Source: Scenedesmus sp. ARA3 (lineage: Eukaryota; Chlorophyta; Chlorophyceae; Sphaeropleales; Scenedesmaceae). From it: DNA of 64,000 bases. Positions 1 through 64,000 of the stretch are shown piece after piece (position 1 is the first letter of the stretch; each line of letters starts with the position of its first letter). The stretch is taken from positions 111,555 through 175,554 of the forward strand of contig RWJK01001577.1 in assembly GCA_004335835.1 (NCBI GenBank), written 5' to 3'. Under the pieces are notes generated by a model that saw only the letters and a list, made by a program, of their open reading frames with translations, was not told the origin of the DNA and did not search any database. Position numbers and translations under genes: made by a program.

Positions 1-523
1 GCAGCTGAGATGCTGTGAGAGGGGTGGCTGTTGTTGCGCGCTGCAAGCTTTGCGCGGCGCTGCGCTTTTGCTGCTGCTGCCAGCAGGCCCCTCCATCCCT
101 TGACCATAGCAGCACTGGCTTGGGTGATGGCCTCCTCACTTGCAAAGGCAACACCCAGTGCTGGCATGCTGCTGCTGCTGCTGCTGTCAGCTGGAGGCCG
201 GCTCATGTTTGCAGCTTCGTCCCTGATGGTGACAACACCAGCTGCAACTGCCGTCAGCAACTGCGCAACAGCATTGCCAGCAGCTGCAGCAGCGCCAGCA
301 GCTTCACCACCAGTGCTGCTGCCACGGCTGTTGCTTTGGCTGCCGCCCGACATCCCCTCAGCCATGCTGGTGCCTGCAGCTGATGCTGATGCTGTGTCAG
401 CTGCTGCGGTTGCCAGGCTGCTGCCTGCTGCAGCAGCTGCACTGGTGGCAGCAGCTGCTACCTTGGCTAGGAGGCGTGCAGCATCAGCCCAGCCAGATGC
501 TGCTGACTTGCTGGTGGCACTTG

Positions 524-561
<38 letters not shown>

Positions 562-2149
562 GTGGTGCCCGAGCTGCGGCTGTTTTGGTGGCTCCTGCCA
601 GTTGTGCTGCTTCTGCTGCTGGCGGCGCTGCTAGGGCCGGGGCTGCTGCTGCTGCTGTCGCTGTCGACAAACACTGCCTGCTGCGCCTGCACCTGGTGAT
701 GCTGACCCCCCTGCTGCAGCTGCAGCGCTGAGTTGTCAGTATGCTGCGCCACCTGCGGCTGCAGCTGCTGCTCCCACTCTGCCAGTAGCTTTGAGCTAGC
801 AGCTGGTGATTTTGGCAGAGACACCTGTTGCAGCGGCAGCTGCTTTTCCTCTTCCTGCTGCTGCTGCTCTTTGCCCTTGCTGCTGACGGGCACTGGTGGC
901 TGTTCAGCTGCTAGCTGCACATGCACATCCAGCACGTGCTGGGAGGGCTGCGGCTGCAGCCAGCTGTCAAAGACCTTGAGGTTCGGCTGCTGAGGTTTCA
1001 GGGTCTCTGCGGGTTTAGGGCTCAGCACCAAGCTGATGTTGGGCCCCTCCTGCCAGAGCTGTATGCTGCCGTCTTCCCCGATGACAGCGTACTTGTACTC
1101 AAGCTCGACATCGCTGCAGAAAGAGACCGAGAGTGAATGCAGAAACAACGCTGGTCAGCAGCGCAATGGACACACATGGCAGGTATGATTGTGCAGAACA
1201 GCCACAGCCTGTTGCAACAATTGGTGCTGGCTGTTGAAAATCGACACGACTGCTGCTGGCCTATCATTCACACACAACACTCATCAAGACAGGCACAACC
1301 TGGTGCTGTAATCAAGGCTTTGACAGTCTTCTTTCCAGTTGACGCACAGCATAAGTACAAGTGCGGGCCGGCCATGCAGGGCGAATTGTTTCTTTGAAAT
1401 AATCTGTGCATTCAATGCAAGCACATACCTATCGATTGGTGCTGGCAGTTGCACAGCAGCTTTCCAGTTGTCGCCCTGTTGCCATGTCAGCCGCACTGCC
1501 GCTGCAGTGTCCCAGCTGCCCAGCTCCTGGCAGCTGCCCAGCAGCACCACCTGCTGGCCATACTCTGCACAGTAGTTGATCACAAAGCTGACGTCCACCT
1601 GCACAAGGAACGGACACCGAGATCAGACAGGTGGCAAGGTGGACACGATGGGCAGCAGCAGCATGCTCTGGAGCATGCCTCCTGCTGCTCCTGCTGTGGA
1701 GCAGCACAAGCGCCCTCATCGTCGCGGGTCGTGTTTTCATGGCTCTTGAATGCATAGCAGATGAAGGAAAACGAAGGAAACAACAAGCAAGGAGTCCTGC
1801 TCGAGCAGCACCTTGCTGGTGACACTGACTTCTCCACTCTGCCGCAACTGCTGCTGTCTCAACTGCGCTTGTCCCGTGCGGTGGACCGTGGCTTCATAGA
1901 TACTGCAGTGGGTCTGCAACGCAAAAAGAATGCCGACGCGAGTTACGAGACACAGGGCAACAGTTTGAAAGTGTGCGAGAGTTTCCTTGCTTAAGTCGAA
2001 CAGGCAACGCCTGGCAGCGTATGACCCACCCTCACGGTGGATCTTCGCCCAAAATGCTTAAACGATGGCGCTGGAGAGCGGAGCGTCCTTGGCCAAGGAC
2101 TCCGGCAGGTAGACGCCCGCCCTACGTTCACTCTCAGCTGCTGCTCCAT
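1..2149 (-). CDS. CBM20 starch-binding-domain protein, 3' part outside window
   Basis: Exons (minus strand): 2149-2036, 1913-1812, 1598-1429, 1113 to the left edge; the phases close (0, 0, 2). The first exon is Arg/Ser-rich and looks like a plastid transit peptide. Exons 2-4 carry a CBM20 carbohydrate-binding module: FVINY, VVLLGS, ELGSWD, W-rich strand, then after the third intron VELEYKYAVIGEDG and W-EEGPN-like WQEGPN. CBM20 modules bind starch granules, so the protein probably acts at plastid starch. After the module come more than 300 residues of low complexity (Gln, Ser, Ala runs from CAG/AGC repeats) with no catalytic domain visible before the window ends. The last exon is open for over 1.1 kb without an ATG. 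It could be a starch-granule scaffold or the N-terminus of an enzyme whose catalytic part is off the window. The intron after exon 2 uses a weaker GTGCTG donor. Confidence 0.75.
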
Positions 2150-3536
2150 GCTACGTTTGTCGCGAAAGAAAGTAGTTCATTGCACAACTGTACGTCTTAC
2201 AGCAGCTGTGCCCCAGGGACCAGGGCACACGACAAGCAAGCAGCAGTAGTGAGCCAAGGGCAGGCGTTTTGCCTCCATACGAGTCTGCGATAGCATCAGT
2301 TACAAGCCAACATGCATACACTCTCTGCCCCTGCTATAAACACGTCGAAGCTAACGCAGGCCAGCCTTTGTAACAGTCTGTCACAACAAGGGTTGTGGGT
2401 GCATCTCAGCTGAGTGCTTCAAGCCTCACTCCCATGCACACACGTCCAGCAGGCACTGGCAGCTGCAGTAGTACAACGTACGTGCAGCACTAACACGGTA
2501 ACTTCTGTCTGATAAGGATACCTCACGAGTGTACATTGTGCACACAGGAGTGACACTAGCTCAGCTGACCAACACAACCTCAACAACCAGTCAACAGACG
2601 AAAGCGGTGAAGCACTGCCAGCCGCTTTTGAATACCAAAGCATAATTGCAGTTAACCACAGGTACTTAGGCATCACACCTTGCATCCTCAGGCTGAATGT
2701 GCGCAGCCGCATGCCTAAGCCCTGCAACTGCACAGGCAAGCACAGCTCTTGAAGGGACCTGATGCGGCAAGCACCTGGCATATGCGTGAGCAACAAGCAA
2801 CACAGATGCATACACCACCCATCCGAAAGAGCTTTGCTGACTGGCCATGACACACTCTGCATGACAGGAGCCCGCTACTGCAACACGCCACCAGTAGCAG
2901 CGAGTGGGTATGTCGACTGCAAGCACAGATATGAGCCTGACACAAATGAACTGCCCAGCACAAAGGGCCAACTGCACACTAGGCAGCACTGCCCTGCACA
3001 GTAAACCTGATTTTGTAAAATAACCCTCCGCTTGCACAGCAACCCTGCAAGCACATTTTAAAACACGGCTACGTAACGAGTCTGGCACACACATGACAGC
3101 TGCATCAGTGCCACAGCCAATGAGCTGGACACTAGCACACGAACCTGACAGTAGAGGAGAAAAAAGGGAGAAGCATGGCATCCGAAGCCGTGCAGTCTTC
3201 GTAACAGCATGCCTGGAGGTTCACAAGTCTGACAGACATGCTAGCATGCCAGCACAAACCTTGTGGCCACAACCTGCAGCTGCGACATCAGCAACCCTGG
3301 AACTCTAGCACCCTGCTTTCTGACCGAAGCACCGGTTACCATTGCACAAAACGCAAATAAGCATTGCTAGGCAACGAACAAACCCTGCCATGTCATCAGA
3401 CATGCCACAACCACAGGTGTGGGTGTGCACAATGAAACGTGGCATGGCACGCTGCCCACTGAAGGCGACCTGCACAGCCGTGCTGACATCTCAAATCTCA
3501 GTTTTACGCTGCCGCCTCATCGTTGCTGCTACAGCC
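2150..3536. other. intergenic stretch, no gene seen
   Basis: Between the start of the CBM20 gene and the stop of the RING gene. Short open frames here lack conserved motifs and plausible splice chains. It should hold the promoter of the CBM20 gene and the 3' UTR of the RING gene; a minus-strand TGTAA lies near 2300. Confidence 0.5.
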
Positions 3537-5216
3537 TCAGCTGGACCGCCTGCGCCTGCGCCGGCCTGATGCGCGGCTGCTGCTGTTGCTGCCGCGGCCA
3601 GCAGCCCTGGTCCTGTACGCAGCGCTGCGTGGCTCAAACCACCCCATGGTGAACTGCACATCCCGCATCGGCCACACCGCCTGCTGCATACCCGCAGCCA
3701 CAGCCTGCTGCTGCCCGCCTGTATGCACCAGCTGCTGCAGGTGCGATGCTGCAGCCGACATGGCCACCTGCAGCTGCAGCATGGGGTGTGCAGCATAGCC
3801 AGCAGGCGCGCTGCCAGCTGCCGGTGCGCCCGGCGGCACTACCTGCGCGCCGGCTGCCCCAAAAGGAGACCCGCCTGCTGCAGCAGCAGCTGCGGCAAAG
3901 CCAGAGAACATGGCCGCGCCCAGCGCGCCACCTGCCGCTGCGGCTGCTGCAGCAGCTGCAGCAGCTGCTGGGTTCACCGACTGCTGGGGCTGGCGGCGCT
4001 GGTGCCTGCGCGCGTGGAGGCGCCGGCGGCCCTGCGTCTCTGCTATCTGCCCGAGTGCTGCAGCTGGCACGGGAATGTCTGCAGCAAGAGGCGCACATGT
4101 GTACACATCACAGACACGTTATGGTGCTGCCACTGTGCACCGCTGCGTGCGTGACAGCAGCTCTCCTCTCCGTAACTATGCCCTTACGCATGTGTGCTAG
4201 CCAGTAACAGCACAACAGCATCTGGCAGGCCGAGCAGTACTCAGCTGATGCACAGGCCTCTGTCACAACAAACACAACACATGCACACGCACCTTCCAAG
4301 TGACAACATGAACGCATGACAGGCTCGATGCCCTGCTTGCATGCTTTGAGGTGCAATCACTCTTGCTGACTCACCTTCCTGCTGGAAGCGCTCCACCCTG
4401 CGCTTCTTCTGCAGTGCTGCCTGGCGCTCCAGCTCCGCCCTGCGGGCTGCGATGCGCTCAGGGAACAGCAGCTCCACCATGTCCCGCAGCCGCACACACA
4501 CGCCTGCAGGATTGGGGCAGGGCAGCCAGCAAAGAGCGGCATGTGAGTGTCAAGCCCTCCTTAAGCCGCATGCCCTTGATTATGGCTCAGCAGGCAAGAC
4601 ACATGGAGCTTTCGGAGCACACCATCACACAGTTTCCTGCAAGCTGTGGCGCACACAAGTGCTGCGGACCAGGCAGGGCAGCCCATACACTGCACATGCC
4701 GAAATGGCACCTAAAGCACAGCTGATCGTGGCACCACAGCATGCACGCATGGCACGAGTTGTGTTGTAGTGGCTGCAAGGAACCTGGCTCACCCAGTTTG
4801 TCAAACGACTCTGCAAATGAGCCGCGGCAGACAGGGCATTTGACCCGATTGTTGCCTTGCTGTCGCTGCTGGCTTCTCCATGTGTCCAAGCAGCCCTTGC
4901 AGAAGTCGTGTCCACAGCTGCCTGCATCCAGGAGCACCAGCACGGAAGCAGCAATTGCAGGTGTAAGGCAGCAAAGCCACACTTGCACAGGGCGCCAGCT
5001 CAGCACATATTGCAGGCAGCTGGCTACACTCATAGGACCCTTGGTCCCCGCCGTCTCTTTATGTCAGCCACACCATCTACGGTTATTTTACTCACCGACA
5101 ACTGGGTCTAGCAGCAGCTCATAGCAAATCCCGCAGCAAAGGCTTTCTCCCAGAGCTGCTGCTGTTTTGGAGCAGCCTGAGCTGGCCGCTGTTTCCCTGC
5201 TCGTTGTTGCAGCCAT
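3537..5216 (-). CDS. C3HC4 RING-finger protein, putative E3 ubiquitin ligase
   Basis: Exons: 5216-5096, 4921-4793, 4503-4375, 4078-3537; phases 1,1,1 close and give about 306 aa ending in TGA. The RING finger straddles the first intron: exon 1 ends with CCGICYELLLDPVV, exon 2 continues GSCGHDFCKGCLDTW and then VKCPVCR, giving the C-x2-C, C-x-H-x2-C-x2-C and C-x2-C zinc ligands of a C3HC4 RING. Residues after the RING (LRDMVELLFPE) resemble the helix following RINGs in plant RING proteins, then a basic coiled segment (RRAELERQAALQKKRR). The long last exon is Ala/Gln/Arg-rich with poly-Ala and ends in an Arg run, possibly a nuclear signal. Family knowledge implies ubiquitin transfer; the substrate is unknown. 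No exon-edge repeats are seen in this gene. Confidence 0.8.
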
Positions 5217-5249
5217 TTCGGCGCAGTGTATGCGATAGATCAGTGCGCC

Positions 5250-8091
5250 ATGCAAGCTCGCACCGCGTTGCGCTCAGAAAGACATTACAGCATCTGCAAG
5301 CTCAACCGGCCCGGCGACCTCAGCACATCTTTGATTGATTACAGATACACCCAGAAATGTCGACTTCCACCAAAAGCTCAAGTAACTGTGCAAGCTTGCA
5401 AACATGGCGCGCTACACAACCCTTGCAGACAAACAGTGAATGACATCCACCGGCTCCAGCATGTCACCTGTGACCTTCCTCGTCATAGGCTAAGCAGATT
5501 TTGGGCATCCAGCACAGCATTTGCTGAAACGAGACGATATGACGCTGTCAGGTCGCACAAGCGCCCTCGCTGCGAGTCAGAAGCCTGGTGAGCAGACGTT
5601 CCTGGTGAAAGTCCAGCGTTTGCAGATGTTCGCAGGTTCTTTGATGTTGTGTTTAGCTCAACTACTCAAGTTCGTGATCCACAGGAGGGGCAAGAATCAG
5701 CGCCACTGGGAGCAGCAGCACCACCAGGTGAAACGCTCATTGGCAGTAGCATGAAGCAGCAAGGCCAAACACTGGCGTATGGGATACGTCTCATTGCTGT
5801 GAAGTACAATCGCAGGGCAGCAGTCGTCCATGCAGGCCTGGAAATGAGTGCCAGCAGCATTTGGCCCGCGCGCACCTTCACCAGACCCTCCCACGGACCA
5901 AATGTTCAGTCTGCCTGCGTTCAAGCTGCTGTTGCTACGATCAAGCCGCACTTGTTGTTCCAGATTGTTTGACATATGTGTGTTCTGTTTGTTGCAGTGC
6001 TGATGGCCATACGAGGGGTGTGCTGATCCTGCCGGGCCTGGCCAACAATGCAGCAGACTATGCAGGGCTGTCAGAGCACCTGCACAACAGGGGCCTAGCG
6101 ACAAAAGTGGTGCAGGTCAGGCAGCAGTGACGCACTCAAGATCAGCAGCAGCTGTCACAGGCCGTGAACGCACAAAAGCAGCACATGTGAAGTTCTTGGA
6201 CACGGGTTCTTTGCTGTGGGCCTTTCAAGCAGTGCTGTGGCTACCTCACCCCCCTCTAACAGTGCAAGCACCTGCTGCAGGCATCAGCTACCGCTTTCCG
6301 AGGTACAGCAGCGCTGACGACGTGCTGCTGCTGTCTTTGCACAGATCGGCCGGCCAGACTGGTCCCGCAATGCAGCAGCGCTAGCAGACATGAACTGGTG
6401 GAAGGGCACGCTGAAGCCGCGGCCAGCAGTGGACTGGTACCTGCAGCGCGTGTCAGCAGCAATGGATGAGCTGAAGCAGGAGGTGGACGGCGCACCCATC
6501 ACCATGCTGTGCCACTCGGTGAGATGAGCAGCAGGGCAGCAGGCTGGCAAGATGTGCTAGCAGCTGAATGCCGCATGACGATCTTTGTATAAGTACAGTT
6601 GTCAGCGGCTTCAGCCCGCCTCTGTGCCTTCTAAGCAGATGCCTTGACATCGTGATCAATGATGGAGTTCAAACTGTCAACTCTCGCCAATTGGACAGCC
6701 TGGGGCAGAGGCAGGTCATAGTTGTGCTCAAGCTGCAACAGCAGATTGCTTGCATCAGCCAGTAGCCTGACATCAAGCAACGCTGCTTTGCTGCTGCTAT
6801 GCGGCAGGCTGGCGGCTGGCTGGGACGGGTGTTCATGCTGGAGTTTGGGGTCACTGGCATTGACAGGTGCGGCGCCACCAGCAGCTGCTGCGGAAACCAA
6901 CTTGGAGGAGTGTGCTCGGCGGAATAGCTTGCACTGCTGTCAAGTGCAGAGGATGAGGCTCTCGGGCTGTGCTCCTGATGCATATCTTGGCACCGCATGA
7001 TGACTGACGGCTTGTGGTTCTTTGTTGGCTTCTGCACAGCTGGCTTGCAAAACAGCAGTCAAAATTTGGCACACCAAACACCGCTGTAAAACTGAAGTGC
7101 AAAACACAGTGCATGGGTTGACGCTGCTGCATCGCCAGGTACATCACCTTGGGCTCGCCGCATGCGCCGCCGCCGCCTGGCGTTGAGGGCGTCGTAGACC
7201 AGACGCGCGGCATCCTAAACTGGTGCCAGGATGCAGCGCCAGGCGCATACCACCCTGAGGTGCGGCTGTTGCCGTGTATTGTCTTTGCGTGCCTGCTTGC
7301 CATCAACTGCTTGCGGGGCGAAAATAATTGTGCTCAGCGAGCTGTGTTTTGATGGCACGGTTCAATAGCCGCACATCGGGTCATGCATTGCATGTGTCTG
7401 CTGCTGCTGCTGCTGCTGCCGCGTGGCTGGCCAGGTCAAGTATGTGACCATCGCTGGGCGCAAGGTGAAGGGCGTGAAGCTGAGCCAGCAGGGCAGCTGG
7501 CTGGCCAAGTTTGCAGGGGCAGGCTACCAGCAGGTGTGTGACAAAGTGCATCACAGCACAGCTCTACAAGGAGCTGCTAGTGCACTGCGCATGTATGGTG
7601 TGCATGCCGCACTTTGCCAAGCTGCTCGCGGTGGTTGCTCCCACGCCTTGCCAGCAACAGCTTGCAGTGCTGCAGCTCATCATGCTTGGCAACCTGCTGC
7701 TCTCTTCACGGACTTTGTTTTGTCCCGCCCAATGGTGTAACATACGTAGGCAGTCAGTTGATCTGTTACAAGCACACCTGCTGCAACTCACAGCTGCTTG
7801 GCGCTTGTCCGTTGCATGCAGGTGTGCGGCGATGCCGAGGTGTGGGGCGACTTCATTGTGCCTGTGCCATCAGCACACTTGGAGGGCGCAGTGAGTGGCC
7901 GGGGCAGCTGCTGTTGTGATGCAGTTTGCAGCAGACTTCTGTGTTCATCAAGCAGACTGCGGCAAAACTACAGTATGGTAGGCTGCTCTGGCGATAGCAT
8001 GCAGCAGCACCATAAACACATGTGCCAGCAGTGATGTGTAGTTGATTCCGTGTCAACATGGCTGTCGCGACTGGAATGCGGTGCCTGCTGC

Positions 8092-8123
<32 letters not shown>

Positions 8124-8296
8124 AGATCAACGTTGACATCGACGACTGCTTCCACTCCCCGCTGGGCACCAAGCTCAAGTTCTTCGGGCCCTGGTATGGC
8201 AGTGATGAGATGGTGGACCAGTGGATGCACTACGTGACAGATGACTGGGACAGCCTGCAGCCAGGCTGGTACGAGGAGCATGCAGACGGCAGCACC

Positions 8297-8335
<39 letters not shown>

Positions 8336-8392
8336 TCTGCTGGCAGCAGTGAAGCAGCGCCTGTGGGTGCTGGAGTGCCAGAGCAAGCATGA
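5250..8392 (+). CDS. PGAP1/lipase-like alpha/beta hydrolase
   Basis: Supported exons: 5998-6115, 6345-6518, 6808-6866, 7139-7259, 7435-7533, 7822-7890, 8126-8392, with closed phases. Upstream exons 5250-5587 and 5636-5776 fit by phase but are tentative; the start ATG is uncertain. The core begins GVLILPGLANNAADY (oxyanion-loop strand), then the nucleophile elbow is completed across an intron as CHS|AGGW, a G-x-S-x-G variant typical of lipase/PGAP1-like hydrolases. YITLGSPHAPP follows, as in PGAP1-type lipases. A candidate Asp lies in VCGDAEVWGDF and a His in PSAHLEGA. The C-terminus FFGPWYGSDEMVDQWMHYV is followed by a poly-Ser tail. Likely an esterase or lipase, perhaps plastidic as in plant and cyanobacterial relatives (inference). 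The start is very close to the divergent RING gene, which argues that exon 1 may really begin further in. Confidence 0.75.
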
Positions 8393-10180
8393 GGGAAGGG
8401 AGAGTGTTGTACATGTATCGGACACGGGTGTGTGTTGTCTTCCTACCGTAATGTAGTAGGGCAGCATTTTTGGGTTGCATTGAGTTTGACAACATAATAC
8501 AGCTTTAGTTGGATGGCGGATTTGCTTGTTCAGACTGCTCAGTGTTTCGGGCAGTGGCTGGCGCAAGGTATGGTGCATGCTGCTGCGGCGCGTGCTGTAT
8601 TGCTCTGCATCTGATCACCAGTGTTTGGAATGCTGGCTCAGACGCTGGCACCACAGTGCTGCATATGTATGGCTGAACAGCGCAACAGCAAGTAGTGAAG
8701 GCCAAAGTTTGAGGCCAGCACAGCCTGTGACTGGGGGTTGTTCAGCCTGGGGTGCAAGGCGGTTGTGACTACCGCCTAGGATGCAACTTGCTGTTGCTGT
8801 TAACAGCAACGTTGCTGTTGCTGTTACTGCTGTTGTTCCTGCGGTATTGGCACGTGTGGACCCGCTAGGGGCGCCCCGGCGTGCGTGCGTATATAGCCGA
8901 CCTGATTATTGCGGCGATATATGCAAGTGGCCAAGTGCGTCCTGCATTGTGCTTGGCCTGCGATCTGGCTACGGTTAATGCTTCAGATGAGCAATTGGGA
9001 ATCTGGGGACAGCTGTCTTACAGCGTAGCTGCTTACTTTGACTGAAGTCCATGTGACACATGTAATCGGCGAAAGTCTTATAGATGTAGGAAACAGAGTA
9101 GTGAAGCTTAGCGGACGGCCACGGAGAACAGCTGGTTGGCATCAGCACTGCTCAGAACTTTTGAGCATGCCTGCACCACTGAACACTGCCAGCACTGCTG
9201 GCAACAGCAATGCAACTTTGATCAGTGCCAGCAATGCTGCCATGTAATGCTCAGCGTTGCTGAGCTGCTGAGCCAGTTTCATAACATTACATTCGCACAT
9301 CACAAGCTTGTTTGCGATGTTTCCGTGCACATGCACATGTGCACATATCTTCGCATCAGAAATCGCAAGGGCTTAAGCAAGCTTGCAAACAATCTAAATG
9401 CTGCGCAGCGGCTGTACCAGCACCGCATGTCCGCACATGCTAGTTGCTTCTAGCGCAAAGAAAGCACCGGCCTGCACTCAGTGATCACCGCCCGTGCAAG
9501 CTGGGATGCTACAGCCCGATGATACATTCGATTATTAACAAGTGCGCCAGCTGTGGCCGCACCCCCAAATCAACAAAATTATGATTGTTCACTTGTCTGC
9601 AACATTTGGTTGGTTTCGCGAAGTATATTGACTGCAGGCGGGGTAAAAAGCTGCTCCCGCCAAAACACAGTCGACGCTGCAAGGACGCGAATATGCCTGC
9701 AACACACCAGCGCAAGTAGCTTTGCGCACCAGCTTAAGCTGCAAGTGCGGCCCTGCTGTCAGCAGCAGCCTTGAAGTGTGCTCTGCTCTGCATTCGGCCA
9801 CCTGGCAGCTGCACGTACAGCTGAAATACGCTTCCAGCAACAACTTGTGCTTTATGTCAAAGCTGCAGCGCTGCCTGTGCTGGTCGAAAGCCATCTGAAG
9901 TATGACGTGGCAGCAGTCATTGGCACCGGTTAGGCTATGCCCGCTGGGCTTCCATGCAAGTTTCACTACCTAAGTGCCAGGCTGACTGGAGATGGACATC
10001 AGCCGCAGATGCAGCACAAAACACACCTCAAATAAACAGCTGGCATAAATTGGTCTGCAGTTGGCACACAATCAGTAAAGCATGCAGTAGCGCCACTGAT
10101 TAGCGCAGTGGCTGAGTACAGCATTGAAGCAGTACTTGCATGCACATGCGTCTAATATGGCTTTCCGTCAGGATATTCAG
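8393..10180. other. intergenic stretch, no gene seen
   Basis: Downstream of the hydrolase stop. Open frames are short, without motifs or splice-consistent partners. Holds the hydrolase 3' UTR (plus-strand TGTAA occurrences near 9060 and 9243) and simple GCTGTT/AACAGC runs around 8785-8830. Confidence 0.5.
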
Positions 10181-10184
10181 CTGG

Positions 10185-10975
10185 CACTCCTTGCATTAAT
10201 GATGTCTAGGGCATATCCCATCAGGTGCTGAAGCAGGCATTCAGTTATCGCCATCTGTGGAGGTATGCTGCTGGCCATTTCCCTGCATCACTAGGTGAAA
10301 AGGGAGAATCCCCAGCAGGTACTGAAGCAGATGGCAACTCAGCAACTGGGCGGGAACAGCAGAGCATATGCAGCGTGCACTGTGTTCGAAAGTGACAGGC
10401 GTTGCTTCATGTGACGGTACAGATTTGGGCATTCCTTGCATCACTTGGTTGCAAGGGGCAATACCCAAAGGTACTGCAGCAGGCAGCAACACAGCAGCTG
10501 GCAGAACAGAGCAACACTAATGAAGCATGAAGGTGACAGGTGCTGCTGCAAGTGGAGGTACAGCCTTGGCCATTCCTTGCATCACTTGGTCGCAAGGGGC
10601 AATGTCCAAAGGTACTGAAGCAGGCAGCAACACAGCAGCTAGCAGACTATAGCAATCAATTACTGCAGGCGACAGTAAAGAGACAGTGTCCTGCAAGCAG
10701 CCTGTGAGCATGTGCCTGGTGTTGCCATCAGTGGAGGTATGCTGCTGGCCATTCCTTACATCACTTGGTGTCAAGGGGCAATCCTCAGCAGGTACTGAAG
10801 CAGGCAGTGACGCGGCAACTATGCAGAACAGTAAAACAGCAGGTGTCCCTTGCGTGCAAAAATGTGTGCGGTGCTGCTGCATGTGGCGGTACACCACTGG
10901 GAATTGCTTGCATCACTCAATCGCTATGGGCCCTCGGGTTCAGAAGCAGGCAGCAACTCCGCAGCTAAGGAGGAC
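10185..10975. repeat. degenerate tandem repeat, about six units of 140-180 bp
   Basis: A core reading CCTTGCATCACTTGG, then CAAGGGGCAAT, then AGGTACTGAAGCAGGCAG and CAACACAGCAGCT recurs near 10185 (degenerate), 10276, 10432, 10571, 10752 and 10903. Spacing varies from about 90 to 181 bp and identity falls towards the edges. It sits upstream of the P450 start and has no coding signature. Confidence 0.7.
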
Positions 10976-11285
10976 AGTGTGGTGTTCTGCTGTGTGGTTC
11001 TGCTTTGGATGCCTTGTCACTAGCACTGCTACCGTGTCACTAGCACTGCAGCTGCTACATGTCACAGTCATTACCATGTCATCACCAGGTGTGACTCGTG
11101 ATGGGCCTGGCATGAGCAAGAGCCATGCTGTTGTGTCATTTTGCGGCGTGCTAGATGAGCTGCTGTTTTCCTGCAGTGCCATCGCCGATCGAGCTGTCAG
11201 CGGTTACTGCTGCTCCTGCTGGTCAGACTGCGTTGGACTTATATTCCTGGACAGGCGCTCAACAGCGTGTACCGATCAAAGCACG

Positions 11286-13657
11286 ATGAGCACTTGTAGA
11301 CCACAACAAAGCATCCTACGATCGTCGGGCATCAGCAGCTGCACTCTCCCGAGACAGTGCCTTGCCCGGGCTCCAACCATAGCTACATTACGGACCAGGC
11401 GAGCTGGGCGCGCTGCACGAGGTGATTGCGCATTCTTTGACACATTCTACAGAGCAGCTCGTCATCCTCAGAGACGGCAGGCAGGTTACCTTGGTTCTAC
11501 TGTTCACGCTCAGCAGTACTGCAGCATGCTGGCCCTGGCCCCTGCACAAATCCAAGCTCTGTTGATGCCAACACTGACATACCCGCAACAACAAGCTTCC
11601 TGGGCCACAAACAGACAAGTCATTGGCGCATGCAGCTGCGAACTGCACACGATTCTCTGCACACGCACAAACCAATGTTTATAATCCCTTCCATGTGTTA
11701 CAAAGTGCCGACCTGCATCACACGTTGTCGCAACTGACAGGCACACCAGACAATGCAACAACTTCAGCAGCAGAGTACCTAACAGATGGCGGTGTCAGTC
11801 TGCCTACCACCACCACCAGCAGCAGCAGCAGCGCTGGAAGCAGCTGCCCTTTCCTGGCGGGCCTGCCTTCCCCACCTGCTGCCGGCAGCCCTTGGTATAC
11901 ACGACTGCAGCAGGCAAGTTACCACAAGAAACAGCTTCGTGACTAGCTTGGTGTCTTTGATCATATTTTTGTTGCATTGCACACTGTTGATGTCAGCATG
12001 CTGGCCAGCGCAGTCTGGTGTGGTTCACCCAGGCAATGTGTACCTTGAGGCCTGCTTGCATTGCAGCAGACCCAAGCGCACTGCTGGCAGCATCGGTTGG
12101 ATGCTAGCGGTATCAATGAATGGCAGCAGACATGAACGACCCACTGCTGCCCAGACACTGATCTGTGGCATTGTCCAAGATTCAGGTGCCTGTGTGCAGT
12201 CCTTCTGCTCTGTGTGACTGTAGTTGTATGATCAAGGGTATACTATTTGTCCTGTGGTGAGCTTAGCACATGTAGTACAATGCTCTGGACATGCTGCTTG
12301 TGTTACTGTGCGCTGCCCTTCTCTTCTCCCACGCCCTACTGGCTGACCCCACTCTGCGTGCTCTGCCTTCCGCGCAGCTCTCCCACCCAGAGCAGTGGCA
12401 GCGAGCAGCACTCGGTAGCCACAGCATGGTGTCAGTGCCCAGCCAGCTAGGCTTGCCTGCAGCCTACCTGCTGGGCACTGCCGAGCTAGCCAAGGCAGTG
12501 CTGGCTGGAGAGGGTGACATCACACTGCAGGGCGTGCAGCGCAACTATGGCTTCGCGACGCTGGTGGGGCAGCACAGCCTGCTCATGGTGCAGGAGCCGC
12601 GGCACAAGGTGGGTGAGGGCTTTGTGCTGCAAAGCAGCTGTACAGGATGTGCAGGATGTGGAGTGGAGCAGTAAGAAAACCAGCTGGATCAGCGATGCAT
12701 GCGCTTCACTTCTGTGACCTTAGCCGCCGCAGCTAGGGCAGATATCGTGTGCCTGTGCAAATGGAACGAGAAGCTCAGCTTGGAACACGGGACACTGCAA
12801 GTGCTGCTCGTGCTGTTGTTACTGCTGCTGCTGCTGCGGCTGCTGGCGTCGCTTCTCTTCAACCATGTGCAGTACCTGCGCAACCTGATCATGCCGGCCT
12901 TCAGCCCAGAAGCCATTGAGCGGCTCACGCCCCGCATGGTGGCAGTAGTGTCACGCTACCTGGACGCCTGGGCCGCTGCTGGTACGCCAGTGCTGGCCGC
13001 GCAGGAGCTCAAAGCACTCACGTTTGACTTCATCTATGCGGTGAGGCGCTGCGCTGCTGCTGCTGCTGCTGCTGCTGCCTGGAAGTGCCTGTGCTGCTGG
13101 CTGCTAGTGAGTTTGTGCCTTGAGCACATGTCATGCCACATGGTGTGTAAGCGGCTGATATGCAGCACTACACTTTCGGCAGCTGCTGACTTGTGTTGCC
13201 TTTTGTTACTCCACAGGTATCACACTGTTTCAACATAGCCGCCTCTCTGCCTGTCTGCCAACTGCCTGCTTGCCTGCCTGCACTGCTGCTGGCCTCACAG
13301 GTCATCCTGGGGCGCGACTATGAACAGCAGCAGCTGCAGCACATGCGGCAGCTGTATGGCACATGGGCTGCTGGCTTGCAGGACTGGCCCTTCCTGCAGC
13401 TGCCCTTCACACGCTTTGGCAAGGCCATGGCTGCAAGGGAGCAGCTCATGGAGCTGTTCAAGGCAGCCATTGCTGAGATGCGGGCGCTGCTGCAGCAGGG
13501 CCAGGAGGTGCCTGGCATACTGGCGAGCCTGGTCAGCGCAGTGGATGAAGAGGGCAACAGGTGAGCAGGAGCAGGCTGGTTGTGGCTGCATGTGACAGCT
13601 ACGGGCTGTAGCTGACTTCTGCACGATTTGGTGGTGTATCTGATGAGTGCGTCTTTT

Positions 13658-13689
<32 letters not shown>

Positions 13690-15457
13690 CATCCAACAGG
13701 TGACGGCTGCGATACTGAGCGTCATCAACTTGCTATGTTACCCTCATCGCCTTGTGTTATGTGCTGCAGGCTGAGCGAGGTGGAGCTGTGCGACAACCTG
13801 ATGCTGCTGATACTGGCAGGGCATGATACAAGCAGGTGCGATGTGTGTATTGTGCTGCACAGGGCACAACCTGGGACAGACATATGCTGGTGTATGTTGT
13901 CCATGTGGTGCTGCTTGTTTTAGGCAGGAGTCTCGAAAACGTGCACTCGCCGGCTTTTGTTGTAGGCTACAGCTGTTGTCTTGAAGCGTGCTAGTTGCAG
14001 CCTTGTCATATGCATGCACTTGGCAGCAGCACGGCTCATCAGAGCCGGAGGCAGAAGGCTGTTGGTGCTGTGTGTCCCGGCTAATGCTGTACCACCTTGC
14101 GGCACTGCGCCGCTACTGCATGCAGCGTGACGCTCACCAACATCCTTGCCAACCTGCACAACCACCCGGCAGCAATGCAGCAGCTGCGGCAGGAGCAGCA
14201 GGCGCTGCTGGCTCGGCACGGCAGCCAGCTGAGCACTGGCGTGTTGCGGGAGATGCCGTATGCGGAGGCAGTCATACGGGAAACGCTGCGGCTGCGCAAG
14301 TGAGCTGTTTGAAATGCTACAGTTCGCTGCCATGCAATGGCTTGGCTCAAATTGTTGAATCAAGTGGACTTGGCACTATGCAGGTCGGCTGCATGCTGCA
14401 ATGCAAGCCTGGCACCTCGGTCTGTCAGCCAGTGAGTGAGCGTGCGTGTGTCCTGCGTGCTGCTGCAGCGTCATCCCTGGGCTGCACCGCGTGGCAGCAC
14501 GGGACATTGAGCTGGGCGGCTACGCAGTGCCAGCTGGCACGATGCTGTACTCGCCGCTGCACCTGCTGAACAAGTCAGACCCGCGCTGGGCGGGTGACGA
14601 TGTAGAGGCCTTCAGGTGGGGCTGTCGCTGTGGTAAAATCAGCAGTGGAGTGCTGTGCTGCAGTGTGCAGCAGTGTGCGCCAGTAGCATCTATGCCAGCG
14701 CAGGGTTGATGATTGATATTTGTCTCGATATCGGTGCAAGCGGCTGCTTCTACGCACTGTGTCCTGGGATCGCTCTGTCACTCGGAAACGCTCGAGGTGG
14801 CTGCACTGCCTGCCTGCTCTGCTGCCAGGCCTGAGCGCATGATGACAGCTGAGGGCCAGAAGGGGGGCTGGCAGCTGTCGTTTGGGCATGGACCAAGGTG
14901 AGCAGACCGTGATAGGCAGGTGAAGGGCAGCTTTGTTTGTCTTGCTGCTTGATCTGTGCCTGTGGCCTCTAGAGGGAGCAGCAGCGATCATGGCAGCTGT
15001 GTGCTGGTGCAGCTGCACAGCCTGTGTCGATCTGGGATCCACCAGTTTCACGGCGGTGGCTTGCTAGCAGCATGCAGCATGCAGCCACCTTGCTGTGTAT
15101 GAGCTTTGCTGAATGCCTGCTGCCGCACTGCTGGCGCAGTTGTTCAGACTAGCCGCAAGTATTGTGCTGGGTACCTGATGGCCATAGCAGAGATGCATCC
15201 CAGCTTTGTGCGGAGTGTGCTGTTCAGCCGACATGAGGCACCCTTCTGCCCCTTGCACTGCACAACGCAGGTTTTGTGCGGGCTACCTGGTGGCAATGGC
15301 TGAGATGAAGGTGCTGCTGGCGCTGCTGGCACGGGGGTACGACTTTGAGTGCGACACAGACACGCAGTGGGTGCAGCAGGTGGGGCAGGTGCCTGCCAAC
15401 CACCTGCCGATGACAGTCACACGCAGGAGAGATGCAGCGGCAGCTACGTGCGTGTGA
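11286..15457 (+). CDS. cytochrome P450, predicted plastid-targeted
   Basis: Exons: 11286-11421, 11768-11913, 12378-12608, 12873-13040, 13301-13560, 13770-13835, 14126-14299, 14469-14615, 14829-14897, 15271-15457; phases close throughout, giving about 527 aa. The N-terminus (MSTCRPQQSILRSSG, many Ser/Arg, no hydrophobic anchor) looks like a transit peptide, unlike ER P450s. Landmarks: Pro-rich region leading to GSPW, FSPEAIERLTPRM (helix C region), I-helix AGHDTSR, K-helix ETLRLRK (ExxR), FRPERM, and the heme loop SFGHGPR|FCAG split by the last intron, with the axial Cys in FCAG. The order and spacing resemble CYP85-clan or CYP120-like enzymes; the substrate cannot be told. The intron after exon 2 begins with GC (CAG|GCAAGT). 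A dead copy of the heme-Cys exon lies in the last intron. Confidence 0.88.
15159..15200 (+). pseudogene. decayed copy of the P450 heme-cysteine exon start
   Basis: Encodes YCAGYLMAIAEM, matching FCAGYLVAMAEM of the true last exon 112 bases downstream. The acceptor equivalent to CGCAG|G now reads CGCAA|G, so the AG is lost; use of the neighbouring AAG one base on would shift frame and stop after a few codons. It therefore appears non-functional. Confidence 0.8.
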
Positions 15458-15462
15458 CTACC

Positions 15463-15501
15463 CAGTAGGATTTCGTCCCCCCTGGTAACAAAAAAAAATA
15501 C
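15463..15501. repeat. 40-bp dispersed repeat, copy 1
   Basis: Carries CCAGTAGGATTTCGTCCCCC, then CTGGTAACAAAAAAAA. A second copy, same orientation, lies at about 16688-16727 (GATTCCG, CTGATAACAAAAA). The A-run end resembles the tail of a short retroposed element, but no body is shared beyond about 40 bases. Confidence 0.6.
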
Positions 15502-16319
15502 GTGCGTGTCCTTTCCCTGATAGGCGCTGTGTGGCAGGGTTGCTGGCGTAATTTGGGCCAGTGCAGGGGTTCCTGGCACGTTTTGTTCATCTGGCTGGAG
15601 AAGCACAGGGCGTGCCATAATTCGGTTCGCAGCACGTTCATCACATGTGGCCATGTCAATTGTGGGTCCAGCGCACGGCGGTGTATAGCTGGACTGGACA
15701 TGTCACCAGCTGCGGGCTCTCAGCCTGCCAATGCTGGCTGGTGCCCCGCGCCTGACTTGCATTGGTTTGTCCATTGTTCCAAAAAAGAATATAAAATGCA
15801 GTGCCCCACGTGGGTGGATGGTGCAGTGCACATGCGCATATGCACTACAGCTGCATATCATAAGATGATGATGATCGGGCACACTCATGACACGTACCTA
15901 TGAGGTAATTGAGGACTGTGCGTGACGTTTGCTCACAACAGTGCATCGGGTATTCTAGGCGCACCAGCAGGCTTGGACGTATGTCGCCGCGATGTGTGTC
16001 CAACCTTGGATGTGTCCAATGTCAAAACCCACCTACGTTGCACACTCGTGAGAGGACGACATTCCCGCAGTGGTCACCGGCTGTAACTCCAAGAGTTAAT
16101 GCAGAGTTGTTGCCGGTCACGCGGTTGTTGCCCGTGCAACTGTAGCAGCCCGTGCATCAGTTTGGTGCCGCGGCTCGCGAGTCATGCAAGCGTGCACAGG
16201 CCACAAAAGAATGAACGGGACATATCTAAGGTCCAGTTCTCTGCAGCTCAATGTGCATGTACGGCAGTCGAGGAGCGTTTCCTGCCGCAGCACTTCTGCC
16301 TCGTCTTCCTCCTCCTCCT

Positions 16320-16350
<31 letters not shown>

Positions 16351-16542
16351 GAGGCAAAGGCTGCAGCCTGCGGCAACACCAGGATGGTTTGGATTTCACA
16401 CAGAAAACTGCGGCGAAAATGTGTTCAAGCATGAGGTGTTAGCACTTGCAGCGTATGATCTTGACTCTGGTTGTAACAGGCCTAGTGACCTGCTACTGGA
16501 TAATGGGATTGGGGAACGATGTGCATTATATATATATATATA

Positions 16543-16592
16543 NNNNNNNNNNNNNNNNNNNNNNNNNNNNNNNNNNNNNNNNNNNNNNNNNN
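16543..16592. other. assembly gap of 50 N
   Basis: Exactly 50 N directly after a TA dinucleotide microsatellite (16527-16542); probably a scaffold join of unknown true length where the repeat broke the assembly. Confidence 0.98.
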
Positions 16593-16687
16593 GGGCACCT
16601 CCTGTATAGGGTGTTGTGACGTGTTCTGCTGGTGAGGCACTGCCTCCCGCTCCCGGCAATTGGGCTTGCTCAATTGTGCTGTGGTAG

Positions 16688-16727
16688 CGAACCAGTAGGA
16701 TTCCGTCCCCCCTGATAACAAAAATAG
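16688..16727. repeat. 40-bp dispersed repeat, copy 2
   Basis: Same motif as at 15463-15501 with a few substitutions, 1.2 kb away in the same orientation. Confidence 0.6.
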
Positions 16728-17700
16728 AACATTCTGGCGTTTGAGGTGTGGCTTTAGTGCTAGGTGAGGAGGGTGTGTAGAGCAAGGGGACAGCTTGGAC
16801 AGCTTGGTGACATTGGACAGGGAATGACGCGCTGTGATGTGCAATTGGAACTGATTTGCTGTGCCCGCTCCAGGTCCACAGCGGTGTTTGGAGCGCTTAG
16901 CACGCTGTTTGCTCGTGCTCTGTCATGTTTGTATGCTGCTGATAGTTTTGAGCGCTCTCTTGTTGCTGCTGCACTCCGCTGCGCCACAGGGGTGAAGAGG
17001 ATTCCTTATGGTCCCACAAGCGCCGTGCAAGCGCCCTTTCAGCAGACATCAGCTCAGTAGACAGTTTCATTCAAGCGAAATGAGTGGAGGAAGCGGCAGC
17101 AGCAGCAGCCGTGGTATGCTGGGTTCATGGCTGTGCCAGTGCCAGCATAGTCAAGTGCGTGATGCTAGGTATCATGGTGGAAGAGTCACATCATCATGTG
17201 ACACTAATGTTACAGCGTGGTCACTCACATATATATAGCGACACACTGCGCACGCGGACAGCTGATTGATGAACGAAGTGTAACAACACAATGCATGATC
17301 AAGTTGTGGCACCCGTAATGACTCAATGCCCTCTCTTTAGCAAAAGCAGCCTTTCACTTGGAGAAAAAAACTTGGGACTGCTGGTCGCATTGCCGTCACC
17401 ACTGCAAAGTAAACCACAACGCAGAGTTGTGTAGGCTGCAGCACCCAGAACAAGCGATACTCTGCGGCAGATTCTGCCGTGACAGCCCTGCACCCCACAC
17501 CATGCAGATCACCAGCACCGGCTGCCTGCTGCCACCAACCCACCAGCACACACTCAGCATGCCACCATCACACTCTCAACCCGGTTGGGCCAATACTGTA
17601 CTGCTTGCAACTGCTGCCATCGATGGCAGACACTCGCCATGCAACAAAGAAACGCTCACCCTCACCCACTGCTACTGCACAGTAACGACGCAGTAAGGGT

Positions 17701-18186
17701 TCAAGCAGATGCCTGCAGCACTGCCCGGCTGCCGACCGCTGCAGCCGCCCGCTGCCCTTCCTGCTCTCGCAGCATTGCCTCAGCGGCACGCCTGCCTGGC
17801 CTCAGCCATAGCCAACCAAGCAATGTCTTGCTGGTGACCTGCAGCAGCTGCTTGCTGTCAGCAACCAGAACACACTCGCCAAAATGGTGCCGCATGCATG
17901 TTTGCATGCTGTAACAAAGTCTTGCTGTTGCGCACAAGCGCACTGGCACACTCAGAGTGTCTCAAGCATTCGCCTGCACCACTGCCCGGCTGCCGCCTGC
18001 AGCAGCAGCCCCCGCCCCTCCCTGCTCCTGCAACAGTGCCTCGGCTGCCCTCCTGCCTGACCTCAGCGCAGCATCGAATGTGGCACTGTCCCTGTGGTCC
18101 CCTGCTACGTACAGCCCAGCACCCACCCAACCCTCATCTACTACCGCACTGCTGCCATCGCCTGGGACACTCTCGCCATGCGACAA
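17701..18186 (-). pseudogene. two decayed copies of the terminal exon of the FAD oxidoreductase gene
   Basis: Copy one (stop at 17962-17964) still reads GLYVAGDHRDSATFDAALRS and then RRAAEALLQEQ, ending VVQANA; copy two (stop at 17701) keeps only RRAAEAMLREQ to VLQASA. Both lie downstream of the real stop at 18240 with offsets of about 278 and 261 bp. They have no acceptor-linked upstream part, so they are untranslated remnants, possibly inside the 3' UTR. Confidence 0.85.
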
Positions 18187-18239
18187 ACCTCACCCTCACA
18201 CAATACACCACTAGTCGGGTACTGCCTCTCACACGAGCC

Positions 18240-19882
18240 TCACGCGGATGCCTGTACCACTGCCCGGCTGCCACCAGCAGCAGCCCCCGCCCCTCCCTGC
18301 TCCTGCAGTAGAGCCTCAGCAGCCCTCCTGCCTGACCTCAGCGCAGCATCAAATGTGGCACTGTCCCTATGGTCACCAGCCACATACAGCCCAGCCCCTA
18401 GTGCCACTGGCCTGCTGAAGTTAGTGGGAGGATTTTGGTTGGGCTGTGCAAAGGGGATGCGGTAGGTGCGCAGGTGGCTCCAGGTAGAGACCTGCTGCTG
18501 GCCAAACCATGCTGACAGCTCCTGCTTGACTGCATCGATCAGCTGCTGCTCGGAGAGGTCTGGCTGCGTGCCGATGGTGGAGACTGACACCAGTGCCTGC
18601 AGGAGATGCAGCCCAGGGTGCAGGTCAGGGCAAGGTTTGCGCGTCAATGTCAGCAGCGTGTTGCCAGTCAAGCGACGCTGATACTACAGAAGGTGGCAAG
18701 CGCGTGAGCACAAGCAGCACATGCAAAGTCCGATGTATGATCTACAAATCACTGCTTTTTTCTGAGAAGCAGCAGTGGTCCACAAGGCTGCTGCCGTAGT
18801 GTTGCAAAATTCATCGAAGGACAATGCCACAAAATAAAAAGTTCCATTGGCACTCAATCCCCGCACCTGGCCCGGTGGCGTTTACCTTTGCGCCATGGAT
18901 GGTAAGTAGCAGTTGTCAGCCAGGCTGCTGACACAGCATGCCACAAAATGAAACAAGTGACAAACCACGTGACACGGCACTCCAATCCCGCACCTACAGA
19001 CCTCTCTCACCTGCCCTGCTGGCGCGTAGCTCGGAGCCACAGTGGATGGGAAGCAGCAGTTGTTGACCAGGCCGCTGACACAGCATGCCACATAACAATA
19101 GAAGTGACAAAATAACACGTTAAAAACGACAGCAGCAGGCCTCACCTGCCCTGCTGGCGCGTAGCTTGGTGCCACCGTGGATGGGAAGCAGCAGTTGTTG
19201 ACCAGGCCGCTGCCGGTACCATTGAGGTACAGAACGTTGTCTGGTGACGGCGGCTGGGGTGCCTTGAAGTACAGGTTGCATGTGCCCACGCCAGCCTCCG
19301 TCTTGGAGGGAGCAGCCTGTTTGTTTGCATAAGATACGTAGCAGCAGAGCAGCGGGAACGGATTAATGCCAGATGCAGGGAACAAGCACAAGCTGCTTGC
19401 AGCTGTAGATGCCTGGAAGCGACGGATGGAATGAATGATTTAATGAATGAGCTACGCGTCGTGTAGCGACGGGTTGTGTCTAGTGCCTACGATCCTGGAG
19501 CTTGTGTATGCAAGCTGCAAGTCGTTGGACCGGATACACACAGAACAGAGAGGAACAGGCAGCTATGCACGACATCTCCAGCCAGCTGCCTCCCATGCTT
19601 AGGCTCGTAGCCAGATGTACTACAAGCACTCAACACAGCCGACAGCAGCACTGCAATGCACCCCACTCACATCGAGTGCCCCTCCCAGCAGCCGTGCTGC
19701 TTCAGGCCCTTCAACCGCCACCACCACGCCCTTGGAGGCTGTGATGCTGCTGCCATCAGCCAGCTGCACGCGCGCAGGGCTGCCGCCAGCTGCACCAAAC
19801 ACCTGCTGCACGCGCACATCTGCGCAGAGGTAGTGGGCAGGCAGGGCGGCCAGCGGGCAGGCAGGCAGGCAAGCAAGGAATA

Positions 19883-19914
<32 letters not shown>

Positions 19915-22324
19915 AGGCAGGCAGGAAGGCATGCAGGCGGGCGGGCATGCAGGCAGGCGGGCAGGCAGGCAGGTAATGAGCAACGCATAAGCACAGGCAG
20001 AGGACCAGCAAGAGACGAGAGCATTATGCATGCTTGCGCGTTGTGTGGATAGGCATGATTGCAGTGGGCAAGCGCGCTGCCGTGGCGCACCTGTGTAGAT
20101 GCTGTCGGCAGGCAGCCGTGCCTCCAGCTGCTGCGCCATGGCGCCTATGCCAGCAGCAGGCAGGCAGTTCTGCCCTGTTGCCAGCATGCGCATCACAAAC
20201 TCAAACAGCCTGCGAAGCATCAACATTAGAAGCGGCAGAACAGGTTTGCAGGATTGCTGCAACATTGCGTGAGGTGGCTCAGCCTGCACTTGTCAGGACT
20301 CTGCTACGCCAGCAGTTGATGGACGCTGGCATGAAGTGCAGAAGCGCACTCATGAGTGACGCAGATGCGCGACTGTTTCGGAGGGTGCTACCTGCCGCAA
20401 GTGTTGCCGAAGATGAGCTGGTTGCAATCCGACATGCAGGCTTTTCAACATCTCTGCTTCTTTATCGAGCTGGCTGAGGTGGTTCACTATCATCTGCCAC
20501 ATGTGCCCACATGTGCCATTCATATCGGTGCTGTGTCCTTGCTGTGCCACTGCTGCTTGCTGACTGGTCTACTATGCTCACAACGCATCGCTTGCTTACC
20601 TGCTGCTGGTGGTCAGCTGCGTGTTGAAGAAAATGCCGCCCAGGAAAGGCCTGAAGAAGCGGTCAATGATGGCCTCTGAAAAGCCCTCGGCCTGCACGCG
20701 TTTCAAAAGTGCCGTAACAGTCTAATTCTGCAGCCTGCTGGCATCTAAACACACCGTGTGAATGCGAGGCAGAAGGCATGGGCAAGGGGCCACAACTGGC
20801 AGCAAAAGCACACAACATGGCATACTAGCTGACAACACAAGCACTGCTGCTGCTGCTGCTGCTGACTCAAGGGCATACAGTCTCCAACAAAGCTGTCTGG
20901 CACTGCTCCAGGCTGCCTATCACACCCTATCCCTTACAGCCTTACAGCCTCACCCTGAGCCGTTCCAGGATCGTAGTCTCTGGCTTTTCAAAGATGGCAT
21001 CCAGCGGGCCTATCAGTGTCTTGAGCCTGAACAGGCCCACATTGACTTTGTCAACCACGCTGCCGACGGGGTTGGTCAGTGACAGCAGCCCATCCGCAAA
21101 GTGACGCAGCGGGTCTGCAACGGTGTGGAACTGGCCGTTGTACCACACGCGGGCACCTGCAAGGCGCAGCAGCACAGCGTCAACGTAACATCATGACAAC
21201 TGACACCTGATGTTACAAGCAGTCGTATGCGTACACCCTTGACAACTGCGCGGCGATGCGGGTTGGGCACAAATGCACAGTACACTTTGAAGCCGGTTGC
21301 ACCAGACATGCAGTGCCTGCTTGTAGCAGCAGTCCACACCACGCCAGGCTCAGGCCGAAAAGTTATGACGAGGCAGTACAGAGTAGTTCAAATCTGTCTT
21401 GCTACATTGCAAGTGCAACCCTGTCTGCACTTCAGTGTCACACTGGCTGACACCCCACCTCATGCCATGCAGCAAACCCTGGTACTTGCAGTGCTGTTGC
21501 CATACACTGCTGTTGGCAAGGCAGCTGACATGCAGTTTTACACTACTAGCCTGTCGTGTCAACACAACATGCGCAGTGCTGCCAGCTGGCTGCCAGTTAC
21601 GAGCCATTGGCACCTGTGCAGCATGCTGCTGCTTTATAAAGAACCATCTGCACCATTCACATCACCCACTACAGCATCCCATACTCCCTGCTGTAACAAC
21701 ATGGCACATTTTGTGCCTGGCTGCGCAAGCAAACTATCAGGCCCGCCCACCTGCGTAGAAGGGCTGCAGCTGCAGCGCTTCAAACTTCGCTGCCTGCTGC
21801 TGCTGCTGCAGATTGCTAAGCACTACCCGGTACCGAATGCATCCCCCAGAGGCGCACTCCCATGTGCAGAGCAGCTGCTGTCAAATGTTGAGCAACTCAG
21901 CCAGTTGAACTGCCAGGCACCACCCACCTGCATAGAAGGGCTGCAGCTGCAGTGCCTCAAAGTCCAGGGTTTCCCGCGCCTCTGGGTAGCCAGTCAGAAA
22001 GATCTGAAAGCCCCGATCCAGCAAAAACCCGTCCACTACATCTGTGCGGGTACGCCCACCAACACCATCGCCTGCCTCCAGGATAACTGGTGCTAGCCCT
22101 CGCTTGCGCAGCACTGCTGCTGCGTTCAGCCCTGCCAAGCCAGCACCAACCACCACTACGTCTGCCTCTGATGGCAGCTGCTTGCTAGATGCTGCAGCAG
22201 CACATGGGGTGAGGCGCACCCTGCGTGTGGTGAAGGCCCTGCTGCAGCAGCGCTGGGTACTGCTGGATGCTAGGCCGGCCCTGCTGGCACGTGAATGCCC
22301 AGCTACGCTCGTGCTAGACAACAT
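18240..22324 (-). CDS. plastid FAD-dependent amine-oxidase/phytoene-desaturase-like oxidoreductase
   Basis: Exons: 22324-21928, 21156-20954, 20691-20600, 20209-20091, 19819-19671, 19316-19146, 18596-18240; phases 1,0,2,1,0,0 close to about 495 aa. An N-terminal Ser/Arg-rich stretch ending near TPCAAAA resembles a chloroplast transit peptide. The Rossmann FAD motif VVVVGAGLAGLNAA is followed by a Glu-ended strand (ILEAGDGVGGRTRT, the GGR motif) and LLDRGFQIFL. Later: FFRPFLGGIFFN, LPAAGIGAMAQQL, and the C-terminal FAD site GLYVAGDHRDSATFDAALRSGR. This order marks the plant/cyanobacterial branch of flavin amine oxidase/desaturase-like proteins whose substrate is often unknown. Two junctions carry truncated repeat copies (donor copies at 18880-19075, terminal-exon copies at 17701-18186). 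It shares a 350-bp divergent promoter region with the gene at 22673. Confidence 0.88.
18880..19075 (-). repeat. two extra copies of the exon-6 donor end of the FAD gene
   Basis: The real exon ends at 19146 with VNNCCFPSTVAPSYAPAGQ and GTGAGG. A near-identical copy (about 19075-19010) encodes the same peptide and keeps a GTGAGA donor-like site; a second, decayed copy (about 18930-18860) reads LADNCYLPS and has a stop. Both lie in the following intron. Confidence 0.85.
19855..19978. repeat. GGCA/CAGG tetranucleotide microsatellite in an intron
   Basis: Imperfect (GGCA)n run with interruptions, in the intron between FAD-gene exons ending 20091 and starting 19819. Confidence 0.9.
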
Positions 22325-22672
22325 AGTGGCTTCTGAGCCGTCCTGCAAGCGAATGTGGGTATTAGTGAGCAGCTGTGGACGGTGTTTGCTTTGGTACAAG
22401 ATCGGACTTGTGCGTTGTGCAGAGTTGTTCAATGACGGAACAAGTGAAATGTAAAGCGTTGCATGGCCAGTAACGCGTACAATGCCAGCATGCTGCGTGC
22501 AGCGAGTGCCCACCTGATGCCCATCAGTCATCCCAAGTAACACGTCCTTGCCGGAGCCTTTGAACGCTTTGGCATCATCAGTCAAGCTTTTGGGCGAATG
22601 CCAAGTACGCCTTTCACCGATCTGCCGTCAAGATTATATTGTTCAGTGTGAAAGTTTGACTCAGCAGCCGTG

Positions 22673-23383
22673 ATGCAGCGCACTTTCCTGCGCATAAGGC
22701 CTCTAAAGAGGCGGTCGTGCACTGCAGAAGAGGCAGCAGCAGTAGTTCTAGAACAAAAGGCCCGTGAGCGGGAGTTGCGGCCAGGCCTGGGCCATGTCCT
22801 GCAGCTGTGCTGGCTGGTGCTACAGGGCCACCCTGCCCCTTTGCCAGGAGAAGACCTGTCAGTCATTGAAGACCTCGTTAACGATGCCCTAGGCAGGACT
22901 GAAGGAGATACACTAGGGCACGAGCAGCCAGATGACGCAGCAGCAGTGACGCCAGCTGCAGACGCAGCAGCAGAAGCAGCAGCAGCAGCAGCCGGCGGCA
23001 AGAAGCGCAAACGGCAGCAGCAAGAAGATGCAGCAGCAGATGCAGCAGCAGATGCAGAGGTGCCTTTAGAAGGTGCAGATGCTGCTGTAGAAGGCGGCAA
23101 GAGCACAAAGAAGAGCAAACACAAGAAGCAGCTCGAGCAACCAGACAACACGCCTGAGCAGGCAGCAGCAGCAGCAGCAGGCAATGGCGAGACTCCAGGC
23201 AAAAAGGACAAGAAGAGCAAAAGAAAGAGCAAAGCAGCTGAAGCAGAAGCAGCAGCAGAGCCGCAACAAGAGCAGCAAGCAAACGGCAGCATACAGCACG
23301 ACCAGCAGCAGCAGTTGAAGACACCCAAGTCTGAGGGTGGTGGCAGAAAGAAGAAGGAAAAGAAGGTGCCCAACACAGCACCC

Positions 23384-23418
<35 letters not shown>

Positions 23419-23479
23419 CCAGGCAGCCAAGGAGCCCAGCAGCAAGAAGAAGAGCAAAAAGAAGGATAAGGCAAGCTAG
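22673..23479 (+). CDS. intronless Lys/Ala/Gln-rich protein, probably nuclear or nucleolar
   Basis: Single open frame of about 268 aa from the ATG at 22673. The first 80 residues (FLRIRPLKRRSC, then LVLQGHPAPLPGEDLSVIEDLV) are ordered-looking and the only part likely to be conserved. The rest is low complexity: poly-Ala blocks separated by basic clusters (KKRKRQQQ, KSTKKSKHKK, KKDKKSKRKSK, RKKKEKK, KKKSKKKDK) that look like repeated nuclear/nucleolar localisation signals. I do not recognise the family. It is the only sizeable single-exon gene here and is divergent from the plastid FAD gene with about 350 bp between start codons. Confidence 0.7.
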
Positions 23480-25290
23480 GGCAGGCTAGCAGCAGGCACT
23501 TAGGCAATGGTGCATCTGCATGGGATGCTGCTGCCACCAGCACACACCAAGTTGTCTTGTGACATACAGCAACAGGTTGAGCTGCTGCAACAGTCGCTAG
23601 GCCTGCCAGGTTGGCTGTGGCTGGCCTGCTGGGCTGGCTGCAGCAATTGCCAAGCCTGTGGTCGGCTGTAGCAGTTGAAACGCTTGCGGGGTTGGCTGTA
23701 GCAGTTGCCAGGGCTGCCAGAATCGTCGCCGGCCAGCCAGCCAACCAGCCAGCCAGCTTGTGGAGTTTTGCTCAAACCTGCATATGCATGTTGCGTATTA
23801 ATCACAATGCTGCATAGCCGCTGCCCTACTGGGCCTGGCACAGGGCTGCCTGGTGCTTGCCAGCTGACAGCTGTTTGGTTGCGGTTGTGTTGGGCAGTGC
23901 CTCCACGCGTACACTTCAGGCATGGCGTGATTAGCGGCGTGCCCTTGGCGTCCACTGCATATGAGGCAGGCGTGTTAACGGCATGCACACGTCGCTGCTG
24001 GGGCTCTTTTGACGTTGCGTTAACAGTTAAGGGGGAAGGATGGTATCAGAGTTCCTGAGCCATTAGAAGCCTGCTGGCTGTATAGTTTGTTACCACATGT
24101 TATACTATATGGATACAACCCTATCAATGCTGAGCCATAATTTGAAGGTGGGACTCGTACCGTGGACTCACTGGAGTCAGTGCCTTGCAGCTGTTGCCAG
24201 CAGTACCACTGTCAAACGTCGACAGCTGCTGTAGTAGTCTGAGACGCCTTGGGGCTTCAGCCAACAGTCGCAACATCCATAAAAGCATAATATATAACTG
24301 ATAAAGGCTTTCGAGCGTTCCATGTGCTGCCTGTGATGCTCACCGAGAGGCGTTCCGTCATCACAGGCCTCCTGTCGCGCCAAAAATTACCGAATCGCAC
24401 GCCAGCCGACAAACAGGTCATTTAGCATTGAAGGATTACTGTGCTGAAGTGCTGCTCGATCCTATTTGGCCAGAGTTCCAGGCCGTGTTTCATGCACTGG
24501 GATCGGATAGAGCAAGTCTGGCCGAATAGGATGGCCTCAGCGTCTCAGAAAAACTTAGTACACCCCCAATGCTTACTACTCTGCGATTGCAGGCCGAACG
24601 GTAATTTTTTGACGCCGCTGCCCATGTCTACTGTCATGCATGTAGCAGGTTTCAGCCAGCCTGACCAGTGCCTAGACCCCGGTCCCATTGACCTTTGGCG
24701 CCGAATAGGCATCAATACATATGTTATCTTTGATTATATATGTGCAGTTGCCGCGCTTGTGCCAGGGATTGTGTTTCCCAGCACCCCAGTTAATACCATC
24801 TTTCCCCATCTTGGCAGGCTGCACTGGGTGACTCCTCAACTGCAGTGTGCGCCACACAGCGGCTGCCTTACAAACGGTAACCATGTGGAGCCATGTCGTG
24901 TTACATGTGATGAGGTTGAATCTTTCAGACCACCGCCACTCAGCAGCTGGCTGTCACAAACACCCAATGCAAGCATGCATACATAGGCAGATTCTTTTGT
25001 AAGGGCACCCGTGGGACAGGCTGTGGCAAGCACAGATTTGGCAGTCTGCTGTACGTCACGTACGGCGTATAGACCAGCTGTAATACAAGTACAGCTATGT
25101 GAAAAGGCAGTTTTAGGCATGGTAAATGCACAACTGCGCGCGTTCAAGCAATGCTGGACCAGCAGCTCCCTGCCCAAAGGCTCCTGGCGCTCCAAATGGG
25201 CTGTGTGTTCCTGGAGCCGTACAAATTCGTCCCTTTACATCACCAACACTACGATCACGCTTGCTTGAATCCTTGGCCAGCAATCTGCGC
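23480..25290. other. intergenic stretch with a hairpin and an LTR-type primer-site motif
   Basis: No gene found. A TGGTATCAGAG motif lies at 24041-24051 and a 16-bp inverted repeat at 24459-24532. Minus-strand TGTAA signals at 24868-24872 and 24901-24905 could end the aquaporin transcript. GGCTGGCTGG-type simple sequence occurs near 23620-23760. Confidence 0.5.
24459..24532. repeat. 16-bp inverted repeat (hairpin)
   Basis: Left arm 24459-24474 (ATCCTATTTGGCCAGA) and right arm 24517-24532 pair with one mismatch around a 42-base loop. Not inside any gene model. Confidence 0.75.
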
Positions 25291-25324
25291 CCAGCACCTG
25301 CTCAGCCCCTCTACTGCTGCTGCT

Positions 25325-25720
25325 GCTGCCGCTGCCTCATTCCTCTTTGGCGCCCGCTGCTGCCGATTCCAGTCCTGGCGGCAGCCGCTGAGCGGGCTTG
25401 ACTGCTGCTGCCCTTTGGTGGAAACTGCTGCCTTGCTTGACCTGCTAGAAAACAACAGCTGCTGCTGAGCCAGCACAGCCACCTTCGCTGCTGCGTCACT
25501 CCTCCTTTGCGCCCGCTGCTGCTGCTTTGAGCCCTGGCGGCAGCCGCCGTACCGGCTTCGCTGCTGCTGCCTCTGCCGGCTTGAGCAGCAGCCTGTACAG
25601 CAGGCCCCCAAGCATCGCCCCAACAAAGGGTGCCAGCCAGTAGCTGCCAGCTGTGGCCCTTGATTAAAATTGCTGCCTTGCTTCCAAACTTCCAAACTAA
25701 GGTACAACAGCTGCTGTTAG
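25325..25720 (-). pseudogene. two decayed copies of the aquaporin terminal exon
   Basis: Downstream of the aquaporin stop (25753). Copy one, with stop at 25496-25498, keeps the frames for LGGLLYRLLLKPAEAA-like and RLPPGLKAAAAG text; copy two, stop at 25337-25339, keeps only PAQRLPPGLESAAAGAKEE-like text. Offsets from the real stop are about 257 and 159 bp. They mirror the terminal-exon copies behind the FAD gene. Confidence 0.8.
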
Positions 25721-25752
25721 CCGGCCCAGCGGCCTCTGCTGCCGCTGCTGCA

Positions 25753-28700
25753 TCACTCCTCCTTGGTGCCGACTGCTGCTGCTTTGAGCCCTGGCGGCAG
25801 CCGCCGCACCGGCTTCGCTGCTGCTGCCTCTGCCGGTTTGAGCAGCAGCCTGTACAGCAGCCCTCCAAGCATCGCCCCAGCAAAGGGTGCCAGCCAGTAC
25901 ACTGCAATCTGCTCCAACCAGCTGTGGCCCTGGTAGTGGTGGTACCAGCTGAAAGCCTGCGGCAGCAGCAGCAGCAGCATCAGCAGCAGCAGAGGGGCAG
26001 CATGACGTGTGCAGCATCGCAAGCTTGATGGTGCTTTGACGTCACCGCAAGTTGGGTTGCTGACGGCATCCAGATGTTGGGCACGGCTGCACAGGCAACT
26101 GACAACACAGCGCGATGCACGCAAGGCAACAAGCGATGGGATGAACGACACACGCATGCTCATTGCATGCAAGCTGGGATGGGAGGCATGCATCCATGAG
26201 GGTCGTATGACTCACCACTGCGGGGTTCATGCTGGGACCTGTGAAGTAGGATCCAGTTACGATCTGCACAGCACAGCAGTGAACAGCACACACAAACTAG
26301 GCCAGTGACGCTACAGTATCGCAGCCGGCAAAAGACATGGTTGTGCATTCACCATGCCTAAAGACTGTCATTTTACATGGCATGCGAGGGGCTACACAAG
26401 CAGGTGGCGTACTGGAATCAGAATGCTTCAAAGCAGACACTGGCACCTGCAGCTTGGTGCACGCTAGTAGCATGGAGAACAGCCAGCCTCCTTACAGCTA
26501 AAAGGAACGTGCTGACCGCTGACACAACATGTGCTTCCATTGCTGCTTGACGGTTGCTGCTGGTTGCTCTGATACTGGCACAGTGCTTGGAGTTGACAAG
26601 CACACATGCTCAGGGCTATCACAAATCAATTGCCTGCTGCATCACCCACCAGCAGCACTGTTGCAAACACCGGCGACCAGTACGCCACAAACTTGCTGCG
26701 CTGCGCATCTGCGGCACAAACCACAGCAGCAGACCAAATGTCAGAATGCGGTCGGTGTATCGACACAAAACAGATAGTGACGCGTGACAGAACATGTGTG
26801 GAATGAGCTCCAAGCGCATGAGTCATGCGTGCATGAACCCTGAGCTAGCAGCTGCCAAAATCTTTGAGGTTTGGTGGACAACTGTGGCGCGGGTGCCACA
26901 TCTCCATCGTTGCATCAAGTGCAATCTGGGAGCGCTTCCAAACAGCGCTTGCCTACAATGTACAGCCTGGTGCTGATTGACGCACACCCCACCACAACTG
27001 TCGGTGTCTAGCGTGCGCCAACACATGAGCTCTACTCGCCCTGTTCATGCTGACAGCGACCCCAGCAATGCGCAGTGGCTTACCAGACGCGTACAGCATC
27101 ACCCGGATGAGCACAACCGAGTACATATCCAGCGCATGGAACCGCGCACGTCAGCTGCAGCTGGTTATGTCCCCTCTCGCCCTCACCTGACGCGTACAGC
27201 ACCACCATGTTGATCAGCAAAGGTCACTGTGTGAGCAGTTGCTGTGTGAGAAGTAGGAATTTTAAACCTGGCCCTCACCTGATGCGTACAGCACCACCAT
27301 GTTGAGCACCATCCCCAGCAGCATCTCCACGCCCACGCCCACACCCAGCTGCACACCAGGCTTCAGCCCGCCAGGCAGCGTGTGGAAGCGACTGGCAGCA
27401 GCAGCAGCAGGACAGGCAAGAGGTCAGCGCAAGCAGAGAAGCTTGTCAGTGCTGGGGTAGAGGCGCCCGAGCCTGCCAGGCAGTGTAGGGAGGCGGCTAG
27501 CGGCGGTAGCAGCAGCAGCAGGCAAGCCAAAGGCAGCAGGTCAGCGCAAGCAGAACTCAGCATAAGTGCTGGCGTCATGCAATGGTAGAGGTGCAAGGGC
27601 TGCATGCGGGCCGGTGGTGAGGTTAGCGAATGACGCATGTTGTCTGATGACAAAGATGCAAGGCTGCGGTTGTTGTCAGCTTATCATTGAAGCGCATGGT
27701 TGTTGGGGCCAGCGGTGCAGGACAGCCAGCTGCTGCAGCATACGCAAGTGCGATGTGTTTCAGCCGCTGCTGGGGCTGCAGCTGCTGCTGGCGTAGGCTG
27801 CATGCTGCTGCTGCACCTGCCACTCACTCTTTGAGCCAATCTGGGGTGATGGTGACTGCCAGGTAGCTGCCTCCCAGGGCGCCTCCAATTTGTGCCACCT
27901 GTTGGTTGTGGTTGTTAATGACAGATGAAACGCATGGGCAGGCGGTGCCGGTGTTGCACACAGCATACAGCAACACATCACACGCATGACTGTGAGCATG
28001 AGGCAGCAGGTGGTGAGACAAGAAATTTGTCCGATACAGAGATTAGCTATTTATGGGACCAGCGCAAACATGGTGGCCCCTGGTGGCCCTCTGGACTGCC
28101 AGATGCAAACCCTAGTCTGGCTTTGAGTGCAGGTGTTGCTGACCACTCTTGGCTGCACCTGCTGCTTCCCCCAAAGACCACACCACAAGCAGCCACTATC
28201 CAACATCGACATCTCAGGTAAGCCAGTACTGCAGCACCCCAGCAACAGCCCTGGCTGTTTTGCTTTCTCATCTGTTGCTGGTGCTGCTCACCATGCGAAC
28301 CAGGTTGAGCGTCAGCGTGCCCCTGCCGGCGCACACGAATGCTGCATTGTGGATGGGGTTGAACATGGCGCCGCCAAACATGTCACACATGGGCCCCATC
28401 ATCATGATAGCTGACACGATGACTGTCACAGTCAGCGCAAACTCCCCAAGGCCGCTGATGGATGCTAGGGCTTCAGCTGCCTGCAGCAGCAGCAGTAGCA
28501 GCAGCCAGGTTTGCAGGATGCACCACAGACGTATGCATACTGACAAGCTTGATATGGCATAAGCGTGCGCTGTGCTGCAGCTTCAGATGGAGCCAGGCAG
28601 GCGTGCTGATCTGGCCATTAACGGGCTGTCCTGCTGTTGTTACTGCAGCGCGTGGTGTCTGGCAATGAACTTTATTGATGGTGGAATAGCAGCTGTAAGC

Positions 28701-28998
28701 ATGGTTATATGTATTAATGAGCTGCTGTGAATGTTGTCTGTGGCTGAATAACACGCTTGTGTGTTGTGGGGATGAGGCAGTAGTGCTTGTGCAGCAGATC
28801 ACCCAGAAGCCGTTGTCAGTTGCAGGTGGTCAATGTGCCATGCTGCTGCAGGCTCACCTCTCCGAAAGTAGACGACAGACACACCCAAATACCCGTCACC
28901 AGAAAGTCTCCAAACACCAGCAACAGCTTCGCATTCTCCTCCTTCTCCTTCAGCTGCTTTCGACGTTCCCCAGCTGTTCGCTTCTTTTTTGCATCCAT
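25753..28998 (-). CDS. SIP-type aquaporin (major intrinsic protein)
   Basis: Exons: 28998-28858, 28480-28292, 27898-27828, 27391-27279, 26708-26650, 26263-26216, 25956-25753; phases 0,0,2,1,0,0 close to about 274 aa. The short basic N-terminus is followed by six hydrophobic segments. The first half-helix reads FGGAMFNPIHNAAF, an NPI in place of the usual NPA, and the second reads FTGPSMNPAV. AQIGGALGG and the C-terminal SWLEQIAVYWLAPFAGAMLGG match plant small basic intrinsic proteins (SIP1 group), which have a variant first NPA box and sit in the ER in Arabidopsis. The tail is Lys/Ala-rich. Truncated donor copies lie after exon 4 and terminal-exon copies after the stop. Divergent from the HAD gene with 298 bp between start codons. 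Confidence 0.88.
27080..27215 (-). repeat. two extra copies of the aquaporin exon-4 donor end
   Basis: The real exon ends at 27279 with NMVVLYAS(G) and GTGAGGGC. Copies ending about 27188 (NMVVLYAS, GTGAGGGC) and about 27086 (VMLYAS, GTAAGC) follow in the intron, each with a donor-like GT. Confidence 0.85.
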
Positions 28999-29295
28999 CT
29001 TTGTTCAGCTACGGTCAAAACCAAATGAAATCTTGTTGTGATTCAGCTCACGCGTGAACTTCAAGTGGGGCAACACGGTCCCTTCCCCGGGAGTGCAGTG
29101 ACTAGGTGGGAGTTGAACAGACAGCATCAGGTACAAGTGCGACAGAGCTAACTCCCGTATCAGCTCTGCTTTTGACTCACAATCTTCCATCGTAAGACTC
29201 CATGCTGCTTTTGTATTAGTTGCGCGCCCTCTAGCAACACCTCCATTTGGCGCTGCCTAACACTGCTGTTGCGAATTGCAGCCGTACTCGCCAGT

Positions 29296-31135
29296 ATGCA
29301 GGCATTAAGACATCAGCAGCTACGAAGTCGCTGCCAGCATGCAGTGCACAGCCGCAGGCGCATGCAGCTGGCTAGGGTACCAGCAGCAGCACCAGGCAGC
29401 ACCAGCGCACTCACAGCAGAGCAAGCCACTGGACTGCCAAAGCAGCGGCTGCTGTATGATGGGGTGAGAAGCATAACCATCTTCCTTGCAGCTGCAGCCA
29501 ATGTGCCTGCTGTGCTTGCTGCTCTCTGCGGCCATCACTCTAGCCAGCATCTGCAGGCCAGCCTGGCAAGTGTTAGACAGCTATGCCCAAGTGTGCATCA
29601 TACCTGCAAGCATGAGACTGTTTCGCTGATGTAGGCGTCTTTCCTGCAAGTTCAAGACTGGTATCTTGAAATATACATCTCACCTGCAGCTGCACCGCAG
29701 CCCCTGAGCTCAGTACTTGCATGCGTCACTTGGCTGTCCACAGGTGGTGTTTGACATGGATGGGACCCTCACGCAAGCACACATCGACTTCGCCGACATG
29801 CGCGCAAGAACAGGTGCGTCACAGCCGCAACACTTGCTGCCTCAAATGCAGCGCAGCACTTGCCAAGTAACGAGCACTGCTGGTAGCACTGCTGGTGATG
29901 GTGCAGCACTGCTGAAGGCACCAGCTCAAGCTAGCACTAGCACACATGCCGCAGCAGCCGAACACCAGCAGCTGCTTCTGTGCAACACAGATGGACTGGA
30001 AGCCCACCAGGCGCTGGCTGCTTGATGACTCCTGCATTCCGTCCAAAAATTACATGTCTCTGCCTATTGAACCTGGCATGGGGAACTCAAGTGCTTCATG
30101 CTGCAACAGCACAGCACTGCTAGCACATCAACTGACCTCGCCAGCAGTGCGCATGTGACAGCTGATCACGGCCTTCTTCCTATTGCCCCTGCTGCATCCA
30201 ATATATGCAGGCATTCCTGTTGGTGACCTGTTTGTGGCTATGGAGTCCTGGGAGGAGCCGCATCACGTCAACTGACCGCAACTGCACTGCTGTTCTTGCA
30301 ACTTTCCTGTGTCTGCAGGCATCCCAGTTGGTGACCTGTTTGTGGCCATGGAGTCATGGGAGGAGCCGGAGCGCATCAAGCAGTCCATGGATGTGATCCT
30401 GGAGATAGAGGCAGAGGCAGCCAAGAGCGTGCAGGTGCGCGATGACAGCAGCAGCGGCGGCGGCAGCAGCAGCAGGAGCAGCAGCAGCGTCGATGGCGGG
30501 CTGGAGTGGCAGGAGGGCGTGCAGGCTGTAGTAGACAACAGCAGCGGTAGCAGCAGCTGCAGCCAGCTGTGGCAGCAGCAAGTGTTCTATGTATGGGGTA
30601 CCAGCTCTGCGTGCCTGCAAGCAGTGAATGCGGCTGCAGCAGGGTTGCCATACTGCAGCGAGGCTGCCAGCAACGCTGTTGGCTGCCACAGCTGTGCTAT
30701 GGTGAAACCTGACAGCAAGCAGCAGCACTGACAGCAGCAGCGGATGCTAATGTCGCAAATGTTATTGCTGTTATTTGTGCAGGGCAAGGAGGGCTTGATG
30801 GAGCTTCTGCAGATGCTGAAGCAAAGTGATGTCAAAGTGGCACTTGTCACGCGCAACACTACCAGCAGGTGTGCTGCTTGGCGGGCAGCAGTGCCAGCTG
30901 ACAGTAGCAGCCTTACAGCATGCGCATGGCACGCCACCACAGAGTCAGCTGCAGCAGCAGATCGTGGACACAGATACAGCAGGATGCTGTCAGTACGCTT
31001 GCCACCATATGCATGCCACACACAACTGGGCCCGGTGCCACTGTCGTAGTTGACGCGTAGCAGCGCTCTTGCATATCACAGCAGCGTGCAGCCCTGGCAG
31101 CATGACAGCCTACCGGCCTGCTGTACTGGCTGAAT

Positions 31136-31168
<33 letters not shown>

Positions 31169-31617
31169 TGCTGCTGTGTTGGACACGTGCTGCAGCGTTG
31201 CGGCCTTCTTCCAGCTGATTGGCGAGGAGTGGCGGGGCCTGTTCAGCGAGATCCGCACGCGCAAGTTCAAATATGTGAAGCCAGACAAGCGGCTGCTGCT
31301 GGATGTGGCAGAGGTAGGTGGCCAGCTTGTGGGGACGCTCTTCTACTGTAGCAGGAGCGTGACGATGTAATTGTTGATAAGCCACATGCCTATGGCATGC
31401 TGATGTGTGTACGCAGGCAGGTGCTGTGTTGTTTAGCTTTGGATGAGTGTGGTGTGGCCGCTCATGCTTGCTTGTTCACGTGGTTCATACCACAGCGCTG
31501 CACAAGAACCCAACCCGCTGCTACTGCTGCTGCTGCTGTGCAGGCGTGGCAGCTGCACCCTGGCCGCCTGCTGATGGTGGGCGACTCCTTTGAGGACCAA
31601 CTGTGGCCGCAACTCAC

Positions 31618-31659
<42 letters not shown>

Positions 31660-33563
31660 GGTTGCAGGCGTGGCAGCTGCACCCTGGCCGCCTGCTGATG
31701 GTGGCTGACTCCTTTGAGGACCAACTGTGGCCCCAACTCACTGCTGCTGCTGCTGCTGCTGCTGCTGTGCAGGCGTGGCAGCTGCACCCTGGCCGCCTGC
31801 TGATGGTTGGTGACTCCTTTGAGGATGTGGAGGTGGGCAATGCAGCAGGCACTGCCACCTGCCTCGTCGCAGGAGGAGGCAACGAGGCCCCAGGCTCCAA
31901 CATCGGCCCACCTGCAGGTGAGGGGTCAGGGTTTTGGTTTAGGGTTTGCTTGTGAACCTAAAGTCTCTACCGCAGCAGGCACCGCCACCTGCCTCATCGC
32001 AGGAGGAGGCAACGAGGCCCCTGGCTCCAACATAGGCCCGCCTGCAGGTGAGGGGTCAGGGTCTTGGTTTAGGGTTGCAGCAGCAGCAGCAGCGGTCACG
32101 GAGCTTGGAGAGAGGACTTGCAAACCGAGAGCTCAACTTGCAGCAGGCACTGCCACCTGCCTCATTGCCGGAGGAGGCAACGAGGCCCCGGGCTCAAACA
32201 TAGGCCCGCCTGCAGGTGAGGCGCAAGGAAAGCAGCGGTGTGTGTAGTGCAACGCTGAGTGGCACCACCAGCAAAAGAGCACGTGTGCAGGCACACATCT
32301 ACCTGCCTGTCTTGATCCAAATGGCTGCAGGCTCCCTGACCGGAGTGCAGCAACTAATACCTTGGGAGTCTGTGCTTACACGGCAACCTGTGGTGCTCAT
32401 TCGCTCTCGCTGCTGGTGCTGCAGGTGCCATCCCCACATTCTCTGTGAGCAGCCTGGTAGAGTTGCGGCAGTTCCTGCAAGACACAGCGCCCAGCAGCAG
32501 CGGCGTGCAGGGCCTGGACCTCAGCAGCAGCAGCAGCAGTATTGACAGCAGCAGCCTAGGGCTGCTAGGCTGGTCGCTGCGCTCGTCCAGTGAGAGTGAG
32601 AGTGACGATGATGAGTCAGCAGCAGCAGCGGCAATGAGCTGGCTGGACCCAACAGCCCCTGGCAATCCAGCAGCCGGACTTGATTTTGTGGATTATCTGG
32701 TAGAGGCTGGTGCGCTGTGCACAGCCAGTACCAGCTTCCCACGGATGGGAGCGGCGGCTGGAGGCTTGCAGGCGTGTGCGTTGGGCGGCGGGCACCGCGT
32801 GCTGCATGTGGGCTGCGGGGATGGGGCGCTGACAAAGATGCTGGCCAGCAAGGGGCTGCAGGTGCGTGGTGTGGCGAGAATTGTTCTGCTCTGCTGCACT
32901 TGCACTTCGCTGTGCTGGGTGGTGCTGCTTGGAGAGGTTGTCTGCTGCAAACATGTTTGAACGCAGGTGCAATGGTCGGACAACAGCTGCAGTGCATGCT
33001 TGCCTGTGTGACAGCAATGCCTAGCCTACCGCACATATGATATTATTCCTAAGCGTTTGGGGCAGGTGTGAAGCTGGTGGCATCTTGCTGGTGCAATGCA
33101 TGCTGCTAGGAATCTTAGCAGCAGCTGAAGCATGATGACTGCCTGATGCTGGTTGCAGGTGATAGGCGTGGACGCAGATGTATCAGCTGGCATCAAACGT
33201 GGCCTCAAATGCGTCGCATTTGATGGTGCACCACTGGCTGCTGGATCGCTGGCTACAGTAGCTGCATCACTGAAGGAGCCTGCAGATGCTGTGCTGATCT
33301 ACACGGCTGCAGCTGCAGCCGCAGCAGCAGGTCAAGGCTACAGCAGCGCTGAGTGCCTGTCAGCGGCAGCTCTGCAGGAGTACAGGGGTGTTGTGAAGCC
33401 GGGCAGTGGCTGTGTATGTGCGGAAGTGCCACTCAGCAGCGGCAGCAGTGCAGAAGAGGTGCAGGCGCAGCTGCAGGTAGCTGGATATGCAGTAGATCGC
33501 TTTGAGGTGCTGCCTGCTGCTGGCGGACATCAGCGCCTCAGAGTGGTGGGGCGGCCACAGTAG
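29296..33563 (+). CDS. HAD-superfamily phosphatase fused to a SAM-methyltransferase-like domain
   Basis: Exons: 29296-29463, 29744-29813, 30319-30434, 30783-30868, 31196-31313, 31773-31917, 32425-32861, 33159-33563; phases 0,1,0,2,0,1,0 close to about 514 aa. A Ser/Arg-rich N-terminus suggests organelle import. HAD motifs are all present: VVFDMDGTLT (motif I, nucleophile Asp), VALVTRNT (motif II), KPDKRLLL (motif III Lys) and GDSFEDVEVGNAAG (motif IV). This part resembles plant HAD phosphatases of the phosphoglycolate-phosphatase type. After an Asp/Ser-rich linker comes a Rossmann methyltransferase-like region: VLHVGCGDGALT (motif I) and VIGVDAD (post-I acidic residue). The second catalytic activity is inferred only. 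Exon 3 and exon 6 have truncated upstream copies and the exon-6 end has two full 72-nt cassette copies. Confidence 0.88.
30203..30275 (+). repeat. truncated upstream copy of HAD-gene exon 3
   Basis: TATGCAG then a copy from 30211 encoding GIPVGDLFVAMESWEEP, followed by divergent text and a stop. It precedes the true exon start (30319) by 108 bp and keeps an AG acceptor. Confidence 0.88.
31520..31772 (+). repeat. two truncated upstream copies of HAD-gene exon 6 with CTG tracts
   Basis: Copies start at 31544 and 31668; the true exon starts at 31773 (offsets 124 and 105). Each unit is a CTG-repeat pyrimidine tract, a CAG acceptor and the codons for AWQLHPGRLLMV-DSFED, then 20 odd bases of new sequence before the next CTG tract. 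Confidence 0.9.
31976..32215 (+). repeat. two complete 72-nt cassette copies of the HAD exon-6 end
   Basis: 31976-32047 and 32144-32215 repeat the last 72 bases of exon 6 (AGTATCL-AGGGNEAPGSN-GPPA). Each has its own upstream CAG acceptor and downstream GTGAGG donor, is phase 1 at both ends and lacks stops, so either could be included in-frame as an extra 24-residue block. Confidence 0.85.
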
Positions 33564-33693
33564 CTCCAGCGTGCACAGAGATTTTGATTTGTGCTGTTTC
33601 CTGATAAAGGCACCCGTTACTGGTCAGAACAGCAGTTCAGCACTTTCAGAGACTTGTGCAGCATGTCTGCAAACCCTGGTTGATGCCCAGTAC

Positions 33694-33709
33694 TGTAACA
33701 TGCCTGTAA
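33694..33709 (+). terminator. candidate polyadenylation signals TGTAA
   Basis: Two TGTAAC motifs (33694 and 33705) about 130-145 bases after the HAD-gene stop and before the next start at 33900. TGTAA is the usual green-algal polyadenylation signal. Confidence 0.55.
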
Positions 33710-33899
33710 CACTGGCGTCCTCATCTGCAATTGCGTAGGATGTTCATTACGTGCTTTCCAATTGGTTTTTTGAGCTGACCGCGGTTTGAAAGCCAACTCG
33801 CAACCACCTCTCCAACGGAAACAGCAAAGAAACATCACATTCATCTGTGATCCTCGCTGCATTGGTCAAAGTCTTTTCTTATCTCACAGCTGATACGAA

Positions 33900-36800
33900 A
33901 TGGGCAGGAAAGAGCCGAGAGAGCTGATAAAGGCTTACGATGACCATGACCAGTACGTGCGAGCCCTTCATCCACCCTGACGAATGCATGCCGGTCTTAC
34001 GCCTTGGACCGATTGTTTAGTGATGTTGATGCGACCGTATCGGACGCGTGCGCATAGGCGTTTCAACCAGTTGCATAGAGTAGTGTTGACTGCCATGTGC
34101 TGCTGCTGCTGCACCTTATTTTGGACGCCTTGGCGTGCAGCCGCAGATCAAAAATGAACGAAGAGATGGCTGAAGAGGCGAAGAAGAAGGTGGTGAAAGC
34201 TTGGGGCAAGCTGCTGCCATTCGGCGCACAGGTTGTGGCTTCAGCAGCCGCGTACACAGTAGGAGTCACTGCCACCCAGGTATGGGGCCTGTACACACTG
34301 GCACAAGCTGTTGGCATAACATATTTCAGTAAACATGCCAAAAATAAACCTGACCAGCAAGCAGCAACTGTCTCCTGCAGGCATGCATGCCTCTGCCAAT
34401 CTGGCGTGCATTGTACTGCCTGTTGATTGCCCATCATGTAGTGCCATTCCACCGCCACAATCCTTTCTGACATCCCTCCTTGTGATGCTCTCCTCTTCCT
34501 CCTTGATTCTGCTTTTCCTGCAAGCTCGTGGGCTTTGTGTGCAAGGTTTCATGTGCAACGCCAGTGCTTGGGCCCTGCATGGGCATAGTGGGAGTCGGCT
34601 TTGCCAGCGCGCTTGCAGGACAGGCGTCCAAGCACACGCACAAGATGATCAGCACGGGCGCCAACCCATTCAGAGCAGGGTTTTGGGAGCCGCTGGATGT
34701 GGATGACATGGTGTTTGATGCACTGCTGGGCATCTTTGTGTTCAAGGTGGGCTGCAGCCAGCAGCGGCTTGCTGTTTGCAACAGCAAAAGCAACAGCAGC
34801 AACAGCATCGCCTAGAGATGTTGCAGGGTTACGCAGCAGCTGCTTGCAGGAACGCTGTGCTGCTGTGCACCCACCCCTGTTCAGCGTCCAACACTCTGGC
34901 AAACGCAAAGCACGTGCACCACAGGCCCCTGTTCTCGCTTGTGTGCAAGCGCCCTAGCCTGGTGACAGGCAGCAACAGCAACACACGCTGCCCCTGCTGC
35001 CCCTCGCCACACCAACACACACGCGCACGCAGGCCATGGGCGGCCGCTTCAGCAGCCTGATGCCCAGCGACCTGTCCAAGCCGGGCGCGCTGGCCTTCGA
35101 GTCCATCCCCGCGCGCGCTGACAACAGCGAGGCGTACGCGCAGCCCAGCGTGAAGCGCGAGCTGGCGCGCATCTTCAGGAGGGACGGCTGCCATCACTGC
35201 GGTGAGGCGCAGCAGATGCAACAGCACCAATGATGAATGAATGTCTCATCGCTGTTGCTGTATCAGTTCAGTCTGAGAAGAGCAGATGTAGTGCAGTTCT
35301 GCATATTACACCGGAGATGTGTGTGTTTGTGTGTCGCAGCAAAAGGTGAGTAGTATGCTCTTTGTGCTCCCGTGCAGCCCAGCCAGGCACGTGCTCTTGC
35401 CAGGGTTTTCTCGGCAGCCACACACGTTGTGCCTTGACACTCACCATTTTTGCTGTGGCGCGTGCCGCTGACCTATGTTGCACCATGATGTGTGTCAGGC
35501 TCCTACCGTGGCCCTGTGATCGGCGACCACATGCCGCCCAACAAGATGATGCCAATCAGCAAGGCTGCCAAGGACAAGCTGCCAGCAGCAGTCGACAACC
35601 TGCCAGGCATCAGCAAGGTGCGCTGCTGCTGCTGCTGCAGCTGCTGCTGCTGCCCAGGGGGAAGACTGCAGTTTCACACGCACTGGCAACTACATGCTTG
35701 CGACAGCTGTGTATGCGACGAGCCAGCAGTGTAGTGTGCACTGCAGCCAGCCGCGCGCAAGCTGCATGTAATGGTGCCTGTGTGCACACGCTGTGGCTGC
35801 AGTGCCACAGCAGCTGCCTTTTTCAACAAATCTCGCAACAAGCACCCACCTGCATCATGGCTGCTCATGGCTGCTGACCAACAAGCCGGCATGCATCAAC
35901 CACACTGATGTGCAGGTGCGCGAGCTGATCGGCCTGTCCGGCAGGACCGGCAAGCCGCTGCAGCGCTTCTACCCGCAGTGCCAGCGCTGCAGCATCAAGC
36001 AGGCCACAGCCATGCGCAGCGGCAAGCGCGTGCTGGTGCTGCACCTGCACGCGCCACGCTACCGCAGCGAGCACTTGGCAGGTGCGCCGCAGCAGGCCGA
36101 GAACATGCAGCGTGCTGCAGCAGTACCATCTTGCTGTTTCTGCTTCAGGTTGCAGCTGTCAGGCACAACACTGGCTTCAAAACAAACACTGAGCTCTGGT
36201 GTTGCACACATTGCATGGCTGGTCAGTGTGCAGACGGCGGCTGCATGACGTCGCTGCAGCAGGAAGAAAACAGGCAGAGGATTGCAGCACTTGCAACTCA
36301 ACAGAAGTACAGCTTGCCTGTCATTGGTGCTACGTGCAGCAGGCTCTCGTGTAGGTTCTGGCCCAGCAATGGCTCTCAATCCACATGCCGACTGTGACGC
36401 AAGTCGCCTTGATATCTGATGCGTTTGTTTTGCTGTATTGCTGCTGCTGCTGCTGCTGCTGCGCTTCTTGCAGGCATCTTTGTGGGCATCCGCCACAACG
36501 TGCCTCCAGTCAGCTTTGCAGATGCGCCACGGGGCCGCAGCGGCAGCAACAAGCTGCCGCTGGCCCTGCTGGCAGCTGCACCAGTGCTGGATGCCGCAGA
36601 TGAGGCGGCAGCAGCAGCAGAGGCGGGCCGCAGAGGCAATGCTGCCGTGCCGCAGCTGCTGGTGCAGGAGCTGAGTGCAGCACCCAGCTGGGAGCTGCAG
36701 GCGTATGTGCCTGGCGCTGCTGCCGGTGCAGGTGCAGGTGTACCGCCAGTGCATGGCGGCGCCAGCAGCAGCAGCGCAGGCTATGCTCGAGGCAGCAGCG

Positions 36801-37606
36801 GCAGCCACTTGCAGCAGCAGCAGCAGCAGTACAGCAGCGGCGGCAAGTGGGGCAGCGGCGGCGGCTATAAGCAGGAGCGGTGCGGCGCTGGCAGCAGCAG
36901 CAGCAGCAGCGGCGGGGGCATGGCGCCGCAGTCGCTGCCTGGCAGCCTTGGGCTGGTGCAGCAGCAGCTGGCTGACGTGCTGCAGCCACAGGTGGGCCGG
37001 GAGGCAGGCATGTCTTATTGATGCAATGCTGGGGTTGCATCAGCCTGCAGGGGTTGCATCACATCCTCAACTTGCGGCCCAGTCGAGTGCAGCAAGGGAG
37101 GTGGTAGTGCACAGTACGTTGTTGATGCTGTCGGTGATGTTTCAAGCACTGGCTGACGATATGCTACTACAATCGCTGACTTGACGGTATGTGTGCCTGC
37201 AGGACTGCGTGAGGGACAGCGGCGGCTCACTGAAGCTGAGCCTGGAGGGCTGGATGCCACCCGGTGTCGCTGGCGCAGGCAAGGACAAGCCCAGGCAGCG
37301 CAGCAGCGCTGCTGCAGCGGCAACGGTGAGTGGTGCCGCATGAGGCTGGGATGGAATTTTGCTCAGGGAACAGATGTGAGGGCAGCTGTTGGGTGGGGCG
37401 GGCTATGGGTTTGGCGGGTGCGCAGGCAGGAGGGTCCTGATACAGTGATGTCGGGACAGGTGCATATTGTGTTAGTGAATGCGTAGGTTTGATAGTGCCA
37501 GAACAACTCAAACTTGCTGCTGCTGCTGCTGCTGCAGGTGGCAGAGGCGGCCAAGCAGCGCGCGGACGCAGCCTTTGAGCGCTTTGCAGGCGGTCTGGCG
37601 CGCTGA
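33900..37606 (+). CDS. conserved protein with zinc/HNH-like DHMPPNK domain
   Basis: Exons: 33900-33952, 34147-34279, 34525-34746, 35033-35201, 35499-35617, 35916-36081, 36474-36991, 37203-37325, 37538-37606; all phases close to about 523 aa. The N-terminus has a Lys-rich start and two moderately hydrophobic Gly/Ala segments (LLPFGAQVVASAAAYTVGV; CMGIVGVGFASALAG), possibly membrane-associated. The central part carries CHHCG, then VIGDHMPPNK, then RFYPQCQRCSIKQ: two C-x2-C pairs flanking Asp-His and a conserved-looking Asn, the layout of treble-clef HNH nucleases (my inference). The C-terminal third is Ala/Ser/Gln/Gly-rich low complexity, ending in a short helical segment. I do not know a name for the family. 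No exon-edge repeats are seen here. Confidence 0.8.
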
Positions 37607-39633
37607 TGTAGGCAGCTCGTCGTGGCCAGCAGCTGCGGTAGCAAGGGCCACACTGAGCCGCTTACTTGCAGGATGGATGAGCACAGCATGTGCTCAAAGC
37701 GGAAGTCTCACAAAGTACGTCAGCCTTGGCGAATGCTTTCAGGCCGCATCTTGAGGTTTACAGAAGACGCGGTATTGCTGACCAAAGCAGCAGGGGCAGC
37801 GGCGGCGGCAGGCTGCAAGCTACAGCAGTGGCAGTGACGGCGGTAGCCTGCAAGCTATAGCACGTGACACCGATATGCATGTGTTTGGTGCTGGACCACT
37901 GCTCGGTTGCCTTGTGTACAACTGAGGCCTTTGTTCATTGTTAGTGTCAGGGTTGGCGTATGTGTTATGTTATGGTAGCACAGCTAGCATAGAATGGTTG
38001 CGTCAACTGGCTTGGTTTGTTGCGGCAGCTGGCTTGGAAGAAGTTCGAAGCAGATGGTGGCAAATGTACTGCGCGCTGCAGCAGTGGCTTGTGCCGCCAA
38101 GCTGGCATGGGTGCTGCAAGGCCTGGACGCTGGACGGCTTGCGCAAGCTTGCAATTGCAACAGCACGCGCTGCGCACACTGTGCGCCGCACAGTACTTGC
38201 TTCTGGTAACGTCAACACCTGGGTTCCTGCTTGGCATTTTACACACAAAGTCCCAACCATCTTCTGAGAAGCGTTCAGAATCAAGTGCAGGGTTCGCACA
38301 TGTCACAACCAGGAACACTAGTGAATGAAACGGTCCACCCCCACAGATGCGCAGTGACAGGCAGTTATCCTGCAGGCATGGCCACAACATGCAAACAGCT
38401 ACACCACACGGCATATCGAAGGGAAAATACCAGCTGGGTAGCGCTCTCACATGCTGCGTGCTTGCTGCACAAGTGCCCACACCCTGGTACAGGCTAAGCC
38501 GCACAAGCAGCCACAACCACGCCAGAAGGCAGTCGAAGCAGCAGTAGACATGGCCGCATGTAAACGGGCACCGCTGCTATAGCTGCAAGCAGTAGCATGT
38601 AGCAGCCATGCTGGGACCGCAACAGTGCTGCTGTCTTGCTGAATCAATATGTGCTCGGTTGTATTGCCCAGCGTATTGTGTAAATGCTTGGAAGTATAAA
38701 AGGCAGGCTCATCCATTGCCGTATGGCTGCCACTAGCGCATAGATGCACACATTAGCTTGCTTGCACCGCCTGCAGCAGTAGAATAGCCAGTAAGTGGAG
38801 GCACCATTGCCAGCAACGCATGAAACTCAGGATTTAGAGAGGTCACGCCACCCGCACACAAAGCCAAGCCACTGTGTAAGCTGCAGCAGCAGTCACGGTC
38901 ACAAGACTTGGTGTGTCCCCTGCCCCTCAAGCCGCCCCAACAGGGGACAGATGAGATTAAGAAGATGCCGAGCATGCAGCATCAGGCAAACAAAAGTCGG
39001 TCAACACCAACATGATGTTTAACCAAAGACACATGTAGCGATTTAAGCAGTCAGAACCACGCAAAGCAAAAGGGCACGGTGCCAGGCAGCAGCTGCATGT
39101 GGCACCCCTGTCCCTGGCTTGGTTACGCTGGTGCAGAACACAGGTGCTTGCTTAGCGAGCTGCAAACATGTTTGCTGCAGACCAGTCATATGGCAGTAGC
39201 AGCATGCATGCAGCGGCAAACCAAGCGCATGCCCTCAGCCCCAAGCTACTTTCTAAACAAACAGACATGGCCGCGCAAGAGCAGACAGCCACACAAGGCA
39301 TCACGTCAGTGGTGAAACCACTCAACCACCAGAACAGGATCAGCCTAGGAATGACCAGCAACGCCTTACACGAGTCCACGCAGGTGCAAACAAACGCACC
39401 GGAACACACAAACACGTGCGCGCAGCCCATACAGTACTGTCATAATGCATGTGTCACGCGCAACACCCGCGCATTGTATCCTCCCGCAGACACGCACAAC
39501 CCCACAGCTGTGCAGCCTGCACCTCGCAGCAGCAGCTGCAGGCTGTTGTCCTGCTGACAACGCCCTGCTGCTGCTGCTGCTGCCTCCTCCTCCCTGCAGT
39601 GCCTGCCCCTGTGCCTCTGGTTAAACCGCCAAT
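37607..39633. other. intergenic stretch, no gene seen
   Basis: Between the 3' ends of the plus gene (stop 37606) and the minus RRM gene (stop 39678). Open frames are short and motif-free. Holds both 3' UTRs; a TATAAAAGG box at 38695-38703 has no gene behind it. Confidence 0.5.
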
Positions 39634-39656
39634 AAAACCCTCACATGAAGGGTTTT
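39634..39656. repeat. perfect 8-bp stem with 7-base loop in the RRM-gene 3' UTR
   Basis: AAAACCCT (39634-39641) pairs with AGGGTTTT (39649-39656) around CACATGA, about 20 bases past the RRM-gene stop on the minus strand. Could be an RNA hairpin in the 3' UTR. Confidence 0.6.
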
Positions 39657-39677
39657 AAAGGCTTTGGAAAAATGGTT

Positions 39678-41975
39678 TTAGGCCTTCTTGTCCAGGAACA
39701 CAGTCAGGGTGCGGCCCTCCAGGGAAGAGCCGTGGAACTGCTCAATGGCAGCATTGGCAGCCTCCTTGGTGGTGAAGCGCACAGTGCCCCAGCCCTGAAA
39801 GCAGCAGCAGCAGCAACAGCATGCCAATTTGAGTTTGAGACATGTGTGTAATGCAAGACACGGAAGTGTCGCCACGTCTTCCAAAGACACTGCGATCCAG
39901 CACCCCAGCAGCTGCTGCCACGTGTCAAAAACCGCTGGCAGCTGCTCATTCAACCAACAGCGCACAGCAGCTCCAGCGCTGCTCCCTGCCCAACACAGCT
40001 TTCACCACTGCTGCTGCAAGCACTCTGCTACTGCTGCTGCTGCTGGCAAGCTCTGCTGTTGGCAAACCACAACACACTGCCAGCTGCTGCTGCTGCTGCT
40101 GAATAGACCACGGCATGCTGCCAGCTGCTGCTGCTGGCATGGTCACTACATGCTGCTAGCTGCTGCCGGGCTGCTGCTGCTGCTGATGATGATTATAGTT
40201 ACGCACCTTGCTGCGGCCGTCTGGTGCGCTCATGACGTCGGCGCGCTCCACCTCGCCGCACTCTGCCAGCAGCTCCTTGAGCTCCTTCCAGGTGAACTTC
40301 CAGGGGATGCCCTGCACACACACCTGCGGCATGATCCAACAAGATACAACATCAAGAAGCGGGTAAGGCTTTGGGCTGCCAAAACAAGTAGAAGGTGAAC
40401 TTCCAGGGGATGCCCTGCACACACACCTGCACAAAGCGTCAAGCATAACAGCAAGCAGAGCATGGAAATCAGGAATTCGTTTCCTCCAAGTAACTTTCCA
40501 GGGGATGCCCTGCACACACACCTGCGGCACAAAACACAAAAACGAAACATGCAACAGCAAGCAGCGGATCAGGTTGGGGCTTTCAAGAACAGGTGAACTT
40601 GCCAACAACAATCGGACACTCACAGCCCGCTGCTACAGCCGCTGCTGCTCGACAGGCCTGCCGCCAGCAATCCACGCCCGCCAACTACTGCACAGCTGCC
40701 ACTGCTGCTTCAAGAGCCCGCAGCTGCTTGTGCTGCTGCAAACCAATGCTGAAGCCCAAAGCTTTCCCTGACTTGCTGCATTTCAAGCTTATCTCGTGTA
40801 TGACAGTAATTCTACCGCCCCCCACCTGGAAGCCGGAAGGCTCGCCCTCAATGGGGGCACGGGGGCCCCTGCCCCTGCCACGGCCCCTGCCACGGGGAGC
40901 GCGTGGGGGCCTTGGTGCCGCCGCTGCGCCCTCCTCTCCCTCCAGAGACTGCTTCACATCACGGTCCTCCCTGTCCTCACGCACCGCGATGCGGCGGCCG
41001 CCCAGGTCGGTGCCGTTGAGGGTGTTCACAGCTGCGAATGACAATGAAAAGTGAAGTACAGAGTTGAGTTACTGTCATGCTGCACTGGGAGCAGCAGGCA
41101 GGGTGAGGCAGGTCGGTGGCAGGCTGCTGCTGCCGTTGGAACGTAAGCACCCCTGTGCCACTGCTGCTGCTGCAGATGGAATAAATGAATGTGATGATAC
41201 CGACCAAGCTACAACATGTTGCTGGCTATTCTGTGGTTTCTGACGCACAGGTTCCTGCTGCTGCTGCTGATCCTGCAAGCTGACTGCAGCTGCTGGTCCT
41301 GCTGCTCACTGCTGCTGCTGACTTGCCACACCTGCAATGGCCTCATCAGGGTTCTCAAACTCCACAATGCCCCAGCCCTTGGAACGGCCTGCGTACAAGA
41401 CATGAGCAAGGCTCAGAGTGATACAATCGCTGCTGTCAGGTGCCGCCCACCACTCTCGACACAGTCAGCTTTGGCAGCAGTACCCGACAAGAGCACAAAT
41501 GCAACGCCCAAACGGCCTCATTATACCATAAGTATCATATACAGAAGTAAATGGCATTTGTTGAGCGGTCCCGGTACTCTGCTGGCGATCTGATTGCTGC
41601 TGGTGCGCGCACGAAGCTGCAGCCTGAGTCCTGCGCTGCTCACCATCGTCGCCGCGAGTGACGTTGGCATACACGACCTGGCCGCACTCCCTGAACTTAT
41701 CCTTCAGGTCCTGCCAGCTGCACAGGCAGCAGCAACAGGGACACAGGGCGAGAAAGCGGGGTCAGATTGCCTTGAAAGTAAACGAGAGACCAACGGATCG
41801 CCAAAAACGAATTGGAAATGGCCTCAGCGCACGTGTCCACAGCTGTCGCTTCCTGCAGCAGCAGGTCGCCAAGTCGACCGTCTTACCTGGTCTTCCAGGC
41901 CAGGTTGGAGACGTAGCACCTCTTGCCAATCCTCATCATTCCATCATCACCACCGTTCTGCCCCTCTGCGGCCAT
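39678..41975 (-). CDS. two-RRM RNA-binding protein with central RG-rich linker
   Basis: Exons: 41975-41887, 41717-41644, 41388-41332, 41031-40826, 40323-40207, 39794-39678; phases 2,1,1,0,0 close to about 219 aa. RRM1: RCYVSNLAW (RNP2), then GRSKGWGIVEFE (RNP1). A linker with RPPRAPRGRGRGRGRGPRAP (RGG-like) follows. RRM2: VCVQGIPWKFTWKEL (RNP2 region), then GRSKGWGTVRFT (RNP1) and the final strand RTLTVFLDKKA. The Trp at RNP1 position and the small size resemble yeast Gbp2/Hrb1 and algal hnRNP-M-like proteins; likely an mRNA-binding protein in nucleus or cytoplasm. Exon 5 has two truncated copies in the preceding intron. Confidence 0.88.
40390..40525 (-). repeat. two truncated upstream copies of RRM-gene exon 5
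   Basis: Copies starting at 40426 and 40521 encode VCVQGIPWKFT and VCVQGIPWKVT after their own CAG acceptors; the true exon starts at 40323 (offsets 103 and 95). Text diverges after about 33 bases. Confidence 0.9.
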
Positions 41976-42353
41976 GGTTCCTCCCTCCGCTGCAAACACG
42001 CCCAGCAGCCGACAACAACTCAAGCACTGTTCCGCCTCAGCTGATCTGTCCACCAGCCCTTCAAAACTTCCAATGGCACTTTAGTCAGATACAACTCTTT
42101 GTGATCGAGCGATCGTGGCACACCTTGGGGTGTCCTTGAAACTCAACTCTCAAACTTTGTAACAGCGCTGTAGTGCGCTGTCGGTCCCCAAAACTGCTGA
42201 AACAATTTCTAATAGCTTAGTTACTGCCAATGAGGCAAGTTTGACCGACCATCCAAGTTGATAAGCGCTCCAGTCCCGCCCTTTCCAAGTTGGCCTGGTT
42301 GCGACCGCATAGAACCGTGGACGACACGTTTGACGTGAAACAGCTCGCTAACA

Positions 42354-42536
42354 ATGTCTCAACTGCTAGCCGCACGTCGCTGTGCTGAACAGATGCTGGC
42401 GGAAATTATAAATGAAGGCACAGCAGCAGCAGTCAAACAGCAGGGCCACTGGACTGGTGACCAGTCTGCAGAAAATTTTGCAGCAGTAAAACAAGCGCGA
42501 GCAACATTTCACAGTTTACCAATCCACTCAAAATAA
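42354..42536 (+). CDS. possible 60-aa protein, unrecognised
   Basis: Open frame from an ATG in good context (AACAATGTC) between the RRM gene start and the co-chaperone stop. Text begins MSQLLAARRCAEQMLAEI and is mixed amphipathic, not low complexity. No family recognised and no splice evidence, so it may be chance. Confidence 0.25.
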   Translation: MSQLLAARRCAEQMLAEIINEGTAAAVKQQGHWTGDQSAENFAAVKQARATFHSLPIHSK

Positions 42537-42744
42537 CCGCTCCACTATATCACGAAACACCCACGCGCGTCCTCGACCTCAAGAAAGGAATCACACTTGA
42601 GACCAACCAATCTTCAGCGCGGCGTGTGGCCCACACCAGCGCTATCAGCAAACCCCCATCCCACAACTTCAAAAACATCACAGCGACGCACACCGTGCTG
42701 TTGAATCATCACAACCATAGCACACATCAGCTACATTTCCATCT

Positions 42745-45700
42745 TCAACCGTTGAAATGGAAGGTGTACTGGAAGCCGCCTTGCTGGTACCCCTGCTGGA
42801 ACCCTGGGTGCCCCCAGCCACCACCGCCACCCTGCTGCTGCTCCAGATCTTCGCCCCTGTCATACGCGCCGCGCTTCTCCTCGTCATTTAACACTTCATA
42901 CGCCTCCGCGATCTCCTTGAACTTCTCCTCTGCAGAAAGCAGCAGACACCAGCATGAATACAATAAAACTGTCATATTACAATACATTTTTGCCAGGCGG
43001 AGGTTTGGTGGCATTTGCATTTGCACTGCCTGCTGCATCTCCTTGCTCACAGCATTGGGCGCTGCAACTGCTGGAGCAGAGCACAAAGCTACACTGCGCT
43101 GCATGTGCTCCTCACCATTCTCGGCCTTCTCCTTTGAGTAGTGCAGAGGAACCTGGCTTGAAATACTGACTTCAAATACTAGATAACAACTGTCCGCCCA
43201 CTTATGTCAGCTAATTTCCACAGCTGGTCGCAGTGGTAGGCAGTTCTCAGCGCCGCATGCTTCTCACCGTTTTCCGCCTTCTCTTTGGATGAGTGCACCT
43301 TATCCGGGTGGTACTGCCGAGCCAGTGCCTTGTATGCCTTTTTGATGTCCCGTGGTGAGGCCTGCTTGTCGACATTTAGGATCTTGTAGTAATCCTTGCG
43401 CTTGCTGATCTTCAGCTGCTTCTCAGCCTCACGGTACAACTGCGGTGGAGGAAAAAGGAGGGCGGGGCGCCAAACAGAGTGAATGTCTCAGTGGAAATAT
43501 GTGCACGGAAAGGATTGCGCAGTGGGCCTTGCAGTGGGCCTTGCGCTATGAAGTGCGCCTTGTATGTGTTCTTGATGTCGCATGGTGAAGCCTGCTTGTC
43601 AATGCCGAGGATCTTGTAGTAATCCTTGCGCTTGCTGATCTTCAGCTGCTTCTCAGCTTCTCGGTACAACTATAATGACAAGGAAAAGCAAGGCAGGGGC
43701 CGGGATGGTTAGTGTCAATGTAAGTGCTTGTCAATGCCGAGGATCTTGTAGTAATCCTTGCGCTTGCTGATCTTCAGCTGCTTCTCAGCTTCCCGATACA
43801 ACTGTAATGACAAGGAAAAGCAGGGCAGGGCGCCGCGTAGTGAGTGTCAATGTATTTGCTTTTCAATGCCGAGGATCTTGTAATCCTTGCGCTTGTTGAT
43901 CTTCAGCTGCTTCTCAGCTTCACGGTACAACTGCGGTGGTTGTAAAAGCAGGGCAACAAACAGTGAATGTCTCAGAGAAAGTTTGTGCACGGTGATCGTG
44001 TATTAGTCAGTCAGTGATTGCCCTTGCTCAATTGGACTGCACTGCGCTGCCCCCTGCAGCCCCAACACCCAACGCACCTGATGCATCTCGCCGTCCTGCT
44101 GGTGCTGCTGCAGCGTGTTGCGGGCCAGGTTGACTGCCTCTTCAAACCGCTCTGCTGCTAGCAGCGCCCGGATGAGCTCCTTTGTAGCATCATAATAATC
44201 CGGCTGGATGGCAAGCGCTGCTTGGCAGGCCTGCGGCAAATTGGCACACAACAAGCAAGCCCAGATGGTGAGCAGGCACACAACAACTCAATTAGGTGTG
44301 CACTGTGAGGCTGTACTGCTGCGCTCAAGCACCACCGCTGCACATACACGCTGCAAACAGCTCAGCTCGGACTGTCACGCAAGCACAGCCGCGAGCAGCA
44401 GCTGTGATGAGACTAACAGCCCATCACCACAGCCTGGCTGCGCAGCAAGCAGGCATGGCTGCACTGCAGGGTCAATGCTTCTGGCGGTTACGGGGTGGCG
44501 AGGCAAAGGAGCGCCAATCAGGGTAGCGTAGGTGACACCTGTGACTGCCGCTGGCGCAGCAGCCAGTGTGATGATCTATAACATACAGTTAGTGCTCACC
44601 TGGACTGCCTCCTGCGGCTTGTTCAGCATCTGCTGCACCCTGCACAGCTGCAGCTGCAGCTCCTTGTTCACCGCCTGGTGCTGCGGGTCCACCGCCAGTG
44701 CTGCCTGGCACTGCTGCTCAGCCTCAGGGTAGTCCTGCGCCTCAAACGCCCTGCATAGGCAGACACAGCAGCCAGGTAAGTTGCATTGACAGTGGAATGT
44801 TTGTAGACATGCTAGACAAGGCGCCTGGCACTGCTGCTCAGCCTCTGGGTAGCCCTGCGCCTCAGAAGCCCTGCCTGGACAGGGGGAAACAGCACAGAGT
44901 TACACAAAGCATACATGTCCCTTGTTACATGTCACCCCGTCACATGTCACGTGTCACTTGTTACATTTTCAAACCCACCTGTTGGCGCGCTGCCGCTTCC
45001 TATCTAAGTCCTTCAGCTTGTTGAAAGCCTTGCGGCTGTCTTTGTGGTCCGGATCAAACTTCAGTGCCTCCCCAAAATGACGCTTTGCCATGTCATGGTC
45101 TGCCAGGTACATGTAGGCAGTGCCTCGGAGAGTGAGTGCTTCCAGGTGACCCGGGATAGACTTTACGATGCGGCCAGTGACGCCAATCGCCTGCAGATAC
45201 AGCGCATGACGATGAATTGCGCAGTGCCGCGCAGCATCAACATATACGCATGGCGGCACAGTGTAAATGCAGCAAAGTGACCTGGGATGGACTTTACAAT
45301 GCGACCGGTGACGCCAATCGCCTGCAGATGCATGGCATGACAATGTTGTAAGAAGTGCCTCGAAGAGTGAGAGCTTCCAGGTGACCCGGGATGGACGTGA
45401 CAATGCGGCCGGTGACGCCAATCGCCTGCAGATGCATGGCATAACAATGCAATGAGCAGTACTGCGCAGCATGAGTGCCTCCAGATGACCCGGGATGGAC
45501 TTAACAATGCGGCCTGTGACGCCAATTGCCTACAGGAGTTTGAATGGCAAGTAGCCGCAAGCAGCAGGTGAATCCAGATGTAAGTGCAAAAGCTGGGAGC
45601 AAGGCCGCACTAAGGCACTGAGCTGTACATGGAGCCTGCTGCTGCTGCTGCTCAGTGCTGCTATGCTTGCTGTCGCTCCCTACTCTGCTGCTGCGGTGTG

Positions 45701-47216
45701 TGGCACAGCTAGGCTGCTCCAGCCAGCCTTGCAAACTGCACTGCACGCACTCTCGACTGACTCAGCTGCCACTATCCCCACAACCCTATAAGCCGCCAGC
45801 TGCTGCTGCCCTGAACAGACATACAAATTCAGTCCTTAATCCAGGAAAAGCCACAAAACAACCATAAGAACGCACCTCTTCATAGCGGACTCAGCTGCCA
45901 CCATCACCACGCCCCAGTCGCCAGCTGCTGGTACCTTGCACCCAGTGCAATTTCAGATATAAAACCTCGAAAACACCACAAGATAACCCCCACACACCAA
46001 AACGCACCTCTTCATAGTTGCGCTGTGCCATTTGAAGCTTTGCTTCCAGCAGCTGCGCTGCAATGCAGTCCGGCGCCGTCTTGTACACACGGTCCAGCAG
46101 CTGCTGCGCAGCAGCAGCATCTACCGCTGCTCCTGCTGTATCTGACTGCGCTGCTACTGCTTCGAGCCCTTTTACAGCCGACTCGAGTTCCTGCAAGGCA
46201 GCTAGCTCCTTGGCTGCTTGCGAGTGGTTGGGCTTCAGCTGCATGACTCTTTCAAAGTCTGACTTGGCACTGGCCAGGCTGCACACTTGCCTGCAAGCAG
46301 TTGAACACACCACTTTGGTTTGTCAGTAACTCGGTCGGTCGGATATACATAAGGCACGGGTCACTTCGGTCAGCGTGTTGACATGCAACATGCAATCTCA
46401 CTGTCAACAGCACTTTGCCGACACAATTCAGACGTGGTCCGCTTCAATGCTGTGGCACATGTCATGTTGACAGAACGAGCTGTGGGGACCAAATGTGAGC
46501 TGCGCAGCTGCAAGAGGAGCAGTGAGGTTGGTGCTGCACAGCCAGTCGATGAGGGATGCAGTTGAAGCATAGCTGGCATGTCCTGCTGCTGTGTTCAACA
46601 CCCAGCACACAAGCTGCCGTTGTCAATCAGCTGCAGCCGCAACTATGAAACGCACGATTCTGGTATCCTGCAATCCTGCAAGCCTGCAAAAATTCTCAGC
46701 ACATGCTGCTGGTCCCTACGACACCCCTGCCAGCTGCTAAAAGTACATGCTGGAGGGCGCTGCTGAGTGCAAGGAAACTGCCCGCCTGCTGCTGCTGCTG
46801 CTGCTGCTGCTGATGGGGCCAAAAGCACAAAATACATACCTGTGCAGCTTCCCTCGGTGCAGGTAGCCCTGCATGAACGTGTCATCCACATCCACTGCCC
46901 TATCAAGGTCCTTGAGCGCTTGCGCATACTTTTTGAGCGACATGTATGCTGCTGCGCGCTTGGTGTAAAACAGCGGCGCTGTTGCATCCAGGTCCAATGC
47001 TGTTGAGTAATGCCGGATGGCGGTTGAGAAGTCGCCATTGCCGTATGCTGCATCACCTGCCTGCAGCATGGCAGCTGCTGAGGCGAGAGCTCCTGGCAGT
47101 GCCGCCCACAGAAGGGCACCCACTGTGCAGTACAGCAGGTGCAGCTGCATGCTGCTGAGCCCTGCTGCGCCAGCTGCTGCAACCAGCGCCCCTGCCGGCT
47201 GCTGGTACTGCAACAT
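42745..47216 (-). CDS. TPR and J-domain co-chaperone, P58IPK/DNAJC3-like
   Basis: Exons: 47216-46840, 46290-46008, 45190-44979, 44750-44600, 44230-44078, 43439-43268, 42929-42745; phases 2,0,2,0,0,1 close to about 510 aa, close to animal DNAJC3 (504 aa). The N-terminus has a hydrophobic stretch ([25 protein letters not shown]) fitting an ER signal peptide; an in-frame second Met at 47150 may be the real start. TPR repeats follow ([65 protein letters not shown]; and two more pairs). The J domain is [22 protein letters not shown] with HPDK (the Hsp70-stimulating HPD), and the tail is Gly-rich ending TFHFNG. Expected role: ER-luminal Hsp70 (BiP) co-chaperone. Several exons have truncated copies. 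Divergent from the NKAP gene, 1 kb apart. Confidence 0.9.
43110..43152 (-). repeat. copy of the J-exon donor end
   Basis: Encodes HYSKEKAEN followed by GTGAGG, matching [18 protein letters not shown] at the true donor (43268); lies 150 bp downstream in the following intron. Confidence 0.75.
43560..43935 (-). repeat. three truncated upstream copies of the J-domain exon start
   Basis: Copies starting near 43672, 43803 and 43932 encode [21 protein letters not shown] (the last with one codon lost), each with an AG acceptor; the true exon starts at 43439. The two farther units are 131 and 129 bp apart. The nearest copy is the longest, reaching [14 protein letters not shown]. Confidence 0.92.
44820..44885 (-). 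repeat. truncated upstream copy of TPR exon 4
   Basis: Encodes [15 protein letters not shown] versus [15 protein letters not shown] of the true exon (start 44750), after a CAG acceptor; about 128 bp upstream. Confidence 0.85.
45275..45529 (-). repeat. three truncated upstream copies of TPR exon 3
   Basis: Copies starting at 45321, 45425 and 45529 encode [14 protein letters not shown] before diverging; the true exon starts at 45190. Offsets are 131, 104 and 104 bp. The two nearer acceptors are CAG, the farthest TAG. Confidence 0.92.
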
Positions 47217-48097
47217 GGAGTTGTTACAAGGCTTCTGAGCGGTGGTGGAGCTTCAGCTGTGGCTAGTTCGGTGAACAACAGCTCGTGTCCCTGCTGCTGC
47301 CCCAGTGCCAACCGCTTTTAGGTCCTGAGGTGATTCAATTTTGCGACTTGCAGTATATTTGCGTTCAACCAAATTTTATTTGAGGTGTGCAATCGCTGCT
47401 GCCGACAAATTCGGCGACAGGAAAGGTCCAGAGAAGGAGAGCGGGGGTGGACACCGTGTATCCCGGACTGAGCACCTGTTCGACCCGGTGATATGGTCCG
47501 CAGGACAACGATCGAGGCCCTGCACAAATCTGTTTTCCCGGCCTTCTCGCTCGAACTGCAACTGAAGCCCTTCGATGTTTTGTCACTGTCATGTTCCGCA
47601 CATGAACAGCCCGGCTCAAGACTTAGACGGTGAAGCGTACGGATTCGGTGTATGCTGGTTATCTCAGCTGTGTTCGCTCCGGCAGCGCATACACTGGCCT
47701 CTTCTCAGGTCCGACACCGATCGTATGGCTCTTGCTTGGGTAGTGATCAACCAATATTGTTTAATAGTTGAGCTGAACTAAGGTGAGCTGCTGTATGCTG
47801 CCTGCTGGGCAGGGATATGTGCTGCATGCCAGTTGCTCTCTTGCTGCTGCTGTCCTGCCAGTTGCTGCTCTTGCTGCCATGCCATAACAGACACGCTTCT
47901 ACCTGCAATTTCACACACGCACTGCAGCAACAATGATGTTTCTGAGCATGAAACTGCCATGCAGAGTGTGCTTCTGTCACAGCAGCTGTTGTTTCTCCAT
48001 GCCCCCTGCCTGCCTGCAGGGGTTTGGCTATTCCACACTACCAATACATCAGGCGCCTAGCACGGCTCTATTGTATCTGGTTTTCAGCAGCGTGTCT

Positions 48098-48131
<34 letters not shown>

Positions 48132-48156
48132 TAGCAGCAGCAGCAGCAGCAGCAAT

Positions 48157-48196
<40 letters not shown>

Positions 48197-48216
48197 CTGA
48201 GCCAGGTGGCTAGTGC
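47217..48216. other. divergent promoter region with a CAG-repeat upstream frame
   Basis: One kilobase between the start codons of the co-chaperone and the NKAP gene. From about 48091 to 48187 it is nearly pure CAG/CAA-type repeat. An open frame from 47933 runs through this repeat as poly-Ala and ends with TGA at 48218-48220, overlapping the NKAP ATG (ATGA). Whether it is 5' UTR is unknown. Confidence 0.5.
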
Positions 48217-54059
<5,843 letters not shown>

Positions 54060-54214
54060 GGCGCTCTTTGTTGTGGTGTTGTCTGTGCGCATCAGGGTGG
54101 CGAAGGCCTGCTAGTGGTGCGCTTGCAGCCAGCTGGCAGCTGCTGTGGGGTTTGTGCAGCAGGGCGCTTCACGTCACATAGTGGTGGGCGCTAGGCCGCA
54201 GGCTTTGGGTTTGG

Positions 54215-54308
54215 GGTGCTGCTGGAGGACATGCGGCGGCTGGTGGCCAAGGGGGGCAGCGAGGAGCGCAGCTTCGCATCAGCCGGCACGGAGGGTGGTG
54301 GCCGCTAG
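54215..54308 (+). pseudogene. decayed copy of the NKAP terminal exon end
   Basis: Repeats codons for [10 protein letters not shown] and [17 protein letters not shown] plus the TAG stop, about 250 bp past the true stop, matching the pattern of terminal-exon copies in other genes here. Confidence 0.9.
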
Positions 54309-54309
54309 G

Positions 54310-55190
54310 TTGTGTTCATTGCTGGGGCTTATCAAAGCACGTGAGGGTGGATAACACCTGCTGGTGGTGTGGTTGCCGCGAGTTGGCAGCTGCTGTGGGG
54401 TCTGTACAGCAGGGTTTGTTCCAGGGGAGCGGCGCTGCTGGCTGGCGCAATTGGTTGGCGATGTGCTGTGCAGTGAGCAAATTTGTTTGCACCACGCGGC
54501 TCCTAAGGCGCTGCTCTGGCTCCCTTCTCAGGCTGCTTTGTGCGGCTTTACTTCAATTGCTTTTGTCCTGCTCAAGCCCTTTGCACAAAGGGTTTGGCAT
54601 TGGAAATGAATTCAACCGGCGACTTTCTTGGATGCCGCGCTGGCAGCACCAGCAATTGACTTGGCATGTGGTGGAAGCGTACTGTTGCAGTACACCGGTC
54701 TGCATGCCTCAGATTGGCTCCGTATTTGCATAAAATGTGATTTGTCTGTTGCTTTTCAGGTAATGTCGTCTTTCTTTTGTTCATACGCTTTTCGAGCCTG
54801 GAACTGTCCAAGGTGGTGTCGCAATCGGCAATCAGCAGACAACACGCTTGTGTCTTCTATTCTCTGGACAGTCTCAATCATCGAGTTTTGCTTGAATTTT
54901 CGTGCGTTTTGTACAGTCGAACAAAAACACTGGACCCGCTGCAGTCGCGATACAAGACGTCTTGCAAGGACGTGTATGCCGCTCGCTGAGGTCCTGCTAT
55001 AGTTCAAAACTTGCACCTGGTGGAGATCGTGGTACTATAAAGGATCTTGGCCGCTGCTGTCAGCGCAGAGGCTGCTTTCTGCTTTGCCTGTCCAGATGCA
55101 GCAGTGCACTCGTGACGCGGGCCAGCAAAGCTGCATCTAGCCAACGGTCTCTTTTCAACTAAACCTAGTGGCTCCGGCGAGTCAGCATCC
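54310..55190. other. intergenic stretch, no gene seen
   Basis: Between the NKAP 3' copy and the start of the next gene; open frames lack motifs. Must contain the promoter of the gene starting at 55191. Confidence 0.5.
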
Positions 55191-56898
55191 ATGGCGAAGT
55201 GAGTGCGGCGTGAGACGCAAGAGCACAGCACTTACAGCAGCAAGTGAAAAATGGGCACAGAGCAGCGCACCCCAGGGCTGCATACTGCAGGAATCGCTGC
55301 ACTGTACATCTCTGCTCGCGTTGCCTGAGCATTCTCAACTTCCAGCACTACCAGCTGCAGCAGCACAGCTTTAAGCAACCTAATTGTTGACTTGCATGGC
55401 ACTTGCAGGACGCACCATCAGACGCAGCACTACACAGATGGTGCCAGCACACCTAAAAAGGTGTCTCCTGCAACCTTCCAGTCACCAGCCCCTACAGTTC
55501 AGCTGCCCAACAGCAGCGCAGATGAGCCAGCCACCCCCCAAGCAGCAGCAGCGCAGCAGCACGCTGGCCTGCATGCCACCCCTGGCACCCACATGGTGTC
55601 CCCTGCAGCAGTAGCTCACGCAGAAGCCACAGCTACAGCCATCGCCCGTGCCCGCCTGCGCGCTGGGGCATCCCCTAGAGCCGCACTCGCAGACGCTGCT
55701 GCTGCCAGCACAATGCCAGTCTTTGACCAGCACTTTGCAGCAGGTACAGGTGCAGCTGCACATGCTGCACATATTACACACGCACCATTTCCAGCTGCAG
55801 CAAGGTTCGTGGAGCGTGGAGCAGCAGCAGCAGGCAGGGCAGCAGGGAGGCTCAGCAAGTATGCGAGCACCACAGGGCTTGAAGGAGTGGCCGAGGCAGC
55901 AGGGCATGTGGTGGGTGAGCTGGCGCCTGCTACTAAATGGAGGCAGGAGGTGCTGCTCACGCGGCTTGCGGCCGGCGCAACACTAGCGATCACACTCGGT
56001 GAGAAATGGTTTGGCAGTGGGTGTGCTGTTTGGGCGTCCTGAGGTTGCTTTTGCTTTGGGTCGAGTGCATTGTGAAAAAGTGCTGCTGATCAGTGGGGCA
56101 GGCGTTGCGGCTCTTGACAATCTTGCCCGGCTCTTGAAATCTTTACCTGCTCCCTTTGAGCGCCATCAATGTTGCGTGCACGCACCACACCCAGCCATGT
56201 GCTTGCTAGCTCTGCATCATCAGCTGCTGACATGTTTTTGCGTGTTGTGCATTCGACTGTCTGCCGCAGGCTGCGTTCTGCTGGGTACGTCCAACCAAAT
56301 GTGTGCCTGGCTTCTAATTTTCCCATGACCAGCTGTTGACATTCGTTGCGTGTTCTATATTCTGTGCCGCAGGCTACGTGCTGTTGTTTGCGCCGAGCAG
56401 CCTGGGCTGGCGCGCAGAGATGCGCCTGGTGCGCAGCTTCGGCTACGACAACGCCGTGGCCTTTGCGCTGATCAACCTGCTGGGATTTTTCCCCGCCATC
56501 CTGGGCTGCGTGGCGTGGCCACTGCTGCGCGGGGCGCGGCACCAGGTGCGGCAGTGTGGCTGCAAGCTGCCTGCTTCGTCGCAGATACGGTTGATTGGTT
56601 GCAAGGGGTGGTCATAATGTGTGTCTCGCGGGCGTCATATTAAGACAGTGTAGTCGTACATCATGTGGCTGCGGCTTCTATCAGCCTGCTGCAGATGCCA
56701 CAAGTGAATGCTGTGCTGATCAACCTGCTGGGCTTCTGCCCGGCAATCCTGGGCTGCGTGGCATGGCCGCTGCTGCGCGGCGCCAGGCACCAGGTGCGGC
56801 AGCTGGCAAGTTTGCAACGCATGTGTGCTCATGTACTGTTCACTTTTGGAGCCCTGTGCCTGATGCCTCATGCTCACAACAGACTGACTGAACCAGTG

Positions 56899-56945
<47 letters not shown>

Positions 56946-59653
56946 CTGCTGCTGCTGCTGTGCTGCTGCTGCTGCTGCTGCTGCTGCTGCAGCCGCCGCT
57001 GTGGCGCTACATCCTGGCGTCAACCATGACTGGTGCGTTTGCGCTGCTGTCATACTTGGCTGCCTGGGATCCCCCTAAGCCTGGCAGGGCGCCCCGCATG
57101 CCCCCGCAGCACCTGGTAAGCAGCAGCCCTAGGCCTGGTAACGCACCTGTGTTGGGCGTTACAATTTATTTTAAAAACAAAATTGGAACATTGCTCACAC
57201 ATTGGTGTCAACCTTCGCTGTTTGCCTGCCAGCGGGCTGCCCACACCATGTCAGCCTGCTGCTGCTGTTGCGACAACTACTACAATATCAAACATGCAAG
57301 TAAAACTATGCGCCTTGCTGTGTGTCTTGCTGCAGGCCTGCCGCACCGCGGCCTGCAGCGAGCCTGCAGCTGTATCAGTATCAAATAACCATGCAAGTAA
57401 CATGCTGTGTTCTGCTGTATCTTGCTATGTCCGGTTGTGTTGCCGCAGGCTGGTCGCACCCGCAGCCTGCAGCGCGCCTACGAGTCGCGCCTCTTCCCTG
57501 CCACCCTGCTGGCTTCTTCCCTCGCCATGATCGCCCTCGCCTTTGAACTTCACACCTGCCGCTCTGTTGCGCCTTGCTGTGTGTCTTGCTGCAGGCTGGC
57601 CGCACACGCGGCCTTCAACGTGCCTACGAGTCCCGCCTCTTCCCTGCCACCCTGCTTGCATCATCCTGCGCCATGATCGCCCTCGCTTTCAACAGCAGCG
57701 CAGCAACCTGGGCACAGTTTGGCTACCTTGCTTCCCACAGCTTCACATTCCATGTCATGCTGCTGGACTTCTCTTTGCTCACAATCCTGAGCACCTGGCT
57801 CGTCAGCAAAGATGCGGCAGCGCGCGGCTGGCCGATCGCATCCACAGCCGCCGGGCGGCGTTTCCTGCAAGCTGCGATGCTAGTGACACCAGTGGTGGGC
57901 CCTGGTGTGTATCTGATGATCAGGCCGGTGTCGAGGGAGGGTGGCGTGCTACGTAGGGGCTGGCTGCGGCGGGGCGCAGCAGCAGCATGGGCGGCTGTGA
58001 AGTATCCTTTCCACTTGCCTTCTGGAGGAATCAGCGGCAGATCTGGTGCAGGGAGGTTTGCAGGAGCAGCAAAAAGAGCAGGAGGGGTGGGAACCAGTGC
58101 TGCTGCTGCTGCTGGCAGGCCAGCGCACAGCACCAACACGCGGCGGCAGTACGCAGCCAGGGTTGCAAACGGGGGTGCAGCAGCACACCGCAGCGACATT
58201 GCAGCGGCTGTGGCACATGCTGCTGAGGTGCCGCTGCCAGCAGCGGGGGCTGCAGGCGCGGCGGTTGGCGCTGTGCAGGGGCTGGTGCAGTTGGCGTGGT
58301 CTGGCGGCTGGTCGTGGCTGGGGCAGAGGGTGGCGCGGCTGAGGGGCGGCGGCGCACCAGTGGGCTCTGGGGATGAAGGTGAGGCGCTGTGGTGTTGTTA
58401 CATTGTTACATATATGCAGGGTGCGGCGTGTGTATCGGTGCTGGTGTGTTGGGGACAGCGGGTAGCAAGGATGAGGGGAGGGGGCGCGCCAGTGGACTCT
58501 GAGGATGAAGGTGAGGCGCTGTGGTGTTGTTACATCGTTACACATACATGAGGGGGCGTATGTATCGGTGTTGGTGTGGCTGGGGCAGCAGGTGACGCGG
58601 CTGAGGGGCGGCGGCGCACCTGTGGACTCAGATGATGAAGGTGAGGCGCTGAGATGTATTCCCATGCTGTTGCGCATGAGGGTGCGGCGTACGTGCCCGT
58701 GTGTTGGTGTGGCTGGGGCAGAGGGTGGTGTGGCTAAGGGGAGTCGGTGCACCAGTGGGCTCTGAGGATGAAGGTGGTTTGGCGAGGGTGTGATGGTCTC
58801 TGGAGGCAGAATTGTCCATGGCTCATCACCTGCGGCTGTTGGTGATGTGCCACATCCGGGGTGGTGGCAGCAGCAGCACCAGGTAATGAGCTAGATGTCA
58901 TGGACTTTTCTGCCCCCGGGGACCATCATACCCTCATGTGCAGGTGTACCACACCTTCGACGGCATTGACAACATCTGCTGCTGCTACTGCTGCTGCTGC
59001 TGCTGCTGGTGCTGCTGCTGCTGCTGCTGCCAACACCTACAACAACAGCCGCAGGCGTTGAGCTGGACGCCATGGATGACACTGCTCCCAGGGGCCATCA
59101 TGATGAGCCTCACAACCCCCAGGTACAGGTGTACCGCACATTTGAAGGCACTGACACCACACCCGGCGACGCCACAGACCTGGCTGCTGCTGCAGCCCCC
59201 GCCACACCAAACAATGCATACGTTGGTGGCGTCTCACACCGCCTGGCAAAGCTAGGAGGTCTGCTGCTGCCTCATGTGCAGCAGCAGGGTGGCCGGCGCT
59301 GGCTGCCTGGCTGGGAGCTAGGGCCTAGTGCTGCTCCTGCAAAGGGCAAGGATGATGAGGCTGGCACAGATATGCTGCTGTTCAGTGATGAGTATGATGA
59401 GTATGAGTACGATTTTGAGGCCAGCAGCAGTGATGAGGGAGATGAGGAGGAGGAAGGATTTGAGCTGGATGAGTCAGCTGGCTGGCTAGGTGGAGAGGAG
59501 GAAGAGGAAGAAGAGGAGGCAGGGTTCAAGGAGGGAGGGTTTGGGGGTGCAGAGGAGGGCGGCGACTTGGTTGCTGCGCTCTGGCGGCAGCAGCAGGAGA
59601 GGCTGCATGACGGGGATGATGATGAAGCTGATGACATGGATATTGATGAGTAG
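55191..59653 (+). CDS. multi-pass membrane protein with acidic C-terminus, unrecognised
   Basis: Exons: 55191-55198 (8 nt), 55409-55998, 56373-56545, 56993-57115, 57595-58378, 59055-59653; phases 2,1,0,0,1 close to about 758 aa. The first 200 residues are Ala/Pro/Gln-rich. Hydrophobic segments follow: ITLGYVLLFA; AVAFALINLLGFFPAILGCVAWPLL; YILASTMTGAFALLSYLAAW; LFPATLLASSCAMIALAF; FGYLASHSFTFHVMLLDFSLLTILSTWL; AAMLVTPVVGPGVYLMIR. Similar VGP-YL-RP endings occur in small plastid/cyanobacterial membrane proteins, so plastid membrane is a guess. The C-terminal 200 residues are strongly acidic (EEEEEEEE, DEYDEYEYDFE, DDDEADDMDIDE). Function unknown. Exons 3, 5 and 6 have upstream start copies and exons 3 and 5 have downstream donor copies. 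Confidence 0.82.
56225..56295 (+). repeat. truncated upstream copy of membrane-protein exon 3
   Basis: CTGCCGCAG|GCTGCGTTCTGCTGG at 56270 mirrors GTGCCGCAG|GCTACGTGCTGTTG at the true start 56373 (offset 103); the upstream intron text GCTGACATG-TTGCGTGTT is repeated too. Confidence 0.8.
56695..56805 (+). repeat. copy of the membrane-protein exon-3 donor end
   Basis: Repeats codons for NAVLINLLGFCPAILGCVAW and LLRGARHQ with a GTGCGG donor, about 250 bp after the true donor at 56545. Confidence 0.92.
57325..57594 (+). repeat. two upstream copies of membrane-protein exon 5
   Basis: Copies start at 57335 and 57449 before the true exon at 57595 (offsets 114 and 146). The second is nearly intact for 98 bases (AGRTRSLQRAYESRLF, LASSLAMIALAFE) without stops; the first keeps only about 30 bases. 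Confidence 0.92.
58379..58775 (+). repeat. three copies of the membrane-protein exon-5 donor end
   Basis: WLGQRV-RLRGGGAPV-S-DEG ends recur with donors after 58510, 58640 and 58773; the true donor is after 58378. Spacings 132, 130 and 133 bp. The first two extra copies keep GTGAGGCGCTG; the last has GTGGTT. Confidence 0.92.
58870..58980 (+). repeat. truncated upstream copy of membrane-protein exon 6
   Basis: Matches the start of exon 6 (true start 59055): ELDVMDFSAPGDHH versus ELDAMDDTAPRGHH, then CAGGTGTACC-ACACCTT text in the same order. Confidence 0.8.
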
Positions 59654-61779
59654 CTGGCACATCAGTTATGCTTGACGTCTGCCTGTTGCGCTTGACGTCT
59701 GCCTGTTTTGCTCGATATCTGCCATAAAGCTGGGGTTGGTGGCTTGCTTGGATGCTGTTCAGCATAAAACATGACAATGGTTGCTGCATGTTGAGGCTGC
59801 AGTACTGTGCTATTTGGCATGGCCTTCAATAAGCTCTGTGTGTAGCAGCTGCTGCAGCTGTGCAATCACAAGGGAGCGTGCCATGTTGTCGATCGTACCC
59901 GCGCACCTGGGGCGCATCATACGCTGGTGGTTCCTGCCAGCAGGCATTCACCGTTCTGAAGTTGATGTGCACCATGACGTCTTTGCTTGATTGTCTTGAC
60001 ATCTCTGGATGTACCACTGACTAGGGGTGTGCTCCCGCAGCAGCGACTGTCTTTCTTTGCCCTCTGAGCCTCTGGTTGGCGTGTTGGCTGTTCAGAGAGT
60101 CGTTGGCCTTCTCACTGCTTTGTGGGTTGCGAGTGGAGCTTATGCATACACAACCTTGAGCACGGGTGAACCCCCACCATGGTTAGGGTGGTGACCTTAA
60201 CATAGTTACCAAGTGGTTGCCAGGTCCCTGGGCGAGCAGCTCTCGTGCACCCAGTGACGGTGCTTCCTGACTGTTTGATCGTCGTTGTACTGTCTACTGC
60301 ATGCTTGGGCATTGGTTGTACAGCAGCATGAGCAGTTCCCCTGCTTAAAGGCAGCCATTGTGGTATTCGTCCCTTTTGCTGCTCAGCGGCCACAGCATGC
60401 GGCACAGCATGCTCAACATGTTGTACAGGTCACCTGCTGCTCAGCCCATGCTCAGCAGATGCGACACGCGCACCGCATTGCTGTCGTTTATTTGCTTGTT
60501 GAACAGCTGATTGCTGGAACTTCACGTTGGACTTTTCACTCATATGGGTGTATACCACGGTAGTGGCTGCTCTGTGTGATGCTGCTCATAGAGCAACCCA
60601 TGGAATGATTCCAGTGGCACTGGTATGCAATGTGGGCGAGGCTCACACTATGTGTGGAGCTATGGCCTCTTGAGTGGCTGCGTAGGCTACACCTGCTGTC
60701 TGAACATTGTTGCTCTCTTGCAAGCATTCATGTTGGTGCATTCACAAGTGCATGCACGCGTTAACATCAAGCAGCAGCCGGCGCCGCTAGTGCTGTCCAC
60801 GCTCTGCTTCTGCAAATCTGGCTCTGCTTCAAGCACCCCAGCAGCTGCAAGTGGCAACAGCTGCTGCTTGCTGCAAGCACAGGGCTTTTGCCACAGACGT
60901 TACTTGTGCAACTACAGTGCAACCTTGCTGTAAGGCCCCTAAAAGCAGCACTTCAGGTGCAGGCACTGCACTGCAAACACTGAATATAAAAGCAAGCTGC
61001 AACCTTCACTGAAGGGCATTTGCATGAAACCACAAGTGCGCTCCACTCCTGTTGTGCATATGCATGCATGTATGTGGTGCCGACAGATCTTCTGGTCAAG
61101 CCTGTCATGCCATGACAGCCCATGATGGGCTCCCTGAACAGGCGAGGTCACCCTTTCAAAGTTTGCAACTTGGCAACGTGAACTTCACTGGGAAATCCGT
61201 GTGGGCTGGACGAAGCGATTGGAGTAGCTCGTCATCAATGATGTGAACATTGGTTGCAGGATCTGCCGAGTATGCAGGATTACGCAGAACTGCATAAGCT
61301 CGGGGCAGGCTCGCCTGCAAGAGAGAATAATGCACGTGCACAGGTGACAAGTTGGCATGGCGTGCAAATGCAGAGCTGATGCATCAACATTGTGCTTTCG
61401 GGTCAGGGAATTAGGCTGCAATCGATTGCAGGCACCCAAGGTAGAGATAGGGAAAGCTTCAACCAATGGTAGGGGTACCACCATACAATGTGGGGCTCTT
61501 GCCGCAGTTCACCTTCAGTCTGCACGAGGTACTTGCTGTTCACTAACATCCCTCTGCTGCTGTAGTGCCGTGGTGTGTCTTCAGTGGAGCTAGCTCGTGC
61601 TGAAGTACAGACGCATGCGAGGAGTCACTTTGAAAGGGCACATTGAAGCCTGTACAGGATTGCTCCAATAACATACATGCATGTGCACAGGCAGCAAAGC
61701 AGCTCCCTTTCAAGGTATCAGCGGCAGCGCAACACTCTGGCACAACACACTATTATCTGAAGTCAGTAGCCCTAACTGT
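59654..61779. other. intergenic stretch, no gene seen
   Basis: Open frames are short and motif-free on both strands. Includes the 3' UTR of the membrane-protein gene and the promoter of the beta-helix gene. Confidence 0.45.
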
Positions 61780-63837
61780 ATGGTAAACCATACACCAACG
61801 TTGTTGGTTCTGTGTGTTCATGCTGCTGCGCTTGCAGGTGTCAAGTCCCTGCATCTGAACTGCAGCTCGCACACCCACCCTGGCAGCAAGCTGACAATTG
61901 GTGTACCACTTGCAAGCAACTGCAGCAGCCGGGCTATCATGGCTGCATCTATGGCAGAAGACGTTGCTGAGCAGCTAGCGCGTCATGGAAAAGGCGTGAG
62001 CTTCAATCCAGATGCAGCTATCCCATGCCAGCATGCGGAGGGGCAGCTTCAGGAGAAAGGCCGTGCTGGCGTCATAGGCGCATTGCTGTACTTCTGCTCC
62101 TGCAATGTGCACTTTTTGAACACAATCATCCAAGATGTTTGGCTACCAGCTGAATCCGGCAGCAGGATCGACACAGCCGTGGTGTACATCGGTGGCAATG
62201 CGGATGTGACCTTGACTTCAGCGCTCGTCACGGGCAACAATGCTAGTACTGCTGTAGCCGTTGGTGGCCACGCTTGGCTGACCGTGGAGAGCTCAAACTT
62301 CACACAGAACACCGGTGATCCTGGCGGTGCCATCTTCAGCCTTGGCAGCACCGTATTGAACATCACCAACACGTCATTTACAGAGAATCACAGCCGCGAC
62401 TTGGGCGGAGCACTGGCGCTGATGCTGTGCTCCCGGGTATCAGTCAGCAGCAGAAGCTTCCACATGAACAGCGCTATCCAAGCTGGAGGTGCCGTGTATG
62501 CAAGCGGTGAAGTGATGCTGATGATGAACAGCTCTACACTGCAGCACAACAGTGCAGGATCTGGAGGGGCGATTTGGTTAGATATCCTGTCTGTCCTGCG
62601 TCTTGAAGGCGCCAACGTCACCAACAACACAGCGAAAGAATCAAGCAATGGTGGTGGCATGGGTGGAGGGCTGGTTTTGATGTATGAAACAGCCCTTCAC
62701 CTCTCACAGTCTGTTGTTGCAGCAAACATGGCAGAGCGGGGCGGCGGTGTCTTTTTGGACTCGACCATCGTCTTCAATGCAAAAGAGCTGAACAGCAGCG
62801 TAGTAGGCAACACAGCAATAGGCGCAGGCAATGACCTCTCCACTAACCCAACGTCGCTGGAAGTGGTGGGCAGCCGCTACATCAGCCGCTTTGTCGCCGG
62901 CTCTGACGAGGATGCTGGGCTGCTGCCAGTGCGGCTGCGCTTGAGTGGTCACAACGGCCTCATCCCATGCGGGTTTCAGCGCGTCGAGGCATACTGGCAA
63001 AGCTCGCTTCCCGGCACAGCGTCAGGTTGCCAGCTGCCGTTTGATGAATGTGCAGGCAGTGCTGGCATTGCAGTGCCCAAACAAATTGTGATGTCACTGC
63101 GAAACGGCACCGTGAACTTTGCCCTGAGGTTTCGTCAGCCGCCAGGGAATCACACCATCGTGTTCAAGGCCGTGCATAAGGACAACTGGCCTGCTGTCAC
63201 CGCCAATATCACTGTCAATGTGCGCGCCTGTGAGCCTGGGGAGCGAGAGGTAGGTGCTGACGCGGTCGACACTGCTGCAAACTGTATCTGAACCCAGCTG
63301 CGTCCATGTTAGTAACACAATATCACATGTCATATGTGCAAGGCTTACACTGAACTGCTTCATGGTACGTTCTGGCAAAGCATAGTGCATGCAGTGCCCA
63401 TGGGCAAGCTGTCCTGCATGTCAGATGTGCAGTGTATGTGCAACCTGTATGCATCGATGCGTGAAATCACGCACAGCAACAGTGCTACCAAGCAGCCAAG
63501 CACGTGGGTGAATTGTCAGCTCACATGCACCGCCAGGCTGTGCTGGACCTGGCTTACGCTGATGCTTTGCCTACCCTGTCATCAGTGCTGCTCACAACCT
63601 TTGGCTGCGCACACAGTGATAGCATAGTGAGCTGCTGTTTGTGCATGCTCTGCCACTGCAGGTGAAACCTGGCGTTTGTGAGTCGTGCGCGCCAGGCAGT
63701 TTCAGCTTTGTGGCTCTAAACAGCAGCGAGACTTGCACAGAATGCCGACGGGACCGTGCAAAGTGCCCTGGCGGGAATGTAACTTTGTCTGAGCCAGGTT
63801 GGTGGCAGACGTCCCTTATATCTGGCCAGATGCACAG
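61780..63837 (+). CDS. secreted beta-helix (Pmp-like) protein with cysteine-rich module, 3' part outside window
   Basis: Exons seen: about 61780-63249 and 63662-63837 (phase 0 then 2); more exons lie beyond the window. The ATG at 61780 opens a signal-peptide-like stretch (MVNHTPTLLVLCVHAAALAG); alternatively an intron ends at 61837 and the true start is upstream. The body has GGAIF, GGALAL, GGAVYASG, GGAIWLD and GGGVFLD boxes alternating with FTQN, FTEN and VTNN motifs, the signature of Pmp/right-handed beta-helix repeats. Many N-x-S/T sites fit a glycosylated extracellular protein. The next exon is a cysteine-rich module (CESCAPGSFSF, CTECRRDRAKCPGG), as in GCC2/GCC3-type ectodomains. Such large cell-surface proteins are common in green algae; role unknown. 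Confidence 0.75.
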
Positions 63838-63928
63838 GTGCGCACTGGTTTTGCAGAAGCAACACTCTGCTAGCCGCGACAGAATGCACAACGCAACATG
63901 TCCAGCCCGCAAAGGTCAGACATGAACA

Positions 63929-63937
63929 CTGCTGTGG

Positions 63938-64000
<63 letters not shown>
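63929..64000 (+). repeat. CAA/CAG trinucleotide run at window end
   Basis: Begins as GCAACA units and turns into pure CAG, continuing off the right edge; intronic on the current model. Confidence 0.9.

Follow-up and report, generated by a model that had tools for sequence, protein, structure and literature searches.

The 64,000-nucleotide stretch of the Scenedesmus sp. ARA3 genome analyzed here (the window) raises the question of why the edges of many exons, splice sites included, recur in the adjacent introns of unrelated genes. The initial annotation ascribed these recurrences to a recurrent mechanism that multiplies splice sites and lengthens introns. We evaluated this proposal in the window and in additional loci of the same genome.

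Exon-edge copies in the window

Self-comparison of the window returns 59 direct pairs no more than 1 kb apart and 2 that lie farther apart (E ≤ 1e-4); the copies are therefore local. All eight of the genes singled out at the outset (P450, FAD amine oxidase, aquaporin-like, HAD, RRM, TPR-DnaJ, NKAP, and membrane protein) harbor truncated exon edges with a splice site in the adjacent intron or past the stop codon, the latter in the NKAP and aquaporin-like genes (Table 1). The offsets given in the initial annotation were recovered for P450 (112), HAD (108 and 124/105), RRM (103/95), TPR-DnaJ (131/235/339, 120, and 230/362/494), NKAP (118-126, 98-135, and 101), and the membrane-protein gene (113/146); the HAD acceptor periods of 124/105 derive from TRF, and BLAST gives offsets of 120/229. 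In a shuffle-controlled search, the best intronic copy beats all 60 shuffles, with a score of at least 44, at 25 of the 156 exon edges in HMM models of the window, certain of these model exons being copies themselves. The P450 model has one junction with a copy by this search and none of 10 in a BLAST-based count. The same search finds no edge copies in the lipase-like gene (6390-8392), in the model at 631-4480 or, as had been claimed, in the HNH-like stretch (34619-37606). For the RING ORF near 4587-5063, which lies outside the gene models and was likewise said to lack copies, the window self-comparison reveals no self-match cluster at that place. Pfam gives no match for the proteins labeled "aquaporin" and "HNH." The exon-edge copies are confirmed as a real observation.

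Joined, the conserved NKAP exons encode a 274-aa protein that aligns with algal relatives and has no internal repeats. Mini-exons or recursive splicing were rejected as an account of the copies, as the NKAP proteins of seven relatives lack such repeats; the HMM gene finder uses some copies as exons of 11 to 20 aa or of zero length. Diverged alleles or a hybrid genome were also rejected as the source, no second NKAP locus being found in the genome. An assembly artifact, in which two diverged haplotypes or misjoined repeats would have been strung together at exon edges, could account for pairs that differ chiefly at synonymous sites and is in keeping with the 50 N in the window, but is highly improbable given arrays of up to six copies with differing spacers, frameshifts within copies, an NKAP end exon that a genome search finds only once besides its own terminal copy, and a probe from one array that matches only its own locus genome-wide.

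Table 1. Gene models and exon-edge copies in the window (positions and offsets in nucleotides)
Gene	Feature	Position	Strand	Evidence or remark
P450	gene model	12426-15457	+	HMM model; Pfam p450, E 2e-51
P450	acceptor-side copy of exon 15271-15457, offset 112	15154-15195	+	score 44 (at most 21 in shuffles); 81% across 42 nt
FAD amine oxidase	repeats around the small model exon 17962-17996, at offsets of 261 and 278	17701-18398	-	self-comparison, edge search
FAD amine oxidase	exon end 19146-19316 and its donor, copied twice (offset 135 and about 280)	18861-19077	-	19005-19077 intact, 18861-18930 decayed
FAD amine oxidase	exon end 21928-22238 and its donor, copied at offset 177	21732-21784	-	
Aquaporin-like	terminal exon end copied beyond stop codon, offsets 246-257 and 416	25320-25642	-	
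Aquaporin-like	exon end 27279-27348 and its donor, copied at offset 92	27176-27219	-	
HAD	acceptor-side copy of exon 30319, offset 108	30206-30271	+	gene: Pfam HAD_2
HAD	acceptor copies (periods 124, 105), then donor copies (period 130, offset 298)	31517-32221	+	
RRM	two acceptor-side copies, offsets 103 and 198	40393-40525	-	identical over 38 and 30 nt; Pfam RRM_1
TPR-DnaJ	three acceptor-side copies of exon 43268-43439, offsets 230, 362, 494	43557-43992	-	Pfam DnaJ and TPR
TPR-DnaJ	acceptor-side copy of exon 44600-44750, offset 120	44823-44882	-	
TPR-DnaJ	three acceptor-side copies of exon 44979-45190, offsets 131, 235, 339	45277-45535	-	
NKAP	gene	48217-54056	+	HMM model; Pfam Nkap_C, E 2.8e-43
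NKAP	exon end at 48791 and its donor, copied over 31 nt at offset 110	48882-48912	+	
NKAP	exon end at 49341 and its donor, copied four times	49444-49969	+	
NKAP	acceptor-side array upstream of exon 51742, period 118-126	50957-51741	+	six copies by eye
NKAP	exon end at 51883 with GT, copied at offset 209	52039-52095	+	four differences, 4/4 synonymous
NKAP	five acceptor-side copies upstream of exon 52940, spacing 98-138	52302-52939	+	spacers of diverged types
NKAP	exon end at 53121 and its donor, copied twice	53209-53517	+	first copy frameshifted
NKAP	acceptor-side copy of exon 53738, offset 101	53635-53680	+	
NKAP	terminal exon end copied together with the stop codon and 3' flank (offset 252)	54216-54414	+	
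Membrane protein	copy of exon end near 56545, offset 248	56712-56802	+	
Membrane protein	acceptor side of exon 57595, copied twice (offsets 259-260 and 146)	57309-57548	+	
Membrane protein	exon end near 58378, copied three times on the donor side (period 132)	58425-58776	+	

Recurrence and period across a genome sample

The analysis was extended to a sample comprising the window and 252 kb fetched from the same genome, which is not unbiased. A BLAST-based count places a copy at 83 of 386 junctions in 36 gene models of the window and fetched loci, bearing out the recurrence in many genes that had been proposed. Among valid 32-mers (L003 and L013 excluded), 18,272 of 269,744 have a match of at least 26/32 at ±40-300 bp, and 147 do at ±2000-2260 bp; such self-matches are 124-fold commoner at the shorter distance. 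L011, L014, and L029, which encode low-complexity proteins, were excluded from the pair and cluster counts, and L012 (mostly N) and L013 were excluded from the junction-overlap test.

The period has a median of 128.5 (interquartile range 115-146.5; 78 exon-containing clusters), in agreement with the narrow size range originally described. Of 84 nearest offsets, 42 lie between 110 and 140 and 18 between 220 and 300, and this peak and its double support head-to-tail placement of duplicate and source. Multistep growth of the arrays likewise held up, as did the lengthening of introns: those with copies have a median of 545 bp (n = 59) and those without, 315 bp (n = 117; p = 0.002). Over 146 pairs, the match has a median length of 49.5 nt on the exon side and 7 nt on the intron side; because it is often much shorter than the offset, what is visible is mostly the exon edge with a short piece of intron rather than an entire tandem unit. 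Only eight pairs reach ≥92% identity over ≥0.8 of a period, that is, few units are young.

Junction excess

Exons are overlapped by 79 of 99 clusters, as compared to 47.5 under the null (s.d. 4.9; maximum of 59 in 300 rotations). In 50 of the 99, a match spans 0.8 of a period or more. Among units that are still complete, the excess is modest (39 of 50 overlap an exon versus 28.4 expected, null s.d. 3.4), whereas among partial units it is large (40 of 49 versus 19.0 expected, s.d. 3.2), a pattern that fits an exon part that remains recognizable for longer, together with selection against exon-internal duplications. Part of the junction excess is visibility. Stop codons are duplicated as well as splice junctions, and in exon interiors, 100-300 nt from a junction, 7-20% of windows contain a self-match, in part an effect of the HMM treating copies as exons. 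The initial annotation held that the junction bias would be an artifact of visibility if junction-free segments were duplicated equally often and in the same size range; this holds in part, in that such segments do form clusters of similar period (10 of 99 intron-only and 10 of 99 intergenic or UTR). Of the proposed mechanism, recurrence, multiplied sites, and longer introns are supported; targeting of splice junctions is not, arrays also lying wholly within introns or between genes.

The proportion of a gene's junctions that have copies varies strongly between genes (χ2 of 119, 35 d.f.) and increases with codon adaptation (ρ = 0.52, p = 0.005, 28 gene models; one of four correlations tried, with L011 entered as a forced zero, its pairs being excluded). 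Intron length, GC3, and intron GC show no significant rank correlation with copy share in these 28 gene models. Both trends, the junction excess, and homology that ends just inside the intron are features expected of an active edge-aimed process, in which splicing- or transcription-coupled breakage and templated copying would insert edge segments into introns. We nevertheless consider such a process very unlikely: regular spacing and residual spacer homology (see below) match tandem duplication, the arrays outside exons are at odds with it, and codon adaptation may merely keep copies recognizable for longer.

Splice-site quality and coding status of the copies

Donor copies score at or above the 25th percentile of working sites in 59 of 81 cases (random GT, 3.3%) and acceptor copies in 39 of 73 (random AG, 13.6%), in accord with the view that splice sites are multiplied and that the copies still score well. 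The identity of the donor GT in copies is 0.94/0.91 versus 0.89-0.96 for the last five exon bases; copied GT and AG are kept no better than adjoining edge bases and are under no extra splice-site constraint. The copies are not coding, with 40 of 52 indels not multiples of three, and these frameshifts set them apart from mutually exclusive or alternative exons, which keep the frame. Selection that keeps copies as working alternative, decoy, or backup splice sites would explain why the conserved tract comprises the edge and donor consensus and why most donor copies score like working donors, but the unexceptional conservation of GT and AG, the lost frame, and the presence of decayed copies make it quite improbable.

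Polarized counts place copy-specific changes at codon positions in a ratio of 52/51/100, and of the 43 changes confined to the working exon, 28 are at third positions. Mismatches fall at codon position 3 in 62.5% of cases for the nearest copy (87/84/285; p = 5e-8 versus 50%) and in 56.8% for the farthest (109/111/289; p = 0.001). The polarized counts fit sequential copying from a constrained exon, with a third-position share that is somewhat high. A coding function, hinted at by hand-counted synonymous-only differences in NKAP and FAD that single pairs confirm, was rejected on the basis of the indels and polarized counts.

Exon edges and spacers have different histories

Plain neutral tandem duplication, in which copies arise and decay without recombination and the exon part is better kept only as the working exon stays constant, accommodates the topology, the frameshifted and decayed copies, the third-position bias of working-exon changes, and the clusters that retain most of a period. 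By our estimate, it predicts spacer divergence of ≈1.5 times exon divergence, but the identities observed are 0.89 for the edge versus 0.545 and 0.647 for the spacers. Furthermore, edge and spacer similarity are uncorrelated (r = 0.08 on the donor side and 0.21 on the acceptor side), and of 30 pairs with near-identical edges, 17 have spacers whose similarity falls in the unrelated range, compared with 0.2-3% in a simulation of plain ageing; nine of these 17 discordant pairs come from one locus, L015, and are therefore not independent. This decoupling renders neutral duplication without recombination an unlikely explanation.

The spacers do retain residual homology (donor side, 0.54 versus 0.34 for unrelated; acceptor side, 0.65 versus 0.43), which points to common descent of the copies. 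In the L015 array, copies 1 and 2 have the same spacer and copies 2 and 3 the same upstream flank, as after exchange inside the edge. Pairs with the same spacer and different edges are few (3 of 7, at least one distorted by a small gap in the ungapped count).

On balance, we find it somewhat more likely than not, judging from sequence, that recurrent short tandem duplication across junctions was followed by recombination that homogenizes the exon-edge part, with the working exon as master. Stretches of ≈100-150 bp would be repeatedly tandem-duplicated in this genome; duplications spanning an exon border or stop codon would survive, because the copy joined to the exon body keeps the gene intact, and exon-internal ones would be lost. 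Surplus copies would stay in the intron as nonfunctional edges with competent-looking splice sites, lengthening it, and their 40-60-nt exon-edge parts would keep recombining with neighbors and the working exon by unequal exchange or gene conversion. Edges would stay alike because they recombine, and intron spacers would drift apart because they have no template. Several points weigh against this reading: repeats of 40-60 bp are short for classical gene conversion, the reading does not account for the narrow period, and the third-position shares of nearest and farthest copies exceed the ≤≈50% anticipated for neutral copies of a constrained exon, a limit that mutation bias might raise to 58% by estimate rather than computation. 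The concentration of discordant pairs in L015, the scarcity of pairs with the same spacer and different edges, and the self-matches in exon interiors also count against it. A bolder, and to our minds rather unlikely, version is that in this algal lineage each exon edge can seed its own array through splicing- or transcription-linked duplication and outward recopying of the working edge by recombination, with a steady gain of splice sites and intron length, most in strongly expressed genes, such that introns would grow from exon borders and not from transposons.

Implications and comparison with known systems

About a fifth of exon junctions in this biased sample carry extra, mostly strong-looking splice sites. 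If this extends genome-wide, it would amount to a natural experiment in which the spliceosome must pass over decoys, as well as to a nontransposon route to long introns; according to PMC5966456, the mean intron in Tetradesmus obliquus (Scenedesmaceae) is 462 bp, versus 230-302 bp in the four other green algae tabulated with it. Gene predictors can turn edge copies into false exons, as the HMM gene finder did here. Among the literature matches listed, no title or opening abstract describes such arrays in algae, a weak indication given thin coverage of the subscription literature.

Tandem repeats that evolve in concert are kept similar by unequal exchange. Only the exon-edge half of the algal unit stays alike, anchored by the working exon, and edge and spacer histories disagree. 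Intron gain by tandem genomic duplication is the subject of a review (PMC3443670) that cites Gao and Lynch (2009) and Hellsten (2011). In that process, a segment with splice-site sequence is tandemly duplicated inside a gene, as in the alga, but the duplicated exonic unit becomes the new intron, whereas the algal events extend existing introns. Among 164 introns, the edge-type pattern appears as upstream exon tails in 31 and downstream exon heads in 30; the intron-gain arrangement, with an intron start like the downstream exon head or an intron end like the upstream exon tail, appears in 2 and 1 of 164, respectively (shuffled, 0 and 0).

The arrays resemble introners (PMC9860276) in that many introns of one genome are changed by one type of event. 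Introners form dispersed families, unlike the tested algal copies, which match their own locus only, with just the two far pairs in the window and the one probed array confined to its own locus. A known origin of short head-to-tail duplications is described in PMC8355091, where small tandem duplications arise from DNA breaks with complementary overhangs via CST-Pol alpha-primase. The breaks in that test system had overhangs of 43 and 49 bp; the algal sequence shows no break ends, and the later homogenization of the edges lies outside the duplication model given there.

Extent of exon-edge copies

Direct repeats in the window are mostly local by self-comparison (59 pairs at ≤1 kb and 2 pairs farther apart), and the copy offsets of the initial annotation were found again, including the weak copy in the P450 gene. 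The same exon-edge copies, i.e., truncated exon edges that carry a splice site and lie in the adjacent intron or past the stop, occur in housekeeping genes of a fetched sample of this genome (87.3 Mb in 1567 contigs; window GC, 56.6%), including those encoding a proteasome-type ATPase and the complex I 49 kDa subunit. The gene of a protein that we take, from its own sequence, to be of the light-harvesting type also harbors them. The sample totals 252 kb, including ≈24.5 kb of N, and its loci were picked in part for their contig number, in part for adjoining the window, and in part for lying next to loci already known to be copy-rich. Gene models for the window and loci were obtained with a simple HMM trained on both, with the NKAP exons as seed; this model fused neighboring genes and adopted some copies as exons. 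Pfam matches confirm the P450, amine oxidase, TPR-DnaJ, RRM, HAD, and NKAP genes of the window, and the complex I 49 kDa (L015) and proteasomal-type AAA ATPase (L004) genes of the loci; the Pfam search returned no match for the "aquaporin" and HNH-like proteins of the window. In the 36 gene models for which three or more junctions were scored, 83 of 386 junctions have copies. Given the mixed choice of loci, this share is no unbiased estimate for the genome, and it is patchy among models (strong heterogeneity, χ2 = 119.4, 35 d.f.).

The best relatives of NKAP include two eukprot transcript proteins (86% and 74% identity) and one from Monoraphidium minutum (53%). These hits indicate a green alga of the Sphaeropleales and, taken with GC content and genome size, suggest Scenedesmaceae. 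An alignment of seven NKAP relatives, two of them partial, with the joined NKAP exons revealed no repeated exon edges in these relatives.

Other repeats and neighboring features
Location	Feature	Remarks
Window 10250-10967	Tandem array, period ≈141-153 bp	No predicted exon; intergenic or unmodeled gene
Window 31517-31767	CAG/CTG microsatellite	Such microsatellites are frequent in the window; some in or beside duplicated units, as here
Window 50314-50468	16/31-bp minisatellite in NKAP intron	Unlike exon-edge copies in kind
Window 61672-63291	Open frame, 539 codons, repeated GGA-rich segments	Presumably resembles extracellular β-helix protein
L014:1662-4342 (fetched locus)	Ser-Pro-rich wall-type protein	Largely in-frame tandem repeats
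G000:C1476 (contig)	Several light-harvesting-type (PF00504) matches	Near one another

Make-up of the copies

The homologous stretch comprises a median of ≈50 nt of exon and ≈7 nt of intron (146 pairs). Identity between copies is 0.89 for the edges, and for the intervening intronic spacers it is 0.545 on the donor side (81 comparisons) and 0.647 on the acceptor side (73), with shuffled sequences at 0.39. GT persists in 71 of the 81 donor-side copies, and of the 73 acceptor-side copies 63 retain AG; some of the losses are terminal exons or mis-registered pairs. Many copies would look usable to the spliceosome. They nevertheless appear untranslated, since 40 of 52 indels in the exon part break the frame, and they show no sign of special selection as splice sites, since donor consensus positions are conserved as the adjoining exon bases are, without extra preservation. 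Introns with copies are longer (545 versus 315 bp), in agreement with the lengthening proposed initially. Copies occur at a larger share of junctions in genes with better codon adaptation (ρ = 0.52 and p = 0.005 over 28 gene models, one correlation out of four computed); either expression or simply a slower loss of recognizability may underlie this trend.

Junction bias

Short self-matches at 40 to 300 bp outnumber those at 2000 to 2260 bp 124-fold, and the proportion of short sequence windows with a match is 13.4% for exons, 7.7% for introns, and 2.4% for intergenic sequence. Near donor sites, the match rate drops from 9 to 12% over the last 40 exon bases to 1 to 3% over the first 60 intron bases, returning to 8 to 12% at 80 to 220 bases (single dip, 7.5%). 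Near acceptor sites, the first 40 exon bases match at a rate of 12% and the last 60 intron bases at 3 to 5%. Exon interiors 100 to 300 nt from a junction self-match in 7 to 20% of windows, which speaks against a pure edge effect, although this arises in part because copies were modeled as exons.

Exon sequence is present in 78 of the 99 clusters of self-matches; the rest comprise 10 intron-only clusters, 10 intergenic or UTR clusters, and one mixed cluster. Junctions may in fact account for more of the clusters, since at least one "intron-only" cluster (57309-57693) lies on an exon edge not scored as such and some "intergenic" clusters sit where gene prediction gave nothing. The junction bias noted initially is borne out in part: 79 of 99 clusters overlap an exon (by a slightly different exon rule) versus 47.5 in random rotations, but intron-only and intergenic clusters do exist. 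The excess is greater for partial copies than for complete units; visibility accounts for part of it, as would purifying selection against within-exon duplications.

Edge and spacer divergence

Simple duplication followed by aging of the unit is expected to yield joint divergence of spacer and edge. Instead, the two do not go together: among 30 pairs with edges ≥97% alike, 17 have spacers in the unrelated range, compared with 0.2 to 3% in neutral simulation. Nine of these 17 derive from the complex I locus, and the others from L020, L023, L026, L028, and the window. The spacers nonetheless retain some homology, above that of unrelated junctions, and copy spacing remains regular, so that they probably descend from common units. 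This discordance suggests that recombination homogenizes the edges, the conserved member being the working exon. The complex I array looks as it would after exchange inside the edge: a spacer is common to copies 1 and 2, and an upstream flank to copies 2 and 3.
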